From Ferribacterium limneticum (GTDB lineage Bacteria; Pseudomonadota; Gammaproteobacteria; Burkholderiales; Rhodocyclaceae): 64,000 nt of DNA. The DNA lies in contig NZ_CP075189.1 of assembly GCF_020510565.1 (NCBI RefSeq), positions 2,092,501 through 2,156,500 of the forward strand. The letters are read 5' to 3'. The position numbers and the translations under genes are program-made. Of this stretch, positions 1 through 64,000 are shown one piece after another (position 1 is the first letter of the stretch; each line of letters opens with the position of its first letter). Under the pieces are notes generated by a model, which saw nothing but the letters and a program-made list of their open reading frames with translations, searched no databases and was not told the DNA's origin.

Positions 1-171
1 GCCGAGCTTTTCGTGGATGGCGGCCAGCACGTTGAGCCAGTCCATCGAATCCAGATCGATCTGGCTGCGCAGGGGCTTGTCGGGGATGATCTTCGTCGGA
101 TCGACTTCCGGGGCCAGGCGCTTGACGATGGCGAGCACGGCCGTGCGGATTTGTTCTTGTTGCTGACTCAT
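1..171 (-). CDS. Acyl carrier protein, N-terminal part (cut by window edge)
   Basis: The first 57 codons of an acyl carrier protein are present; the rest lies beyond base 1. The motif D-S-M-D contains the serine expected to carry the 4'-phosphopantetheine arm, within the helix II signature [10 protein letters not shown]. The start ATG overlaps the stop of the upstream acyl-CoA synthetase (ATGA), so the two are translationally coupled. An ACP paired with an AMP-forming ligase suggests that an acyl group is activated and loaded for a dedicated lipid or secondary pathway rather than for bulk fatty-acid synthesis. The pathway itself is not visible. Confidence 0.85.
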
Positions 172-1916
172 TTTTTCTCCCGCTGCGCCTCGGCTTGTTC
201 CAGCGTCGAACTGTCGCCTTCGGGCAGTCCGAGTTCCCTTGCCTTGAGGAGCCGGCGCATGATTTTTCCACTTCGAGTATGTGGCAGCGCCGGCATGAAT
301 GCAATTTCCTTCGGTGCCACGGCTGCCCCGAGCCGCCGACGGGCGTGGCCCATCAATTCGAGGCGTAGCTCTTCGCTCGGCGCGATCTGGTGCTTGAGGA
401 CGACGAAGGCCTTGATCACCTCGCCGGCCAGCGCATCCGGCTTGCCGATGACGCCCGCCTCGGCGACCGCCGGGTGTTCCATCAACACGCTCTCGACCTC
501 GAACGAGCCGATCAGATGGCCGGACGACTTGATCACATCGTCGCTGCGGCCGACGAACCAAAAGTAGCCATCGGCATCGCGCCGGACCAGATCGCCGGTC
601 AGGTAGAGATGGCCGGCAAAGCACTCGCGGTAGCGCTCGGGTTGGTTCAGATAGCCGCGAAACATCGACGGCCAGCCGGTTTCCAGCGCCAGTTCGCCGA
701 CCGTTTCAGGCGTCTCGATCACCGTCACCGGCTCGCCCGCCTGGTGGCGGACGACATGGGCGGCAATGCCCGGCAGCGGGCGGCCCATCGAGCCGGGCTT
801 GATGTCCTGGGCGGCGGTGTTAGCGATCATGATGCCGCCGGTTTCGCTCTGCCACCAGTTGTCGTGAATCGGCCGGCCGAAGGCTTCCAGGCCCCAGCAC
901 ACCGCTTCCGGGTTGAGCGCCTCGCCAACGCTGGCGATGAAGCGCAGGTCGGGAAAACGGTGGCCGGCAAACAGTTCGGGTCCGGCTTTCATGAGCAGCC
1001 GGATCGCCGTCGGCGCGGTGTACCAGACATTGACCCGCTCGTTTTCGAGAATGTGAATCCAGCGCAGCGGGTCGAAATCGGCCTCATCGACAATGCTGGT
1101 CACGCCCAGCACCAGCGGCGCGATGATCCCGTACGAGGTGCCGGTCACCCAGCCCGGATCGGCCGTGCACCAGAACACGTCGTCCGGCTGCAGGTCGAGC
1201 GCAGTTCGCGCCGTGGCGTAGTGGGTCAGGACGGCGCCGTGCACGTGAATGGCCCCCTTCGGCAGGCCGGTCGTGCCGCTCGTGAAATGCAGCAGGGCCG
1301 GGTCTTCCGGGCCGGTCGGCACGAGCGCCGGAGTGTCGGGGGCGGCGGCGAGCAGGGCGTGCAGGTCCAGCGTATCCGCAAATGCGCCGGCGCCGAGGTC
1401 ATCGACCAGCAGCACATGCTGGAGCGAAGGGAGTTCCGGGCGAAGTGCCGCGACCTTGCGCTGATAGGCGCTGGCCGTGGTAACCAGCACCTTGCCGGCC
1501 GCCTGGGCGATGCGGCTGCGAATCGGCTCAGGGCCGAAAGACTGAAAAAGCGGTGAGACGACAGCGCCGATCTTGAGCGCACCGAGCACGGCGACGTAAA
1601 GCTCGCAGATGCGGCCGCAGAGCACGAATACGCAATCACCTTTCGCCACGCCCAGCGACTTGAGCGCGTTGCCGAAACGGTCAGTCAGCTCGGCGAGTTC
1701 CCTATAGCTGACGTCACGGGCGCTGCCATCGGCGCCCAGAAAGCGGAAGGCAGTTTTCCCTGCACGGGCCGAATGGGCATGGCGGTCGACAGCCAACTGA
1801 GCAATGTTGATCTCGCCATCCGGGGCGATGCCAAGTTCGCAAGCAACCTCAGCCCAAGAGAATGCGGTATCGGTACGCGCATCAGCAAACAGTTTTCGAA
1901 TTAACGCCGGCTTCAT
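168..1916 (-). CDS. AMP-forming acyl-CoA synthetase (acetyl-CoA synthetase-like)
   Basis: This 582-residue ANL-superfamily enzyme forms an acyl-adenylate and then a thioester. The P-loop signature [15 protein letters not shown] lies near residues 210-225. The acetyl-CoA-synthetase-like block [12 protein letters not shown] follows, then [20 protein letters not shown] with the hinge aspartate, and [14 protein letters not shown]. The catalytic lysine motif TRSGKIMRR is near the C terminus. The length fits the short/medium-chain acyl-CoA synthetase group. It overlaps the downstream ACP gene by 4 bp, so a carrier-protein thioester product is possible. The substrate cannot be read from the sequence. 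Confidence 0.88.
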
Positions 1917-2065
1917 CGGAGATTCCGCAGGGGGTATGCCACGAGATTCTGCGCTGCGCCATCGGCATCCGCAATGATGGTGCTCATGCGGGAGCGAAAT
2001 GGAGTCCGTTCGGACGTGAAGGCGAGCAACGCTACCGTCGCGACCAAAGCGATCCGTGGAATCGC

Positions 2066-2106
2066 CATTTCAAATTCGGGCGTTTTTTCCTGTTGACCGT
2101 GGAAAT
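2066..2106 (+). repeat. 41-bp dispersed repeat, copy 1 (intergenic)
   Basis: This is one of seven copies in the window of a 41-bp unit that begins CATTTCAAAT and ends GTTGACCGTGGAAAT. Copies share T- and A-rich first halves and the core CGGTTGACCGTGG (here CTGTTGACCGTGG). This copy lies in the 689-bp gene-free stretch between the acyl-CoA synthetase and the PEP-CTERM gene. Confidence 0.8.
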
Positions 2107-2292
2107 GCTCATCGGACGGTTCGTCGGCCTGACCTTCCGTTGGCCTGACGAGCAGTGTCGGGCGGCAATGTGCCAGTCAATTGCCGTTCAGTCGAATATC
2201 GCTTTGAGCCGCTGCTTATCGATTCGGCGAAGGAAAACTGGCGACCCAAAGCGGAAGTAGCCATTTCAGACCCTAAGGCAGCATTGCAGCGC

Positions 2293-2412
2293 TTAGCCTT
2301 GGTGGGTGAGGTGCCTTGAAAAATGGGCTTGCCTGAGGTCGCAATTGAGCCGTTCTTCCGGATTCAACTCAGGGCTGTAACTGGGCAGATTGAACAACGC
2401 GACTTTGTTCAG
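2293..2412 (-). pseudogene. IS630-family transposase C-terminal remnant
   Basis: On the minus strand this short stretch encodes KVALFNLPSYSPELNPEERL, the signature around the last acidic residue of the IS630/Tc1 DDE transposase fold. No start, no upstream catalytic domain and no terminal inverted repeats are visible, and the frame stops at 2293. It is the tail of a decayed insertion sequence. The rest of 1917-2605 contains only repeat copy 1 and the sigma-54 promoter. Confidence 0.6.
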
Positions 2413-2538
2413 GTGCCCGCGTGCCGAGAAACCATTATGTCGAATATTTTTACACACGCCCCACTATGGACCATTGCTAGTTTGCAAATGCACCCATAGC
2501 CGATTGTTTCTTAAGGAATGTTAATGCGGCGTAAAAAA

Positions 2539-2553
2539 TGGTGCGGTAATTGC
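2539..2553 (+). promoter_or_regulatory. Candidate sigma-54 (-24/-12) promoter for the PEP-CTERM gene
   Basis: The sequence TGGTGCGGTAATTGC matches the RpoN consensus TGGCACG-N4-TTGC at 9 of 11 fixed positions, with GG and GC separated by exactly 10 nt. It ends 52 bp before the ATG at 2606, leaving a leader of about 40 nt. PEP-CTERM genes in several betaproteobacteria are known to depend on RpoN with PrsR, which agrees with this reading. Confidence 0.6.
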
Positions 2554-2605
2554 CTATGGGCATTGCACCAGATCTCATCTCAATGATTCAAAAAAGAGGT
2601 CTTAC

Positions 2606-3226
2606 ATGAAAACACAACGAATTTCTCGGACACTCAAAACGGCGACGATTGCCGCCGCCCTTGCTTTCAGCGCCGCCAGCGCTCACGCCGGGTTCATCGA
2701 CTTCGAAGCTGATACCCTTGGCACCAAGGCTAACGGGTTTACATCGGCTTCTGACGCCGGAGTGCACTTCACCGATACCATCGGCACCAACCTTCAAGTC
2801 CAACCCGACCAGGCTGTAGGCAACCGGCTGCTGTATGCCTTCAACGACGATGCCAGCCGCATCCTAATTAACTTCGATTCGGCAATGAATTCGCTGTCGC
2901 TCTTCTTTGGCAACGATGATTTCTGCTGTACGGCAGTTGGCGACCGCGCATGGCTTGAGTTGTTTTCCAGCGCGACTTCGGTAGGCCTGTTCAGCGTAGT
3001 GATGAACCGCAACGATTTAACCGACCAGTCCATCAGTGGCAATGCGGCAAGCTTTGACAGTGCGATTTTTTGGTATGGCAACTCCACCGGCACTCCGATC
3101 GACCTAATCGAGGGGATCGACAATCTGTCGTTTACCAGCGCTGCTGCGGTCCCAGAACCGGCATCGCTGGCGCTGCTCGGCATCGGCCTTGCTGGTCTCG
3201 GCGCCATGCGCCGTCGCAAAGCCTGA
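2606..3226 (+). CDS. PEP-CTERM sorting-domain protein
   Basis: This is a 206-residue exported protein. Residues 1-28 form a signal peptide ending ASAHA. The middle is a beta-rich domain containing FIDFEADTLGTKANGF and a CC pair, of unknown function. The C terminus carries the full PEP-CTERM signal: VPEPASLALLGIGLAG (PEP motif plus transmembrane helix), then MRRRKA. Exosortase is expected to cleave or anchor it at the cell surface, often linked to exopolysaccharide; an eps/exosortase locus lies 55 kb downstream. A near-consensus sigma-54 promoter precedes the gene and a strong hairpin terminator follows it, so it is monocistronic. Confidence 0.85.
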   Translation: MKTQRISRTLKTATIAAALAFSAASAHAGFIDFEADTLGTKANGFTSASDAGVHFTDTIGTNLQVQPDQAVGNRLLYAFNDDASRILINFDSAMNSLSLFFGNDDFCCTAVGDRAWLELFSSATSVGLFSVVMNRNDLTDQSISGNAASFDSAIFWYGNSTGTPIDLIEGIDNLSFTSAAAVPEPASLALLGIGLAGLGAMRRRKA

Positions 3227-3245
3227 TCAGCCAGGCACCCTAGTC

Positions 3246-3270
3246 GGCGGCCACGGGCCGCCGTCTTTTA
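3246..3270 (+). terminator. Rho-independent terminator after the PEP-CTERM gene
   Basis: A perfect 7-bp GC stem, GGCGGCC-ACG-GGCCGCC, is followed by GTCTTTTATT. It lies 20 bp past the stop codon at 3226. Confidence 0.75.
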
Positions 3271-3397
3271 TTCTACAGCTTCGGGCAGCCATCGACGTCC
3301 AGCGAAAGTAGCTATGCTTGATTCAAAGAATTAGCAATTACGCCGTTTCGCCGTGCTGCGTACAGGCGACGATGTTTCAATGACGCTGACAGCCAAA

Positions 3398-3650
3398 GGG
3401 GCATGAGCAGCGTAAGGATTCTCGATGGCGATCGGCTGGCCGTCCGCCGCACCGCGGAGGCGCGCAGCGGACAGATTTGCTCACCCGCTTGGTGGTCAAG
3501 GTGACGATGAAACATCTCAAGCGCCGGGGCCGCCGCGTCGAGTTAATTTCGGAGAATCCTTATTACGCGCCTATGGTGTGGATTGTCAGGCTGCCGACTG
3601 AAAGCCTCGAGGTCGGGTTAATTCGGGGTGACCGGGCGTTGAGAAGACCC
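3398..3650 (+). pseudogene. Broken LexA/S24-family repressor, C-terminal fragment
   Basis: In one frame 3399-3480 reads GMSSVRILDGDRLAVRRTAE and then ARSGQI, the region around the catalytic serine and following strand of LexA-type S24 peptidases. A shift near 3480 leads into a second frame reading LTRLVVKVTMKHLKRRGRRV, then ELISENPYYAPM and finally VGLIRGDRAL. These match the catalytic-lysine strand and the C terminus of LexA. No DNA-binding domain, intact frame or start is present. It is the decayed tail of a second lexA-like gene or a phage repressor. The remainder of 3271-3788 shows nothing else. Confidence 0.55.
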
Positions 3651-3788
3651 TCCCGTGGCTTGCTCCGTGCCGGCGCCTATTGAGTGATCGGCGGGTAACC
3701 GGCCTTTTGCTGCCCGAGTCGGACCACAGGCTCAATGTCGGCAAAGGCAGACAAGCCGTTGTTCGCCCTAGAGCCCCCGAGAAATCCC

Positions 3789-3829
3789 CATTTCAAATTT
3801 GCCCGTTTTTTCCGGTTGACCGTAGGAAT
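3789..3829 (+). repeat. 41-bp dispersed repeat, copy 2 (just past pqqE)
   Basis: This copy starts CATTTCAAAT and has the core CCGGTTGACCGTAGG. It ends 14 bp from the 3' end of pqqE, on the opposite strand to the pqq genes, so any hairpin function would act at the end of the pqq transcript. Confidence 0.8.
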
Positions 3830-3843
3830 GGCCAACAAGCCAG

Positions 3844-4989
3844 TCAGGCGCTTGATTCCGACGCTTCCGCTTCCTCGATCAGTCGCCGGCTTTCTTTGGG
3901 ATCGCGAAAAATAAGCGGCTGTGTCTGGCGGTCCGGGTTCGTGGTGTTTTCAAGCGCCGCGCTGACGATTTCATGGTGCGGGCTTTTCGGGCAGACCGGG
4001 TCGGCTGCGTCTGCATCGCCGGCCAGCAGGTAGGCCTGGCAGCGGCAGCCGCCAAGGTCTTCTTCCTTGTGGTCGCAGTCGCGGCAGGGTTTTTTCATCC
4101 AACCGGTGCCGCGGTAGTGGTTGAAGCCTTCCGATTCATGCCAGATTTCGCGCAGGCTGCTGTCGCGGACGTTCGGGAAGCTCAGGCCGGGTAGCATGCG
4201 GGCGGTGTGGCAGGGCAGGGCGGTGCCGTCGGGCGTAACGGTCAGGAAGACGTTGCCCCAGCCGTTCATGCATTTCTTGGGCTTGCCTTCGTGGTAGTCG
4301 GGGACGACGAAAAGGATGCGCATGCGCTCGGCGAGCTTTTCCTTCCATTCGTTGGTGACGGCTTCGGCGCGGCGCAGTTGTTCGCGTGACGGCATGAGCT
4401 GGTCGCGGTTGAGCAGCGCCCAGGAGTAGTACTGGGCGTTGGCCAGTTCGAGGTATTCGGCGCCGAGGGCGTCGGCCATTTCGATGATGCGGCCGATGTG
4501 CTCGATGTTGAGGCGATGGATGACGACGTTCATGACCATTGGCCAGCCACGCGCCTTGATCATTTCGCCGACCTTTTGCTTGAGGTCGAAGGTGCGGGTG
4601 TGGGTCAGGAAATCGTTGACCTCTTTGCTCGAATCCTGGAAGGAGAGCTGGATGTGGTCGAGGCCCGCTGCCTTGAAGGCGTCGAGGCGGGCTTCGGTGA
4701 GGCCGACGCCGGAAGTGATCAGGTTGGTGTAGTAGCCGAGCTGGCGGGCTTCGCCGATGAGTATCTCTAAATCGTCGCGCAGCAGCGGTTCGCCGCCGGA
4801 AAAACCGCACTGCACGGCGCCGAGTTCGCGCCCTTCGCGCAGGACGCGCAGCCAGTCGTCGGTGCTCAGTTCGGCTTCGTGCTTGGCGAAATCGACCGGG
4901 TTGTAGCAGAACACGCAGTGCAGCGGGCAGCGGTAGGTGACTTCGGCCAGCAGCCACATCGGCGGGCCGATTTTGGCCGGGGCGTTCAT
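3844..4989 (-). CDS. pqqE: PqqA peptide cyclase, radical SAM enzyme PqqE
   Basis: This 381-residue radical SAM/SPASM enzyme makes the carbon-carbon bond between the conserved Glu and Tyr of PqqA, the first step of pyrroloquinoline quinone (PQQ) synthesis. The SAM cluster motif CPLHCVFCYNP (Cx3Cx2C) is near residues 20-30, followed by FSGGEPLLR. The C terminus has the cysteine-rich SPASM region (CHTARMLPG, CRDCDHKEEDLGGCRCQAY, DPVCPKSPHH) for auxiliary Fe-S clusters. The start ATG overlaps the pqqD stop (ATGA). It is last in the operon pqqABCDE. Length and motifs are complete, so an active enzyme is expected. Confidence 0.97.
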   Translation of the reverse strand: MNAPAKIGPPMWLLAEVTYRCPLHCVFCYNPVDFAKHEAELSTDDWLRVLREGRELGAVQCGFSGGEPLLRDDLEILIGEARQLGYYTNLITSGVGLTEARLDAFKAAGLDHIQLSFQDSSKEVNDFLTHTRTFDLKQKVGEMIKARGWPMVMNVVIHRLNIEHIGRIIEMADALGAEYLELANAQYYSWALLNRDQLMPSREQLRRAEAVTNEWKEKLAERMRILFVVPDYHEGKPKKCMNGWGNVFLTVTPDGTALPCHTARMLPGLSFPNVRDSSLREIWHESEGFNHYRGTGWMKKPCRDCDHKEEDLGGCRCQAYLLAGDADAADPVCPKSPHHEIVSAALENTTNPDRQTQPLIFRDPKESRRLIEEAEASESSA

Positions 4990-5261
4990 GCGGTGGCTCC
5001 GGTTTCAAGGCGCAGCCAGCGTTTTTCGATGGCCATGGCGAGAAAGGCCTCGACGTCGCCGCGCAAGCCGTTGGCTGAAAATGCCGCTTCAAGGTCGGCG
5101 ACGATGGCCGCGACATCGCGCTGGCCGTCGCAGCGGGCGAGGATCTCGCCGCCGCTCTGGTTGAGCTTGATCATCCCTTCCGGATAGAGCAGCACGTGGC
5201 ATTCCTGCGCCGGCTCCCACTGAAAGCGGAAGCCGTGGCCGAGGCGCGGCGTGCCGTCCAT
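4986..5261 (-). CDS. pqqD: PQQ biosynthesis peptide chaperone PqqD
   Basis: This 91-residue RRE-type protein binds the PqqA precursor and presents it to PqqE. The chosen start, [11 protein letters not shown], overlaps the pqqC stop by one base (TGATG). A longer frame reaching 5333 would lie inside pqqC and is unlikely. The typical signatures FRFQWEPAQECHVLLYPEG and KLNQSGGEIL are present, followed by the helical C-terminal half. The tight overlaps with pqqC and pqqE indicate coupled translation of the peptide-handling proteins. Confidence 0.95.
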   Translation of the reverse strand: MDGTPRLGHGFRFQWEPAQECHVLLYPEGMIKLNQSGGEILARCDGQRDVAAIVADLEAAFSANGLRGDVEAFLAMAIEKRWLRLETGATA

Positions 5262-6052
5262 CAGGCTACTTTCCGTTCGGCGGTAACCCCGTTGGTGCCG
5301 TAGTGCTGGCCCATGGCATCGTTCATCGACCACAGGATGTCGAGCTTGAACTTGAGAATCTGCACGGCGCGTTCCTGCATGGCGCGGGTGCGGAAGTAGT
5401 CGAGCGTGACATTGAGGCCCTGGATCACGTCACGCGGCGCCTGGCTGGTACGGTTGCGGAAATACTGCAGGCCGGACGACTCGATCCACGGGTAGTGCCC
5501 GGGCCAGGTGGCCAGGCGCTGGAGGTGGATGACCGGGGCGAACAGTTCAGTCAGCGACGAGCAGACAGCCTCCTGCCACGGGGCGCGACGGGCGAAGTTG
5601 ATGTAGGCGTCGACGGCGAAGCGGACGCCGGGCAGCACGTGGCGCAGGTCGACAATTTCCTCGCGGGTCAGGCCGACGGATTCGCCTAGGCGTATCCAGG
5701 CTTCGATGCCGCCGGCGTCGACCATTTTTTCGCCATTGGGCAGGCCGTATTCGAAGCCGTCGTGGTCGAGGATGCGCTGCACCCAGCCGCGGCGCACTTC
5801 GCGGTCCGGGCAGTTGGCCATGATCGCCGCATCCTTCACCGGAATGGCGATCTGGTAGTAGTAGCGGTTGGCGACCCAGCCGCGAATCTGCTCGGGTGTG
5901 GCGTGGCCGGTGTTGAGCATGACGTTGAACGGATGGTGGATGTGATAGGCCTTGCCGTTCTCGCGCAGCTGCGCCTCGAACTCCTCGCGGCTCCAGGCCG
6001 GGCGGCCGTCGTCGGCGTCGTGGGATTCGGCAAGGATGTCGGCTCGGATCAT
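5261..6052 (-). CDS. pqqC: Pyrroloquinoline-quinone synthase PqqC
   Basis: This 263-residue cofactorless oxidase catalyses the last step of PQQ synthesis, an eight-electron oxidation with ring closure. Characteristic segments are [16 protein letters not shown] near the N terminus, [19 protein letters not shown] and [20 protein letters not shown]. The chosen ATG at 6052 follows a GAGAGA ribosome-binding stretch and lies 13 bp after the pqqB stop. An upstream frame extension to 6103 would overlap pqqB and lacks family similarity. Its stop overlaps the pqqD start. Confidence 0.96.
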
Positions 6053-6065
6053 GGTTGTCTCTCGT

Positions 6066-6986
6066 TTAAATGGTGATGCGGGTGCCGTCTTCGGCGACTT
6101 CAATGCCGCGCCGGGTCAGTTCGGCGCGCTGCGGCGAGTTTTCGTCGAGGATGGGATTGGTGTTGTTGATGTGGATGAGTATCTTGCGCACATGTTTCGG
6201 CAGCTCGTCCAGCCAGTCCATCATGCCGCCGGGGCCGGATTGCGGCAGGTGGCCGATGTCGCGGGCGGTCTTGGTGGACAGGCCGGCGACGATCATTTCA
6301 TCGTCGGTCCAGAATGTGCCGTCGACCATCACGCAGTCGGCTTCGGCCATGCGGGCGAAGACTTCCGGCGTGCGGGCGCCGAGGCCTGGGGCGTAGAACA
6401 GTTTGTGGCCGCTGCGCTGGTCGGTGATGCTGACGCCGACGTTGTCGCCGTCCACCGAGGCCTCGCGGTGCGGCGAGTAGGGCGCCGCTTTGCTGGACAG
6501 CGGCAGCACGGAGAATTCGAGGCCGGGTACTTTGGGCATGGCGAAGGGCGTGCCGTCGAGCGGGATGTCGTGGCGGTCAACGCCGCAATAGTGTTCCAGC
6601 ACCTTGAGCACCGGGTTGCCGGTGGTCAGGTCTTCGTAGACCGGCTCGGCGCACCACAGTCGCATCTTCGATTTCTGCTCGCGCAGCATGAAGAGGCCGG
6701 TAGCGTGGTCGATCTGGCCATCGACGAGCAGGATGCCGCCGATGCCGGTGTCGCGCAGGGCGCGGTTCGGCTGCAATTCGGGGGTGGCCTTGATTTGTTG
6801 CAGGATGTCGGGCGAGGCGTTGAGCAAGGCCCAGTCCTGGCCATCGTCGGTGCTGACGCAGATTGATGACTGGGTGCGCGGTTTGGCGCGGACGCTACCG
6901 TCGCGCAGGCCGGCGCAATTGCGGCAGTTGCAGTTCCACTGCGGAAAGCCGCCGCCGGCGGAGGCGCCGAGAATGATCAGTTTCAT
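6066..6986 (-). CDS. pqqB: PQQ biosynthesis protein PqqB (metallo-beta-lactamase fold)
   Basis: This 306-residue protein starts [20 protein letters not shown], the family hallmark, with the Cys-rich [12 protein letters not shown] just after it. It belongs to the metallo-beta-lactamase superfamily and is proposed to hydroxylate or otherwise process the crosslinked Glu-Tyr intermediate. The segment [18 protein letters not shown] contains the expected DH pair, and TFWTDDEMI and [10 protein letters not shown] lie towards the C terminus. It is second in the operon, 51 bp after pqqA. Confidence 0.96.
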
Positions 6987-7037
6987 GATTGTTTGGAGCC
7001 GCCATCGCCAGCCGGGGCCGCGATGACGGCGCGTCCC

Positions 7038-7112
7038 TTAGCGGGCGGCGATGTACATCGTGATTTCGAAGCCGAAGCGGAAGTCACAAGCGGTCGGGGT
7101 TTCCCATTTCAT
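7038..7112 (-). CDS. pqqA: PQQ precursor peptide PqqA (24 residues)
   Basis: This is a 24-residue ribosomally made precursor, too short for most ORF thresholds. The peptide begins MKWETPTACDFRFGFE and ends ITMYIAAR. Glu16 and Tyr20, spaced E-x3-Y, are the two residues fused into PQQ. A CGGAG ribosome-binding site lies about 9 nt upstream of the ATG. It is the first gene of the pqqABCDE operon; the 51-bp gap to pqqB is typical and may let the short message be made in excess. Confidence 0.95.
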   Translation of the reverse strand: MKWETPTACDFRFGFEITMYIAAR

Positions 7113-7249
7113 TTAGATAGTCTCCGTTATGGATTGAACGTCCGGCGGCACCTGCTGCCGGTTGTCCGCCGTTTTCAGCGATGCGGCAGACTGGATTGAA
7201 CTATCGCGCCGTAGCCGACTTGGCGCCCCGCGGGAATCATGAATTGGTC

Positions 7250-7266
7250 CTCATGATTTTCATGAG
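7250..7266. promoter_or_regulatory. Perfect inverted repeat between pqqA and the iminopeptidase
   Basis: CTCATGA-TTT-TCATGAG is a perfect 7-bp inverted repeat in the 205-bp region between the divergent pqqA and iminopeptidase genes. A half-site (AATCATGAATT) lies just upstream at 7236-7246. It could be an operator, but no regulator is identifiable. Confidence 0.35.
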
Positions 7267-7317
7267 ATTCCGGTGGCGCCTGTCTGGGAGGCGTTGTCGA
7301 TGGTTAGAATGGCCGGC

Positions 7318-8277
7318 ATGTCTGCCACCGCCTTGCATACCTCGCCGCCACCGTTCGATAGCGGCTGGCTTCCGGTCTCCGGCGGCCATCGTCTTTACTA
7401 TGAACAGCGTGGTTTGCCGGAAGGCATCCCCGCGCTGATCCTGCACGGTGGCCCGGGCTCCGGCTGTTCGCCGGTCATGGCTGGCTTCTTCGATCCCGAG
7501 CGCTATCGCGTCATCCTGCTCGACCAGCGCGGTGCCGGAAAAAGCCTGCCGGCCGGATGCCGCGAGGAAAACACGACGCCAGCGCTGATCGACGACATCG
7601 AGGTGCTGCGCCGGCATCTGGGAATTGACCGCTGGCTGGTAGTGGGTGGCTCGTGGGGCGCCACGCTCGGCATTCTGTACGCCGCCGCACATCCTGGGCA
7701 GCTCAGCGGTCTGCTGCTGCGCAACCCTTTTCTGGCGCGGGCGGCCGATCTCGACTGGTTCTTCGGCGGCGCCCGCCAACGCCATCCTGAAGCGTGGCGG
7801 TTTTGGGCGGCGCTCGGTGCGCCGGAAGCGCCGGGCGCCATGTTGCCGTGGCTGGGTGAATGCTTCCGCTGCGCACCGCCATCAGAGTTGGTGGCGCATG
7901 TCGCCGCCTGGTATGTCTGGGAATGCGCCCTGGCCAAAATACCCAGCCGGTCTTTAAGTCAGGCCGATAGCGATGTGTTGCAGCTGCGCTACCGCCTGCA
8001 GCTCCATTATTTCCGGCACGCCTGCTTCATTGCGGAAGGCGGCCTGCTGGCCGCCGCCGAACGCATTGCGGCGGTGAATGTGCCAATCCACGTTGTGCAG
8101 GGCCTGGCCGACCACGTTTGTCCGGCCAGCGCGACGGCCGTCTTGCTGGAGCAACTACCGAATGCGGACTGCACCTGGGTCGAGGCTGTCGGGCACGATC
8201 CCTATGCTCCGGCAATGCAGACGGCGACACTTGGGCTGGTCGACTCCTTTGCGGCGCTTGGGCGGTTCACACCCTGA
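7318..8277 (+). CDS. Proline iminopeptidase-like alpha/beta hydrolase (S33)
   Basis: This 319-residue cytoplasmic peptidase of the S33 family removes N-terminal proline. The oxyanion-hole motif LHGGPGSGCSP is near residue 45, RVILLDQRGAGKS follows, and the nucleophile elbow VVGGSWGATLGILYA holds the catalytic serine. The acid lies in GLADHVCPA and the histidine in AVGHDPYAP. The ATG at 7318 gives the usual family length; in-frame starts at 7273 and 7300 would add unlikely residues. It stands alone, divergent from pqqA. Confidence 0.85.
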   Translation: MSATALHTSPPPFDSGWLPVSGGHRLYYEQRGLPEGIPALILHGGPGSGCSPVMAGFFDPERYRVILLDQRGAGKSLPAGCREENTTPALIDDIEVLRRHLGIDRWLVVGGSWGATLGILYAAAHPGQLSGLLLRNPFLARAADLDWFFGGARQRHPEAWRFWAALGAPEAPGAMLPWLGECFRCAPPSELVAHVAAWYVWECALAKIPSRSLSQADSDVLQLRYRLQLHYFRHACFIAEGGLLAAAERIAAVNVPIHVVQGLADHVCPASATAVLLEQLPNADCTWVEAVGHDPYAPAMQTATLGLVDSFAALGRFTP

Positions 8278-8408
8278 TCGGGATTGCGACAAAAATCTCG
8301 TCGCGATCTTGAAAAATAGCCTTCCTGTCATCATATCGGAGCAATGTATGCCTCTCGGAAACAGGGGACATTTGGCTGCGTCGCCTTGATTCAACTGGAG
8401 GCAGTACC

Positions 8409-8879
8409 TTGAAAAACTTGCTCTCGATCTTGCTGTTGTCCGGTGCGGCTTGCGCCTTCGCAGACACGAATCCTCGCCTGCTCGAACTGAAGGCCGAATA
8501 CAGTCAATTGCATGAGGAACAGCAATCGATGTACCAACAGTTCGAAATGGCCCAGGAGTTGCGTCGCAACGAACTGCGCGAGCGCCAGCCGCCGGCCGTC
8601 CAGGGGTTTTCGGCGCAGGGTAGCAACCCCGATGGCCAGGTATCGATCGATTTCAACGAAAACGCTCGCCGCCAGCTCGAAAAGCAGGACCGCCTGCATG
8701 CCTACGACCGCGAGATCAGTCAGACTCACGCCCGCTACATGGAACTCGCCGCCCGCAAGAAAGCCCTTCTCGACGAAATCAACGAGTTGGCGAAAGTGCC
8801 GGCCGAAACCGTTGAAGAGCCGGCGCCGGCAAAGTCACCGGCTCGCGCCAAAACCTCGCGCTCAAGTCGCGAGAAGTAA
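8409..8879 (+). CDS. Exported coiled-coil protein of unknown function
   Basis: This 156-residue protein has a signal peptide (MKNLLSILLLSGAACAFA). A long charged, Glu/Lys/Arg-rich helical stretch with heptad-like spacing follows, for example ELKAEYSQLHEEQQSMYQQF and RKKALLDEINELAK. The C-terminal tail is rich in Pro, Ala, Ser and Arg. A good GGAGG ribosome-binding site precedes the ATG. It is convergent with hpnE, with stop codons almost touching (8879 and 8880). I do not recognise a family; a periplasmic scaffold role would be a guess. Confidence 0.7.
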   Translation: MKNLLSILLLSGAACAFADTNPRLLELKAEYSQLHEEQQSMYQQFEMAQELRRNELRERQPPAVQGFSAQGSNPDGQVSIDFNENARRQLEKQDRLHAYDREISQTHARYMELAARKKALLDEINELAKVPAETVEEPAPAKSPARAKTSRSSREK

Positions 8880-10106
8880 CTAGTTAGCGCGACGCATCGC
8901 CCATTGCCCGGCGCGCCGACCGCTGCGCACGGCGCCTTCTAGGGTCGCCGGGTAGTCGGCCCAGGTGTAGTCGCCAGCCAGGAAGAGGCGCGGGTTTGAG
9001 GTTTTGAAATCCGGACGATGCAGGCCGGGAATGGCCGCAAAAGTGGCGCGTTTTTCGCGGATCACCTTGTGCCAGCCGGTCGGGTTCGCCAGGCCGAGTT
9101 CTTCGTCGAGTGCGGCGGCCAGCGCTTCGTCGTCGAGTTTTTCCCAGTCGCCGTGTCCGCTCAATACGCACGCCAGAAGGCCCTGGCCGCGGTCGACAAC
9201 CCACTGGCAATGGCCACCGAGGCGGTTGCTAAGCGGGAAAGGCGATTTCATTTTTGGCACAAAATTCCGGTAGACCGTGGCAATCGGCTCATAGGCGCAA
9301 TCCGTGGCCGCCGCCGGCCACAGGGCGCCGACATGCTGTGGCGCGGTGGCGATGATGGCCGCTGCGAAGGATTCACCGTCGATGGCGATGCCGTTTTCAG
9401 CTTCCGTGATCTGGCTGACCCGCGTGCTCAGGCAGATTTGCGCACCGTGCGCTTGCAGCCATTGTCCGGCCGGTTCCGGCAGCAATTGGCCGAGATCGAC
9501 ACGAGGCAGCAGCAGATCGGTATCTGCGCGGCGCGAACTGCCCAGGCTGTCGCGCAGGACGTTGGCGAACAACTGTGCCGAGGCGCGCTCGGCCGGCAGG
9601 TTGAGAGCGGCGAGACAGAGCGGCTCCCACAAATGGCGACGCAGGGCGCCGGTTTGGCCGGCGTCATCCAGCCATTGGGATACCGTCGTTTCTCGGGGCA
9701 GTTTGAAACCCCGGCGCTTGATGCCATCCATCCAGAGCGCCGTTCGCAGCTTTTCGCCAAGGCCGACCCCGCGGGCGGTCAATAGCCCCCAAGCGACGTT
9801 GAGCGGCGCGGGCAGGCGGGGCAGGGCAAGGCGAAAGCCGGTGTTGTCGATGACCTGCAGCGGGCGGCGGTCGAAGAGTTCGTCAGGATCGGCGCCGACC
9901 CGGCGCATCAGCGCCAGCGTATCGCGGTAGGCGCCGAGCAGGATGTGCTGGCCGTTGTCGAGCTTGTGGCCGTCGACGTCGACGGCCCTGGCTCGGCCCC
10001 CGAGCACCCGGCCGGCTTCGAACAGGGTCGTTTCAGCGCCGGCGGCAGTCAGTTCAACGGCGGCTGCAATGCCCGCCCAGCCGCCACCGATCACGGCAAT
10101 TTTCAA
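8880..10106 (-). CDS. hpnE: Hydroxysqualene dehydroxylase HpnE (FAD-dependent)
   Basis: This 408-residue flavoprotein reduces hydroxysqualene to squalene, the third step of the HpnCDE route. The FAD-binding motif VIGGGWAGIAAAVELTAAG opens the protein, followed by EAGRVLGGRARA, the amine-oxidase-type GGR motif. The C-terminal LFLAGDYTWADYPATLEGAV contacts FAD. Translation starts at TTG. Residues about 275-288 are encoded by a copy of the 41-bp dispersed repeat, read in frame, so this enzyme tolerates that insertion. It lies 4 bp after hpnD. Confidence 0.92.
   Translation of the reverse strand: MKIAVIGGGWAGIAAAVELTAAGAETTLFEAGRVLGGRARAVDVDGHKLDNGQHILLGAYRDTLALMRRVGADPDELFDRRPLQVIDNTGFRLALPRLPAPLNVAWGLLTARGVGLGEKLRTALWMDGIKRRGFKLPRETTVSQWLDDAGQTGALRRHLWEPLCLAALNLPAERASAQLFANVLRDSLGSSRRADTDLLLPRVDLGQLLPEPAGQWLQAHGAQICLSTRVSQITEAENGIAIDGESFAAAIIATAPQHVGALWPAAATDCAYEPIATVYRNFVPKMKSPFPLSNRLGGHCQWVVDRGQGLLACVLSGHGDWEKLDDEALAAALDEELGLANPTGWHKVIREKRATFAAIPGLHRPDFKTSNPRLFLAGDYTWADYPATLEGAVRSGRRAGQWAMRRAN
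9244..9284 (+). repeat. 41-bp dispersed repeat, copy 3 (inside hpnE)
   Basis: The unit begins GATTTCATTT and ends CCGGTAGACCGTGGCAAT. On the opposite strand it encodes about 14 residues of HpnE (ATVYRNFVPKMKS region) without breaking the frame. Confidence 0.78.
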
Positions 10107-10110
10107 GGGA

Positions 10111-10944
10111 TCAGCCCTTGATCCAGGTCTTGGCGGCCAGCCACAGCTTGCGCGTCGGCGGCAGCGAAATGCGCTGGTGCAGGACCTGGAAATTCTCGCG
10201 TTTGATCTCGTCGAGCACGGTGCGGTAAATCGCCGCCATGATCAGGCCCGGGCGCTGGCTCTTGCGGTCGACGGCCGGCAACTGGGCAAAAGCCTGCTCG
10301 TAGTATTTCTCGGCACGCTCGTACTGGAACTGCATGAGGGCCGTGAAATTGTCCGAATACTTGCCGTTCAGGATGTCCGCGGCCGGCACGTTGAACTGCT
10401 TGAGCTCGTCCATCGGGATGTAGATGCGGCCGCGTCGGGCATCTTCGCCGATGTCGCGGATGATGTTGGTGAGCTGGAAAGCCATGCCCAGGTCGTGGGC
10501 GTATTTCTGCGTCTGGCGGTCGGTGTAGCCGAAGATTTCGGCGGCAAGCAGACCGACAACGCTGGCGACGCGGTAGCAGTAGAGCGACAGGCCCTTGAAG
10601 TCGAGAAAGCGCGACTGCGTGAGGTCCATCTCCATGCCGTCGATGATCTCGAGCAACTGCTCTTTCGCCAGGTTGATGCTCTTGTCGAGGCCGGCCAGCG
10701 CCTGTCCGACCGGATGCTGCGGCTGCCCTTCGGCGACGCGTTCGATTTCCTGGCGCCACCAGGCGAGCTTGGTCGAGGCGATGGAAACATCGTTGCATTC
10801 ATCGACGACGTCATCGACTTCGCGGCAGAAGGCGTAGAGCGCCATGATGGCGCGCCGGCGCGGCAGGGGCAGGAACAGGAAGCTGTAATAGAAGGAGGAG
10901 CCGCTTTTGGCGCACTTCTCCTGGCAGTATTGGTCGGGATTCAT
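10111..10944 (-). CDS. hpnD: Presqualene diphosphate synthase HpnD
   Basis: This 277-residue trans-isoprenyl diphosphate synthase condenses two farnesyl diphosphates to presqualene diphosphate. The first aspartate-rich motif is in CREVDDVVDECND and the second in NIIRDIGEDARRGRIYIP. YYSFLFLPLPRRRA, typical of squalene/phytoene synthases, lies near the N terminus. The ATG at 10944 (MNPDQYCQEKC) sits 4 bp after hpnC; the longer frame to 11049 would overlap hpnC. It is the middle gene of hpnCDE. No squalene-hopene cyclase is in the window, so the end product (hopanoid or other) is unknown here. Confidence 0.93.
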   Translation of the reverse strand: MNPDQYCQEKCAKSGSSFYYSFLFLPLPRRRAIMALYAFCREVDDVVDECNDVSIASTKLAWWRQEIERVAEGQPQHPVGQALAGLDKSINLAKEQLLEIIDGMEMDLTQSRFLDFKGLSLYCYRVASVVGLLAAEIFGYTDRQTQKYAHDLGMAFQLTNIIRDIGEDARRGRIYIPMDELKQFNVPAADILNGKYSDNFTALMQFQYERAEKYYEQAFAQLPAVDRKSQRPGLIMAAIYRTVLDEIKRENFQVLHQRISLPPTRKLWLAAKTWIKG

Positions 10945-10948
10945 GGGG

Positions 10949-11758
10949 TCACATTCTAATGGATCGACCAGCCAGAACCAGCCAGTCCCATTTGCCAAGC
11001 TTCGGCCGGCGGGTGAAAACGTCGCCGCGCAGCTGCCGGATGCGTTCAAGAATGCGCAGGCCGCCCTGCATGGTCAGCCGGATTTCCCAGCCAAGCCTGC
11101 CGGGCAGGGCGTGGACGAGCGGGGCGCCGCGTTTCATGAGCGCCGTTGCCCGGTCAATCTCGAAATCCATGAGGGCCGCCCAGTTGGCCGACCAGCGGCT
11201 GTTCGCGATGTCGTCCTCGGTGAGGCGGAAGTGCGGGAAGTCGGTCAGCGGTATGTAAATCCGGTCTTTTTTCCAGTCGACCGCAACATCCTGCCAAAAA
11301 TTGATCAACTGCAAGGCCGTGCAGATGCAGTCGGATTGTTCGAGATGTTCCGGCTCGGTTCGGCCGAACAGATGCAGGACCAGCCGGCCAACCGGATTGG
11401 CCGAACGGCGGCAGTAGTCGAGCAGTTCCGGGTAATCAGCGTAGCGTGTCTTCACCACGTCCTGCGCGAAAGCATCCAGCAGGTCGCGGAAGAGCTGGAT
11501 GGGCAGTTTGAACGCGGCAATGACTTCGGCCAAAGAGACGAACAGCGGCGTCTGCGGCACGTTGCCGGCTTCGATCCGATCCAGCTCGGCCCGGTAGGCG
11601 TTCAACCCGGCGAGGCGCTCGTCGGGCGACGCGTCACCTTCGTCGGCAATATCGTCAGCGCTGCGTGCAAAGCGGTAGATCACCTCGATCGGCCGGCGCA
11701 ATTTGGCCGGCACCAGCAGCGAAGCAACAGGAAAGTTTTCGTAATGATCAACGGACAT
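10949..11758 (-). CDS. hpnC: Hydroxysqualene synthase HpnC
   Basis: This 269-residue squalene/phytoene-synthase-fold enzyme converts presqualene diphosphate to hydroxysqualene. It starts MSVDHYENFPVASLL, the family N terminus. The modified first Asp-rich motif is FARSADDIADEGD and the second is LINFWQDVAVDWKKDRIYIP. The longer frame reaching 11839 would run into the tRNA-Leu region and has no family match. As first gene of hpnCDE, its promoter lies in the short gap upstream, beneath the DHH reading frame. Confidence 0.93.
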   Translation of the reverse strand: MSVDHYENFPVASLLVPAKLRRPIEVIYRFARSADDIADEGDASPDERLAGLNAYRAELDRIEAGNVPQTPLFVSLAEVIAAFKLPIQLFRDLLDAFAQDVVKTRYADYPELLDYCRRSANPVGRLVLHLFGRTEPEHLEQSDCICTALQLINFWQDVAVDWKKDRIYIPLTDFPHFRLTEDDIANSRWSANWAALMDFEIDRATALMKRGAPLVHALPGRLGWEIRLTMQGGLRILERIRQLRGDVFTRRPKLGKWDWLVLAGRSIRM

Positions 11759-11783
11759 CGTGGTCTGCTCTGGAGATTGCGGC

Positions 11784-12878
11784 TCAGTCGGTGCTAGAAT
11801 TCGCCCCGCCTGCCCAGGTGGCGAAATTGGTAGACGCACCAGATTTAGGTTCTGGCGCCGAAAGGTGTGGGGGTTCGAGTCCCTTCCTGGGCACCATCTT
11901 CAGCACTTCGCTGAAAAACTGGTCGGCTGGCATCCGAAAGCCGGCTGCATTCGGATGGCCGCCGCCACCGTAACGCGTGGCGATCACCGAAACATCAAGC
12001 GCTTTGCCCTTCGAACGCAGCGAGGCCTTCACCTCGCCATCTCCCGATAGTTGCCAGATCAGCCCGAAGCTGCCGCTTTGCTCGGCCAGCGAATTGCCCA
12101 GTTCCGAGGCGAACAGCGCATTGGCGTTGATGGCAATGCCGGAAACGGCCAGCCAGGCGTAGTCTTCGTGAGTAACGATAGCTTGGCCATGGCGCTGCGC
12201 CTGTAGCGCGTCAACCGGTTCGCCACGCAGTTGGGCCGGGATGCGCAGTGCGCTGAGCGCCAGACGCGCGATTTCCAGCTGGTAAAACTGCTCGATGGCT
12301 CCGCCTTGCACAAGCATGTCAAGGTAGCGCGGGGCGTTTTCATCGGGTGTGTCGAGCACAAGTTGATGCCAGATCGGGAAGTCGAAAGGCAGCAGGCGCA
12401 GGGCGCGACAGAAGGGACGCGTGCCCGGGGTAAAACGCCACATGTCCTGCTCTTCAATGTGCCGGAGCGCCAGCGGCGTTGGCGTGCCGGGGTGAAAATG
12501 CTCCCACGCCAGTCGGGCGCCCGATTTTTCCAGGTCGAACATGACGCGCAGGGCTAGCGTTGGGTGCTGATAACTGCGCAGGCTGTTCTCGCCCGCTAGT
12601 AACTTGTCGCCCCACGCCTTCTGCGCCGAAGCATGATGGTCGATCTGGGTGACCGAGGCAGCTACAGAAGCCATCGTTTCCAGAAACTCAGGCGGAAACG
12701 AGAAATCGAGGATGAATACCGCGTGGCCGGAAATCGCGTCCAGCACCCAAGGCTCGCCGTGATGCATCGGCCGATAGGTGGCTGCATCGCCAAATTGGCA
12801 CCAGGCAGCATAAGCGGCGCCGAAGCCATCGAGGCAGTCGGCGTGGTAAATAACAAAAACTGGAGGCTGAGCAGACAT
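11784..12878 (-). CDS. DHH-family phosphoesterase with C terminus running antisense through tRNA-Leu
   Basis: The first ~325 residues are a DHH-superfamily phosphoesterase: HADCLDGFGAAYAAW near the N terminus (Asp ligands), a QIDHHAS motif near residue 100, and GGGGHPNAAGFRMP from the DHHA1 domain. Family members cleave oligonucleotides, pApA-type linear dinucleotides or bisphosphates. The frame has no stop after the domain. The last ~38 residues (PRKGLEPPHLSAPEPKSG and onward) are the antisense translation of the tRNA-Leu at 11812-11896, ending at TGA 11784. The tail is thus accidental, or a fusion made when the tRNA moved there. The gene follows slyX on the same strand. Confidence 0.82.
   Translation of the reverse strand: MSAQPPVFVIYHADCLDGFGAAYAAWCQFGDAATYRPMHHGEPWVLDAISGHAVFILDFSFPPEFLETMASVAASVTQIDHHASAQKAWGDKLLAGENSLRSYQHPTLALRVMFDLEKSGARLAWEHFHPGTPTPLALRHIEEQDMWRFTPGTRPFCRALRLLPFDFPIWHQLVLDTPDENAPRYLDMLVQGGAIEQFYQLEIARLALSALRIPAQLRGEPVDALQAQRHGQAIVTHEDYAWLAVSGIAINANALFASELGNSLAEQSGSFGLIWQLSGDGEVKASLRSKGKALDVSVIATRYGGGGHPNAAGFRMPADQFFSEVLKMVPRKGLEPPHLSAPEPKSGASTNFATWAGGANSSTD
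11792..11800 (+). promoter_or_regulatory. Extended -10 promoter of tRNA-Leu
   Basis: TGCTAGAAT is an extended -10 element (TGnTAGAAT) ending 11 bp before the first base of tRNA-Leu. No convincing -35 is seen at the normal spacing. It lies inside the antisense end of the DHH reading frame. Confidence 0.5.
11812..11896 (+). tRNA. tRNA-Leu (anticodon UAG)
   Basis: The gene is 85 nt including an encoded CCA. The 7-bp acceptor stem GCCCAGG pairs with CCTGGGC. The D-arm contains AATTGGTAGACGC, the anticodon stem-loop CCAGATTTAGGTTCTGG carries UAG, a variable arm typical of class II tRNA follows, and the T-arm is GGGGTTCGAGTCCC. It is entirely overlapped on the other strand by the DHH gene. Confidence 0.96.
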
Positions 12879-12880
12879 GC

Positions 12881-13081
12881 TCAGTAATGCGGCGGAAGGT
12901 CATCGCGCAGGCTGCGCTGTTCTTGCGGCTGGGCATTTTGTGCCTGTTCGCGCAAGGCGCGAATTTCACGGAAGAGCAGATCGATCTGCTCCTGCTGGCG
13001 GAAAACCAGGCGATTCAGTTCCTCGACGAGGTCTTCGGTATAGCTGATCTTGATTTCGAGTTCGGTAATGCGCGATTCCAC
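12881..13081 (-). CDS. slyX: SlyX family protein
   Basis: This 66-residue acidic helical protein has the SlyX coiled coil (MESRITELEIKISYTEDLV, then a Q-rich stretch with QQEQIDLLFREI) and ends in the LPPHY tail that is the family signature. The function of SlyX is unknown. It sits 9 bp after a small membrane protein gene and 2 bp before the DHH gene, making a three-gene minus-strand unit. Confidence 0.9.
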   Translation of the reverse strand: MESRITELEIKISYTEDLVEELNRLVFRQQEQIDLLFREIRALREQAQNAQPQEQRSLRDDLPPHY

Positions 13082-13090
13082 AAATAGTCC

Positions 13091-13231
13091 TTATTCTTCG
13101 CTGCGCCAGTCGCGCAGGGTTTCCTTGGGTGGCGGCGGGGGCGCGTCGTTGCGCGGTGGCCGGAGTAGCGGCAGGGCTCCACCCAACACGACAATCAGAC
13201 AGATCCCGAGAATTATCCAGCCTTCGTTCAT
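13091..13231 (-). CDS. Small single-span membrane protein (46 residues)
   Basis: This short reading frame starts MNEGWIILGICLIVVLGGAL: one transmembrane helix at residues 5-22. An Arg/Pro-rich segment (LLRPPRNDAPPPPPKE) and an acidic end (RDWRSEE) follow. A GAGAAAG sequence precedes the ATG, and slyX starts 9 bp after the stop, so co-translation is likely. N-out/C-in topology is inferred from the positive residues after the helix. I do not recognise a named family. Confidence 0.7.
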   Translation of the reverse strand: MNEGWIILGICLIVVLGGALPLLRPPRNDAPPPPPKETLRDWRSEE

Positions 13232-13292
13232 GGCTTTCTCCGTTGCATAAGCGGCAAGTGTACTTGGCTTCGCAAAAAATCGCGAAGGGCTG

Positions 13293-13320
13293 TTGACATC
13301 GGCTTTTACGTCTGTAAAAT
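13293..13320 (+). promoter_or_regulatory. Sigma-70 promoter of tRNA-Val
   Basis: TTGACA at 13293-13298 and TAAAAT at 13315-13320 are separated by 16 bp. The -10 box ends 12 bp before the tRNA, so transcription should start a few bases upstream of it. Confidence 0.8.
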
Positions 13321-13332
13321 GCGCGCTTCTTT

Positions 13333-13409
13333 AGGCGGTTAGCTCAGTTGGTTAGAGCGCCACGTTGACATCGTGGAGGTCGTTGGTTCGATTCCAATAC
13401 CGCCTACCA
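13333..13409 (+). tRNA. tRNA-Val (anticodon GAC)
   Basis: The gene is 77 nt with an encoded CCA. The acceptor stem AGGCGGT pairs with ACCGCCT. The anticodon arm CCACGTTGACATCGTGG carries GAC and the T-arm is TTGGTTCGATTCCAA. It has a strong promoter upstream and a terminator about 90 nt downstream, with a short candidate leader peptide in between. Confidence 0.97.
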
Positions 13410-13432
13410 AAATTCCTAACGGAGCTGAATTG

Positions 13433-13471
13433 ATGATTTTCCGAACTTGCACCGCAGTTCAGAAACGCTAA
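13433..13471 (+). CDS. Candidate leader peptide upstream of thrS (12 residues)
   Basis: A 12-codon frame, MIFRTCTAVQKR, has a well-placed GGAG ribosome-binding site 8-9 nt upstream. It lies between tRNA-Val and the terminator that precedes thrS and contains two Thr codons close together (ACT, ACC). Such an arrangement can couple threonyl-tRNA supply to termination. However, the only antiterminator pairing I see (CCGCA at 13452-13456 with TGCGG at 13501-13505) overlaps the Thr codons, which is not the classical geometry. It could be chance. Confidence 0.3.
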   Translation: MIFRTCTAVQKR

Positions 13472-13495
13472 TCGAGTCAGCCTTCGTTTGACCAA

Positions 13496-13526
13496 AAAAG
13501 TGCGGCTCACTCCCGCACTTTTTTTT
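13496..13526 (+). terminator. Terminator/attenuator between tRNA-Val and thrS
   Basis: AAAAGTGCGG-CTCACTC-CCGCACTTTT with eight consecutive T residues forms a strong intrinsic terminator 17 bp before the thrS ATG. It ends the tRNA-Val transcript and, because it is so close to thrS, either thrS transcription reads through it or it acts as an attenuator. Confidence 0.85.
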
Positions 13527-13542
13527 CGCCTAGAGATTTGCC

Positions 13543-15459
13543 ATGCCTGATATCAAACTGCCTGATGGTTCCATCCGCTCTTTTGAACAGCCGGTAACAA
13601 TCGCCGAAGTCGCAGCCAGCATTGGCGCTGGTCTGGCCCGCGCGGCATTGGGCGGCAAGGTTGATGGCACTCTGGTCGATACCTCGTATCTGATCGAGAA
13701 AAATGTCGATCTGGCCATCATCACCGAGCGTGATCCGGAAGGTTTGGAACTGATCCGCCATTCGACCGCCCACTTGCTGGCTTTTGCCGTCAAGGAGCTG
13801 TTCCCGGAGGCGCAGGTCACCATTGGTCCAGTCATTGAAAACGGTTTCTACTACGATTTCGCCTACAAGCGTCCTTTCACCCCGGAAGACCTGGTGGCCA
13901 TCGAGAAGCGCATGGCCGAACTGGCCAAGAAGGATATTCCGGTAACCCGTGAAGTCTGGGCGCGCGATGACGCGGTCAAGTTCTTCCTCGATCTTGGCGA
14001 AAAATACAAGGCCGAGCTGATCAGCGCCATTCCGGCCGACCAGCAGGTTTCGCTCTACCGCGAAGGTGATTTCATCGACCTTTGCCGCGGCCCGCACGTG
14101 CCGACGACGGCCAAGCTCAAAGTCTTCAAGCTCATGAAGGTGGCCGGTGCCTACTGGCGTGGCGATCATCGCAACGAACAGTTGCAGCGTATCTACGGAA
14201 CGGCCTGGGCTAAGAAGGAAGATCTCGACGCCTATCTGCATATGTTGGAAGAGGCTGAAAAGCGCGATCACCGCCGCCTCGGCAAGCAATTTGACTTGTT
14301 CCACATGCAGGACGAAGCGCCGGGTCTGGTTTTCTGGCACCCCAAGGGATGGGCGATCTGGCAGGAAATCGAAAGCTACATGCGCGCTGTCTACCGCAAC
14401 AACGGTTATCAGGAAGTGCGCTGCCCGCAGATTCTCGACAAGGCATTGTGGGAAAAGTCGGGCCATTGGGAGCACTACAAGGACAACATGTTCACGACCT
14501 CGTCGGAAAATCGCGATTACGCGGTCAAGCCGATGAATTGTCCAGGCCATGTCCAGGTTTTCAATGCCGGCTTGCGTTCCTATCGCGAACTGCCGCTGCG
14601 TTACGGCGAGTTCGGCTCCTGCCATCGCAACGAACCGGCCGGCGCCTTGCACGGCCTGATGCGCGTGCGCGGCTTCGTGCAGGATGACGGTCACATCTTC
14701 TGTACCGAAGACCAGATCGAGTCCGAAGTGACGGCCTTCAATGCGCTGGTCAAGAAGGTTTATGCCGATTTCGGCTTCAACGATGTGGCCGTCAAGTTGG
14801 CTTTGCGTCCGGATAGTCGCGTTGGTTCCGACGAAGTCTGGGACAAGGCAGAGGATGCGCTGCGTCAGGGCCTGCGGGCTTCCGGTCTGGAGTGGACGGA
14901 ATTGCCGGGCGAGGGCGCTTTCTATGGTCCGAAAATCGAATTCCACATCCGCGATGCCATCGGCCGCTCGTGGCAGTGTGGCACCATGCAGGTTGACTTC
15001 TCGATGCCGGGTCGTCTCGGGGCCGAATATGTTGGCGCCGACGACGCGCGCAAGGTGCCGGTCATGCTGCACCGCGCGATCCTTGGCTCGCTTGAGCGCT
15101 TCATCGGCATTCTGATCGAAAATTTCTCAGGTGCTCTGCCGCTTTGGCTGGCGCCGGTTCAGGCGGTTGTCCTGAATATTTCCGAAAAGCAGGCTGATTA
15201 CGCCGCCGATGTTGCGCAAAAGCTGCATCAGGCAGGCTTCCGGGCTGAGTCGGATTTGCGTAACGAGAAAATTACCTATAAAATTCGGGAACATAGCTTG
15301 AACCGGCTGCCTTATCAGCTCGTTGTGGGCGATAAGGAAAAAGCGGACGGACTGGTGGCCGTGCGTACTCGCGGTGGTCAGGATCTAGGACAAATGTCCA
15401 TTGATGACCTGATCAGGCATCTTCAGAGCGAAGTTGCCGCGCGGAGTGGCACGGCTTAA
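13543..15459 (+). CDS. thrS: Threonyl-tRNA synthetase
   Basis: This 638-residue class II synthetase is at full family length. The TGS domain occupies residues 1-60 ([11 protein letters not shown]). The editing domain follows with [16 protein letters not shown] and later the second zinc-type motif of the N2 domain. The catalytic core has [10 protein letters not shown] with the zinc-binding cysteine, [20 protein letters not shown] (motif 2 region) and the motif 3 area near [11 protein letters not shown]. The anticodon-binding domain is C-terminal. It heads the operon thrS-infC-rpmI-rplT-pheS-pheT-ihfA. Confidence 0.98.
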
Positions 15460-15485
15460 TTTTTGTTGTTTTCGGGGGTTTCACC

Positions 15486-16013
15486 ATAGCTCAGAACAAG
15501 GCGCATCGCCTCAACGAAGAAATTACGGTTCCGGAGATTCGTCTCCAGGGTGCAGAAGGTGAACAGCTAGGCATTGTCAGCATTCGCGAGGCTTTGCACA
15601 TGGCTGAAGAAGCCGGTGCTGATCTGGTCGAGATCGCTCCGACCGCCAAGCCGCCAGTCTGCCGCATCATGGACTACGGCAAGTTCAAGTACCAGGAACA
15701 GAAGCGCGCTCACGAAGCCAAGTTGAAGCAGAAGCAGGTGCAGGTCAAGGAAATTAAACTGCGCCCGGGCACCGACGAAAACGATTACCAGATCAAGCTC
15801 AGGAACATGACGCGTTTCCTGGAAGAGGGCGACAAGGTCAAAGTGACCCTGCGCTTCCGGGGCCGCGAAATGGCGCATCAGGAATTCGGTATGCGCCAAC
15901 TGGAACGGATCAAGGCAGACCTCGATGAAGTAGGTGCAGTCGAGCAGATGCCGAAGATGGAAGGTCGTCAGATGATCATGATCATCGGGCCGGCAAAGAA
16001 GCAGCAAAAGTAG
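15486..16013 (+). CDS. infC: Translation initiation factor IF-3, AUA start
   Basis: This 175-residue protein starts at ATA (15486), giving [20 protein letters not shown], the true IF-3 N terminus. A GGGGG ribosome-binding stretch lies 7 nt upstream. The first in-frame ATG, at 15594, would delete the first 36 residues of the N domain. IF-3 binds the 30S subunit and discriminates against non-canonical start codons, so its own rare start provides feedback control. [20 protein letters not shown] is the linker signature; the C domain ends with [13 protein letters not shown]. It lies between thrS and rpmI. Confidence 0.96.
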
Positions 16014-16090
16014 TTACATAAGTGCTTTCGGGTAGTCAAAGCGTTTCCGTAGTGGGAACCACCTGACGGCATGTCATTAAGGAGCATTAA

Positions 16091-16288
16091 ATGCCCAAAA
16101 TGAAGACCAAGAGCAGCGCCAAAAAGCGTTTCTCTGTTCGCGCTGGTGGTTCCATCAAGCGCGGCCAAGCCTTCAAGCGTCACATTCTGACCAAGAAGAC
16201 CACCAAGGTGAAACGCCATCTGCGCGGTTCCGTCGAAGTTAACGCGCGCGATTCAGCATCCGTCCGCGCCATGATGCCCTACGCATAA
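16091..16288 (+). CDS. rpmI: 50S ribosomal protein L35
   Basis: This 65-residue basic protein begins [20 protein letters not shown], the L35 signature, with [15 protein letters not shown] in the middle. A GGAG site lies 7 nt before the ATG. The 77-bp gap after infC would be the place for L20-mediated autoregulation known in other bacteria; I do not see a clear pseudoknot by eye. Confidence 0.98.
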
Positions 16289-16299
16289 GGAGATAGAAG

Positions 16300-16659
16300 A
16301 TGCCTAGAGTTAAACGTGGTGTAACAGCGCGCGCGCGTCACAAGAAGATTCTCGTTCAGGCCAAGGGTTACCGCGGTCGTCGCAAGAACGTCTATCGCGT
16401 CGCCAAACAGGCGGTGATGAAGGCTGGTCAATACCAGTACCGTGACCGTCGTCAACGCAAGCGTCAGTTCCGTGCTTTGTGGATTGCCCGTATCAATGCC
16501 GCTTCTCGTGAGCTGGGCATGAAGTACAGCACCTTCATGAATGGTCTGAAGAAGGCCAATATCGAAGTCGACCGCAAGGTTCTGGCCGATCTGGCTGTTT
16601 TCGATCAGCCGGCATTTGCCGCTCTGGCCGCCCAGGCCAAGGCACAGCTCGGCGCCTGA
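16300..16659 (+). CDS. rplT: 50S ribosomal protein L20
   Basis: This 119-residue protein begins [20 protein letters not shown] and continues [19 protein letters not shown], the long basic helix that enters 23S rRNA. It starts 11 bp after rpmI with a good AAGGAG ribosome-binding site. A hairpin terminator follows before pheS, so ribosomal protein output can exceed synthetase output. Confidence 0.98.
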
Positions 16660-16671
16660 GCGAAAGCGTAA

Positions 16672-20147
<3,476 letters not shown>

Positions 20148-20161
20148 CGGAAATAATAACG

Positions 20162-20464
20162 ATGACGCTAACCAAAGCTGAGCTCGCGGACCTGCTTTTC
20201 GAAAAAGTAGGTCTAAATAAGCGCGAGGCCAAAGACATGGTCGAAGCTTTTTTCGAAGAAATCCGAAATTCCCTGGAAACCGGTGATGGCGTAAAGCTCT
20301 CCGGTTTTGGCAATTTTCAGTTGCGCGACAAGCCGCAACGTCCGGGCCGGAATCCGAAAACAGGACAGGAAATTCCCATCACGGCGCGTCGCGTTGTGAC
20401 TTTTCACGCCAGCCAAAAGCTGAAGTCAGACGTTGAGCTTGCCTTCGATGGAACCGCGGCATAA
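20162..20464 (+). CDS. ihfA: Integration host factor alpha subunit
   Basis: This 100-residue DNABII protein begins [20 protein letters not shown], with [20 protein letters not shown] and [17 protein letters not shown] forming the beta arm that bends DNA; the intercalating proline is in the RPGRNPKTG loop. Its position after pheT is the normal one for ihfA. The mobile element in this window encodes a separate IHF-beta-like protein that could pair with it. Confidence 0.97.
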
Positions 20465-20825
20465 AACCCCGGGCGGCGAAGAGTTGCCGCCCATCCCCGC
20501 CAAACGCTACTTTACGATCGGTGAAGTCAGCGAGTTGTGCGGCGTCAAACCGCACGTGCTGCGTTACTGGGAGCAGGAGTTCAACCAGCTCAAGCCGGTA
20601 AAGCGGCGCGGCAATCGTCGTTATTATCAGCATCATGAAGTGTTGCTGGTTCGGCGTATTCGCGAGCTTCTTTATAATCAGGGTTTTACGATCAGCGGTG
20701 CACGCAATCGGCTTGACGAGGGTGGGGCAGTTGAGGTGGTTGCGGTTAATTTGCCCGAGACGGGAAAAATGCCGGGTGGCCTGCGTGGCGAGCTACAGTC
20801 CATTATCGAGATGTTGCAGCTATGA
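20448..20825 (+). CDS. MerR-family transcriptional regulator
   Basis: This protein of about 125 residues has the MerR winged helix ([40 protein letters not shown]) followed by a short dimerisation helix and no metal-binding cysteines. The ATG at 20448 gives the N terminus [10 protein letters not shown] and overlaps ihfA by 17 bp; an in-frame start at 20433 is also possible. A MerR gene directly after ihfA is a conserved arrangement in beta- and gammaproteobacteria. Its target is not known. Confidence 0.88.
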
Positions 20826-20842
20826 ATTCCACGTTTTTTGAG

Positions 20843-20848
20843 TATAAT
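20843..20848 (+). promoter_or_regulatory. -10 box of tRNA-Pro
   Basis: A perfect TATAAT ends 11 bp before the first base of tRNA-Pro. The -35 region is poor (TATGAA at 16-bp spacing). Confidence 0.6.
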
Positions 20849-20858
20849 GGCGGGCTTG

Positions 20859-20936
<78 letters not shown>

Positions 20937-20952
20937 AGAGAATCAACGAGTC

Positions 20953-20978
20953 AGGCCAATCTTCGGATTGGCCTTTTT
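20953..20978 (+). terminator. Terminator after tRNA-Pro
   Basis: AGGCCAATC-TTCG-GATTGGCCT followed by TTTT is a 9-bp stem with a stable UUCG tetraloop. Confidence 0.9.
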
Positions 20979-21156
20979 CGTTCATGGGGGTCGCCCTTGA
21001 TTTATTTGGCGGAGCTTGGTCTGCTCGGAGCGTTTTATTGCGCGGTCGGTTCTACCTATTAAAAGTTGACTTATGTCAGTTTTGTTTATGGATGGCATTG
21101 ATAAATAATTTCAAACAAATTAAATTGTCGCCACTCATTTAAATAAGGAGATAACC

Positions 21157-21474
21157 ATGGATCTTTCCACGCTTTCCGTCGCTCAGTTGCGCGACCTGCA
21201 ACAGCAAATTCCAACTGAAATTAAACGTCGTGAAGCTCAGGAAAAGGTTAATGTCCTGAATGAATTGCGCGCTTTTGCCAAAACCCGTGGTTATGCCATT
21301 GAGGATTTGCTGGGCAAGGAGGTCAAGGTGAAGACGGCGACCGGTAATAAGGTCAAGGTTAAATACCGTCATCCGCAAAATCTCGAACTCGAATGGACCG
21401 GTCGCGGTCGCAAGCCGAAATGGGTTGAAGCCTGGGTGGCCAATGGCGGTTCGCTGGATAATTTACTGGTCTGA
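21157..21474 (+). CDS. H-NS family nucleoid-associated protein
   Basis: This 105-residue protein has an N-terminal oligomerisation helix ([20 protein letters not shown]) and a C-terminal H-NS DNA-binding core ([20 protein letters not shown], then [16 protein letters not shown]). Proteins of this type coat AT-rich, often foreign, DNA and silence it. A clear AAGGAG site lies before the ATG. The stop is 2 bp before surE, but its own upstream region (20979-21156) is AT-rich and probably carries its promoter. Confidence 0.93.
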
Positions 21475-21476
21475 TC

Positions 21477-22217
21477 ATGCGTATTCTGCTGAGTAACGAC
21501 GACGGCTATTTTGCGCCGGGGCTTGCTGCCCTGGCTGAGGCGCTGCACGGCCTGGGTGAGGTGGTCGTCGTTGCTCCCGAGCAGAATCGCAGCGGCGCCA
21601 GTAATTCACTGACGCTGGATCGGCCATTGTTTTTGAAAAAGGCGGCCAATGGCTTTCATTTTGTAAATGGCACGCCAACCGATTGCGTCCATTTGGCCGT
21701 TACCGGCATGCTCGATGAATTGCCGGATATTATCGTTTCGGGAATTAATAATGGTGCCAATATGGGCGACGACACGATTTATTCGGGTACCGTTGCTGCG
21801 GCAACGGAAGGTTATTTGCTCGGCATTCCCTCTATCGCCATTTCCCTGACCAACTTCGAGGGAAATAATTTTGCGACAGCCGGCCGTGTGGCCCGCGAAT
21901 TGGTTGAGCGCTTTATTCGCGATCCTATTCGCGAACCTGTTTTATTGAATGTGAATGTCCCCGATATTCCCTACGCTGAATTGAATGGCATGGAGGTGAC
22001 CCGTCTTGGCCGCCGCCATAAAGCCGAGCCGGTGGTGAAAATGACCTCGCCGCGCAATGAAACAGTTTATTGGGTCGGCGCGGCCGGCGCGGCTGCCGAT
22101 GCCGGGCCGGGTACCGATTTCAATGCCATCGAGCGCGGCGTTGTGTCGATTACCCCGTTGCAGATCGATCTGACGCACGCCGCCCAGCTTCCTTCGATTC
22201 GTCAGTGGATGAAGTGA
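21477..22217 (+). CDS. surE: 5'/3'-nucleotidase SurE
   Basis: This 246-residue metal-dependent survival phosphatase starts [20 protein letters not shown], containing the catalytic [24 protein letters not shown] and [20 protein letters not shown] are the other family motifs. It removes phosphate from nucleoside monophosphates and short polyphosphate under stress. It opens the conserved stationary-phase cluster surE-pcm-nlpD-rpoS, in which every junction here overlaps by 4 bp. Confidence 0.97.
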
Positions 22218-22876
22218 GTCATGGTGTGTTGAACGGTATCGGCATGACGTCGCAGCGCACCCGGGCGCGGATGATCGAGCGCCTGCGCGAAAAGGGAATC
22301 CGCAACGAAACCGTCCTCAAGGCGATGGCTGCCGTTCCGCGCCACGTCTTCGTCGAGGAGGCGCTGGCCTCGCGGGCCTACGAAGACACTGCGCTGCCGC
22401 TTGGCATGGGGCAGACCATTTCGCAGCCCTATGTCGTGGCACGCATGATCGAACTGCTCCTCAACGGCCGCAAGACCTTGGGCAAGACACTCGAGATCGG
22501 TGCTGGCTGCGGTTACCAGGCTGCGGTGTTGGCCCAGCTGACCAACGAAGTCTATGCCGTCGAGCGACTGGCGCCCTTGCTCGAAAAGGCCAAGGCAAAC
22601 ATGCGCACCCTGCAGCAGTTCAATGTTCGCCTTAAGCACGCCGATGGCCAGTTCGGTTTGCCCGAGGCCGGGCCGTTTGACAGTATCATCGTGGCAGCAG
22701 CCGGGGCCAGTGTGCCGCCCGCGCTACTCCAGCAACTTGCGCCAGATGGGCGCCTGGTCTTGCCAGTGGGGGCTGCTGAGCAGTATCTTAGCTTCATAGA
22801 ACACACGCCTCAGGGATATGTCGAAACCCGGCTTGATGCCGTGCGTTTCGTCCCGCTACTTTCAGGAACGCAATGA
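22214..22876 (+). CDS. pcm: Protein-L-isoaspartate O-methyltransferase
   Basis: This SAM-dependent enzyme of about 220 residues repairs isoaspartyl damage. The GTG at 22214 overlaps the surE stop (GTGA) and gives [20 protein letters not shown]; an ATG at 22244 is the alternative. [20 protein letters not shown] and [20 protein letters not shown] are the substrate-binding segments; [17 protein letters not shown] is the SAM motif. Its end overlaps nlpD. Confidence 0.95.
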
Positions 22877-23778
22877 TTCGAATCGTCGCCGTCGTTTTCC
22901 CCGTACTGTTTTTGGCTGGCTGTATTTCCCAGCAGCCGGTACCGGCGGTCGATCGCTCGACCTCCAAGGCCGCTGTCCAGCCCGCCGGTCCGGGCTATTA
23001 CACGGTCAAGCGCGGCGACACCCTGTACCGCATTGCACTGGAGCACGGTCAGGATCATCGCGATGTCGCCAGTTGGAACAATATCGCCAACCCGTCATCG
23101 ATCAAGGAAGGCCAGATCCTGCGCGTTGCACCGCCGGGTGCTGCTGCCGAACCTGTCGCTGATGGTGCCGTCACCAAACCGATTGAAGTTGGCTCCGCAG
23201 TCGAGTCTCGCTCGCTCGATCAGCCGGCCGGCAGTGTCGCAGTTGCCCAGCAAAATGGCGCACTGAAGCGTGAGCCGCGTGTCGGCAAGGAACCGTATTC
23301 GGATGAAGCCTACGCCCGCCTGAACAAGGTCGGCGGCGACACCGTCAAGCCGGCCGAAATCAAGCCAGAAGTGAAGCCCGAGGCAGCCCCGGCCGTTGCC
23401 ACCAGCCCCGACGATGTGCCCTGGATGTGGCCGACATCGGCCAGGCTCTCGGCACCGTATAGCGATGGCGGCAACAAGGGCCTGGACTTCGCCGGCAAGG
23501 CCGGTGATCCCGTCCTGGCTGCCGGCGACGGCAAGGTCGTCTATGCCGGCAGCGGCCTGCGCGGCTTTGGCGAACTGGTCATCGTCAAGCACAACGCCAC
23601 CTATCTGTCGGCCTACGCCCACAACCGCAAAATCCTCGTCAAGGAAGGCCAGCAGGTCAGCCGCGGCCAGAAGATTGCCGAGATGGGCAATACCGATGCC
23701 GACTCGGTCAAGCTGCATTTTGAAATCCGCAAACAGGGCAAGCCGGTCGACCCGGCGCTGTATCTGCCGAAAAGATGA
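22873..23778 (+). CDS. nlpD: NlpD-type lipoprotein (LysM plus degenerate LytM)
   Basis: This 301-residue outer-membrane lipoprotein has the lipobox LFLAGC at residues 14-19. A LysM peptidoglycan-binding domain ([20 protein letters not shown]) is near residues 42-85. After a Pro/Ala-rich linker comes a LytM (M23) domain. The first zinc histidine is absent (NKGLDFAG instead of HxGxD), while YAHN and LHFEIR remain. As in E. coli NlpD, this should be a non-catalytic activator of an amidase at the septum. In many bacteria a main rpoS promoter lies inside nlpD. Confidence 0.93.
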
Positions 23779-24719
23779 GCAATATCGGCGAGGGCTTGGA
23801 TGATGAATTCGAGGAGCAGCCCGATGACTCGGTCCTGCTGCCAGAGCCCGAGCTACCCGAGCCTGAAGTCGCCATTCCGGAAATCGAGCTGCTCGAGGAC
23901 GTTACCCAGCTTTACCTGAGCGAGATCGGGGCCAAGCCGCTGCTCACCCCGGAACAGGAACTGGCCACGACGCGGCTCGTTCGTGCCGGTGATTTCGCCG
24001 CCCGCCAGCGCATGATCGAGCACAACCTGCGGCTCGTCGTGAATATTGCCAAGCACTACCTGAATCGGGGCATTCCGTTGCTCGACCTGATCGAGGAAGG
24101 CAATCTCGGTTTGATCCACGCGCTGGAAAAATTCGATCCGGAACGCGGTTTCCGCTTCTCGACCTACGCCACCTGGTGGATACGGCAGAACATCGAGCGC
24201 GGCATCATGAACCAGTCGCGCACCATTCGCTTGCCGGTGCATATCATCAAGGAAATCAATGTCGTCCTGCGCGCCATGCGTCATCTGGAGTCGGCCGACA
24301 AGCGGGATTCGACGGTCGAGCGGATTGCGGCGCTGATCGACTGGCCGGTCGAGGACGTGCGGCGCACGCTGTTGCTCAACGAACATATCGCCTCGCTCGA
24401 TGCGCCGCTCGACATCGATCCCAGCCACACCATCGCCGAAGTCATTGCCGACGATGGCGGTGGCGATCCCGAGTCATTGCTGCAATTGAGCGAAGTCGGT
24501 TCATTGGTCGGCGACTGGCTGGATCAACTGACCGAGCGCCAGCGTTCGGTCATCGAGCGTCGCTATGGCTTGAATGGCGCCGATGTGGCAACGCTCGATG
24601 TCATCGCCCACGATCTGGCGCTGACCCGCGAGCGGGTCCGGCAGATTCAGATGGAAGGTCTGGATCGCCTGCGCAAGATCATCAAGCGCGGCAATATCTC
24701 TCGCGATTCTCTGTTGTAG
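23775..24719 (+). CDS. rpoS: RNA polymerase sigma factor RpoS
   Basis: This 314-residue sigma-70 group 2 factor is the master of the stationary-phase and general stress response. An acidic, Pro/Glu-rich N terminus (residues 1-45) precedes region 1.2 (DVTQLYLSEIGAKPLLTPEQ). Region 2 follows (NLRLVVNIAKHYLNRGIPLL, DLIEEGNLGLIHALEKFDP, FRFSTYATWWIRQNIERGIM). Regions 3 and 4 end with the helix-turn-helix LALTRERVRQIQMEGLDRLR. It overlaps nlpD by 4 bp. Its last 38 bp overlap the convergent mltB frame. Confidence 0.97.
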   Translation: MSNIGEGLDDEFEEQPDDSVLLPEPELPEPEVAIPEIELLEDVTQLYLSEIGAKPLLTPEQELATTRLVRAGDFAARQRMIEHNLRLVVNIAKHYLNRGIPLLDLIEEGNLGLIHALEKFDPERGFRFSTYATWWIRQNIERGIMNQSRTIRLPVHIIKEINVVLRAMRHLESADKRDSTVERIAALIDWPVEDVRRTLLLNEHIASLDAPLDIDPSHTIAEVIADDGGGDPESLLQLSEVGSLVGDWLDQLTERQRSVIERRYGLNGADVATLDVIAHDLALTRERVRQIQMEGLDRLRKIIKRGNISRDSLL

Positions 24720-25728
24720 CCGCGCACATCCGGCCGCGGATTTCTTCGGCCAGCTGGAAAACCGACATGGCGTAGAAGCTCGATCGGTTGTAGCGCGTGA
24801 TGACGTAGAAATTCTCGAATCCCAACCAGTATTCCGTCTCGCGCCCCGGTGAGACGAGGTCGATCAGCGCCGCCGTCGTCTGCGGGTCGATGTTGGCGCG
24901 GATGCCTTGGTCGGCCAGATCGGCGACCTTGAGGCTGGGACGGATGCCGGCCTGAATCAGCCCGGCCTCGGGCGTCCCTGCCGTCATGGCCGGCACGGTG
25001 ATGGGCTGCCCCGCTTGCCAGCCATGTTGCTCAAGAAAGCGGGCGACGCTGCCGATGGCATCGTCGACGCTGTTGCCGAGATCGACGCGCTGATCGCCGT
25101 CGAAATCGACAGCGTAGCGGCGCTGACTGCCCGGCATGAATTGCGGGATGCCGATGGCGCCGGCAAAGGAGCCTTTGACAGCCATTGGGTCGAGATTGTT
25201 TTCACGGGCCAGCAGCAGAAATTGTTCGAGTTCGGTGCGGAAAAACTCGGCTCGCCGCGGGTAATTGAAAGCCAGCGTGGACAGCGCCTCGAAGACACGG
25301 AAGCCGCCCGTGTTGCGGCCGTATTCGGTTTCGACACCGATGATGGCGACGATGATTTCCTCGGGAACGCCATAGAGTGCCGAGGCCTTGGCCAGTTGCC
25401 CGGCGTTTTCCTGCCAGAAGGCGACACCGCCATCGATGCGCCGCTCGTTCAGGAAGCGCGGCCGGTAGCGTTCCCACGAGCGCTGCAGCGGCGAGGCGGG
25501 CGGCTGGATCAGCTTGAGGACGGTGGCGTTCGGGCGGGTCTGGGCGAACTGGCTGATCAACTCGTCGGCCTTGAAACCGTGGCGGCTTTCGAGGTCGCGG
25601 GCGAATTCGATGGCGGCCGGATCGTCGGCGAAGCTTGGCGTGTTGGTCTTGGAGTTCGGGCCGGCATGGGCCAGCGAGGTCAGTGCTGCGAGGAGCAGTG
25701 GGGCAAGCGTCAGTTTCAGGTTCATCAT
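24682..25728 (-). CDS. mltB: Membrane-bound lytic murein transglycosylase B
   Basis: This 348-residue exported enzyme cleaves the glycan strand with 1,6-anhydro ring formation. The signal peptide is MMNLKLTLAPLLLAALTSLA; a Cys for lipidation is not evident. The catalytic glutamate is in AIIGVETEYGRNTGGFRVFE. SFAGAIGIPQFMPGSQRRYA and DFDGDQRVDLGNSVDDAIGS are standard MltB segments. The start overlaps the stop of the transglutaminase gene (ATGATGA). The C terminus (RMCAATTENRERYCRA) runs 38 bp antisense into rpoS. Confidence 0.93.
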   Translation of the reverse strand: MMNLKLTLAPLLLAALTSLAHAGPNSKTNTPSFADDPAAIEFARDLESRHGFKADELISQFAQTRPNATVLKLIQPPASPLQRSWERYRPRFLNERRIDGGVAFWQENAGQLAKASALYGVPEEIIVAIIGVETEYGRNTGGFRVFEALSTLAFNYPRRAEFFRTELEQFLLLARENNLDPMAVKGSFAGAIGIPQFMPGSQRRYAVDFDGDQRVDLGNSVDDAIGSVARFLEQHGWQAGQPITVPAMTAGTPEAGLIQAGIRPSLKVADLADQGIRANIDPQTTAALIDLVSPGRETEYWLGFENFYVITRYNRSSFYAMSVFQLAEEIRGRMCAATTENRERYCRA

Positions 25729-27659
25729 CGCAATTGCGCGATGGCGTCGCGCAGTATTTTCAGGTGTTGGTCGGTGTTGCCGTAGCGCGCTACCAGGTAG
25801 GCGTCGACCACGCGCTGGAAAGCTTCGGCCAGTTCCGGGCGCTGTTCGCGAACGCGTCGGGCCAGTTCCATTGGCGTTTCCCACGGCGCGCAGTCTACCT
25901 TTGTTCGCGCCAGATGTCGCAGTGCCTTGTGCCACAGGCGAACGACCGGGTCGCGTTCCGGCTGTTTGTAGAGCGCCCAGGCCATGAGGCCGGCGACGAG
26001 CAGGCCGCAGGTGCTGCCCAGCGCGATGGCCAGGCTGCGCCAGTCGGTATCGGACAAACCTAGGCGGGCCAGCAGTTCCCGCTGGCGTTGCGGGTCGTAG
26101 CCGAGCACGCCCTGGTTCCAGGCATTGTTGATGGCTTCCCAGCGGTAACGCAGTGTCCTGATCCAGTCGGCGCGCAGCTGGATGAGCATGGGCAACGGCT
26201 CGCCGAAACCTAGCGCACCGGCGATGCCGGTTTCGATACGGTTGGGCGACACGGCGGCGGTTGGGTCAATGCGAACCCAGCCCTTGCCGGCCAGCCAGAC
26301 TTCAGCCCAGGCATGGGCGTCGGACTGGCGGACTACGAGGTATTGATCGAGCGGATTGAATTCGCCGCCCTGATAGCCACCGACGACGCGGGCCGGAATG
26401 CCGGCGGCGCGCATGAGGGTGACGAACGCGGCGGCGTAGTGTTCGCAGAAACCGCGTTTGCTCCGGAAGAGGAAATCGTCGATGCCGTGCTGGCCGAGGA
26501 GTGGCGGCTGGAGCGTGTAGGTGAATTCGGCATTGAACAGGGCGAGGGCCTTGGCGATGACGGCCTCGGGCGGATTGCCGGCGCGCCACTGAGTGGCCAG
26601 GGCGCGGGTTTGCGGATTGCCGCTGGCCGGCAGGGCGAGGTTGCGGCGCAGCACCGTCGGGTCTTCGCTCGTATTGAGGCGGTAGTCGAGGCTGGCGGAC
26701 AGGCGGAGGCGTATTCGCTCGTTGATCGCGTTCTGCCTGGTGGCGGTCATCGTTCCGTTCAGGTAGGTTTCGGCTGGCAGCGCGACGGGCGCGTCGAGGG
26801 CCAGCAGCCAGCGCTGGTTGTGGGCTTCCAGCGTGGTTTCGTAGCCGATGGGCGGCGACAGGCTTTCGAGCTGAGCAGCGGGCTGGCGGCCTTTGTACAA
26901 GTGCCAGGTCGTGCCATCGAATTGCTCCATGACCGGGCCGCGCCAGTAGAGCTTCTGCCTGGGGGGCAGCGGTCCGTCGAAGCGGACACGAAAGGCGATG
27001 TCCCCGTTTTGGACCAGTTGCGCGATGCTACCCGGCGTCATCGTGTCGGACAGCCCGGTTTTGCCGGTGAAGGCATCCGAAGGCAAGCCCCAGAGTGGCC
27101 CGGAGATGCGCGGGAAAAGCAGAAATAGCACGAGCATGAAAGGGATGGCCTGCAGGCAGAGTACGCCGGCGTAGCGCAGGGTTTCGCGTGGGCGGCTCGA
27201 CGGGCCGCCGTGCAGGCGAATTAGCGTCGCCGTGACGAGCCACATCGCGGCGAGTAGCCAGATACCGGTCGGGATGCTTTGCGAGTAGAGGTAGTGGGTG
27301 AGGAGCAGGAAGTAGCCGAGGGTGACGACGACCATCGCGTCGCGCCGCGATTTCAGTTCGAGCAGCTTCATGGTCATGAACATGACCAGCATGGCGACCC
27401 CGGCGTCGCGCCCGAACAGGGTGTGGAATTCGAGCAGGATGCCGGCACTGCCGGCGCCGACCAGCGGAATCAATATCCAGCGGCCGGGCAGGCGCTGGTC
27501 TTTCCACCACAGCCAGACGGCCCACAGCAGCAGGGCGCCGGCCACCGAACTGAGCCAGAGCGGCTGGTGCATGAAGTGCGGCGCCGTGGTGGCCAGTGCC
27601 GTGGCGAAGAGCCAGGGCGTGGCGTGGCGGTCGAGGGCTTCGTGGGCCGGCGTGCTCAT
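25725..27659 (-). CDS. DUF3488/transglutaminase-like membrane protein (TgpA type)
   Basis: This 644-residue inner-membrane protein has several transmembrane helices in its first ~180 residues. A large periplasmic region ends in a transglutaminase-like domain with the Cys in KRGFCEHYAAAFVTLMRAAG, the His in SDAHAWAEVWL and the Asp in WVRIDPTAAV. One more helix (LAIALGSTCGLLVAGLMAWA) and a cytoplasmic tail follow. Proteins like Pseudomonas TgpA are needed for growth and may remodel the envelope. The start at 27659 overlaps the DUF58 stop (ATGA). It is part of moxR-DUF58-tgpA-mltB. Confidence 0.92.
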   Translation of the reverse strand: MSTPAHEALDRHATPWLFATALATTAPHFMHQPLWLSSVAGALLLWAVWLWWKDQRLPGRWILIPLVGAGSAGILLEFHTLFGRDAGVAMLVMFMTMKLLELKSRRDAMVVVTLGYFLLLTHYLYSQSIPTGIWLLAAMWLVTATLIRLHGGPSSRPRETLRYAGVLCLQAIPFMLVLFLLFPRISGPLWGLPSDAFTGKTGLSDTMTPGSIAQLVQNGDIAFRVRFDGPLPPRQKLYWRGPVMEQFDGTTWHLYKGRQPAAQLESLSPPIGYETTLEAHNQRWLLALDAPVALPAETYLNGTMTATRQNAINERIRLRLSASLDYRLNTSEDPTVLRRNLALPASGNPQTRALATQWRAGNPPEAVIAKALALFNAEFTYTLQPPLLGQHGIDDFLFRSKRGFCEHYAAAFVTLMRAAGIPARVVGGYQGGEFNPLDQYLVVRQSDAHAWAEVWLAGKGWVRIDPTAAVSPNRIETGIAGALGFGEPLPMLIQLRADWIRTLRYRWEAINNAWNQGVLGYDPQRQRELLARLGLSDTDWRSLAIALGSTCGLLVAGLMAWALYKQPERDPVVRLWHKALRHLARTKVDCAPWETPMELARRVREQRPELAEAFQRVVDAYLVARYGNTDQHLKILRDAIAQLR

Positions 27660-28606
27660 GGCTGGCAGAGGGCGAGGGCTTCGAGGCAAAGCTGGCGATG
27701 CCGCTCGCCGCTGCCGGTCGGGATGTCGACGCCGGGCAGGCGCAGGCCGTAATGGGCGTCGGCGGCATCGGCGGCGAGCACCCAGCCGGTCAGGATGCCG
27801 ATGCGGGTTTCGTTGGCCAGGCCGGCGTCGGTGAGTTGCCAGTCAAGCATCAGTTCAACCTGCGCACCGCCGGCGAATTGTTTGATCAGCAGCGGGCCGT
27901 TGGCGTTGCGGGCGCTGGCTTTCCAGGCGACGTGGCGCGGCGAGTCGGCTGGCTGGCGTGCGCGGAATCCGGCGAAGTCCTCCTGGCCGCCGTCGCCAGT
28001 GCGCTCACCGCCGACTGGTGTTGGCGAGGCAAGAGGCAGCGGGGCGGCGATCGGCTGCGGATAGACCAGGCAGCGCATGGCCGGTTGCAGGTAGGCCCAA
28101 GCGGTAAACAGGCCGAGCGGATAGCGCGTCGACAGGCGGACGCGTGGTAGGGGCAGCCAGCCACGCTTTCGGGCGCTGACCGGAATGTTCAATTTTGTGC
28201 TTTTTTTCCGGTTGACCGTGGCAAACACCGGGTGGCCGCTTTCGGCTTCCAATTCGAGCCCGAGGCGCGGGGTCGGGCGGTCGTTGTCGAGTGTGATCTG
28301 GAAATGCGCCGTTTCGCCAGCAAAAACCGGCGCGCTACGTCCCGGCGTGATGACCAGCCCGTGCAGGTTGCGAAAGGTGTGGATCATGCCGACGATGCCC
28401 AGCCCGACCAGCAGGAAAACCAGCGCATGGCCGAGCGCAAGGTTGTAGTTGATGGCGCCGATCAGCATGACGATGAGTGCCAGGGCGTAGAGCAGGCCGC
28501 CGCGCGAGGGGATGATGAAAACGCGCCGTTGGCCGAGGCGCAGCGGCGCCGTGCCGTCGCTGTGCCAGCGAAACAGTTTTTGCTGCAGGGTGGCGACGAT
28601 GCCCAC
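27656..28606 (-). CDS. DUF58 domain protein
   Basis: This 316-residue protein has two N-terminal transmembrane helices (LLYALALIVMLIGAINYNLA, ALVFLLVGLGIVGMIH). The DUF58 signature is FRARQPADSPRHVAWKASAR, and VELMLDWQL fits a VWA-like fold. DUF58 proteins act with MoxR ATPases. Residues about 128-141 (FATVNRKKSTKLNI) are encoded by a dispersed 41-bp repeat, an insertion between beta strands that is unlikely in the ancestral family. It lies between moxR and tgpA. Confidence 0.9.
   Translation of the reverse strand: MGIVATLQQKLFRWHSDGTAPLRLGQRRVFIIPSRGGLLYALALIVMLIGAINYNLALGHALVFLLVGLGIVGMIHTFRNLHGLVITPGRSAPVFAGETAHFQITLDNDRPTPRLGLELEAESGHPVFATVNRKKSTKLNIPVSARKRGWLPLPRVRLSTRYPLGLFTAWAYLQPAMRCLVYPQPIAAPLPLASPTPVGGERTGDGGQEDFAGFRARQPADSPRHVAWKASARNANGPLLIKQFAGGAQVELMLDWQLTDAGLANETRIGILTGWVLAADAADAHYGLRLPGVDIPTGSGERHRQLCLEALALCQP
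28185..28225 (+). repeat. 41-bp dispersed repeat, copy 4 (inside the DUF58 gene)
   Basis: The copy has the core CCGGTTGACCGTGGCAAA after a T-rich first half. It is antisense to the gene but read in frame as 14 residues of the DUF58 protein. Confidence 0.8.
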
Positions 28607-28611
28607 GGAAC

Positions 28612-29562
28612 TCAGGGAATGGCGACGCTGCGGATCAGGGCGGCGATATCCTCGGCCTGCGCGTAGCCGCCACCTTGCGCCGAGCGCAGACGGTGTCGGG
28701 CGACGGCCGGGAGCACGGCCTGGACGTCGTCGGGCAGGACCATGTCACGCCCGGCAAGCCAGGCCCAGGCGCGGGCGGCGGCAAGCAGGGCAAGGCCGGC
28801 GCGTGGCGACAGGCCGTGCTGGAAGGTGGGATTCTGCCGCGTCGCCTCGACCAGCGCCTGGACGTAATCGATGAGCGGGCCGGCCGCGTGGATGGCTGAG
28901 GCTTCCTGCTGCAGGGCCGGCAGATCATCGGGTGTAAGCAATGGCGTCAGTTCCTCGACTCGGCGACGCTGGCCGCCGGCGGCGAGCAGGGCGCGTTCGG
29001 CCGCGCGGTCCGGGTAGCCGAGTTCGAGGCGCATGAGGAAGCGGTCGAGCTGCGATTCGGGTAGCGGAAAGGTACCGATCTGGTGCGCCGGGTTCTGCGT
29101 CGCGATGACGAAAAAGGGTGTCGGCAGCATCCGCGTCTGGCCCTCGGCCGTGACCTGGCCTTCCTCCATGGCTTCGAGCAGGGCGCTCTGCGTTTTCGGC
29201 GTGGCGCGATTGATTTCGTCGGCGAGTACCAGTTGGGCGAAGACCGGACCGGGCAGGAAACGGAAGTCGCTCCGGTCGCGCTCGAAGACCGAAACGCCGG
29301 TGATGTCGGCCGGCAGCAGATCACTGGTGAACTGGATGCGCGAAAACTGCAGCCCGAGCAGCCGGGCCAGCGTGTGGGCCAGCGTCGTCTTGCCCATGCC
29401 CGGCAGGTCTTCGATGAGCAAATGGCCGTTGGCCAGCAGGCAGGCGATGGCCAGCCGGATTTCGTGATCCTTGCCGAGGATGATCCGGCCAGCCTGCTCG
29501 AGAACGTCATCGAATGCCCGCGGGCGACCGGCGAGGCCGGAAAGTGTGCTTTTCAACATCAT
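28612..29562 (-). CDS. MoxR-family AAA+ ATPase
   Basis: This 316-residue ATPase has Walker A in IEDLPGMGKTTLAHTLARLL, Walker B in QLVLADEINRATPKTQSALL, sensor 1 near FFVIATQNPAHQIG, and an arginine-finger region LDRFLMRLELGYP. MoxR proteins act as chaperones for VWA/DUF58 partners, often activating enzyme complexes or envelope functions. It is first in the minus-strand cluster with DUF58, TgpA-type and MltB genes. Confidence 0.93.
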   Translation of the reverse strand: MMLKSTLSGLAGRPRAFDDVLEQAGRIILGKDHEIRLAIACLLANGHLLIEDLPGMGKTTLAHTLARLLGLQFSRIQFTSDLLPADITGVSVFERDRSDFRFLPGPVFAQLVLADEINRATPKTQSALLEAMEEGQVTAEGQTRMLPTPFFVIATQNPAHQIGTFPLPESQLDRFLMRLELGYPDRAAERALLAAGGQRRRVEELTPLLTPDDLPALQQEASAIHAAGPLIDYVQALVEATRQNPTFQHGLSPRAGLALLAAARAWAWLAGRDMVLPDDVQAVLPAVARHRLRSAQGGGYAQAEDIAALIRSVAIP

Positions 29563-29679
29563 ATGATTCCGCAGTGTCTGTCCAAACCCATTCTAATGCT
29601 TGAAGCGGCGCGGTGAATGGGACGATAATGACAATTCGACGTGCGCCGTTTTGTGCGCCGCTTCGCAGAGAGAGAACAA

Positions 29680-30606
29680 GTGACGACCACTGCCATCATC
29701 ACCCATCGTGACTGCCAGTTGCACGACATGGGTTCGCATCACCCGGAATGCCCGCAGCGTCTGACCGCCATCAATGATCACCTGATCGCCCAGGGGATCG
29801 ACGCCTATTTCGTCTACTACGACGCGCCGCTCGCCACTTTCGAACAACTGATGCGCGTCCATCCTGCTTCGCATCTCGAACGCCTCAAGCGTGCCTCGCC
29901 GGAACTGGGCGTCGTGCACCTCGATCCCGATACCGCGATGAATCCGCATACCTGGCAGGCCGCGCTGCGTGCCGCCGGCTCCGGCTGCCTGGCCGTCGAC
30001 CTCGTCATGAAGGGCGAAATCGAAAACGGCTTCTGTGCAGTGCGACCGCCCGGTCATCACTGCGAAAAAGCCAACCCGATGGGTTTTTGCTTCTTCAACA
30101 ACGTCGGCGTTGCCGCCAAGCATGCCCTCGTCGCCCACGGCCTGGAGCGCGTGGCAATCATCGACTTCGACGTCCATCACGGTAACGGCACCGAAGACTG
30201 CTTTGCCGGTGACGAGCAGGTGCTCATGTGCTCCATCTTCCAGCACCCGTTCTACCCGTACAGCGGTACCGACAAGCCGGCTGCCAACATGTGCAACGTG
30301 CCACTCGCTTCCGGTTGTGGCGGCGAAGAGTTTCGCGATGCCGTCAGCCAGGTCTGGATGCCGCGCCTGCGTGAATTCAAGCCGCAGATGATCCTCATCT
30401 CGGCCGGCTTCGACGCCCACTTCGAGGACGACATGGGCAACCTGCGCTTCCTCGAAAAGGACTATGCCTGGGTCACCGATCAGCTCAAGCAGCTGGCCGC
30501 CGAAATGTGCAACAAGCGCATCGTCTCGATGCTCGAAGGCGGCTACGTGATGACCTCGCTGGCCCGTAGTGTTGGCGCCCATCTGCGCTCGCTGGCCGAT
30601 CTCTAG
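29680..30606 (+). CDS. Histone-deacetylase-family amidohydrolase
   Basis: This zinc enzyme of about 308 residues belongs to the class II-like bacterial HDAC/acetylpolyamine amidohydrolase family. The proposed GTG start (VTTTAIITHRDCQLHDMGSH) follows an AGAGAGAA site; a longer frame from 29641 is less likely. Zinc and charge-relay residues appear in RPPGHHCEKANPMGFCFFNN and AIIDFDVHHGNGTEDCF, and ILISAGFDAH holds another zinc ligand. The substrate is unknown. It is divergent from moxR. Confidence 0.9.
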   Translation: MTTTAIITHRDCQLHDMGSHHPECPQRLTAINDHLIAQGIDAYFVYYDAPLATFEQLMRVHPASHLERLKRASPELGVVHLDPDTAMNPHTWQAALRAAGSGCLAVDLVMKGEIENGFCAVRPPGHHCEKANPMGFCFFNNVGVAAKHALVAHGLERVAIIDFDVHHGNGTEDCFAGDEQVLMCSIFQHPFYPYSGTDKPAANMCNVPLASGCGGEEFRDAVSQVWMPRLREFKPQMILISAGFDAHFEDDMGNLRFLEKDYAWVTDQLKQLAAEMCNKRIVSMLEGGYVMTSLARSVGAHLRSLADL

Positions 30607-30622
30607 CCACTGTTTTCTTTCG

Positions 30623-30662
30623 GAAAAAGAGCTGGCTGGGGTAAAATCCCGCCCTCTTTTTC
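30623..30662 (+). terminator. Terminator-like hairpin between the HDAC gene and lysC
   Basis: GAAAAAGAG and CTCTTTTTC pair around an inner GGC/GGG-CCC/GCC stem with one bulge. It lies 16 bp after the HDAC stop. The loop contains TAAAAT, which could also serve as a -10 box for lysC, whose ATG is 30 bp further on. Confidence 0.55.
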
Positions 30663-30691
30663 ATGTTTCCAACGTTTAACCGGACAAATCC

Positions 30692-31912
30692 ATGGCGTTG
30701 ATTGTTCAAAAATACGGCGGTACGTCGGTCGGTAATCCCGAGCGCATCAAGAATGTCGCCAAACGCGTTGCCAAGTTCCAGGCACAGGGCCATCAAGTGG
30801 TCGTCGTCGTCTCCGCAATGAGTGGCGAAACCAACAAGCTGATCGCTCTGGCCAAGGAAGTTCAGGCCACTCCCGATCCGCGCGAGCTGGATGCCATCAT
30901 GTCCACCGGCGAACAGGTCACTACCGGCCTGCTCTCCATGGCGCTCATGGACATCGGCTGCAAGGCCAAGAGCTACACCGGCGGCCAGGTCAAGGTGCTG
31001 ACTGATAGCACGCACACCAAGGCGCGCATCCTGTCGATCGACGAAGCCAACATGCGGCGCGATCTCGATGCCGGCCACGTTGTTGTCGTCGCCGGCTTCC
31101 AGGGTGTCGACGAGCACGGCAATATCACCACACTCGGTCGTGGCGGTTCTGACACCTCCGGCGTTGCGCTTGCTGCCGCGCTCAAGGCCGACGAGTGCCA
31201 GATCTACACCGACGTCGATGGCGTCTACACCACCGACCCGCGCGTCGTGCCCGAAGCCAAGAAGCTCGACACCATCACCTTCGAAGAGATGCTGGAAATG
31301 GCCAGCCTCGGCTCCAAGGTGTTGCAGATCCGCTCGGTCGAATTCGCCGGCAAGTACAAGGTCAAACTGCGCGTTCTTTCCAGCTTCCAGGACGAAGGGG
31401 AAGGCACGCTGATCACTGTTGAGGAAGACAAGAACATGGAACAACCGATCATTTCCGGTATCGCTTTCAACCGCGACGAAGCCAAGCTCACCATGCTCGG
31501 CGTTCCCGACACCCCGGGCATCGCCTACCAGATCCTGGGCTCCATCGCCGACGCCAACATTGACGTCGACATGATCATCCAGAACGTCGGCCACGATGGC
31601 ACCACCGATTTCTCCTTCACCGTCAACCGTGGCGATTACGCCAAGGCACAGGGCATCCTCGAAGGTGTCAAGGCCAAGCTCGGCGCCCGCGAAATCACCG
31701 GTGACAACAAGATCTGCAAGGTCTCGGCCGTCGGCGTCGGCATGCGTTCCCACCCGGGTGTTGCCTCCAAGATGTTCAAGGCTCTGGCCGACGAAGGCAT
31801 CAACATCCAGATGATCTCGACCTCCGAGATCAAGATCTCCGTCGTCCTCGACGAGAAGTATCTGGAACTGGCTGTCCGCGTCCTGCACCGCACTTTCGGT
31901 CTCGATCAGTAA
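30692..31912 (+). CDS. lysC: Aspartate kinase
   Basis: This 406-residue enzyme phosphorylates aspartate, the entry step to Lys, Met, Thr and diaminopimelate. The amino-acid-kinase domain opens MALIVQKYGGTSVGNPERIK and contains TTLGRGGSDTSGVALAAALK and YTDVDGVYTTDPR. Two ACT domains follow from residue ~265 (LTMLGVPDTPGIAYQILGSI; AVGVGMRSHPGVASKMFKAL) for feedback by lysine and/or threonine. The length is typical of the single-function type. It is the last host gene before tRNA-Ser. Confidence 0.97.
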   Translation: MALIVQKYGGTSVGNPERIKNVAKRVAKFQAQGHQVVVVVSAMSGETNKLIALAKEVQATPDPRELDAIMSTGEQVTTGLLSMALMDIGCKAKSYTGGQVKVLTDSTHTKARILSIDEANMRRDLDAGHVVVVAGFQGVDEHGNITTLGRGGSDTSGVALAAALKADECQIYTDVDGVYTTDPRVVPEAKKLDTITFEEMLEMASLGSKVLQIRSVEFAGKYKVKLRVLSSFQDEGEGTLITVEEDKNMEQPIISGIAFNRDEAKLTMLGVPDTPGIAYQILGSIADANIDVDMIIQNVGHDGTTDFSFTVNRGDYAKAQGILEGVKAKLGAREITGDNKICKVSAVGVGMRSHPGVASKMFKALADEGINIQMISTSEIKISVVLDEKYLELAVRVLHRTFGLDQ

Positions 31913-31924
31913 GTTTGACCAAAA

Positions 31925-31950
31925 GGCGCGGAGCCTATATCATCCGCGCC
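31925..31950. repeat. Inverted repeat between lysC and tRNA-Ser
   Basis: GGCGCGGA and TCCGCGCC form a perfect 8-bp inverted repeat around GCCTATATCA. No T-tract follows, so it is either a weak or Rho-assisted lysC terminator or an operator at the tRNA promoter. Confidence 0.4.
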
Positions 31951-31966
31951 TCGTTGTAGCAGGCAA

Positions 31967-32059
31967 GGACACGTGGCCGAGTGGTCGAAGGCACACCCCT
32001 GCTAAGGGTGCATCCGGGCAAAACCTGGATCCAGGGTTCGAATCCCTGCGTGTCCGCCA
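31967..32059 (+). tRNA. tRNA-Ser (anticodon GCU), integration target
   Basis: The 93-nt class II tRNA has an encoded CCA. The acceptor GGACACG pairs with CGTGTCC, the anticodon arm CCCCTGCTAAGGGT carries GCU, there is a long variable arm, and the T-arm is AGGGTTCGAATCCCT. Its last 14 bases are repeated at 52573-52586, so the gene was rebuilt by the incoming element and stays functional. Confidence 0.97.
32046..32059 (+). other. attL core (tRNA-Ser 3' end)
   Basis: CTGCGTGTCCGCCA, the last 14 bases of tRNA-Ser(GCU), is identical to 52573-52586 at the other end of the element. Bases immediately outside the match differ. Confidence 0.85.
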
Positions 32060-32071
32060 GTAACAGCAATT

Positions 32072-32097
32072 AAGCCCCTGAATCTAGGGGCTTTTTT
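32072..32097 (+). terminator. Terminator just inside attL
   Basis: AAGCCCCT-GAATCT-AGGGGCTT followed by TTTT ends the tRNA-Ser transcript. The element apparently supplied it, because a different hairpin of the same type lies beyond attR. Confidence 0.85.
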
Positions 32098-32114
32098 GTT
32101 TCTTGAGCGCCGAT

Positions 32115-32138
32115 AGCCCACCGCTCAGCCCACCACTT
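32115..32138 (+). promoter_or_regulatory. Tandem 12-bp repeats, left arm (candidate integrase arm sites)
   Basis: AGCCCACCGCTC is followed directly by AGCCCACCACTT. The same 12-mer occurs in tandem and in the same orientation near the other end (52421-52444). Paired short direct repeats 55-80 bp inside the core are what tyrosine integrases bind through their N-terminal domain. Confidence 0.65.
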
Positions 32139-32445
32139 CGTTCGCCCTTGAGTGGTGTCCCCTTGCTATTTGCAAAAACTGCAAAGCACGTTAAGCTACG
32201 AACACTTTGTTATAGCAGCTTCCGGACACGGCCCGACCCTACGGCCCCGGATGTAAGTAGCAGGTCGAGAGAAGTAGGGCCCTGAACTTCAGGGAGCCTC
32301 CCGAGGTCCGCCACTAGTCACGCTGCAAGTGGAACCCGGAAAAAGGCTTGGAACCGTTGCGACCGTAGGCAAGTAGCCATCAGCGACCAGATTATCCTGG
32401 TCCGATACTTTCTACTCGGCCCAGGTCTCGCTACGAGGCCCAATA
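32139..32445. other. Non-coding left end of the element, rich in inverted repeats
   Basis: No gene is visible in this stretch. It contains TTTGCA-AAAAC-TGCAAA (32169-32185), a perfect CCCTGA-ACT-TCAGGG hairpin (32280-32294) and several GGCC-rich palindromic tracts between 32225 and 32305. A partial inverted copy of the arm repeat (AGTGGTG) lies at 32151. It probably holds the alpA promoter and operators; a structured RNA is also possible. Confidence 0.4.
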
Positions 32446-32763
32446 ATGAATCTCCCCGAAACTGGATTCCTGCGACTCGCGCAGATTCTCCCCCAACGCG
32501 AAGTGACCGAAGCCGAGGCTCAGCGCAACCGAGAAGCGGCCGCCGCTCTACGCGCAGAGGCGTTGGCAAAGGGCGTTAAGCCCAAGAACGACAATCGCCC
32601 ATGCAGGGCCCGCTCGGCAACCCCTGGTCTGATTCCCGGAAGTCCTACTTGGTGGTGGCGTGGTGTGCGGGAAGGGCGTTTTCCGCAGCCGGTGAAGCTC
32701 GGTCCACGTGTCACGGCTTGGCGTGTCGAGGATATTCGTGCCCTGATCGACAGCATCGCTTAA
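32446..32763 (+). CDS. AlpA-family regulator/excisionase with an inserted linker
   Basis: This 105-residue DNA-binding protein has a C-terminal half, RGVREGRFPQPVKLGPRVTA followed by WRVEDIRALIDSIA, that is the classic AlpA winged-helix wing. The N terminus GFLRLAQIL is the other half of the helix-turn-helix. Between them sit about 40 Ala/Glu/Arg-rich residues, and the usual recognition-helix sequence is changed to PGSPTWWW. AlpA proteins turn on integrase or act as excision factors in P4-like elements. The primase gene starts 11 bp later, so they are likely co-transcribed. Confidence 0.8.
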   Translation: MNLPETGFLRLAQILPQREVTEAEAQRNREAAAALRAEALAKGVKPKNDNRPCRARSATPGLIPGSPTWWWRGVREGRFPQPVKLGPRVTAWRVEDIRALIDSIA

Positions 32764-32774
32764 GAGGGCTCGAT

Positions 32775-35700
32775 ATGCGCACCCCCTCAGAAGTGAAAAA
32801 GGCCGCACCGGCTGGCACCGGCACGACCTCAGATACTGCGCACGTCGCAGATTCTACCGTAAGATCTTCTGCCGAGATAACAGTCCTTGAAACCGTCGGT
32901 GATCCGCTCACGACGTTCTTTCGAGGCGGCGAGAGGCACACCAATAACGTCTTCAATGGCGCGTCCAGGGTTCGAAAGTGTCTAGTTGAAAACCTTTCCG
33001 ACGTCGCCGAGTTGTTAGACGAACTCTATCGGGAGCCACTGTCATGCATCGTTCAAGGCGCTTACGTCGGCGACGGCAAAGCTAAACATACCGCCAACGG
33101 CCTGATTGAAGCCAGTAAAGCCAATTTCAAAGACTGCCTTGCGCGACTGCTGATTATTGAGGTTGGCTGGGATACCGAAGGGATCGACCCGGTCACTGCA
33201 CCCGAAGAGGCGATCTTGCAGTTCATCGATCGTGTCCTGCCTGAGCCGTTTCAGGATGCCAGTTTCGTTTGGCGCATGTGCCGTAGGAGCGAGCACACTG
33301 GGAAGAGGGCCTTGAAAGCTCACCTGGTGTTCTGGCTTGAACGCCCTATGAAGCTGTCCGAGCTGGATAAATGGCGTGAGTCTGTCGGCCTCGTAATCAA
33401 GCCAGCGTCGTGCAAGCCGGGGTATCCGATCTCCACAGCCGGCGCTTTGCTCGAGGACGGCACCGTCGAGCCCAGCCAGAACCAGTATGGATACTTTAGG
33501 GCTGGCAGCGAGTCCGTTGCTCTACTGCTGGTGGAGCGTCCCGCAAAGACTACTGAGGGGATCGATCGGCTCACCGTTCTCGAAACAACCGGTCCCCACC
33601 TGACCAAGACCTACAAGTCTGACGGCACCACCGAGGCTTACGGTGACGCAGCCAGCTTCAAGGTCAAGACCGTCGAGGTGGCCGACCTGCCCGCCCTGGC
33701 CACGCTGCTCGGCAAGCTGCACAAGAACAAGAAGCGTTGCCTGATTGCCGGAGCGCCGAAGGACGAGATGCAGCCCGGCAACGTCCAGGGATCGGTGACG
33801 CGGACCAATGCTAACTTCGACGACCAGCCGCTGCACTCCTTCGTGATCGACATCGACGGTTATCGGCCTGGCTTTGCCGACCCGATACTCGAGACCGAGC
33901 TGGCGGTGCTGGACTTCCTTGCCGAGAAGTTGCCGCCTTGCTTCCGGACGGCCAGTTTCTACTGGCACCTCTCGAGCTCGGCAGGCATGCCTGGCAAGGA
34001 GGGCATCCTCAAGTGTCACCTGTGGATGTGGTCGAAGACGGCCTACACGACTGCCCAGATGTACGAATGGGCCAAGGCTTACACGCCAGCTATCGACAAG
34101 GCTGTCTATCGTCGGGTCCAGATCCGCTACACGGCCGACCCCATCTTCGAGGAGGGCCGCACCGACCCGGTGCCGGTCCGCTCGGGCTGGCATCAAGGTG
34201 AGACCGACTATGTAGATCTGGTCATCGCCCAGGACACGCTGGCCCAGGCCCGGGAGCAGGGCAGCGGGGAGGGTGGATCAGATATGAAACTGGTCGATCC
34301 GTCCGAGAAGCCCGGCCTGGTTGGTCTCTACAACAAGGTGTTCACCGCCGAGGAGGTGCTGCTGAACCACCTCGAGGGCGAGTTCGAGGCCGTCTCCGAA
34401 CGCCGCTACACCTGGCACAACGGGGGCGGCACGCCGGAGGGTGTGTGGGTGCACGATGACGGCATGCACGTCGGCTCGAGCCACAACACCTGGCCGATCG
34501 ACGGCATTGCCAATCTGTGGGATCTGGTCCGCGTATTCAAGTTCGGCCATCTCGATGCGTCGGATGATGCCTTCGAGCAGGAGGATATCGATAGCCTGCC
34601 AATCAATGCCAAGCCGTCCAATCTGGCGATGCTGGAGTGGGCGGGGAAGTTGCCGGAGCTGCTGGAGGCGGCGCGCGAGGATAGCCTGCGTGAACATGAG
34701 GAGCGCGCCGCTGTTGTTGCTTCGCTGATCCAGGCTATTGCCGGCGCGGAAACGCCTCTCAAGCTGATGGCAGAGGTTGTGCCGGCCATTAAGGCTGCGA
34801 TGGTTGAAAATGGATTTCAGCCGCACGAGCAGGCAGAGCTGGAGAACTCTATTGCTAAGCGATTTACCGCACTTTCCCCGAGTAAAGCCAAGCTCCCAGC
34901 GAAGGCATTGCGTGAAATGCTGGCGCCAGAGGAAGACGAGACCGCCCGGGTCTTCGATCTGGAGATGGGGCTCGTCAAGCAGGTGCTCGATGACTGGTTT
35001 GCCTCCGGCAAGCACCTGACCTTCATTGGCGATAGTTGGTGGCTGTATCGAGGCGGCGTGTGGAAGCAGACGGATTCGAGCCTGGTTGAGAACAGGGTGC
35101 AACGGAGCATCCAGCGCATATTGGCCGGCGCAAGCAAAGAGGTAAGGGGCTTGACCAAACTGTTACGTGAGTCGGAACGTGGGGACTACCTGAACGCGCT
35201 GACAACCGCGGTCTGTGGAAACCTCCGAAGGTTCTGTGCGAAGGAGGACAAGGCCAGTGATCCGCTCAACTTGAAAGGGAGTTTTCCTGAGTCAGTTATC
35301 AACTGCCGAAATGGCGAACTCTGGTTCGACGAAGAGGGCAACGTGGAATTCGTTGACCATGACCCTGCCCACAAGCTGACTTTCCAGCTATCTACTAGCT
35401 ACGAGCCCACGGCAGACTGCCCAAAATTCAAAGCAGCCCTGGGTTTGGTTTTCAAAGAGTGCAAATCCCCTGCTGAGGTGAGCCGGCATTTCCTTGAGTT
35501 GATGGGGACCGTAATTCAGCCCCGTCGAATTGAAGCCATGTGGATGCTGCTGAAAGGTAGAGGCGAGAACGGGAAGACTTTCCTCGTCGATATCATCGAG
35601 GCAGTGATGGGTGGCGGTGCCTGCCTGAAAGGGAGCATCGCCGATGCTGCAGCAGGGAAGGACAACCATTTCACCTCGTCATTGGTCGGGAAACTTGCCT

Positions 35701-36446
35701 TCATTGATGACGACGTGAAGCAGGGGGTTCTGCTTCCTGACGACTGGTTGAAGAAGCTGTCGGAGGAGAAGGTTCTGACCGCCAATCCCAAGAACAGCTC
35801 GACGTTCCAATTCACCAGTCGGGCAACCATGATCATGCTGGCTAACCATTGGCCACGCACGGCAGACACGAGCCACGGTATGACACGGCGAGCACACGTG
35901 ATCGAATTCAAGCACCAGCTCACCGAGGGCGAGAAAGATCCCAATCTGAAGCAGTACATCATGCGCAATGAACTGCCTGGTGTGCTGAATCTTCTGGTCG
36001 AAGCCTGGCAGCGCGTATTGCAGCGTGGCCGCTACCAGCGTCCGGATGAAGTGACCAGAGCTGCAGATACGTGGATGCGCTCGGCGAACACCACGGGTAA
36101 CTTTTTCCGGCAGATGTTGGTCAGTGATCCCGCCGCACCGGCAATCAAACTCACCATCATTGAGCAGTTTTACCGGTCCTGGATGGCAGAGCATGAGCCG
36201 AGGGCATCCGCACTTGGAAAGCAGGCATTGATCAGCGCCTTGCAGAATGCAGGGTTCAACCTCTTTACTCAGCACAATCAGCTCGTCGTCCGTGGAGTCT
36301 CGATCAACCCCTTGGCAGGTGACGACGCGCCGGCCGACTACGTTGCCGATGAGGTAGCGGAGAGAAAAGCTGAGCGGGAAGCGATGGATCTTTTCAACAG
36401 GACTTTTGGTCGAGCGGATACGGTTGAGGAGGACTTTAAGGACTGA
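32775..36446 (+). CDS. Primase-helicase with duplicated N-terminal primase-like domain and SF3 helicase
   Basis: This 1223-residue replication protein starts at the ATG 11 bp past alpA. Residues ~35-255 and ~266-480 are two copies of one domain: both begin TVLET, both contain a Q/D-F-x-T-ASF-x-W block, K-x-HL-x-W and a closing D/E-G-T-x-P segment. Copy 2 keeps the acidic pair in FVIDIDGY (D359, D361) and KCHLWMW; copy 1 has LLIIEVGWD instead, so it has lost the acidic pair. The C-terminal half is a P4-alpha/D5 superfamily 3 helicase: Walker A GRGENGKT at ~928 and Walker B LAFIDDDV at ~975. It should prime and unwind the element's own origin. Confidence 0.88.
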   Translation: MRTPSEVKKAAPAGTGTTSDTAHVADSTVRSSAEITVLETVGDPLTTFFRGGERHTNNVFNGASRVRKCLVENLSDVAELLDELYREPLSCIVQGAYVGDGKAKHTANGLIEASKANFKDCLARLLIIEVGWDTEGIDPVTAPEEAILQFIDRVLPEPFQDASFVWRMCRRSEHTGKRALKAHLVFWLERPMKLSELDKWRESVGLVIKPASCKPGYPISTAGALLEDGTVEPSQNQYGYFRAGSESVALLLVERPAKTTEGIDRLTVLETTGPHLTKTYKSDGTTEAYGDAASFKVKTVEVADLPALATLLGKLHKNKKRCLIAGAPKDEMQPGNVQGSVTRTNANFDDQPLHSFVIDIDGYRPGFADPILETELAVLDFLAEKLPPCFRTASFYWHLSSSAGMPGKEGILKCHLWMWSKTAYTTAQMYEWAKAYTPAIDKAVYRRVQIRYTADPIFEEGRTDPVPVRSGWHQGETDYVDLVIAQDTLAQAREQGSGEGGSDMKLVDPSEKPGLVGLYNKVFTAEEVLLNHLEGEFEAVSERRYTWHNGGGTPEGVWVHDDGMHVGSSHNTWPIDGIANLWDLVRVFKFGHLDASDDAFEQEDIDSLPINAKPSNLAMLEWAGKLPELLEAAREDSLREHEERAAVVASLIQAIAGAETPLKLMAEVVPAIKAAMVENGFQPHEQAELENSIAKRFTALSPSKAKLPAKALREMLAPEEDETARVFDLEMGLVKQVLDDWFASGKHLTFIGDSWWLYRGGVWKQTDSSLVENRVQRSIQRILAGASKEVRGLTKLLRESERGDYLNALTTAVCGNLRRFCAKEDKASDPLNLKGSFPESVINCRNGELWFDEEGNVEFVDHDPAHKLTFQLSTSYEPTADCPKFKAALGLVFKECKSPAEVSRHFLELMGTVIQPRRIEAMWMLLKGRGENGKTFLVDIIEAVMGGGACLKGSIADAAAGKDNHFTSSLVGKLAFIDDDVKQGVLLPDDWLKKLSEEKVLTANPKNSSTFQFTSRATMIMLANHWPRTADTSHGMTRRAHVIEFKHQLTEGEKDPNLKQYIMRNELPGVLNLLVEAWQRVLQRGRYQRPDEVTRAADTWMRSANTTGNFFRQMLVSDPAAPAIKLTIIEQFYRSWMAEHEPRASALGKQALISALQNAGFNLFTQHNQLVVRGVSINPLAGDDAPADYVADEVAERKAEREAMDLFNRTFGRADTVEEDFKD

Positions 36447-36644
36447 GGGAGATTTGTGGGGGAAAAGGTGGGGGATTTTTTGGGGAGCGACAAAATCGCT
36501 CCTCTTTTTATTTTAGTGAGGGGAGTTTCATGGGGGATTTGAGGGTTTTCTATTGAGCTACTTTTTAGAAAAATAATTGAATCGAAAGAGTCCGAAAAAT
36601 TTATTTAATAAGTAGGTAGGTTCAATAGGGGCGAATCCCCCACG
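36447..36644. promoter_or_regulatory. Candidate replication origin: GGGGGATT iterons and an AT-rich stretch
   Basis: Directly after the primase-helicase gene are three forward copies of a G-rich motif: GGGAGATTTGTGG (36447), GGGGGATTTTTTGG (36470) and GGGGGATTTGAGG (36532). An inverted AATCCCCC lies at 36634. Between the third and fourth is a strongly AT-rich run (36550-36610), unlike the GC-rich surroundings. Iterons plus an AT-rich unwinding zone beside the initiator gene fit an origin. A bidirectional terminator lies within it. Confidence 0.45.
36484..36509. terminator. Bidirectional terminator after the primase-helicase gene
   Basis: GGAGCGA-CAAAA-TCGCTCC is followed by TCTTTTTATTTT, and by a T-rich run on the other strand. 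It separates the plus-strand replication gene from the minus-strand genes. Confidence 0.7.
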
Positions 36645-36830
36645 TTATTCCCCCGCTTTGTGGTGCTTAGGTTCGAAGTAGAGGCAAGGCTGGCCAGAAG
36701 AGGCAATTACATCGCGTTCCGGAAGACGACGGCTCTTGAACCCCATAGCCCGGCAGCCATAGGGAAAGTTCGGATCGAAAGTAACGTGGTAGTGCTCGCA
36801 CCGGTTGCAGCGCGGCCTGGGATCAGGCAT
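36645..36830 (-). CDS. Small Cys-rich conserved protein (61 residues)
   Basis: A compact protein with [20 protein letters not shown], then [20 protein letters not shown] and PCLYFEP: four cysteines (two CxxC-like, two further on) that could bind one zinc. Proteins of this pattern are frequent in proteobacterial genomes, with no established function that I can name with confidence. It overlaps the IHF-beta-like gene by 8 bp and is likely co-transcribed with it. Confidence 0.7.
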
Positions 36831-37101
36831 CGACCAGTTCGCGAAGTTCTTTGCCGGCCTTGAAGTGAGGCGTCCATTTGGCCGGCACGCTGACCTTCTC
36901 GCCGGTCTTCGGATTCCTAGCGGTGCGAGGCGGCCGATGGTTCAAGGAAAAACTTCCGAAGCCCCGGATCTCAACGCGGCCGCCGGATTTCAAGGCACCG
37001 CCAACGGCGCCGAGGATCTCGGCTACGGCGACTTCAGCGTCTTGTCGGGCGAGGGTGGGGAAGCGTTGCGCCAGCTGTGCGATGAGTTCGGATCGAGTCA
37101 T
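36823..37101 (-). CDS. IHF-beta/HU-like DNA-bending protein of the element
   Basis: This 92-residue DNABII protein starts [20 protein letters not shown], with [20 protein letters not shown] and [20 protein letters not shown], the IHF-beta pattern. A slightly longer start at 37110 is possible. The intercalating proline loop (ARNPKTG) is intact. Carrying its own IHF-like subunit would help the element bend DNA at its att sites or origin independently of, or together with, the host IHF-alpha encoded at 20162. Confidence 0.9.
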
Positions 37102-37128
37102 GCACGGCATTTTAGCGAAAACAACGAC

Positions 37129-37719
37129 TTACTGGCGGCGTCTCAACGCAAGAAACAGCCCTGTGCCAATGAGTAGCAGCGACCCTGGCTCCGGAAGGGG
37201 GACGGCAGCGCTGGTATCAACCCAGACGCGAAGCACCAGCTCGTTATCGTCATCATCGAAGCGATATGACCAGGCATCGTCGAGATGCAGTACCCAGTCG
37301 TTGTCGCCAATTATCTCGATAACGCTTCCTCCCCGGCCAAGGCTGTTGTCGGTGTCGGTGAATACAGCCTGATCTGCGGTGGAGGGCGAGGTCGCTAGGT
37401 TGCTGCTGAACGCGAACAAATTGCCCATATAGTTGGACAGGTTGTAAAAATCCAGTGAGCTCCCGGCCCAGTAATAGCCCTTATTCACCACTGGTGGCGG
37501 AACAACGGCGCGGTTGTAGTCGATAACGAAAACCACATTTCGGTCAGCGAGCGTGGAATCCGCACTCGGTGTGCCGATACCGAACTCCTGCACGGATGGG
37601 CCAGATTCTCCCCGAAGGTACTCAAACATCAAGTCGCCCGACTTGGTCGTGGTTATCAGCGATGAGTGGGCAAAATTAGATGCCAGTAACAGTGCAAAAG
37701 TGGCCAGGCAACGGCGCAT
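37129..37719 (-). CDS. PEP-CTERM protein carried by the element (1)
   Basis: This 196-residue secreted protein has the signal peptide MRRCLATFALLLASNFAHS. The domain in between has DDD-rich and YxxG segments (SYRFDDDDNELVLRVWVDTS) of unknown function. The C-terminal sorting signal is LPEPGSLLLIGTGLFLALRR followed by RQ. A GGAGA ribosome-binding site precedes the ATG. It depends on a host exosortase, as none is on the element. It sits at the end of the minus-strand trio with the IHF-beta-like and Cys-rich genes but probably has its own promoter. Confidence 0.82.
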   Translation of the reverse strand: MRRCLATFALLLASNFAHSSLITTTKSGDLMFEYLRGESGPSVQEFGIGTPSADSTLADRNVVFVIDYNRAVVPPPVVNKGYYWAGSSLDFYNLSNYMGNLFAFSSNLATSPSTADQAVFTDTDNSLGRGGSVIEIIGDNDWVLHLDDAWSYRFDDDDNELVLRVWVDTSAAVPLPEPGSLLLIGTGLFLALRRRQ

Positions 37720-37874
37720 TTGTGTCTCCGATTGATGTCAAGGGATGACACCTGATCGAAGTGTGCGCTAGGGACACAGCTTAGACAATCGGCCAAAGGT
37801 CATAGAAAAACCATGCCTGCTAGCAGGAGGGGCTTTTCTAAAGTGCTCGCATTACCTGCACCACAGAGTACCCA

Positions 37875-38072
37875 ATGACCAATTCAAATCCCGAGTATTT
37901 AAGCCTCCGCCAGGCAGCCGCGGCATATCCCGGGCTGCTTTGTGAAAACACCATGCGTTGCTGGGTAAAGCGGGGCAGCCACGGCTTCAATCGCCTGATT
38001 ACTCGGGCTGGCCGGAAGGTTCGAATCCGTCGTGATCGCCTGGATATTTTCGTCGGCGAACGACGTGCCTGA
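37875..38072 (+). CDS. Small helix-turn-helix (excisionase-like) protein
   Basis: This 65-residue basic protein has a MerR/excisionase-like fold: YLSLRQAAAAYPGLLCENTM, RCWVKRGSHGFNRLITRAGR, then KVRIRRDRLDIFV as the wing. It is the first gene of the plus-strand phage-like operon (37875-48544) and starts 155 bp from the divergent PEP-CTERM gene, a good position for an operon regulator. Confidence 0.72.
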   Translation: MTNSNPEYLSLRQAAAAYPGLLCENTMRCWVKRGSHGFNRLITRAGRKVRIRRDRLDIFVGERRA

Positions 38073-38080
38073 GTTCAGCA

Positions 38081-38947
38081 ATGGCGACCAACCCCCAACG
38101 TCTGGCAGAAGTCGACCGCCTCGTCACAGCGCTGCTCGAGGAGCTACCTGGGCTGTGGGTCTCCAGCGAGGAAATCGCCGAGTGCGTCGATATCTCGCTG
38201 AAGGTCGCCTCTCGGTGCGGGATACGACTTGCACGGGCTGGCGCGCTCGTTCAGCGAACCGTGTTCTGGACGTCTGCCAGGTCTCGGAGGCGCGACCGAT
38301 ACGAGTTTTGCTACGAACCAAACGGTGGATTGCCCTGGCGGCAGCGGCTACCTCAATGGCTGGAGCCGGTGGTCCACCCCATCAACCCATTTCACTGCCG
38401 GCGAATCCACGGCCGTGCTTCACAAAATATCTCTGAGGAGGCTGCACCCATGACTGATCTCGAATACCGCGAGCTACCACGCCACATCCGCGAGTACTTC
38501 AGCCTTATTTCTGACACCGAATTCGACGAGCACCCCGATGTCCTTGACGCTCGCCAGAACATCTCTGAGGCCGAGGCACGGCACCAGGCAACCATCGATC
38601 GCGTCTCGACATATCGCCTGCGCCTTCAGGATCTTGAGGAGCAACGTGGGAAGGCGCTGCACGAAATTCGCAGCATGACCGAAAAGCGCACTCGGCTGCT
38701 GGCTGATCTCCTGCTTCAGGGGCAATCGGTTGATCTCAATCCCGACAAGGATCTGCAAGCCCAGCTCGAGCGACACCAGCTGTTCGCCGATGCGGTCGAA
38801 CTAGCCAAGCCGACGATCGAGCAGCGTATTAAGGAGGCTGCACGAGCGGTGAGCACGTCCGGTCCGAGCTGCACCTCGGCGGAAGAGCATCTCCGCGGCG
38901 TGCTCGACCGCCTGAAGCTCGAAGAAGCCCACCGCAGGGCTGCTTAA
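38081..38947 (+). CDS. Winged-helix plus coiled-coil protein, possibly two genes in one frame
   Basis: The open frame has 288 codons. Residues 1-65 look like a winged helix (LVTALLEELPGLWVSSEEIA, ISLKVASRCGIRLARAGALV). Residues ~124-288 are a charged helical protein (MTDLEYRELPRHIREYFSLI, then long Glu/Arg/Gln-rich helices). A strong internal site, GAGGAGG, lies 8 nt before the ATG at 38450, so a separate 165-residue product is likely even if the long form is also made. No family recognised. The gene is 8 bp after the HTH gene. Confidence 0.65.
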   Translation: MATNPQRLAEVDRLVTALLEELPGLWVSSEEIAECVDISLKVASRCGIRLARAGALVQRTVFWTSARSRRRDRYEFCYEPNGGLPWRQRLPQWLEPVVHPINPFHCRRIHGRASQNISEEAAPMTDLEYRELPRHIREYFSLISDTEFDEHPDVLDARQNISEAEARHQATIDRVSTYRLRLQDLEEQRGKALHEIRSMTEKRTRLLADLLLQGQSVDLNPDKDLQAQLERHQLFADAVELAKPTIEQRIKEAARAVSTSGPSCTSAEEHLRGVLDRLKLEEAHRRAA

Positions 38948-38959
38948 AAGGCTGAAAAC

Positions 38960-39211
38960 GTGACTGCTGAACGTTCTCAAGCTATTGAAGGGGAACACCT
39001 TCCAGCGAGGGGTACCCCGGCAAGGCGTATCCCCCTGAAGACTTTGCGCGATGTTCGGCGTGAGATGAGCAGGGTTTACTGTGAATCTCGGCGCGGAACG
39101 CTCGACGTGGCTGATGGAAGCCGATTGATTTACATGCTGTCGCAAGTCGGCCGGGTGATCGCTGATCACGAGCTAGAGGCTCGGATCGCTGCTCTGGAGT
39201 CTCGTCAGTGA
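38960..39211 (+). CDS. Small phage-type protein (83 residues)
   Basis: The protein contains PLKTLRDVRREMSRVYCESR, RGTLDVADGSRLIYMLSQVG and a C-terminal helix ending ARIAALESRQ. The pattern LxxVRREMxRVYREAR..GxxxxxxAxxLxYxLxxIG resembles small proteins next to terminase genes in phages, but this is a resemblance only and no terminase follows. It overlaps the next gene by GTGA. Confidence 0.6.
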   Translation: MTAERSQAIEGEHLPARGTPARRIPLKTLRDVRREMSRVYCESRRGTLDVADGSRLIYMLSQVGRVIADHELEARIAALESRQ

Positions 39212-39687
39212 GCCGGTACCTTGCACGCCTGATCAAGCTGGAATCGAGCATGGCGCCGCCCCATGCGATCGTCCAGGAGCGGGAGCCACTCGATTTTGCC
39301 CAAATCGTTGCCGACATCGAGGCCGAGACCGCCCGTGTGGCGGCGCTACCTCCCAAGGAAAAGATCGCACACCACCTGCAGCACATCGCTGAGCAACGAC
39401 GCGAAGCCGCGTTGCCGCCGCCGCCGGACATGCCCCACCGGATACCTGGCCTAGCCGAGCGATTTCACGCCTCAATTGTCCAGGACGTGAAGCTGGACTA
39501 TCCGCAGCTGCGGTACGAGATCCGTGCGTGCGAACTCGAGCTTCTCAAGGGTGCCGGCTACGACACACGAGACCTGGCAGCCAGACACCAGAAATGGCAG
39601 GCGCTTCCTTGGCAATGGCGCCATCTGGATGAGCCTCTTTCTGCTGATGCGAAGGCACTCATTGACGACATTCTTTTTGATATGTAA
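39208..39687 (+). CDS. Phage-operon protein of unknown function (159 residues)
   Basis: Translation starts at GTG overlapping the previous stop (GTGA). The protein is charged and helical with a Pro-rich spot (EAALPPPPDMPHRIPGLAER) and ends HLDEPLSADAKALIDDILFD. No signal peptide, membrane helix or recognised domain. Its place between the 83-residue protein and the 595-residue protein, with 14 bp to the latter, suggests a role in the same assembly. Confidence 0.6.
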   Translation: MSRYLARLIKLESSMAPPHAIVQEREPLDFAQIVADIEAETARVAALPPKEKIAHHLQHIAEQRREAALPPPPDMPHRIPGLAERFHASIVQDVKLDYPQLRYEIRACELELLKGAGYDTRDLAARHQKWQALPWQWRHLDEPLSADAKALIDDILFDM

Positions 39688-39701
39688 CCGAGGACAACAT
39701 C

Positions 39702-41489
39702 ATGGATACAAAATACACTCCGAACGCCGGTGAGCAGCAGCTGCTTGGTGACTTCAATAGTCGAATGAGCGACATCAATCGAGTTGCGCAGAATACCGGC
39801 CTCGCCATCCTGCCCGATCACATGCAGGAAAAGCCGATCAACGCTGCCTCTCTGGCCACGATGTCTGAGGACGAACGAAACAACGCCGAGAAGACCAAGC
39901 GCTGGGCGCTTGAGGATCTGCAGGAGAAAGCTACTGGCCCGCGTTCCCGACGCGCGATGGCTCCGGCCATCAATGCAGCGACCAGTGAGTACAGCAAGCT
40001 CTTCGGCTTCGCGGAGGGTGGCAAGCCTGAAACAGCGGATGAGCTGATGGCCCGCATCAACGCCAAGTACGGTGTCGCCGGTAACACGCAAGCAGCACCG
40101 GCCCCCGCTGCGGTAGCTCCAGCACCGCAACCTCAAGCACAGCCTGAACGCCAACCAGGGGGCATGCTGCTGCGCGCCGCCGGTCTCCTTGGGAGCCGTA
40201 AGCAACAGATCGAGAAAGCGATCAACGGTTACGCCGGGGGCGGTGAGCTCAACGACGACCAACTTGCTGAACGGTCAGTCAACGCAGTCGATCGTCGGCG
40301 TCTAATCCAGCACCGCCAAAAGCAAAATGCCGAGATCGAGCAAGCGGTCAAGGTCAAAGCTCACGCCAGGGGCGGCAAGATCAAAGGCCCGGGCACGCCG
40401 ACCTCCGACAGCATCCCGGCCAAAGTGCCGGAGACCGGGGAAGATATTTTGGTCTCGACCGAGGAGCGCATTCTGTCCAAGGAGCAGGATGACCTGCTGC
40501 TGCGCATCGCCAAAGCGATGGGCTTCGAGACAGTCGACCAATTGCTCGAGAGCGGCACCGGTAAGCCGGTTGGTCCGACCCTGAGACAAGGTAAGGCCGC
40601 CGCTGCCACCGGCATGGCACCCACAGAGGAGACTCTCCATAACGGTCCGTACACCGGTGATGGCGCCTCCCTGGTCAAGGACTTCAAGGGCTGGCAGTCA
40701 AACAAGATCGCCGAGACGAACGCGAAGATCGACCTCGCTACCGGCAAGACGCCGCAAGCCAGCTACAGCAACGAAGGCCGCTCAGTCCCCGCTCCCGTGA
40801 CCGCCCCTGAGCAGCATCCTGTGACTGTTCCGGCCAGTCGTGCATCCACGGCACCCGCTCCGGCGGCTCGGGTGCCTGGCGCCAAGCTGTTCAGCAATCT
40901 GCCGGATGGTGTAGTTGCAGTCGACAGCTCGGCCGCTGCCCTGATCGACCAGAAGAACAGCACCTACAACCCGGCACGTCAGCTCGAGAACATGCAGCGC
41001 TTGCGCCTGACCTCCGACGCGACCGACCCGACGATTACCGACCCGAATGTCCGTGCCCAGGCCGTGCAAGGCCTGGTCATCCTGAACGCAGGGCGAGCTG
41101 GGGCGGATACCAGCGCCTTGGCACAGGAAAACATCAACCAGGCTCGCACTGGTTCAGAGATGCGAAGCAAGCTGCTCGATCCGAACACGCCGCCGGAAGA
41201 GCGCTCGCGGATGATTCAGACGCTGCAGGCGATCAACGGCAAGGCCGATAGGCCCACCAACTTGCAGGTGCACGACCTGGAGGTTCCTCTCGATGAGAAG
41301 CAGCCCCTGCTTGGCATGCGCAAGCAACCGCACTCATTCAATCCGATGACGGGGGAGTTCAAGCCGCTGCAGTCTCAACAGCAGGCGAGCGACCCGATGT
41401 CCCAAGCGAAAGCAGCAATAGCCCGTGGAGCAGATCGGGCAGCTGTAAATGCCCGCCTGAAGGCGATGGGCTTTCCGGAGGTGAAATGA
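39702..41489 (+). CDS. Virion-associated-like protein (595 residues) preceding the polyvalent protein
   Basis: This mostly disordered, Ala/Gln/Pro-rich protein has a Gly-rich core at ~225-300: HARGGKIKGPGTPTSDSIPA, then ETGEDILVSTEERILSKEQD and MGFETVDQLLESGTGKPVGP. That core is common in phage structural or ejected proteins. QPQAQPERQPGG and APAPAAVAPAP are low-complexity linkers. The C terminus (AKAAIARGADRAAVNARLKA, then MGFPEV) resembles the short repeat seen at ends of phage internal proteins. It overlaps the 2352-residue gene by ATGA, so the two are made together. Confidence 0.65.
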   Translation: MDTKYTPNAGEQQLLGDFNSRMSDINRVAQNTGLAILPDHMQEKPINAASLATMSEDERNNAEKTKRWALEDLQEKATGPRSRRAMAPAINAATSEYSKLFGFAEGGKPETADELMARINAKYGVAGNTQAAPAPAAVAPAPQPQAQPERQPGGMLLRAAGLLGSRKQQIEKAINGYAGGGELNDDQLAERSVNAVDRRRLIQHRQKQNAEIEQAVKVKAHARGGKIKGPGTPTSDSIPAKVPETGEDILVSTEERILSKEQDDLLLRIAKAMGFETVDQLLESGTGKPVGPTLRQGKAAAATGMAPTEETLHNGPYTGDGASLVKDFKGWQSNKIAETNAKIDLATGKTPQASYSNEGRSVPAPVTAPEQHPVTVPASRASTAPAPAARVPGAKLFSNLPDGVVAVDSSAAALIDQKNSTYNPARQLENMQRLRLTSDATDPTITDPNVRAQAVQGLVILNAGRAGADTSALAQENINQARTGSEMRSKLLDPNTPPEERSRMIQTLQAINGKADRPTNLQVHDLEVPLDEKQPLLGMRKQPHSFNPMTGEFKPLQSQQQASDPMSQAKAAIARGADRAAVNARLKAMGFPEVK

Positions 41490-44400
41490 TGGGTGCTTTC
41501 GACGATCTGATCCCTCAAGCAATTGGCGATAACGCCTTCGCAGATCTTGAACCGGGTGCCAAGCTGCGTGGGGAAAAGCCAGCTGATGGTGGTTTTGTTG
41601 CCTCGGCCAAGCAGTCGGCCGGCAGTCTCATCCTTGGCGCCGGTCAGTTCGGCGCTGACTTCTTGCCCGGTGTCAGCCAGGACAATGTGCTGAAACGTTA
41701 CGGTCAGGAGGTGATCGACGCCAACCCGACCGCGGTGCACAGCCTGTCCGACATTGCAGACCAGCCGCTGACTGCAGTCAAGGAGGCCACCGGCAACGCG
41801 GCCGGTTCGATGGCCGGTATCGTCGGCTCGCGCCTACTTGGCCAGGGCATCACGGCCGCGGCACCGCTGACCGGCCCGGCCGCCCCTGTGGTTGCGGCAG
41901 TCGGCCAGGGTATCTCGTTGCTCGGCCCCTACGCCGCTGCAGCACTGCCCAGCTTCGGCAGTATCCGAGAGAACCAGGGCGGCGATACCCCGGAAGATAA
42001 AGCCATCGCCGCACTCGGCGCCGGTACGGTGGGCCTGATCGAAAACAAGTTCGGCCCCCAGGAGTGGGCGCTGTCGGCCATGACCAAAGGCGGGCGTGAC
42101 CAGTTGGCCGAGAAGTTCGCAGCCAAGACATTGACCGGCAGCATCGCCAAGGGTGTCGGCACGGGTGCCACCGTCGAGGGCGCCGAGGAGCTGGTCCAGA
42201 ACCCGATTGAGCAACTCGCCAGTTACCAAGACCCGCGCACCCCGGAGAACATCGCTGATACCGCCTTTGGCGCGACTATGGGCGCTATCGGGGGCGGTGT
42301 GGTTGGCGGGCCAATGGCTGGCCTGTCGCACCGTCCGCAGCCGGTCACTGTGCCGCGTCAAGATGGCACGGGGAGCGTTGCTCTTGACCCGGCGAATGGC
42401 GTGATCAGCGCGGCCGCAGCAGAGCATGTTAGCCGCACGCAGACGACTGAAGACCTTTTCGGCGACCTCGCACCGGCCGCCCCCATTGCGAGTGCGCTCG
42501 ATCCCCTGGTCGGTGTACCGGAGACAGGCGACCCGTTCGCTGATCTAGTATCGGTGGATCAGGCTGCATCAACCGGCCCTCTGCAGGAGTTCGCCAGCCA
42601 GGTTGAGGCCGTGGATCTGTCCGAGGCACAACGCCTTGTTCAGCAGAGTCGAGACGCCGGCAGCGACCACCTGGCCGTGATCGAGCATCCGGCTGGAGGT
42701 GGGTTCATCGCCGCACCTCGGGAATGGCTGAACGCTGACCAGGTGCAGGCTACCCGGGCTCTGCAACCTAGCAATGTTCTACTAAAACCGGAGCAAATTA
42801 GTATACCGAATGGCACGGCCCCATGGGGCTGGGAAGGCTTTCAGTCCGGCGATCGCGTGACAACCAAGGCTGGTACGACTGGCACACTGCATTTTGACGA
42901 TACCCGGACGGTTGCCTATGTCACACCGGACAAGCTGAATGGTGGGGCCATCAATCCAGATGCTGGCAAGACGACTGCGAAAGCCAAAGGCGCGTTCTCC
43001 GTAACGCCGGCCGAAGTCGGCAAGTCAGTCGACCATGCCGCCAGCCAGGCCAACACCGCCCCCAGTGAAGCGCAGATCACAGCTGGCAATTACCAGAAGG
43101 GCCACATCAAGGTGGGCGCGCTCGATATCGCCATTGAGAACCCTGTCGGCTCGACCCGCGCCGGCCTCGGCTGGCAGACCACCATGCGGGACCACTATGG
43201 CTACATGAAGCGGACTGAGGGCGCAGACGGGGATCAGGTCGATGTTTACGTGAAGGCCGGCACGCCGACCAATCACACCGGCCCAGTCTTCGTCATTGAT
43301 CAGTTCGATCCGGCTACCGGTAAGTTTGACGAACACAAGGCGATGGTCGGATATCGGTTCCAGGGTGCTGCTATCAGGGCCTACGATGATCACTTCAGTG
43401 ATGGATCTGGTCCGAAACGCCGCCATGGGGTGGTCAGGATGACCGCCGAGCAGTTCAATGACTGGGCGAAGAACGGCAATACACAGGCACCAGCCGCCGC
43501 CCCCCGTGGCCAGGAACTCAAATCTACTCCAGCCGCCATCCAGGATTTCGGCGAGAAGGTTGGCGGTGCCCGCAAGGATATCGCTCAGCCGCTCGGCCCG
43601 AAGCCTAAGGCCGTAGCGCCAGCCGTCTCTGAGCCAGGCTGGCGCAGGCGCTTCTCTGCAGTACAGAACATGCTGCGCAGTGAGCCAACCTGGAACCTGT
43701 TCGATACAAAGACCAGCAAGCCAGTTCGCGGTGCCGAGTTCAAGTCCGAGCAAGAGGCCAAGGACGCAATCCCGATGATCGCTGTCGCCCTGAAGCACCG
43801 CGTGACCAGCACCGGCGAGGGCTTCGAGATTATGCGCGACGTGACCGACCGCAAGCGGATCAAAGTGGTCGACCAGGTTTTCCCTAGCCGGGATGCCGCC
43901 ATGAAATACATGGCCGAGCATGCTGCCGAGATCGTCGAGACCAAGACCAGTTTCCGCGAGGAACTGTTCGCCAAGCCGGAAAAGGTGATGCGCCAAGGAT
44001 CTGAGCGCCGTACCGGTAAGGCCACCGCCGAGGACTTCACCAAGACCTTTGGCTTCCGTGGTGTCGAGTTCGGCCTGTGGAACAACCAGGATGAGCGCCA
44101 GGAGGTGATGAACCACGCCTACGACGGTTTGCTGGATCTCGCCGACGTTCTGGACGTGCCGCCCAAGGCGCTGAGCCTGAATGGCGATCTGGCACTGGCG
44201 TTCGGCGCGCGCGGCCAGGGCCTGTCTGGTGCCGTCGCTCACTACGAGCGCAGCTACGGCGTGATCAATTTGACCAAGATGCAGGGCGCTGGCGCACTTG
44301 CTCACGAGTGGTTCCATGCGGCCGATCACTACTTTGGCCGGCAGGATGGCAAAGCGAAGAGCTTCAAGGAGCAGAACAAGCGAGGCGATCTGGTCTATCC

Positions 44401-47400
44401 GACCGACGGCCCAAGCGATTACGCCAGCCACGGTTTCCGTGTTCGCAACTCCGGTGTGCGCGAGGAGGTGCGAGCCAAATATCAGGCGCTGCTCCAGACC
44501 ATGTTCACGAAGGCAGAGAAGTACGTCGAGGACACCGCCAAGGCGGAGAAATTTGTAGGCAGCAGCCGGGATTCTCTGGTTCGCAGCCTGACTGGCATGC
44601 GCAAGCAATTGGAGAGTGTTCCGGACTGGGTGAAGCGCAACAACAAGCCGGCCACCGCCGCGCAGCTCGCCGAGTTCGACCGCCTGGCCGCGGATATTAT
44701 CGACGGCAAAGCCTTCGAGCTCGAGGTCAGATCCACCGAGCCGAAGCGTGGCCAGCGGTTCGGCAACATCCGCCTCTCGAATGACGTGCTTGATGCACTG
44801 AGCAACCTGTTCAAGTCCGTGCGCGGACGCAGTGGCATGAATGCCGAGAAGACCGGTGTTGTCGATGGCATCCGCAGCGATATGCGCCGCTACGCTGACC
44901 GGGTGAAGATGCTTGAGGATGCACGCAGCTCCAACGAGAAGATCAAGCAGGTGCCCACCAGCTATGCCATGGACGCCAAGCGGATCGACCAAGGCAGCGC
45001 GACCGACTACTGGACCACTGAGCATGAGATGGCCGCCCGGGCGTTTTCTGCCTACGTTGAGGACAAGATCAGCGAGCAGGGCGGCCGCTCAGACTTCCTG
45101 TCCTATGGCAGCAACAACAGCATGCCTCAGTATCGGATTTTCAATGTCCGGCCGTTCCCGGAGGGTGCGGAGCGAGCAGCTATCAACCAAGGCTTCGACC
45201 AGCTTTTCGAAACGCTGCAGACCCGCGTGACTGAGAGGGGCGTGCAGCTCTTCAACCAGGTGAGAGGATCGGCATCGAGTTTCGATGGGCAGCTCTTTGG
45301 CGCCATCACATTCGGGGCAAGCCTCGACAACGTGTTGATCGCTATCAGCCAGCGCTCGGCAACACCGTTCAATCGGGAGTTGGCCACCTTGCTGCTGGAC
45401 CAGAAGCTCGAAACGACCATCAAGACCGCAGCGCATGATGGGGAGCACGCCGGCGGCTACAACCCGAAGGCCAACTTGATCACGCTTATGCAGGAGGAAG
45501 AGGCGGAGGCAACGATTCTCCATGAGCTGATGCACGCCGCGACCTACAAGGCGCTGTCGAATAAATCGGTGGCCTCGGCTGCCATGCGTGCCCTCTTGCG
45601 CGAGGTTCGTGGCCATCTGGGCCTGGATAGCCATTACGGCCTGAGCACGGTCCATGAGTTCGTTGCTGAGGCCTTCAGCAATCCGGAGTTTCAGTCTGCC
45701 TTGAAGTCGATCCAGGTAAAGCCGAGTGGCATCAAGGGGAAAATCAAGGATGCCTGGGGACGGTTTGTCAGTAACGTTCGGATGATCCTTGGCCTGCCGC
45801 GCGAGCAGGAGACGGCGCTGGGCAAGGCGCTCGAGCTCGGTGTCCGGTTGATGAAGGAGAACCAGAGCGCCCCTCTGCGGAATTACCTTGGCGAGATCGT
45901 CTTCAACAAGGGGAAGGCGGCAGTTGAAGATCGTCTCACCGCCCGTGACTGGATCAACCACCAATTTGCCAATCAGCGGAGCTGGGCGCTCGGCGCGCTC
46001 ACCCGTGACCAACTGGCCGACATCTACGGTGGCCGCATGCCAGAGGTCAAAGAGTTCGATCGGGTCGTGCAGGCCATGGATCAGGCTCGCAATACCATCG
46101 CCGAGCAGGCCGATACGATTATCGAACGGTGGCGCAAGCTACCAATTAAGACTGCAGACACCCTGGCCGGCATCATGCACAGTGCCACGCTCGAGCAGTT
46201 CGACCCGGACATCAAGACCCGGGACGATGTAGCCACCCCTGAGCAGTCGATCCTCCTGAAGGACTGGGCTGCCTTGCCGGATGAGGCCAAGCAGCTTTAT
46301 CGCGACGTTCGCGACCAGTACGCGGGCACCCTGGCCAAGCTGCGCAACGGCCTGAGCAAGAGGGCAGCGCGCGCCGGCAGCGCTGGCCAGCGTATTGCCG
46401 CCGAGATCCGGCTGCAGTTCGACAAGTACTTGGCCGAAGGGCCTTACTTCCCTCTCGCCCGCTTCGGTGATTTCATCCTGATCGCCGACAAATTTGGGCA
46501 GCGCATCGTCGAGGCCTTCGAGAGTTCTGCAGCACGGGAGAAGCGCGCCCGTGGTCTGCGGGTCCAGGGCTGGACTACCAAGCTGACCGCCAAGAAAGCT
46601 TACAGTGCCGCCAAAGATGGTCCGGCCGGTGAGTTCGTCGGTGATGTCCTGAAGTTGGTCGATGGCCTGGAAATCGAGACCAAGGAGAAGGTTGGCCTGA
46701 TGGATTCACTCAACCAGTTGGCGATCAGCGCCCTGCCGGACCAGTCGTATCGCCGCCACTTCACCCATCGCAAGGGCACGGCTGGCTTCAGCCAGGACGC
46801 CATGCGCGCTTTCGCCAGCTCGATGCAACACGTTGGCCACCACGTTGCCCGTGTGCTCCATGGCGACGAGCTCACGCTGCTCCTGGATGGCATGAACAAA
46901 CGTATTTCCGAGACCGCCGGCGACGTCGATACCACCGTACAGCAGCAGGTGGCCAACGAGCTGGCCAAGCGCCTGGATCTGATGATGAACCCGAACACCC
47001 ACCCGGTGACGGCACTCGCTGGCCAGGTCGGTTTTGTGATGTCGCTAGGCGGCAGTGTTGCCTCGGGGCTGACCAACCTCAGCCAGACACCGCTGGTCAC
47101 TTTCCCGTTCCTTGGTGCCAAGTTCGGTTTTGGCCAGGCCTCTGCAGCGCTGACCAAAGCGAGCAAGGACTATTTTGGCGGGAAGTGGGACAAATGGTCC
47201 GGCTTCGTGCTGAAGGACAACAAGGCACTGAGCGCAGACGAGCGGCGTGCGTTGCAGCAGCTCGAGGACGCAGGCCTGGTGAACCTGACACAGGCCCACG
47301 ATCTGGCCGGCACGGCGAACACCGACAGCTCCTCGAGCGCCAAGTCCTTCGCCATTAACCGCGCCATGAAGATCGTAGGCTGGACCTTCCATCTTCCCGA

Positions 47401-48544
47401 GGTTTTCAATCGCCAGGTCTCGGCTCTGGCTGCCTATCGCCTGGCACGCGACAAAGGACAGGGCCATGAAGCTGGTGTCGAGGTGGCACGCCAGGCATTG
47501 ATCCGCAGCCACTTCGATTACTCCGGCTCAAATCGTTCGCGCTGGATGGCCGGCAACTTCACTCGCGTGGTGACCATGTTCAAGCAGTACAGCCAGAACA
47601 TGACTTACCTGCTTTGGCGCAATGCCTACCAGTCGTTGAAAGGTGAATCCCCGGAGGTGAAACGCGAGGCCCGCCGGATGCTGCTCGGCCTGGCAACGAT
47701 GCACTTCGCCGCGGCCGGAGCGCTGGGCATGCCGCTCGGCGTGTTCGGCGTCACGCCGCTGCTCGGCCTGCTAGCAATGGGCATGGGCTCAGAAGATGAG
47801 CCGTGGGACTGGCAAGTCGAGTTCCGCAACATGTTGGCCGACCTGTTCGGCAAGCAGGCGGGTGAGGCCATCGCCCATGGTCCGCTGCGGGCGCTCACCG
47901 GTGTCGACTTCGCTTCTCGTGTCGGGCTGGGCGATCTGTGGGTCCGTGCGCCGCAGGCTGACAAGGAGGGACGCGATGCTGTCGAGGCCTGGATGCTGAC
48001 CTTGCTGGGACCGGTGGCTGGCTACGCGGGGAATATCGGCACGGCAGCCAAGGCCTTCGATGAAGGCAAGGTCGGCCGGGGGTTCGAGGCCATGCTGCCC
48101 AAGTTCATCGCTGCGCCGATCAAGGCTGCTCGATATGAGACGGATGGCGTGAAGAGCTGGAGCGGTGACGACCTCGGCGTGCCTCTTGATGGGGGTGACA
48201 TCTTCGCCACGGCGATGGGCTTCCAACCGGCTCAACTGGCTGAGATGTACGAGGGCAGGGCGGCTATCAAGGGTAGGGAGGGCAAGCTGACCGCCAGGCG
48301 CGAGGAGATCGCCAATATGTTCGTGGCCGCAGCTCTGGCCGGCGATCGGGATATGCAGGTCGAAGCGATGGGGGCGGCGCAGAGGTTCAGTCAGGCCAAT
48401 CCGAGCATTAGGCTGACGGCGGATTCGCTACATCGGAGCCTGCAGGCCAAGGTGCGGAGTCAGGCGATGATCAAGGATGGGGTCTTTTTGCAGAAGCGCC
48501 GCCAGGATCTGAGGGCAGAGGGGCGGTTTGCGAACGTGGAATGA
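41486..48544 (+). CDS. Giant polyvalent protein with PPase-like, two metallopeptidase-like and PLxRFG regions
   Basis: This 2352-residue protein has, in order: a hydrophobic Gly/Ala-rich stretch (~95-160, membrane-active?); an inorganic-pyrophosphatase-like domain (~540-680; HIKVGALDIAIENPVGSTRA, DHYGYMKRTEGADGDQVDVY); a large-polyvalent-protein domain with HEWFH at 940-944 in LAHEWFHAADHYFGRQ; a second zinc-protease-like HELMH at 1346-1350; the PLARFG signature at 1656-1661; and C-terminal hydrophobic segments (~2065-2100). Such proteins are ejected or injected with phage or plasmid DNA. No capsid gene is nearby. Confidence 0.8.
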   Translation: MMGAFDDLIPQAIGDNAFADLEPGAKLRGEKPADGGFVASAKQSAGSLILGAGQFGADFLPGVSQDNVLKRYGQEVIDANPTAVHSLSDIADQPLTAVKEATGNAAGSMAGIVGSRLLGQGITAAAPLTGPAAPVVAAVGQGISLLGPYAAAALPSFGSIRENQGGDTPEDKAIAALGAGTVGLIENKFGPQEWALSAMTKGGRDQLAEKFAAKTLTGSIAKGVGTGATVEGAEELVQNPIEQLASYQDPRTPENIADTAFGATMGAIGGGVVGGPMAGLSHRPQPVTVPRQDGTGSVALDPANGVISAAAAEHVSRTQTTEDLFGDLAPAAPIASALDPLVGVPETGDPFADLVSVDQAASTGPLQEFASQVEAVDLSEAQRLVQQSRDAGSDHLAVIEHPAGGGFIAAPREWLNADQVQATRALQPSNVLLKPEQISIPNGTAPWGWEGFQSGDRVTTKAGTTGTLHFDDTRTVAYVTPDKLNGGAINPDAGKTTAKAKGAFSVTPAEVGKSVDHAASQANTAPSEAQITAGNYQKGHIKVGALDIAIENPVGSTRAGLGWQTTMRDHYGYMKRTEGADGDQVDVYVKAGTPTNHTGPVFVIDQFDPATGKFDEHKAMVGYRFQGAAIRAYDDHFSDGSGPKRRHGVVRMTAEQFNDWAKNGNTQAPAAAPRGQELKSTPAAIQDFGEKVGGARKDIAQPLGPKPKAVAPAVSEPGWRRRFSAVQNMLRSEPTWNLFDTKTSKPVRGAEFKSEQEAKDAIPMIAVALKHRVTSTGEGFEIMRDVTDRKRIKVVDQVFPSRDAAMKYMAEHAAEIVETKTSFREELFAKPEKVMRQGSERRTGKATAEDFTKTFGFRGVEFGLWNNQDERQEVMNHAYDGLLDLADVLDVPPKALSLNGDLALAFGARGQGLSGAVAHYERSYGVINLTKMQGAGALAHEWFHAADHYFGRQDGKAKSFKEQNKRGDLVYPTDGPSDYASHGFRVRNSGVREEVRAKYQALLQTMFTKAEKYVEDTAKAEKFVGSSRDSLVRSLTGMRKQLESVPDWVKRNNKPATAAQLAEFDRLAADIIDGKAFELEVRSTEPKRGQRFGNIRLSNDVLDALSNLFKSVRGRSGMNAEKTGVVDGIRSDMRRYADRVKMLEDARSSNEKIKQVPTSYAMDAKRIDQGSATDYWTTEHEMAARAFSAYVEDKISEQGGRSDFLSYGSNNSMPQYRIFNVRPFPEGAERAAINQGFDQLFETLQTRVTERGVQLFNQVRGSASSFDGQLFGAITFGASLDNVLIAISQRSATPFNRELATLLLDQKLETTIKTAAHDGEHAGGYNPKANLITLMQEEEAEATILHELMHAATYKALSNKSVASAAMRALLREVRGHLGLDSHYGLSTVHEFVAEAFSNPEFQSALKSIQVKPSGIKGKIKDAWGRFVSNVRMILGLPREQETALGKALELGVRLMKENQSAPLRNYLGEIVFNKGKAAVEDRLTARDWINHQFANQRSWALGALTRDQLADIYGGRMPEVKEFDRVVQAMDQARNTIAEQADTIIERWRKLPIKTADTLAGIMHSATLEQFDPDIKTRDDVATPEQSILLKDWAALPDEAKQLYRDVRDQYAGTLAKLRNGLSKRAARAGSAGQRIAAEIRLQFDKYLAEGPYFPLARFGDFILIADKFGQRIVEAFESSAAREKRARGLRVQGWTTKLTAKKAYSAAKDGPAGEFVGDVLKLVDGLEIETKEKVGLMDSLNQLAISALPDQSYRRHFTHRKGTAGFSQDAMRAFASSMQHVGHHVARVLHGDELTLLLDGMNKRISETAGDVDTTVQQQVANELAKRLDLMMNPNTHPVTALAGQVGFVMSLGGSVASGLTNLSQTPLVTFPFLGAKFGFGQASAALTKASKDYFGGKWDKWSGFVLKDNKALSADERRALQQLEDAGLVNLTQAHDLAGTANTDSSSSAKSFAINRAMKIVGWTFHLPEVFNRQVSALAAYRLARDKGQGHEAGVEVARQALIRSHFDYSGSNRSRWMAGNFTRVVTMFKQYSQNMTYLLWRNAYQSLKGESPEVKREARRMLLGLATMHFAAAGALGMPLGVFGVTPLLGLLAMGMGSEDEPWDWQVEFRNMLADLFGKQAGEAIAHGPLRALTGVDFASRVGLGDLWVRAPQADKEGRDAVEAWMLTLLGPVAGYAGNIGTAAKAFDEGKVGRGFEAMLPKFIAAPIKAARYETDGVKSWSGDDLGVPLDGGDIFATAMGFQPAQLAEMYEGRAAIKGREGKLTARREEIANMFVAAALAGDRDMQVEAMGAAQRFSQANPSIRLTADSLHRSLQAKVRSQAMIKDGVFLQKRRQDLRAEGRFANVE

Positions 48545-48546
48545 AG

Positions 48547-48570
48547 AAAGCCGGGGTGACCAGGCTTTCC
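48547..48570. terminator. Short hairpin between the convergent polyvalent and PEP-CTERM genes
   Basis: AAAGCC-GGGGTGACCA-GGCTTT lies 3 bp after the 2352-codon gene and just ahead of the end of the convergent PEP-CTERM gene. The stem is short and the T-run is modest (TTTCCTTT). Confidence 0.4.
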
Positions 48571-48571
48571 T

Positions 48572-49267
48572 TTACCGTTGATGCCGTCGGCGTGCAGCCA
48601 GCACCAAAAGCCCGAGCGCAGCCAGCAGGGGCGTACCGGGCTCAGGAACCGCGAACAACGTCACGTTGTCGATGCCGATCTTCTCGTTGCCGTAGGCGCT
48701 GTAACTGCCACGGATGAACAGGCCGTCGAGAGAGTCCAAAACATCGACCATCTGCTGTTTTGTGGGCTGTAGGGCACTTCCTTCAATAACCCAAGAAGCC
48801 GTCAATCCATGCTCTTGGCTAGTGCCGGTCTCGTAAAGTGGCACAACATGATTTGTCCAGATGTTGTTGATGTTCATATCGGTGTAAGCCAGTCGCAACC
48901 CGGCTCCGCTGAGAATCAGCTCAGGGTAGCCACCCAGCAATACATTTTCATAGCCCACGAAGCGCTTAATGTCGTACGAAAGAAAACTTCCGTATGCCTC
49001 TGCAGCGTTCGCCAAGTAGCTAGTGGGCGCTACGAAATAGAATGGCTCGCTGATGAAGTCAGCGGAGCCAACACCTTTGGAGCGGCCAAAGAAATATCCA
49101 CCGGGGGCCCCATCTGCAGGCTCATATCCTGAGGCCAGGGTCAGCCCTGTCGTTGTCCAGCCCTCGGTTCCAGAGTTGAAATCTGAGGAGGCAACCTGAA
49201 CCACCCCTCCGAATGCGAGCGCTGGCGCAGCGAGCAGAGAACAGACGAGGATCTGAAGGGATTTCAA
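48572..49267 (-). CDS. PEP-CTERM protein carried by the element (2)
   Basis: This 231-residue secreted protein starts at TTG with a GGAG site 5 nt upstream. The signal peptide is about residues 1-22 (KSLQILVCSLLAAPALAFGG). The mature part begins VVQVASSDFNSGTEGWTTTG, a choice-of-anchor-like beta domain, and includes DGLFIRGSYSAYGNEKIGID. The C terminus AVPEPGTPLLAALGLLVLAA, then RRRHQR, is a full PEP-CTERM signal. It is unrelated in its middle region to the other element-borne PEP-CTERM protein, so the element holds two separate surface-protein genes. Confidence 0.83.
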   Translation of the reverse strand: MKSLQILVCSLLAAPALAFGGVVQVASSDFNSGTEGWTTTGLTLASGYEPADGAPGGYFFGRSKGVGSADFISEPFYFVAPTSYLANAAEAYGSFLSYDIKRFVGYENVLLGGYPELILSGAGLRLAYTDMNINNIWTNHVVPLYETGTSQEHGLTASWVIEGSALQPTKQQMVDVLDSLDGLFIRGSYSAYGNEKIGIDNVTLFAVPEPGTPLLAALGLLVLAARRRHQR

Positions 49268-49367
49268 GTGGGCTCCGCAGACGGTAATGGACGAGAACGA
49301 ACAAACTCAGCCAATATACGGTGCGCGCCTACTTGTTGCTATATGACAAAAGTAATACTCGGGATCT

Positions 49368-50048
49368 ATGTGCGGACGCTACGCCCTCAACACCACAGCC
49401 ACTGAGCTGATCGAGCACTTCCAGCTACTCTCCTGCCCAGAGTTTGGCCTGCGCTACAACATCGCCCCGGCCAGCCAGATCCCGGTCATCCGCTTCAAGC
49501 CTGACACTGGCCGCGTCGGCCAATTGGTGAAATGGGGCTTGGTGCCATCCTGGGCTAAAGACCCGAGCATCGGCGCCAAACTGAACAACGCCCGGGGCGA
49601 GACCGTCTCCGAGAAACCATCCTTCAAGACCAGCTTTGCCAGGCACCGCTGCCTGATTCCGGCCAGTGGGTTCTATGAGTGGCAGACGGTGGCTGGCAAG
49701 AAGCGGCCGTACTACATTCACCCGACCGATGGAATGTTTGCCTTCGCCGGTCTGCTCGCCGCCTGGAAGGCACCTGGCGGCGAGACGCTGGTCACAACCT
49801 GCATCATCACCACAACACCCAACGAGGTCATGGTGCCGATCCATGACCGCATGCCGGTGATCCTGGAGGCGGAGGAGTACGACGCCTGGCTAGATCCTGG
49901 CAACCAGGACATCGAGGCGCTGAAGCTGTTGCTTAGACCGTGCAGCGCCGAAGGCATGACTGCTTATCCTGTCAGTTCTGCGATAAATAGTGGCAGAGTC
50001 GAAGGGCCAGAATGTGTTCAACATGTCGAAACGGGAGATGGGTCATGA
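49368..50048 (+). CDS. SRAP-domain protein (HMCES/YedK family)
   Basis: This 226-residue protein begins MCGRYALNTT; Cys2 forms the thiazolidine crosslink with abasic sites in single-stranded DNA. LRYNIAPASQIPVI, WGLVPSWAKDPSIGAKLNNA (catalytic Asn region), CLIPASGFYEWQ (Glu) and PIHDRMPVIL (His) are all present, so it should be active. On a replicating element it may protect single-stranded replication intermediates. Its stop overlaps the next gene (ATGA). Confidence 0.93.
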   Translation: MCGRYALNTTATELIEHFQLLSCPEFGLRYNIAPASQIPVIRFKPDTGRVGQLVKWGLVPSWAKDPSIGAKLNNARGETVSEKPSFKTSFARHRCLIPASGFYEWQTVAGKKRPYYIHPTDGMFAFAGLLAAWKAPGGETLVTTCIITTTPNEVMVPIHDRMPVILEAEEYDAWLDPGNQDIEALKLLLRPCSAEGMTAYPVSSAINSGRVEGPECVQHVETGDGS

Positions 50049-50368
50049 GCTTGGATCGTAGGTCGGGGCTGGACCGACGGCGCCGGGACATCGGTCCACC
50101 TCGTGGCCAGGTCGAGCGTCGCCGAGGCAATCGCGTAGGTGAGGGCGGGTATGACGATGATGCTGCGCTGAAGATTGCTATGAAGGCCGTTCAGCTTTAC
50201 GCAGAGAGCCACCCCAGGCCCGGTCACGTCACCCAAGAGCAGGCCGCCGAGATGCTTGGTATCTCCCGGGCAACGGTCAGCCGAATGGTTAAGTTCGGAA
50301 CTCTCAAGCTGAATATGGTTGGCCGGATTCCAATGAGCGACATCGACAAGGCGCTGCTGGTAGATTGA
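50045..50368 (+). CDS. Helix-turn-helix protein with basic N terminus, coupled to SRAP
   Basis: This 107-residue protein has an Arg-rich first 35 residues (SLDRRSGLDRRRRDIGPPRG) and a C-terminal excisionase-type HTH: VTQEQAAEMLGISRATVSRM, VKFGTLKLNMVGRIPMSDID. The ATG overlaps the SRAP stop. It may regulate the SRAP pair or act at the right end of the element. No family name can be given with confidence. Confidence 0.72.
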   Translation: MSLDRRSGLDRRRRDIGPPRGQVERRRGNRVGEGGYDDDAALKIAMKAVQLYAESHPRPGHVTQEQAAEMLGISRATVSRMVKFGTLKLNMVGRIPMSDIDKALLVD

Positions 50369-50438
50369 TGGGGCACCGATCCAGCCCGACGCGAGATCCC
50401 CGTTGATGTGTTGAATCTGGTTCGCGACGGCAACTAGC

Positions 50439-50468
50439 AAAAAGAAACGGCGACCCGAAGGCCGCCGT
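50439..50468 (-). terminator. Terminator for the small minus-strand genes
   Basis: Read on the minus strand, ACGGCG-G-CC-TTCG-GG-T-CGCCGT is followed by TTCTTTTTGC. It lies about 70 bp after the 101-residue gene, which ends at 50537. Confidence 0.65.
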
Positions 50469-50536
50469 CCCTGCTCAGTCATGGCCCTTCCAGGAGCTGC
50501 CTGAGCACAATCAGGATAGAAAAGCCCCTCCTGATA

Positions 50537-50842
50537 TCAATCGCTTATTTGTGATGGCTGCTCATCCATCGCATGGATCGCGTCCCTCAGTTTCTCGAAC
50601 GCCGCGATTGCCGCTGCTTCGGATTCAAAATCCCCGATCAGGTCGTCGAACCACCCGTGCCCGTCAAAGTAGTCCGACTTCGAGCGATACGTCCCTGACC
50701 AAAGTTGCTCGTAGTGACCGATGCTATGTTTGGAGACGATGCTGTTGTGAATCTTCGCCCCGCAGTAATTTCCAATTACATCAGCCCGGTGCTTGGTGCG
50801 GTCACGATTCATGAAGCTCCAGGCGGTGGCGACCTCGCTCAT
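50537..50842 (-). CDS. Hypothetical protein (101 residues)
   Basis: An acidic, aromatic-rich protein: SFMNRDRTKHRADVIGNYCG, WSGTYRSKSDYFDGHGWFDD, then AAIAAFEKLRDAIHAMDEQP. No signal peptide or membrane helix. The ATG overlaps the stop of the upstream 55-residue HTH gene (ATGA), so the two form a small operon ending in a clear terminator. I do not recognise the family. Confidence 0.6.
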   Translation of the reverse strand: MSEVATAWSFMNRDRTKHRADVIGNYCGAKIHNSIVSKHSIGHYEQLWSGTYRSKSDYFDGHGWFDDLIGDFESEAAAIAAFEKLRDAIHAMDEQPSQISD

Positions 50843-51006
50843 TTCACACCACCCTTCAGCTTGGCTGGTGCGTCCGTCGGCCAGAGCAGATGGCCACTCG
50901 GGAGTTTGGTGGGGGTGATCCCGTAGTAGTGGCCGATCTTCTGGACTACTTTTCGGAGATGTTCGGCGGTGATGCCCATTTCGCGGGCGAATTGTGCGGT
51001 GGTCAC
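50839..51006 (-). CDS. Small HTH-like protein beside the integrase (55 residues)
   Basis: The gene starts at GTG with a strong GGAAGGA site 8 nt upstream. The product starts MTTAQFAREMGITAEHLRKV and continues VQKIGHYYGITPTKLPSGHL, a compact helix-turn-helix followed by a short wing. Size, fold and position next to the integrase suit an excisionase or repressor. It is coupled by ATGA to the 101-residue gene. Confidence 0.6.
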   Translation of the reverse strand: MTTAQFAREMGITAEHLRKVVQKIGHYYGITPTKLPSGHLLWPTDAPAKLKGGVK

Positions 51007-51140
51007 GGTAGCGATCCTTCCATGGATAGGTTTAGGTATTCGCCGCCGCTTCCGCCGTGCTCCTCGGAACTATTTCGAGGCTTCCCCAGCCCCGGCTGCT
51101 TACCGGTGAAATCTCACGATAGACACCGGTAAAGCGCACT

Positions 51141-52409
51141 CTACAGAAGCCCCTCCTGTGGGGTGGGCAGTGAACCTGGTTTTGCTGCCATATACGCGGC
51201 CCAATCCTCCATCAGCGGGCGCCGCCGTTCAATCATTGTTCCCCGGGCGTAGGCTGCTTCGACCTTGTCCGGGAGGCTATGGGCGAGGGCGTGCTCCACT
51301 ACTTCACGTGGATAGTGGCTTACCTCCGCAGCCCAGTCGCGAAACGTTGAACGGAAACCATGCGGGACGATCTGGTCGCCGGATTTCGGATCGATCCATT
51401 CCGGCGGGGAGCGGTCTTCCGTCTCGTTGAATCGGCGAATAATGGCCGTCAAGGTCATGTCGCTAAGGGGCTTCTTGTCGCGGTCACCAGGGAAAAGGTA
51501 TTCGTTGCCGGCGATCTTAGGTAGTTCCTTCAGCATGGCAATGGCTGGTTCTGAGAGTGGTACCCAGTGCTCACGCTTTGCCTTCATTCTCTCGGCCGGG
51601 ATGGTCCAGAGCTTGCCGTTCATGTCGATTTCATCCCAGGTAGCCAAGCGTACCTCTCCAGATCGGGCTGCGGTAAGAATAGCGAATTCAAGCGCGCGAG
51701 CGCCAGAGCCCGCGGCGGCGCGCAACTTGACCATGAACTCTGCCGCTCGAGCATAGGGCAGGGCGGGGTGGTGGCGCACATTTTTCAGTTTGGTGGGCTT
51801 GGGTAACATGGCTTCTAAGTGGCCGCGCCACAGAGCTGGATTCTCTCCTTGTCGCAACTTCATGGCTTTCGCGTAGGTAAGCACTAGTTCAATCCGACCG
51901 CGTAGACGCGTTGCCGTTTCGGTCTTCGTGGTCCAGATTGGCGAGAGAATTTTCAGGATGTCTTCAGTAACGACTTCGCCGGCGGGCTTGTCGCCGATGA
52001 TAGGCCCAGCATACGTCTCAAGAGTGCTGCTCCATTGAGCCGCGTGTTTCGCGTTCTTCCATTCGGCTTTGTGGTTGGCAATGTATTCTGTTGCAACCTC
52101 CCGGAAGGTGGTGGCGTTGGCTTCGGATTGCTTCTTGGCTGCCTCGGCTGTTGCAGCCTTCTGCTTGCGGTCCTCGATTGGGTCTATGCCGGAGCGTACA
52201 GCCGTAGCAAGCTGACTAGCCTCGCCCCTTGCATCGGTGAGCGACTTGTCGGCCAGCGTGCCGATGCCCATTTCGCGGCGCTTGCCGTTCAACTGAAAAC
52301 GGAAGATCCAGGACTTCGCCCCACTAGTCTGGACGCGCAAGTACAGGCCGCCACCATCCGCGTGCATGCCTTCCTTCGCGGACTTGATCTCAAAAACCGT
52401 AAGCGCCAT
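51141..52409 (-). CDS. int: P4-type tyrosine integrase (DUF4102 N terminus)
   Basis: This 422-residue site-specific recombinase has an N-terminal arm-binding domain with KEGMHADGGGLYLRVQTSGA and KRREMGIGTLADKSLTDARG. The catalytic set is Arg249 (ILTAARSGEVRLATWDE), His350 and Arg353 (VPHGFRSTFRDWA), His377 (EHALAHSLPDK) and Tyr387 (AAYARG), so it is complete. Its start codon lies 11 bp inside the right-hand repeats and 160 bp from attR. The gene reads inward from attR. Confidence 0.96.
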   Translation of the reverse strand: MALTVFEIKSAKEGMHADGGGLYLRVQTSGAKSWIFRFQLNGKRREMGIGTLADKSLTDARGEASQLATAVRSGIDPIEDRKQKAATAEAAKKQSEANATTFREVATEYIANHKAEWKNAKHAAQWSSTLETYAGPIIGDKPAGEVVTEDILKILSPIWTTKTETATRLRGRIELVLTYAKAMKLRQGENPALWRGHLEAMLPKPTKLKNVRHHPALPYARAAEFMVKLRAAAGSGARALEFAILTAARSGEVRLATWDEIDMNGKLWTIPAERMKAKREHWVPLSEPAIAMLKELPKIAGNEYLFPGDRDKKPLSDMTLTAIIRRFNETEDRSPPEWIDPKSGDQIVPHGFRSTFRDWAAEVSHYPREVVEHALAHSLPDKVEAAYARGTMIERRRPLMEDWAAYMAAKPGSLPTPQEGLL

Positions 52410-52420
52410 CGTTTTCTCCT

Positions 52421-52444
52421 AGCCCACCACTTAGCCCACCACCT
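52421..52444 (+). promoter_or_regulatory. Tandem 12-bp repeats, right arm (candidate integrase arm sites)
   Basis: AGCCCACCACTT is followed directly by AGCCCACCACCT, the same unit and orientation as at 32115-32138. They overlap the integrase promoter region (start codon at 52409), so integrase binding here could also repress its own gene. Confidence 0.65.
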
Positions 52445-52493
52445 ATGCTGAGTATTTTAACAGATGGTATGATCCTTGGTGGTACGAGAATTT

Positions 52494-52506
52494 TTTCAAC
52501 TCATTG
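52494..52506 (+). promoter_or_regulatory. Possible IHF site near attR
   Basis: TTTCAACTCATTG matches the IHF core WATCAA-N4-TTR with one mismatch. It sits in the AT-rich stretch between the right arm repeats and the attR core, where bending is needed for an integrase complex. Confidence 0.35.
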
Positions 52507-52572
52507 AAAATAATTAAAAAATAAAACATTATTGGTACAGTGATGCACGTCGTAATATCGTATTTATACGGA

Positions 52573-52586
52573 CTGCGTGTCCGCCA
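52573..52586 (+). other. attR core (copy of tRNA-Ser 3' end)
   Basis: CTGCGTGTCCGCCA is identical to the last 14 bases of tRNA-Ser at 32046-32059. Upstream bases do not form a tRNA, so this is the displaced original 3' end. Confidence 0.85.
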
Positions 52587-52604
52587 AATAATACAACGCT
52601 GCTT

Positions 52605-52630
52605 AAAGCCCCGATTTTTCGGGGCTTTTT
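52605..52630 (+). terminator. Original host terminator of tRNA-Ser, beyond attR
   Basis: AAAGCCCCGA-TTTT-TCGGGGCTTT followed by TT lies 18 bp past attR. Before the element arrived this would have been directly after tRNA-Ser. Confidence 0.85.
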
Positions 52631-52680
52631 GCTTTTTTGAGTTGGTAATCTCCTTACGCTTGGGCGCAGGATAAATTCTG

Positions 52681-52830
52681 GTGGAATCAGTCATACAAGC
52701 CGTCGTCGAAGAGCCGCCTTTGAATCTCGGTCTGGTTGCCCAATTGCAGGTTCATTTTTATCGGCTAAGCACCTACGCGGGACTGAATTTTCTGGATGAT
52801 CCGGCCATGCTGGCCTTCGTGTTCTGTTAA
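52681..52830 (+). CDS. Possible small protein or gene fragment (49 residues)
   Basis: A GTG-initiated frame gives VESVIQAVVEEPPLNLGLVA, then LQVHFYRLSTYAGLNFLDDP and AMLAFVFC. An AGGA site lies 8 nt upstream and an in-frame stop is at 52672. The amino-acid mix looks like real protein. It could be a small gene or the remnant of a longer one. No match recognised. Confidence 0.35.
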   Translation: MESVIQAVVEEPPLNLGLVAQLQVHFYRLSTYAGLNFLDDPAMLAFVFC

Positions 52831-52976
52831 ATCAGGCGCAGGTCCAAATTACTTACTGGATAAACCATTTCTCCGAAGTCACAAACGGCTACAAAACACG
52901 GGAAGACATATTTCTTTCGCAGGCCTAGAGTGTGTACGTTGTTGTGCAGTGCACAAAATATGTGAAGGATATGAAT

Positions 52977-53192
52977 ATGGTTCCCGACTACATGCAGAAA
53001 TACACAGACCTCCGGATTGGGCGGCTGTCGTTCCACCAGTTCATGGAGTTCGTCGATGAAATCTACTGTATGGGCCACACCAACGGAAGTTTGTCGGCTC
53101 AGGCCGAGTTGCTCAAACGGATCAACGGTCAGATGACTTCGACTGGTATGACCAGTGATTCGCAGATAGTGCCGTACGAGTTGGTTTTCTAG
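52977..53192 (+). CDS. Hypothetical small protein (71 residues)
   Basis: The ATG at 52977 is preceded by AAGGA at 7 nt; another ATG lies 6 nt earlier. The product MVPDYMQKYTDLRIGRLSFH, then QFMEFVDEIYCMGHTNGSLS and ELLKRINGQMTSTGMTSDSQ, is soluble with no signal. Base composition is less GC-rich than in neighbouring host genes. Family not recognised. Confidence 0.45.
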   Translation: MVPDYMQKYTDLRIGRLSFHQFMEFVDEIYCMGHTNGSLSAQAELLKRINGQMTSTGMTSDSQIVPYELVF

Positions 53193-53281
53193 ACTCTCGG
53201 CGACCAATTGGTCTGCGCGCGGGCATCTTGTGGCATCTTTGTTTGGAGCGTAGATTAGAAAACGTTCGAAGGGAGACATTC

Positions 53282-53644
53282 ATGCGCTACACCATCCTTC
53301 TGGCACTTCTGCTTGCATCCACAGCAACCCAGGCCGACGTCTTTACCTGCCACACGCGATCCGGAGATGTTGTCTATTCCGACGTTCCTTGCGACAAGGG
53401 ATCGATAATCGAAAAGATAAGCCCGAGCGAGTCGGTATCAGACCCGGTTGCCGCCCAGAAAGAACTTGAGCGACAAAAGGCTTATACCGAGCGGCAAGCC
53501 GCTGAAAACGCGCGGGCCAGGGCCGCCGCGCCCATGCCGGCAATCCTTCCTGATTACTCCAGTCCACCTCCGTCGTGGCCACCGCCGACGCCGTTGTCGC
53601 CACCGTCGTCAGGGCAATCGGACATGCCCCCAAGAATTCGGTGA
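53282..53644 (+). CDS. DUF4124 periplasmic protein
   Basis: This 120-residue exported protein has the signal peptide MRYTILLALLLASTATQA. The DUF4124 motif DVFTCHTRSGDVVYSDVPCD has two cysteines likely forming a disulfide. A charged helix (QKELERQKAYTERQAAENAR) and a Pro/Ser-rich tail follow. The function of DUF4124 is unknown. A strong terminator follows. Confidence 0.8.
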   Translation: MRYTILLALLLASTATQADVFTCHTRSGDVVYSDVPCDKGSIIEKISPSESVSDPVAAQKELERQKAYTERQAAENARARAAAPMPAILPDYSSPPPSWPPPTPLSPPSSGQSDMPPRIR

Positions 53645-53674
53645 GACCAGCTTTCTCCTGGCCTCCGACCAAAC

Positions 53675-53699
53675 AAAAAGCGCCTTTCGGGCGCTTTTT
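53675..53699 (+). terminator. Terminator after the DUF4124 gene
   Basis: AAAAAGCGCC-TTTCG-GGCGCTTTTT is a symmetric 10-bp stem that can work on both strands, and so also for the minus-strand gene ending at 53731. Confidence 0.9.
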
Positions 53700-53730
53700 G
53701 TTGTCCGGGATTTTTTGCCCGGAACGAGGA

Positions 53731-54357
53731 CTACGGTCTGATCAGGATATTCCGGTCGAACGTCAGGTTATCGAAGGCGGCGTAGGTCCAGGGCAGGCCG
53801 TTGGCTTGCGATGAGAGGCGGACCTTGGCGATGTTGCGGCTTGTCGACGAAAAGCTCAGCGGATGCCAGTGGCCGAGGAAGTTGGCATCGTGAACGCCCA
53901 ACTGCGTCAGTACCTTGCCCAGATATTTGCCGGTCGAGTCGTAGGCTTCCATGAATGGCCGGTTGTCGGCATTGCCCGCGCCTTCGGAAGAATTCATCGC
54001 ATAGGCCCAGACGCTGACCGATTGCTGCAATTGGGAAAAAGTCGCTTCGAGGGCGCCGTAGCGTGCATCGAACCAGGGATAGGATGGATCGGCCTCGATG
54101 ATGGTCAGGACATTCTTTCCACTCTGGCCGCCACCCCATGGCATCTCTTTGGCAAAGGCAGACCATGTGCGGGGCGGGTAGGTCACGCTGGCCAAGGTGA
54201 CGCCCGAGCCGGCGTAGGTTGAATCAACGGCTGTGCCACTGGGTACGTCGTCGAAAGTGATGGTCACCGTTCGCCAGAGGTTGGGTGGCGGGCGAAACGG
54301 AGGACGCTGTGAAATGACGCCGCCGAGCTTGATCGCATTGTTGGTGAAGTCGGGCAT
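53731..54357 (-). CDS. Beta-rich protein with PEP-CTERM-family-like domain but no sorting signal
   Basis: This 208-residue protein has VTITFDDVPSGTAVDSTYAG, SGVTLASVTYPPRTWSAF and the C-terminal WTYAAFDNLTFDRNILIRP, a jelly-roll pattern common in extracellular PEP-CTERM and choice-of-anchor proteins. It has no N-terminal signal peptide (starts MPDFTNNAIKLGGVISQRPP) and no C-terminal PEP motif or helix. Either it is a cytoplasmic relative, or it is exported some other way. Moderate confidence that it is a real gene. Confidence 0.65.
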   Translation of the reverse strand: MPDFTNNAIKLGGVISQRPPFRPPPNLWRTVTITFDDVPSGTAVDSTYAGSGVTLASVTYPPRTWSAFAKEMPWGGGQSGKNVLTIIEADPSYPWFDARYGALEATFSQLQQSVSVWAYAMNSSEGAGNADNRPFMEAYDSTGKYLGKVLTQLGVHDANFLGHWHPLSFSSTSRNIAKVRLSSQANGLPWTYAAFDNLTFDRNILIRP

Positions 54358-54539
54358 GAGAAACGCTCCTTTTCAGTGATGCACAAATTTGCAAAGCGGC
54401 AAGCTTGCTCCAGGAAACAATCCTGCAGGACGTGCCTTTTGCGAATGAATGTCCATACAAAAAGCATAGAACAATCGCCCTGGCATTCAAGGAGAAGCGG
54501 TTCTGAAGGCAGGGGCGGAGACCGTTTTCAGCCACTGGG

Positions 54540-54580
54540 CTTGCCACGGTCAACCGGAAATTCTGCCCAAAATTCAAAAA
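54540..54580 (-). repeat. 41-bp dispersed repeat, copy 5 (intergenic)
   Basis: On the minus strand this copy ends TTCCGGTTGACCGTGGCAAG. It is the only copy in that orientation and lies in the 311-bp gene-free stretch 54358-54668, which holds nothing else recognisable. Confidence 0.8.
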
Positions 54581-54668
54581 GTCGATTGGCCGGTGCAGGG
54601 TGGCAGTCGTCCGGCTTCAAAGCTTCTTTCGTGCTGCCGAGGCAATTCAGCAAGGCTGATCGCGCAGT

Positions 54669-54941
54669 TCAAGTTTCTGCCCGGCCAAGCCCCAGAGACG
54701 CCGCATACCGGCGCTTCTCGCCGGGCGACAACTGCTTGATCCGGTATTCCGCCTTCGAGGCCGATGAACGATCCGGATGGTTTTCGTAGCCAAGCAGCCG
54801 GAGCGGCGGATGCGAGCGCGTATAGCGAGCGCCGGTGCCGGCGCAATGGGCGGCGTAGCGACCGGCCACGTCGACCGCGATGCCGGTATAGATGCTGCCA
54901 TCGACGCACTCGATCATGTACAGAAACCAGGGCTTGCTCAT
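54669..54941 (-). CDS. GIY-YIG nuclease domain protein
   Basis: This 90-residue single-domain protein of the UPF0213/YhbQ type contains FLYMIECVDGSIYTGIAVDV, the GIY-YIG strand pair, then GTGARYTRSHPPLRLLGYEN, and ends with KAEYRIKQLSPGEKRRYAAS, the usual C-terminal helix with the catalytic Glu. It starts inside the stop of the upstream 83-residue gene (ATGA). Confidence 0.88.
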   Translation of the reverse strand: MSKPWFLYMIECVDGSIYTGIAVDVAGRYAAHCAGTGARYTRSHPPLRLLGYENHPDRSSASKAEYRIKQLSPGEKRRYAASLGLGRAET

Positions 54942-55189
54942 GCTTCAGTCGAGCGGGCCAGGGCGTGGCGGATGCGCTCGATGGTTGCCTCGACCGGCGC
55001 CTGACGGGGCACGTCGAGGCCGAGATCGCGGGCGATGGCATTGACCTTGGCCGGATTGAGCGGGATGCCGCCGCGGTCAACCGCCGCGATCAACTGGCGG
55101 GCCCGCGCGTAGTCGGAAAGCGGCGCGGGGCGGCCGAAAAACAGCGCCCATATGCGCGAGAAAAGGCCCGTCGGCCGGCGTGATCCCAT
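54938..55189 (-). CDS. Hypothetical protein (83 residues) upstream of the GIY-YIG gene
   Basis: The chosen start, MGSRRPTGLFSRIWALFFGR, gives a basic hydrophobic N terminus and then PLSDYARARQLIAAVDRGGI, PLNPAKVNAIARDLGLDVPR and a closing helix. The pattern NPAKVNxIARxLGLxV resembles small proteins with a compact helical domain near RNase D-type genes. The longer frame to 55285 would overlap the divergent exonuclease gene. Function unknown. Confidence 0.6.
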   Translation of the reverse strand: MGSRRPTGLFSRIWALFFGRPAPLSDYARARQLIAAVDRGGIPLNPAKVNAIARDLGLDVPRQAPVEATIERIRHALARSTEA

Positions 55190-55221
55190 ACACTTGCTTC
55201 TGGATAAAAGCTGAAGGATAC

Positions 55222-55905
55222 ATGGATGCAGCTGGCAACGAAGATCGAACGGACCAGGAGCGCACAAACTTGAGCGAAGTGACAATCAGCCGCAGCATGC
55301 TCGCCGCGAGCGAGCTGCCGATCTACAACGGCGTTTCGATGGCCAGAATCACGCTGGTCAGCGATGCCGCTCTGGCCGAGCGGGCCCTGGCGGCCTTGCT
55401 GGCGGCGCCGGCCATCGGTTTCGATACCGAGTCGAAACCCACCTTCCTGAAAGGCGAGATTTCGACCGGGCCTCACCTCGTTCAACTGGCCACCGACGAA
55501 CACGTCTATCTTTTTCCCGTCGTCGTCGCCGCCAACCATGATGTGCTGCGGCAAATCCTCGCCGCCCAGAACGTCCTCAAGGTCGGCTTCGGCCTCGGCA
55601 ACGACCGCAGCGCCCTGCGTTCGCGCCTCGGCATCGAGCTGGCCAATGTCCTCGACCTCGGTGAAGCCCTGCGCGGGCCGGGGCATCGTGGCACGGTCGG
55701 AGCCAAAGTGGCCGTCGCCCACTACTTCGGTCAGAAATTCCAGAAATCGAAAAAAGTCGGCACCAGCAACTGGGCCAGTGCCCGCCTCAACGAGCGCCAG
55801 TTGTTATACGCTGCCAACGACGCGCATGTCGCCCTGCAAATCTACCGGGCCTGGCTGCGCGACCCGGAGCGCCTGGCGCAAGCCGCGCCGGCCCCGGCAA
55901 TCTAA
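55222..55905 (+). CDS. RNase D-like 3'-5' exonuclease (DEDD family)
   Basis: This exonuclease of about 227 residues has motif I AIGFDTESKP (D and E), motif II KVGFGLGNDRSAL, and motif III YAANDAHVALQIYRAW with the Y-x3-D pattern. It lacks the HRDC domains of full RNase D. The ATG at 55222 follows AAGGA very closely; a TTG at 55270 with a better-spaced AGGAG is the alternative. The substrate (RNA or DNA) cannot be told. Confidence 0.85.
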   Translation: MDAAGNEDRTDQERTNLSEVTISRSMLAASELPIYNGVSMARITLVSDAALAERALAALLAAPAIGFDTESKPTFLKGEISTGPHLVQLATDEHVYLFPVVVAANHDVLRQILAAQNVLKVGFGLGNDRSALRSRLGIELANVLDLGEALRGPGHRGTVGAKVAVAHYFGQKFQKSKKVGTSNWASARLNERQLLYAANDAHVALQIYRAWLRDPERLAQAAPAPAI

Positions 55906-55929
55906 CCACAAGCTCAGGATACAAAAATC

Positions 55930-56568
55930 ATGGCTGAACCACTGCCCATGCTGTCATTGCTGGAAACCCGCGTACTCGGCACTCTCGTCGAAAAACAGCG
56001 CACTGTGCCCGACACCTATCCGCTCTCGGTCAATGCCCTGCTCGCCGGCTGCAACCAGAAAACCAGCCGGAATCCGGTCATCGAAGCCAGCGAAAGCGAC
56101 GTCGTGCAGGCCATCGATGTCCTGAAGGGCCTCTGGCTGGTCAATGAAATCAGCGGCAGCCGGGTTAGCCGCTTCGAACACCGTCTCGAAAAGATACTCG
56201 GCATACCGACCCAGGCCTCGGCGCTGCTCACCGTGCTCATGCTGCGCGGGCCGCAAACGGCAGGCGAGTTGCGCCTCAATTGCGAACGCCTGTACCGATT
56301 TGCCGACATCTCGTCGGTCGAAGCCTTCCTCGAAGAACTGGCCAGCCGGGAAGCGGGCGCCCTGGTTGTCGAACTGCCGCGCCTGCCCGGATCCCGCGAG
56401 AACCGTTGGATGCACCTGCTCAGCGGCGAGCCGGAAATCGAAGCCATGCTGCCGGCAAAGTCGTCGCAATCGGCCAACCAGGAAATCGAAGAGTTGAAGG
56501 CGAGGGTGAGCGCGCTTGAAACCGAGCTGGCTGAAATGCGCACCCGGCTAACCGCAATCGGCGCATGA
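55930..56568 (+). CDS. YceH family (DUF480) protein
   Basis: This 212-residue protein has two winged-helix repeats. MLSLLETRVLGTLVEKQRTV, PDTYPLSVNALLAGCNQKTS and RNPVI form the first, with the family-specific CNQKTSRNP box; ALLTVLMLRGPQTAGELRLN starts the second. A C-terminal coiled coil (EIEELKARVSALETELAEMR) follows. Function is unknown. It overlaps the arginase gene by 4 bp. Confidence 0.93.
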   Translation: MAEPLPMLSLLETRVLGTLVEKQRTVPDTYPLSVNALLAGCNQKTSRNPVIEASESDVVQAIDVLKGLWLVNEISGSRVSRFEHRLEKILGIPTQASALLTVLMLRGPQTAGELRLNCERLYRFADISSVEAFLEELASREAGALVVELPRLPGSRENRWMHLLSGEPEIEAMLPAKSSQSANQEIEELKARVSALETELAEMRTRLTAIGA

Positions 56569-57467
56569 AACCCCGCCATCACCGCCCTTCCGAGCGCATT
56601 CGCATCATCGGTGCCGCCAGCGGCATCGGGGCGCAGGATCGCGCCTGCGAAGATGGCCCGGTTGCCTTCCATCGTTCGCAAGCCTGGCACGAACTCGAAC
56701 ATCACCCCTTGCTTGACTGGGGCAAGACACTGTTCGCCCCGCAAGGCGATCGTGCCTCGATCACCGGACGAATCGCCGCGCTGTGCCGCAATCTCGCTGA
56801 TGAAGTCGCGCTCGCCCTGCGCGCCAGCGAATTTCCGGTCGTCATTGGTGGTGACCACTCCGTCGCCATCGGTACCTGGAGCGGCGTTGCCCGCGCCATT
56901 GCCGAGCCGATCGGCCTGCTCTGGATTGACGCCCATCTCGACAGCCACACCCCGGAAACCAGCTACTCCGGCGCCATCCACGGCATGCCGCTGGCCTGCC
57001 TGCTCGGGCGCGGCGACAAACGCCTGCTCAACATCGGGCTGGAAGGCACCCAGATCAGCGCCGCCCACACCGTGGTCCTCGGGCCGCGCAGCTATGAACC
57101 GGAAGAACTCGAATTCCTGCAGCGCATGCAGGTGCGCATCATCGACAGTGACGAAATACTCCGCCGTGGCTTCGCCGCCTGTCTCGACGAAGCGATTGCC
57201 ATCGTCGCCAGCGCCCCGGCCGGTTTTGGCGTGACGCTCGACCTCGACGCCATCGACCCGCGCCTGGCCCCCGGCGTCGGCAGCCCTGAGCCCGATGGCC
57301 TGGTCGTGCACGATGCCGTTGAGGCCATGCGCCGAATCGGTGGCCTGCCCGGGCTGAAGGCGCTGGAAATCGTTGAATACAACCCCGACCGCGACCGCCA
57401 CGGGACAACGGCCGGGCTGATCTCGGATCTGATCGGGGAATTGCTGCCGCCGGGCAGTGACAAGTAG
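56565..57467 (+). CDS. rocF: Arginase
   Basis: This 300-residue binuclear manganese enzyme makes ornithine and urea from arginine. Metal ligands are in VVIGGDHSVAIGTW, GLLWIDAHLDSHTPETSYSG and VTLDLDAIDPRLAPGV; GSPEPDGL and IHGMPLA are substrate-side segments. The DAHLD pattern (instead of DAHxDxN) and ETSYSG distinguish arginase from agmatinase. It is coupled to yceH by ATGA. Confidence 0.92.
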   Translation: MKPRHHRPSERIRIIGAASGIGAQDRACEDGPVAFHRSQAWHELEHHPLLDWGKTLFAPQGDRASITGRIAALCRNLADEVALALRASEFPVVIGGDHSVAIGTWSGVARAIAEPIGLLWIDAHLDSHTPETSYSGAIHGMPLACLLGRGDKRLLNIGLEGTQISAAHTVVLGPRSYEPEELEFLQRMQVRIIDSDEILRRGFAACLDEAIAIVASAPAGFGVTLDLDAIDPRLAPGVGSPEPDGLVVHDAVEAMRRIGGLPGLKALEIVEYNPDRDRHGTTAGLISDLIGELLPPGSDK

Positions 57468-57504
57468 TCGGTTGGCACGACCGGCGTTGAGCATTTGACC
57501 GTCG

Positions 57505-57624
57505 CTCCCTCCCCTTCAAGGGGAGGGGCGGGGTGGGGATGGGTAAAATTGCCAGGAGCACGGCACGCAATATGCACCATTCGCACCCATCCCCCTCCCA
57601 ACCTCCCCCTTGAAGGGGGAGGAG
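57505..57624. repeat. 120-bp inverted repeat with CCTTCAAGG palindromes
   Basis: The two 40-bp arms (57505-57544 and 57585-57624) are about 80% complementary, and each contains an inner palindrome, CCCCTTCAAGGGG or CCCCCTTGAAGGGGG. The loop is 40 nt. This G/C-rich family of intergenic repeats is widespread in proteobacteria. It lies between arginase and epsL and may act as a strong terminator. The rest of 57625-57934 is an AT-richer leader with no gene. Confidence 0.75.
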
Positions 57625-57934
57625 CTATTGCATCCCACCTCCCCAAGCGGCCAAGTGTCATTGGAATGCAACACGCCTCGGATATTGTTGCACTCTCCGC
57701 TGCGTCAAAATGACGCGCAGGTTTCTTATTTTGGGCGACAAATTGTGAAGATAATCACGGATTAGTCTGAATGGACTGTTGCCGGTCCTTGTGGGAGAAG
57801 TAAAATCGCGCCCGGCCGGTTCATGCATATTGAATGGCTTGTCAGTTCCGGCCGGATGAAATCCCGGCTCTTCATTGATGTGCTTGGATATTCCGGATAA
57901 AAATGCTGCAGTGCAATGTGGTAACATTTCAAGA

Positions 57935-59152
57935 ATGATGTCATGTCAAAAAATCCTTGTTGCATTTGCGGCCTCTGCCCTCCTTCATCCCGTTCTCGGG
58001 ATGGCGAATGAGGGCGATGTCGTCAATCTGAGTGCCGCGGTAACGATGATGCATGACAACAATATGTTCCGTCTTGCGCCATCGGTTAACCCCGCCAGCT
58101 TTGGTCTGGATGGGCGATCCGACACCATCACCATGACCTCGGCGGGGCTCAATCTCAATAAGACGCTTGGCCGGCAGCAGCTGATCGGCAACCTTAGTTT
58201 TATCGACACCAGCTACAAGCGCAACAACTACCTCGATTTCCTGGCCCTCAACTACGACGGCAAGTGGCTGTGGGCTGTTGGCACCCGGTGGACAGGCGAA
58301 CTTTCGCTGGATCGCACCGAATCGCTCAACACCTATGCCGACTACACCACCAACAACTATCGGGCGCGTAACGTCCGCCTGATCGAGAACGAGCGTTTCA
58401 CCGCCAACTACTGGTTTCACACCAGCTGGGCGGGTTTTCTCGGCATGTCGCGCACCAGCGTGACCAACGAGCAGGCAGTCCTGGCCGAAAGTGATTACGA
58501 AGCCAGCGGCTTCAATTACGGCATCCGTTTCCGCCCCGTTTCCGGCAACACCGTTGCGCTGCGCGTCAAACAACTGGACGGCAGCTACTCCAATCGCCAG
58601 TTCAATTCCATTTCGCAATACGACAACGGTTTTTCGAATAATAGCGTTGAGCTTGATGCCAGCTGGTTGCTCACCGGCAAGACGCAACTGCGCGGCCGGG
58701 TCGAATACCTTGAGCGCAAGCACGACCACTTTGCCTCGCGCGACTACAGCGGCTGGGCCGGCAATCTTGATCTCGTCTATGCCACCACCGGCAAGAGCAG
58801 TCTTACCTTCGGCTACAAGCATGACCTGGCCGCCTTTCAGCAATCGACCTCCAGCTACTACGAGCTTGATGAACTCAACCTCGGCGCCCGCTGGGCCGCT
58901 ACTGACAAAATCTCCTCCGGTGCCCGCCTGGGCTACGGCAAGCGCAGCTATCACGGCGAAATAGCGCCGCTGCCGGCTGGTGTCGAGCAACGTCAAGAAA
59001 CCGTTACCCGGGCCGGCCTCGACATCGGTTACCGGCCCGTGCGCTGGCTTGAACTAAAGGCCGGCATGAATTTCGAGAAGCGCAACGCCAATGTTGACCG
59101 CTTCGACTACAAAGACCGCACCACTTTTGTCTCGCTCAGCGCCCAGTACTGA
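57935..59152 (+). CDS. epsL: Exopolysaccharide outer-membrane protein EpsL
   Basis: This 405-residue predicted outer-membrane beta barrel has a signal peptide of about 22 residues ending HPVLGMA, then alternating aromatic strands throughout (LIGNLSFIDTSYKRNNYLDF, TGELSLDRTESLNTYADYTT). It ends in the outer-membrane pattern TTFVSLSAQY with a terminal aromatic. The ATG at 57935 is preferred over frame starts further upstream. EpsL-type proteins belong to the XrtB/Eps exopolysaccharide system. It is first of the eps run, with its own leader. Confidence 0.83.
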   Translation: MMSCQKILVAFAASALLHPVLGMANEGDVVNLSAAVTMMHDNNMFRLAPSVNPASFGLDGRSDTITMTSAGLNLNKTLGRQQLIGNLSFIDTSYKRNNYLDFLALNYDGKWLWAVGTRWTGELSLDRTESLNTYADYTTNNYRARNVRLIENERFTANYWFHTSWAGFLGMSRTSVTNEQAVLAESDYEASGFNYGIRFRPVSGNTVALRVKQLDGSYSNRQFNSISQYDNGFSNNSVELDASWLLTGKTQLRGRVEYLERKHDHFASRDYSGWAGNLDLVYATTGKSSLTFGYKHDLAAFQQSTSSYYELDELNLGARWAATDKISSGARLGYGKRSYHGEIAPLPAGVEQRQETVTRAGLDIGYRPVRWLELKAGMNFEKRNANVDRFDYKDRTTFVSLSAQY

Positions 59153-59202
59153 CGTGACCAACGCCATTCAAGAATCCGCTGCAACCATTTTAAGGTGACC
59201 CT

Positions 59203-60150
59203 GTGAACAAGCTCAAAACCATCTCTGCCATCGTTCTTTCCACCCTGGTACTTGGCGCTTGCGGCGATCGTCCGCCCGAGAAAAAAGCGGCCAGCCAGGT
59301 TGCCGCAAAGGTCAATGACGGCGAGATTTCCGTTCATCAGATCAACTTCGTGCTGCAGCGCACACCCAACATTCCCGCCGCCAAGGCCGAGGCCGCCAAG
59401 CGTCAGGTGCTCGAAAGCCTGATCGACCAGGAATTGGCCGTGCAGCAGGCCACGGAAGCCAAGCTCGAGCGCACACCGAATGTCATGCAGGCCATCGAAA
59501 GCGCCCGCCGCGAAATTCTCGCTCGCGCCTTCATCGAGCAAAAGGTTGCCAAGCAGGCCAAGCCCTCTACCGACGAAGTCCGCAAGTTCTACGGCGAACA
59601 CCCCGAATTGTTTTCCAACCGCAAAATCTACCGCCTTGAAGAAGTCGGTTTTGCCGCCAGCCCTGAAATCATCGCCGGCGTGAAGGCGCAACTGGGCAGT
59701 GGCAAGACTTCCGTCGCTGAAGTGGTCAGCGGCCTCAAGGCCAAGGGTATTGAAGTTGCCGGCGGCGTCACCGTCAAGGCGGCCGAGCAACTCGCCCTCG
59801 AACTGCTGCCGCGTCTGTCCCAGGCCAAGGATGGTCAGATCCAGATGATCGAAAACCAGGGCCGTGTCGCCATCATTACCGTACTCGCCAGCAAGCTCGA
59901 GCCGATGGATGAAATCAAGGCCCAGCCCTTCATCGAAAACTTCATCAACAACAAGCAAAAATCCGAAGCCGCCCGCAGCACCATGAAGGAGCTGCGCGAA
60001 AAGGCCAAGATCGAATACGTTGGCGAATTTGTCGCACCTGCACCGGCCGTTGCTGCCGCACCTGCTGCAGCCCCAGCCGAAGCGCCGCAAAAGGCCGCGG
60101 CTAACCCCACCGAGGCAGCCGTCAACAAAGGCATTGCCGGTCTCAAGTAA
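59203..60150 (+). CDS. epsD: EpsD-type peptidyl-prolyl isomerase lipoprotein
   Basis: This 315-residue periplasmic lipoprotein starts at GTG, with lipobox VLGAC at residues 16-20. The N-terminal helical SurA/PpiD-like chaperone region includes LESLIDQELAVQQATEAKLE and ARREILARAFIEQKVAKQAK. A parvulin-like part and an Ala/Pro-rich tail follow. EpsD helps fold or assemble exported Eps proteins. It lies 50 bp after epsL and 18 bp before epsE. Confidence 0.87.
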   Translation: MNKLKTISAIVLSTLVLGACGDRPPEKKAASQVAAKVNDGEISVHQINFVLQRTPNIPAAKAEAAKRQVLESLIDQELAVQQATEAKLERTPNVMQAIESARREILARAFIEQKVAKQAKPSTDEVRKFYGEHPELFSNRKIYRLEEVGFAASPEIIAGVKAQLGSGKTSVAEVVSGLKAKGIEVAGGVTVKAAEQLALELLPRLSQAKDGQIQMIENQGRVAIITVLASKLEPMDEIKAQPFIENFINNKQKSEAARSTMKELREKAKIEYVGEFVAPAPAVAAAPAAAPAEAPQKAAANPTEAAVNKGIAGLK

Positions 60151-60168
60151 AGCGGAAACAAAGCATCC

Positions 60169-60978
60169 ATGAGCTACCTAAACAGACTTCTCCTCGGCAT
60201 TCTCGTCACCTTTGGCCTGATCTCCGGCGCGCAGGCGCAGGGCAAGCAGGTCGACTACCGCCTGGGGGCTGGCGACGCGATCAAGATCAGCGTCTTCCAG
60301 AACCCCGACCTCACGGTTGAAACCCGCGTTGCCGAAAGCGGCGCCGTCACCTATCCGCTGATCGGTGCCGTGCAACTCGGCGGGCTGTCGATTGCCGATG
60401 CCGAGCTGGCCATCGCCAACAAGCTGCGCGAAGGCGGCTTTGTGCAAAAGCCGCAGGTCAACATCCTGCTCATGCAATTCAAGGGCAACCAGGTTTCCAT
60501 CCTCGGCATGGTCAATCGCCCGGGCCGTTACCCCATCGAAACCGGCAACACCCGCCTGACCGACATGCTGGCCACGGCCGGCGGGGCCATTCCCTCAGGC
60601 GGCGCCGATGTCATCATTCTTTCCGGCATGCGTGACGGCAAGGCCTACCGTCAGGAAATCGACATTCCCGCCATGTTCATCAGCGGCAACACCGATCTCG
60701 ACATGCCCGTGATGGGCGGCGACATCATCTACGTTCATCGCGCCCCGGTTTTCTACATCTACGGTGAAGTCCAGCGCGGCGGCTCCTATCGCCTGGAGCG
60801 CAACATGACTGTTCTGCAGGGCCTGGCCCAGAGCGCCGGAACGACCATTCGCGGTACCGAGCGCGGCCTGCGCATTCACCGTCGCGGTGCGGACGGCAAA
60901 GTGCAAATCATCTCCCCGGAAAAGTCCGACCTCATTCAAGCCGACGACGTTCTCTACGTCCAGGAAAGCTTCTTCTAA
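60169..60978 (+). CDS. epsE: Polysaccharide export protein EpsE (Wza family)
   Basis: This 269-residue outer-membrane/periplasmic export protein has a signal peptide of about 23 residues (LISGAQAQ). The poly-export domain has YRLGAGDAIKISVFQNPDLT and the SLBB repeats follow (NQVSILGMVNRPGRYPIETG, PVFYIYGEVQRGGSYRLERN). There is no lipobox Cys, unlike Wza. It should form the outer-membrane exit ring together with EpsL. Confidence 0.92.
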   Translation: MSYLNRLLLGILVTFGLISGAQAQGKQVDYRLGAGDAIKISVFQNPDLTVETRVAESGAVTYPLIGAVQLGGLSIADAELAIANKLREGGFVQKPQVNILLMQFKGNQVSILGMVNRPGRYPIETGNTRLTDMLATAGGAIPSGGADVIILSGMRDGKAYRQEIDIPAMFISGNTDLDMPVMGGDIIYVHRAPVFYIYGEVQRGGSYRLERNMTVLQGLAQSAGTTIRGTERGLRIHRRGADGKVQIISPEKSDLIQADDVLYVQESFF

Positions 60979-61002
60979 AAAGAAGATCACTGAAAGCCCC
61001 GC

Positions 61003-62451
61003 ATGACTTTTCAGCAATTCCTCCTCATCCTCTGGGCGCGCCGCAAGCTGGCGTTGTCGATTTTTGGCGTCACGGTGCTGACCACGCTGGTTATCAGCCT
61101 GATGCTGCCCAAGGAATACACCGCCACGACCTCGCTGGTGGTTGACGTCAAATCGCCCGACCCCATCAATGGGATGCTCTTGCAGGCCATGATAACGCCC
61201 GGCTACATGGCGACGCAGATCGACATCATCAATAGCGACCGCGTCGCCACCCGCGTCGTCAAGCTGCTTGGTTTCGAGAAGAGTGCCGATGCCGTCGAGA
61301 AGTGGAAAGAGGCCAGCGAAGGCAAGGGCACGCTGGAAAGCTACTACGCCGCAATCCTGCAAAAGAAGCTCGACATCAAGCCCTCCCGTGAGAGCAATGT
61401 CATCAACGTCAACTTCTCAGGCTCTGACCCGACGTTTGCCGCAGCCGTTGCCAACGCCTTTGCCCAGGCCTACATCGACACCTCCATCGAAATGCGCGTC
61501 GAGCCGGCCCGCCAATACAGCGCCTGGTTTGAAGAACGCCAGAAAGGCCTGCGCGCCGCCCTGGAAAAAGCCCAGTCCCGCCTTTCCGCCTACCAGCAGG
61601 AAAAAGGCATCGTCGTCACCGACGACCGCATGATGGACAACGAGACTGCACGACTCAACGACCTGACCATGCAGCTTTCCGCCGCCCAGGCCCAGCGTGC
61701 CGACGCCTCCAGCCGGCAAAAGAGTGGCACCAGCGAACTCTCGCTCGAAGTCCTGCAGAATCCGCTGATCCAGGGGCTCAAGGCCGAAATCGCCCGGGCC
61801 GAATCACAGCTTTCGCAAATCGGCAGCAACTTTGGCAAGAACCACCCGCAAGTTCAGCAACTCGAAGCCCAGATCGTTGAGCAGCGCCAGCAACTGCGTG
61901 AAGAAATCGGCCGCATCTCCGGTGGCGCCGCTGTCGCCAACAAGTTTGGCGCCGTCAAGCAGGACGAGCTCAAGAAGGCCATCGAAGAACAGAAAAAACG
62001 GGTGCTCGACCTGCGCTCGCAGCGCGATGAACTCTCCGTGCTGGTCAACGACGTTGAAACAGCTCGCCGCGCCTACGAGGCCGTCGGCCAGCGCATGACG
62101 CAAAGCAACCTCGAAGGCCAGTCGCAGCAAACCAACGTGCTCGTGCTCAGCCCGGCCACCGAGCCGACCCAGCATTCCCGCCCCAAGGTTTTCCTCAACG
62201 TCCTGGTTTCAATCTTCCTCGGCACCCTGCTCGGCGTCGGGGCCGCACTGGTACTTGAACTCAGCCAGCGTCGCATCCGTTCGGCCGAAGACCTGTCCCT
62301 GGCGCTCGACCTGCCCGTGCTGGCCGAGCTCGATTCCGCGCTGCCCAAGGCAAAAAGAGGATTTCGTTTTTGGGCAAAAAATCCGGTTGACCGTGGCAAT
62401 CGCGAACCCGCTCTCAATACAGGCAATCAGCCAGCCACAGCGAAGGCCTGA
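61003..62451 (+). CDS. epsF: Chain-length determinant protein EpsF (Wzz family)
   Basis: This 482-residue inner-membrane protein has a transmembrane helix near residues 14-34 and another near 397-420 (VFLNVLVSIFLGTLLGVGAA). The periplasmic coiled-coil (residues ~165-385) contains AQSRLSAYQQEKGIVVTDDR and LSQIGSNFGKNHPQVQQLEA. It sets polysaccharide chain length with the EpsG kinase-like partner. Residues 453-466 (GFRFWAKNPVDRGN) in the cytoplasmic tail come from a 41-bp dispersed repeat. Confidence 0.93.
   Translation: MTFQQFLLILWARRKLALSIFGVTVLTTLVISLMLPKEYTATTSLVVDVKSPDPINGMLLQAMITPGYMATQIDIINSDRVATRVVKLLGFEKSADAVEKWKEASEGKGTLESYYAAILQKKLDIKPSRESNVINVNFSGSDPTFAAAVANAFAQAYIDTSIEMRVEPARQYSAWFEERQKGLRAALEKAQSRLSAYQQEKGIVVTDDRMMDNETARLNDLTMQLSAAQAQRADASSRQKSGTSELSLEVLQNPLIQGLKAEIARAESQLSQIGSNFGKNHPQVQQLEAQIVEQRQQLREEIGRISGGAAVANKFGAVKQDELKKAIEEQKKRVLDLRSQRDELSVLVNDVETARRAYEAVGQRMTQSNLEGQSQQTNVLVLSPATEPTQHSRPKVFLNVLVSIFLGTLLGVGAALVLELSQRRIRSAEDLSLALDLPVLAELDSALPKAKRGFRFWAKNPVDRGNREPALNTGNQPATAKA
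62360..62400 (+). repeat. 41-bp dispersed repeat, copy 6 (inside epsF 3' end)
   Basis: This copy begins GATTTCGTTT and ends TCCGGTTGACCGTGGCAAT. It is read in frame as GFRFWAKNPVDRGN and lies 51 bp before the epsF stop. Confidence 0.82.
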
Positions 62452-62457
62452 TCAGAC

Positions 62458-63327
62458 ATGAACGCAATGACCGAAAAACTCGATACCGGCGCCGGCCGTT
62501 CCATTGGCGCCATTCTCATCGACAACGGCCGCCTGACGCCGGAAGCAGCCGAGCGCATCCTCAAGCTGCAAAAAGAGCAGGGCCTGCGCTTTGGCGATGC
62601 CGCCATCCAGCTCGGCCTGCTCTCTGAGGCCGACATCCAGCAGGCACTCTCCCGCCAGTACGACTACCCCTACCTGATGCCCGGTGACGAGCGCGTCAGC
62701 GAAGAAGTCGTCGCCGCCTTCAAACCCTTCAGCCCCATCGTCGAACAACTGCGCGCCGTGCGCAGCCAGCTCATGCTGCGCTGGTTCGACGCCGATGTCG
62801 GCCACAAGACGCTCGCCGTCGTCAGCGCGGGCCGGGCAGAAGGCCGCAGCTTCACTGCCGCCAACCTCGCCGTCGTCTTCTCGCAACTCGGCGAACGCAC
62901 GCTGCTGATCGATGCCGACCTGCGCAACCCGAGCCAGCACCAGCTCTTCCGCCTCGAAAACAAGCTCGGTCTTTCCAGCCTGCTGGCCGGCCGGGCCGAA
63001 CTGGCCGAAGCCGTCACCCGCATCCCCGGCCTCATCGATCTGTCCGTTCTGCCGGCCGGCGCCACCCCGCCCAACCCGCAGGAACTGCTGGCCCGCCCCG
63101 TCTTCAACGCGCTGATGGCCACCGCCGCCGGTCAGTACGACATCGTGATTGTCGACACCCCGGCCGGCGCAGAAACTGCCGACAGCCAGACCATTGCCGC
63201 CCGCACCCGCGGTGCTGTTGTCGTCGCTCGCAAGGACATCTCCTCCGCGCCCGCCTTGCAAGCCTTCGTTACCTCGCTGCAGCACAGCGGCGTTGCCGTC
63301 ATCGGCGCCGTGCTCAACAACGGGTAG
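62458..63327 (+). CDS. epsG: EpsG-type chain-length-associated BY-kinase-like ATPase
   Basis: This 289-residue cytoplasmic protein has an MshEN-like N-terminal domain at residues ~14-72 (GAILIDNGRLTPEAAERILK, GLLSEADIQQALSRQYDYPY). The ATPase part follows: the Walker A position reads AGRAEGRSF, with Arg130 where Lys is usual, Walker A' LLIDADLRNP at 149-158, and Walker B IVIVDTPAG. No C-terminal Tyr cluster is present. It is the partner of EpsF, 6 bp downstream. Confidence 0.9.
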   Translation: MNAMTEKLDTGAGRSIGAILIDNGRLTPEAAERILKLQKEQGLRFGDAAIQLGLLSEADIQQALSRQYDYPYLMPGDERVSEEVVAAFKPFSPIVEQLRAVRSQLMLRWFDADVGHKTLAVVSAGRAEGRSFTAANLAVVFSQLGERTLLIDADLRNPSQHQLFRLENKLGLSSLLAGRAELAEAVTRIPGLIDLSVLPAGATPPNPQELLARPVFNALMATAAGQYDIVIVDTPAGAETADSQTIAARTRGAVVVARKDISSAPALQAFVTSLQHSGVAVIGAVLNNG

Positions 63328-63419
63328 CCAGCATGCTGTTCAGTGCCTTCTCGCTTTGCTCTTCGGATGCGCGTTTCCGCCGTAGAAACAGACGCTCCTC
63401 CGATATGCACAGCAAAAAC

Positions 63420-63442
63420 ACCGGGGGTTATCCCCGGTTTTT
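63420..63442 (+). terminator. Terminator between epsG and the exosortase gene
   Basis: ACCGGGG-GTTAT-CCCCGGT leads directly into TTTTT. It would separate epsLDEFG from the exosortase, so the latter may have its own promoter in 63443-63520. Confidence 0.75.
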
Positions 63443-63462
63443 GCGAGATGCACTGCCTATGA

Positions 63463-63503
63463 CATTTCATTTTTCGGCAATATTTCTGGTTGACCGTAGC
63501 AAT
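63463..63503 (+). repeat. 41-bp dispersed repeat, copy 7 (upstream of the exosortase gene)
   Basis: This copy begins CATTTCATTT and ends CTGGTTGACCGTAGCAAT. It ends 20 bp before the exosortase ATG, inside what should be the promoter/leader. Confidence 0.8.
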
Positions 63504-63523
63504 CAGCCGTCAAAGGTCTGGCA

Positions 63524-64000
63524 ATGAACCACACAGCACAAAACGGGCAGGCCCTCCCGGTACAATCCCGCCCGGCCATTGCCGAATGGTTCCCAATTCT
63601 CATTGGCCTCATCGCACTCTATGTGCCCACCTGGGTCGATCTCTCCAGCACCATCTGGGCCACCGAAGCCCAGGCGCACGGCCCCATCATCCTTAGCGTC
63701 GCCCTGTGGTTTTTCTGGAAACAGCGCCTCGTGATTCACGAGATGGCGGTAGCGCCTTCAAAGGCCGGCTGGCCGCTCTTCATCTTCGGCTTGCTGCTCT
63801 ACGCCATCGGCCGTTCGCAAGACATCCTGCTCTTTGAAGTCGGCTCGCAAATCATTGTCATCGCCAGCCTGCTGCTCATCCTGCGCGGCTGGGCAGCCCT
63901 GGGCGCTGCCTGGTTCCCGCTCTTCTTCCTGCTCTTCATGATCCCGCTGCCCGGTGCCTTCGTCGATGCACTGACGCTGCCCATGAAGATGGCTGTCTCC
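63524..64000 (+). CDS. xrtB: Exosortase, probably XrtB, N-terminal part (cut by window edge)
   Basis: The first 159 residues of a multi-spanning membrane protein are present, with helices including WFPILIGLIALYVPTWVDLS, LFIFGLLLYAIGRSQDILLF and FPLFFLLFMIPLPGAFVDAL. The segment MIPLPG before the last visible helix is typical of exosortases just ahead of the catalytic Cys, which lies beyond the edge. Its position after epsDEFG is that of XrtB in other betaproteobacteria. Exosortases cleave or transfer PEP-CTERM proteins; whether XrtB or another Xrt handles the PEP-CTERM proteins here is not shown. Confidence 0.8.
   Translation, partial: MNHTAQNGQALPVQSRPAIAEWFPILIGLIALYVPTWVDLSSTIWATEAQAHGPIILSVALWFFWKQRLVIHEMAVAPSKAGWPLFIFGLLLYAIGRSQDILLFEVGSQIIVIASLLLILRGWAALGAAWFPLFFLLFMIPLPGAFVDALTLPMKMAVS

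Follow-up and report, generated by a model that had tools for sequence, protein, structure and literature searches.

A 20.5-kb element at a tRNA-Ser gene of Ferribacterium limneticum is a candidate phage satellite with its own putative ejection-protein genes

The window, a stretch of 64,000 nucleotides of Ferribacterium limneticum DNA, contains an element of 20.5 kb, bounded by 14-bp att repeats in tRNA-Ser, that is probably an integrated phage satellite and would supply helper virions with ejected proteins of its own. The element carries its own integrase and replication genes without a full set of virion genes and is, by this general criterion, a phage satellite. Helper dependence, excision, packaging and the loading of two of its proteins, E1 and E2, are predicted features of this reading.

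The last 14 bp of tRNA-Ser are duplicated exactly at the right end of the element (Table 1), as the preliminary description of this DNA had stated, and a relative (G063) has an empty site. In G063 the sequence after the tRNA-Ser corresponds to the right flank of the element, with homology beginning at the fourth base after the tRNA and continuing at 91% identity to the window right of 52586 for ∼1.5 kb, where the comparison stops at the end of the fetched locus (L192). Consequently, 32060–52586 is an insertion. A terminator-like sequence, judged by eye, follows each of the two att copies.

The tyrosine integrase adjoining the right att copy is complete, as had been claimed, with all three of its domains present. 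The regulator previously called AlpA belongs to the HTH_17 type and is a putative AlpA in the strict sense; its one weak match to a small terminase subunit (TerS; E = 0.0025) runs through its HTH. The assignment of the primase-helicase was confirmed by its domain and PHROG matches. The true start of this protein possibly lies downstream of the first ATG, and a homologue is present in a viral record (G150). The possible origin of replication that had been proposed was not borne out, the sequence search giving weak repeats and nothing more. Overlooked in the preliminary description were the HU-family gene, both PEP-CTERM genes and the SRAP gene.

Table 1. Features of the element and its integration target (window positions)
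Feature	Position	Strand	Basis
tRNA-Ser(gct), integration target	31967..32059	+	ARAGORN
att core, left copy, 14 bp (3' end of tRNA-Ser)	32046..32059	+	exact repeat
Primase-helicase	32601..36446	+	D5_N, DUF5906, PHROG primase matches
HU/IHF-family DNA-binding protein	36823..37110	-	PF00216, E 2.1e-29
PEP-CTERM protein (cargo)	37129..37719	-	PF07589
65-aa HTH protein, first gene of operon	37875..38072	+	HTH_17 19.8 bits, below cutoff 27
288-aa protein, winged helix and long helical hairpin	38081..38947	+	AlphaFold2 mean pLDDT 82.8, pTM 0.47
83-aa protein	38960..39211	+	weak likeness to DUF5681/TerS-like C-terminus
159-aa protein	39208..39687	+	44% identity to gene at same place in G039
E1, 595-aa putative ejection-module protein	39702..41489	+	homologues in viral records G149, G150
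E2, 2352-aa polyvalent putative ejection-module protein	41486..48544	+	domain matches, viral homologues
E2 N-terminal region (about residues 35-262)	41588..42271	+	56-73% identity to six viral records
E2 InPase domain	43067..43471	+	PF18823, E 1.9e-40
E2 LPD1 domain	44987..45226	+	PF18796, E 9.4e-21
E2 LPD39 domain	45962..46399	+	PF18858, E 1.4e-24
E2 DarB-like C-terminal region	46403..48505	+	phrog_10089, E 7.8e-167
Laminin_B / PEP-CTERM protein (cargo)	48572..49267	-	profile match
SRAP-family protein	49368..50048	+	PF02586, E 5.9e-74
HTH_17 (AlpA/excisionase-type) regulator	50012..50368	+	PF12728 30.0 bits, cutoff 27
Tyrosine integrase, adjoins right att	51141..52409	-	Arm_DNA-bind_3, Phage_int_M, Phage_integrase
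att core, right copy, 14 bp	52573..52586	+	exact repeat of left copy

The plus-strand operon of the preliminary description (37875–48544) is real and has as its last gene the polyvalent protein E2, whose reading frame overlaps that of E1 by 4 bp. The N terminus of E2 is shared with the N termini of proteins from the six viral records, and the phrog_156 portal was found in two of the five searched viral records that share it. A profile of this N terminus matched three of 399 genomes of the order, strongly in this element only; an AlphaFold2 model of the same region was discarded (pLDDT 37.7). Of the smaller operon proteins, the 288-aa protein has homologues in other elements of the same type, and fold searches with its model returned transcription and replication proteins as the best matches, weak overall. 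Because the model combines a winged helix and a helical hairpin, this protein was rejected as a hidden coat, portal or large terminase (TerL) protein. The 83-aa protein bears a weak likeness to the C terminus of DUF5681/TerS-like proteins encoded at about the same position in sister elements (25% identity to the 134-aa protein of G039 in an alignment).

Homologues of E1 and E2 occupy the ejection-protein position in podophages whose head module is of P22 type: in the viral records G149 and G150, and in a prophage of the genus genome G046, they close the late gene cluster, behind the head-closure genes. In each case the E1 homologue comes after a head-closure-type protein (phrog_8040; E = 3e-46, 1e-35 and 4e-47, respectively), with the giant protein directly downstream of the E1 homologue in G149 and G150 and two small ORFs lying between them in G046; G149 and the G046 prophage additionally carry a P22-type portal and both terminase subunits (TerS and TerL). 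This gene order, together with the homology, points to an ejection role for E1 and E2. E1 had no match in cultured phages at E 0.01. G149, G150, G485, and Vibrio phage 1.211.A, podophages that encode giant polyvalent proteins, have E1 and/or E2 homologues in common with the element but differ in the virion genes that they carry: a portal was matched in G149, in G485, and weakly in G150, while G149 has TerL and Vibrio phage 1.211.A a stabilization protein gene.

In scans against Pfam and PHROG, none of the element's ORFs as a whole matched a family for TerL, portal, coat, tail, or lysis proteins, in agreement with the earlier statement that no terminase, portal, capsid, tail, or lysis gene is visible; the regulator gave the weak TerS match mentioned above. 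The E2 matches that carry endolysin, minor head protein, or virion structural protein labels fall in the InPase region. The same scans gave no capsid genes of the element's own, which are a trait of cfPICIs. A whole-genome search for TerL with phrog_2 in seven genomes or records gave one match in G149 and none in G000, G039, G052, and G150; the matches in G060 and G044 were weak and lay elsewhere in the genome than the element. In ten genomes or records, phrog_979 matched only G149 and, with one strong hit, G039, where the match lies some 390 kb from the element and thus indicates a different prophage. Neither profile is exhaustive, since both miss G150. Neither the element's own genome nor any of the eight genomes of the genus with an E1 match gave a P22-type portal.

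Ejection genes without other recognised virion genes are a trait that the element, judged by homology and gene order, shares with EcCIMP1, an E. coli PICI mobilised by the P22 relative Kapi1, for which the available text of the report describes no structural, lysis, or terminase genes (PMC11773190). According to the same text, its authors at first mistook EcCIMP1 for a defective prophage, saw a likeness to DNA transfer proteins and considered packaging (PMC11773190). A scan of EcCIMP1 placed phrog_651, 598, 917, and 770 proteins downstream of its primase, phrog_651 being a head morphogenesis family alongside the ejection genes. These families correspond to P22 gp14, gp7, gp20, and gp16, respectively. 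Both elements are ∼20 kb in size with a tRNA site, short direct repeats, an integrase, an AlpA-type regulator, a primase, and an ejection module, but the module is P22-type in EcCIMP1 as opposed to the E1 and polyvalent E2 of the element. The EcCIMP1 integrase is distantly alike (30% to that of the window and 42% to that of G039), and blastp of EcCIMP1 ORFs of at least 100 aa against the labelled set (E 1e-3) gave no kinship beyond the integrase. The earlier proposal of a satellite with its own injected proteins fits the ejection position, the recurrence, and the TerS of some relatives; its description as a new variation needs correcting, EcCIMP1 being a precedent.

In the proposed mechanism, growth of a podophage helper in the cell would be followed by excision and replication of the element and its packaging into helper heads, for which several relatives would bring their own small terminase subunit and use the TerL and portal of the helper; in the window element the packaging switch is uncertain and a small terminase subunit of its own doubtful. 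E1 and E2 would be made and loaded into the helper heads, E2 perhaps via its conserved N-terminal region, and ejected together with the satellite DNA, aiding its passage across the envelope, and the DarB-like C terminus, InPase, and LPD domains of E2 may act as anti-restriction or host-modifying proteins. The lack of a P22-type portal in the eight genus genomes with an E1 match is not decisive, because a Kapi1-like prophage is present in 2 of 21 EcCIMP1 carrier strains, according to the authors in the available text (PMC11773190).

Since a helper could provide ejection proteins in trans, copies belonging to the satellite need a reason, and they could instead act inside the carrier cell, for example by superinfection exclusion or by interference with the ejection proteins of the helper. 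EcCIMP1 indeed confers superinfection immunity against Kapi1, by a route left unexplained in the available text (PMC11773190). Such an in-cell role is nevertheless unlikely, as E2 is long, multidomain, and under purifying selection with homologues in virion gene clusters, and virion packaging has been inferred for InPase-bearing polyvalent proteins in the accessible part of the work of Iyer et al. (PMC5512222).

Further support for a satellite comes from its relatives. Nine elements of this type are found in seven genomes of the genus (Dechloromonas), two of them in G060, with the same gene set and differing integrases and insertion sites. Repeats of 14–20 bp fitting the element ends were found in six of the nine, at tRNA-Ser, tRNA-Arg (two), the 3' ends of dnaB and glnA, and one other site; those sought for the G060a, G022, and G034 elements were not convincing. 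In the remaining eight elements, 57 ORFs that had no other label matched 45 PHROG families, and the 25 of these that were listed include none for head, tail, portal, or TerL proteins. In some relatives a small terminase subunit is encoded but no TerL was recognised, and no TerS was recognised in three of the nine genus elements. A sister lineage in several betaproteobacterial genera has replication genes together with E1 and E2, to which a small terminase subunit is often added; at one locus, in Ottowia (L106), E2 is split into two frames. In the E2 tree, 28 of the 30 rows with a satellite label group in a single branch (SH-aLRT 98) next to phages that have a portal, a test that is partly circular because the labels rest on a missing portal or local BLAST; L155 and L156, short fragments labelled satellite, are placed outside this branch. 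The phrog_156 portal was found in 0 of 20 satellite-labelled viral records, with a profile that does not detect every phage (no match in 4 of 14 records of at least 55 kb), and 11 shorter records without a match were left unclassed.

The presence in G150 of homologues of the primase and of E1 adjoining the giant protein makes a deletion derivative conceivable as the origin of the element, which could then be what decay or trimming has left of a ∼60-kb podophage prophage that lost its middle and by chance kept int, the primase, and the last late genes. This is improbable, given the recurrence of one gene set in the nine genus elements with varied integrases and sites and in the sister lineage across genera. 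Moreover, the long frames are mostly intact, dN/dS of 0.08–0.33 in nine gene pairs indicates purifying selection in the pairs tested, and the att ends are intact with an empty site in a relative. Recurrence, the E2 clade, the empty site, and dN/dS led to the rejection of decay as the leading explanation for the family. Movement by conjugation, with the polyvalent protein exported with the DNA strand as is thought for plasmid polyvalent proteins, is very improbable, for although plasmids, too, carry relatives with polyvalent domains (309 records), the scanned ORFs of the element include no relaxase and no type IV secretion family, E1 and E2 match a phage gene order, and the best plasmid match, a non-mobilizable record of 60.7 kb, has genes for an integrase, an S24 peptidase, and an antirepressor.

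P4-like satellites are characterised by an Arm_DNA-bind_3 integrase, an AlpA-type regulator, and a primase-helicase, and delta is one of their genes. The first three are present in the element, which differs from P4-like satellites in that no psu/sid (Psu- or Sid-type; names from PMC11389934) or delta gene was matched in Pfam and PHROG scans of its ORFs. As in PICIs and SaPIs, an integrase, a regulator, and a primase are present, but the PICI order is int-alpA-primase in a row, whereas here int and the HTH_17 regulator are at the right end and the primase at the left. A PICI-like small terminase subunit without a recognised TerL is found in the relatives and not clearly in the element, which has no recognised capsid-remodelling gene; ejection proteins do not feature in the available text of published PICI descriptions. 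PICMI, which lies beside fis without packaging genes and is said to leave virion composition unaffected (PMC10803314), resembles the element in its integrase, AlpA-type regulator, primase, and lack of capsid-remodelling genes, but the element lies at tRNA-Ser and carries a large module of putative virion (ejection) proteins.

In the literature available here, satellites are sorted by their effect on head size, packaging, or replication, and head size and packaging choice are the earlier points at which helper virions are hijacked. A broader reading, possible if short of probable, is that a widespread class of podophage satellites hijacks helper virions at a third point, the ejected proteins, by swapping in or adding its own E1 and E2. 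The near-constant N terminus, shared with phage proteins, would be a loading tag, helper particles would inject anti-restriction and host-modifying domains chosen by the satellite, and EcCIMP1 and the betaproteobacterial elements would have got there with unrelated ejection modules. Elements with an ejection module alone suggest that control of injected content is worth several kilobases to a satellite and raise the testable question of whether a satellite can decide which proteins the particle of a different virus contains. If true, this would explain islands that resemble defective prophages, such as EcCIMP1, and provide a searchable signature of int, a replication gene, and ejection genes with no TerL or portal.

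An order-wide sample of 399 genomes gave E1 matches in 16; the 13 outside the genus, all weak (E 2.6e-6 or worse), were put down to composition. G040 gave a weak E1 match (3e-4), and G058 was dropped as a carrier, its match (7.1e-4) having no homologous module and being missing from a second E1 search. Eight proteins of the element checked with PADLOC for defence cargo gave no match. The SRAP-family protein is of the YedK/HMCES type, and SRAP genes are also carried by the G044 and G034 elements.

The window (G000:C1:2092501-2156500) is part of a 4.15-Mb genome in one contig. The 20.5-kb element lies at a tRNA-Ser gene whose 3' end supplies 14 bp of att. A repeat search of the window found these 14 bp repeated exactly at the far end, and the att duplication claimed in the preliminary description is borne out by an empty site in another genome of the genus Dechloromonas (G063), where the tRNA-Ser directly joins sequence 91% like that right of position 52586, over ~1.5 kb, as far as the retrieved locus reaches. 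The left flank was matched in 69 of 76 genus genomes, and 30 loci taken from these matches were searched for the exact 14-mer on the given strand. It was present in ten, the window's own copy counted; among the other nine, the right flank follows at once in one (G063), three (L199, L202, and L203) resemble it starting 73-206 bp past the tRNA, and the remainder continue into different or barely similar sequence. We therefore claim one clear empty site and no frequency.

Features of the element in the window (window positions) and of related elements in genus genomes (genome or locus positions)
Feature	Position	Strand	Remarks
tRNA-Ser	31967-32059		3' end is 14 bp of att
Second 14-bp repeat	52573-52586
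Primase-helicase	left part		D5_N, DUF5906
HU-family gene	left part
PEP-CTERM gene	37129-37719	-
65-aa HTH protein	middle block	+
288-aa winged-helix/coil protein	middle block	+
83-aa protein	middle block	+
159-aa protein	middle block	+
E1, 595 aa	middle block	+
E2, 2352 aa	middle block	+	InPase, LPD1, LPD39, DarB-like C-terminus
Laminin_B/PEP-CTERM gene	48572-49267	-	right part
SRAP-family gene	49368-50048	+	right part
HTH_17 regulator	right part
Integrase	right part
TerL, G039, outside its element	G039:C1:2598504-2599901		phrog_979, E 1.8e-173
Sir2-like gene, G039 element	L029:5665-6576	-	near left end, by eye
DUF5681 protein, G022 element	L087:4126-4560
Terminase_2 protein, G060a element	L032:10987-11652		E 3e-29
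tRNA-Arg(cct), G044 element	L044:1125-1199
tRNA-Arg(cct), G060b element	L085:7653-7727
tRNA-Pro(tgg), G034 element	L083:8313-8389	+	inside element

Pfam and PHROG scans matched the families of the integrase and primase-helicase, and the plus-strand operon does end, as had been read from the sequence alone, in a polyvalent protein, E2. In the scanned ORFs of the window, HMMs recognised neither a TerL or portal family nor any family of coat, tail, or lysis proteins, in agreement with the earlier statement that terminase, portal, capsid, tail, and lysis genes are not visible. The two secreted-type PEP-CTERM proteins, one with Laminin_B, are apparent cargo and odd on a phage-derived element. SRAP genes are likewise found in the elements of G044 and G034 (L136 is a copy of the latter), and SRAP is possibly a recurrent satellite gene.

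Homologues of E1 lie immediately 5' of a giant protein in two viral records, G150 (60.5 kb; 2435 aa) and G149 (a 26.7-kb fragment; more than 1309 aa, truncated where the contig stops). In a prophage of the genus genome G046, two small ORFs separate the gene for an E1-like protein (442 aa) from that for a protein of 3504 aa. One or two genes before E1, all three carry a protein that matches both phrog_8040 (head closure) and phrog_26502 (virion structural), and in a Vibrio phage an E2 relative lies a few genes past a "stabilization protein". In P22, this position, past the head-closure or stabilization protein, is that of the ejection proteins. TerS and TerL are present together with a P22-type portal both in G149 (phrog_1206 and phrog_979; portal by phrog_156, E 1.2e-161, and PF16510, E 4.4e-102) and in G046 (phrog_51 and phrog_2; portal E 7.2e-162), and the portal match of G150 is weaker (phrog_1216, E 1.6e-17). 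In its N-terminal 230 residues, E2 shares 56-73% identity with proteins from six viral records; three are long enough for further comparison, one having no other E2 match and two matching at 24-36% elsewhere. Five of the six were searched for the phrog_156 portal, which was found in two, one negative being a 63-kb record.

An E1 profile matched 8 of the 76 genus genomes, and the seven examined hold nine elements in total, each with an integrase, a replication gene, E1, and a large protein (684-2500 aa) in the E2 position. Att-like repeats fit the ends of six of the nine, with the host genes dnaB and glnA at att sites named by eye. For the eight elements outside the window, virion genes were sought with local BLAST comparisons to a labelled phage set and with PHROG profiles run on 57 unlabelled ORFs of at least 120 aa (5 more, crossing fetched pieces or unmapped, were left out); no head, tail, portal, or TerL family was among the 25 families listed of the 45 PHROG families matched at E 1e-4. 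The P22-type portal profile, positive in 3 of 76 genus genomes, matched in none of the seven element-bearing ones. The TerL of G039 lies ~390 kb from its element, so this genome possibly holds a separate prophage, a candidate helper. A search for relatives with the same operon, integrase, and att had been proposed. E1 and a large E2-position protein recur in all nine elements; the closest relative, in G039 (primase 45% over 650 aa, E2 61%; E1, 159-aa, and coil proteins in common), has a different integrase (30%) and is inserted at the 3' end of dnaB. Its Sir2-like gene gave no PADLOC match; one member of the PHROG scan matches phrog_2162 (Sir2). The G044 and G060b elements occupy one common tRNA-Arg(cct) site, and their integrases are 91% identical (312 aa compared) and E2 78%, with E1 at just 47% over 219 aa, a contrast that points to uneven change or to an exchange of modules. 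G060 itself carries two elements of the type (contigs C35 and C19) with unlike replication and ejection genes.

Small terminase subunits vary among the elements. That of G034 is of the same family as the TerS of G149 (phrog_1206, E 9.9e-54), that of G060a is a Terminase_2 protein, and G022 and G039 have DUF5681 proteins. The G022 and G060a proteins are 58% identical in their C-terminal halves and have unlike N-termini (DUF5681 versus Terminase_2), which suggests a swap in which DNA-recognition halves were exchanged on one C-terminus. A 244-aa protein of G052b is a weak TerS match (E 0.019), the 83-aa protein of the window aligns weakly to small-terminase-type proteins of relatives, and no small terminase subunit was recognised in the G052a, G044, and G060b elements. 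The tRNA-Pro(tgg) of the G034 element adjoins its small terminase gene.

Wider scans brought out a sister lineage. Named genomes, scanned with an alignment of E2 from five elements and one phage, yielded 24 loci, and the scan of viral contigs yielded 54. Fourteen of the 24 are satellite-type (best-segment identity 48-100%; four are elements already counted), in Rugosibacter, Thiobacillus, Propionivibrio, Azospira, Ottowia (E2 split), Rhodoferax, Sulfuritalea, Curvibacter, and others, mostly MAGs and several fragments; local BLAST found no TerL or portal in these 14 and a small terminase subunit in several. The P22-type portal profile was positive in 15 of 50 viral records: 10 of 14 of at least 55 kb, 5 of 16 others, and 0 of 20 satellite-labelled records (L136-L152, L155, L156, and L158). 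Across 36 elements or fragments, several incomplete and with L136 duplicating G034, the conserved clusters are E2 (32, with a further four of other types), E1 (30), integrase (19), RepO-like (18), small terminase subunit (17, of which a representative was confirmed as phrog_51), DnaB (15), and helicase (7), and none has a head or tail label. Ten proteins, mainly representatives of clusters, were scanned and either fell into replication or E2-type families or had no match. An E2 tree of 70 rows, built by a quick method with long-branch warnings, places 28 of 30 satellite rows in a single branch (SH-aLRT 98) beside portal-bearing phages. Nine gene pairs gave dN/dS of 0.08-0.33 on columns with local identity of at least 40%, which favours low values.

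Collectively, the element is probably a satellite, and the most economical use of E1 and E2 would be the loading of its own copies into helper particles. Three element copies come to 61.6 kb, against 60.6, 58.8, and 63.4 kb for viral records G485, G487, and G488, a loose fit that serves as a prediction and not as evidence.

Virion packaging was inferred for InPase-type polyvalent proteins by Iyer et al. (PMC5512222), in the available text of which the word "satellite" is absent; in PMC6893505 "ejection proteins" occurs solely in a reference title. A full-text literature search, with many journals outside it, recognised no entry that treats satellites carrying ejection proteins as a class of their own, and EcCIMP1 is the only close case in the literature searched. 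This 19,963-bp E. coli PICI at tRNA-Thr is induced and transferred by Kapi1 and, in the available text of its report, is said by the authors to be without structural, lysis, and terminase genes, with genes 017-019 resembling DNA transfer proteins and head-morphogenesis families (PMC11773190). The suggested new variation has a precedent in EcCIMP1, a mobilised satellite with an ejection module, and its transfer by Kapi1 shows that such a satellite is able to move. Compared with the labelled protein set, EcCIMP1 matched solely in the integrase, and thus no kinship between its ejection module and that of the element is detectable. Past the EcCIMP1 primase we found matches to phrog_651 (head morphogenesis), phrog_598 (DNA ejection), phrog_917/2534 (released on infection), and phrog_770 (DNA transfer), and at least 80% of this 9.5-kb block is present in 64 of 5,426 E. 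coli genomes.
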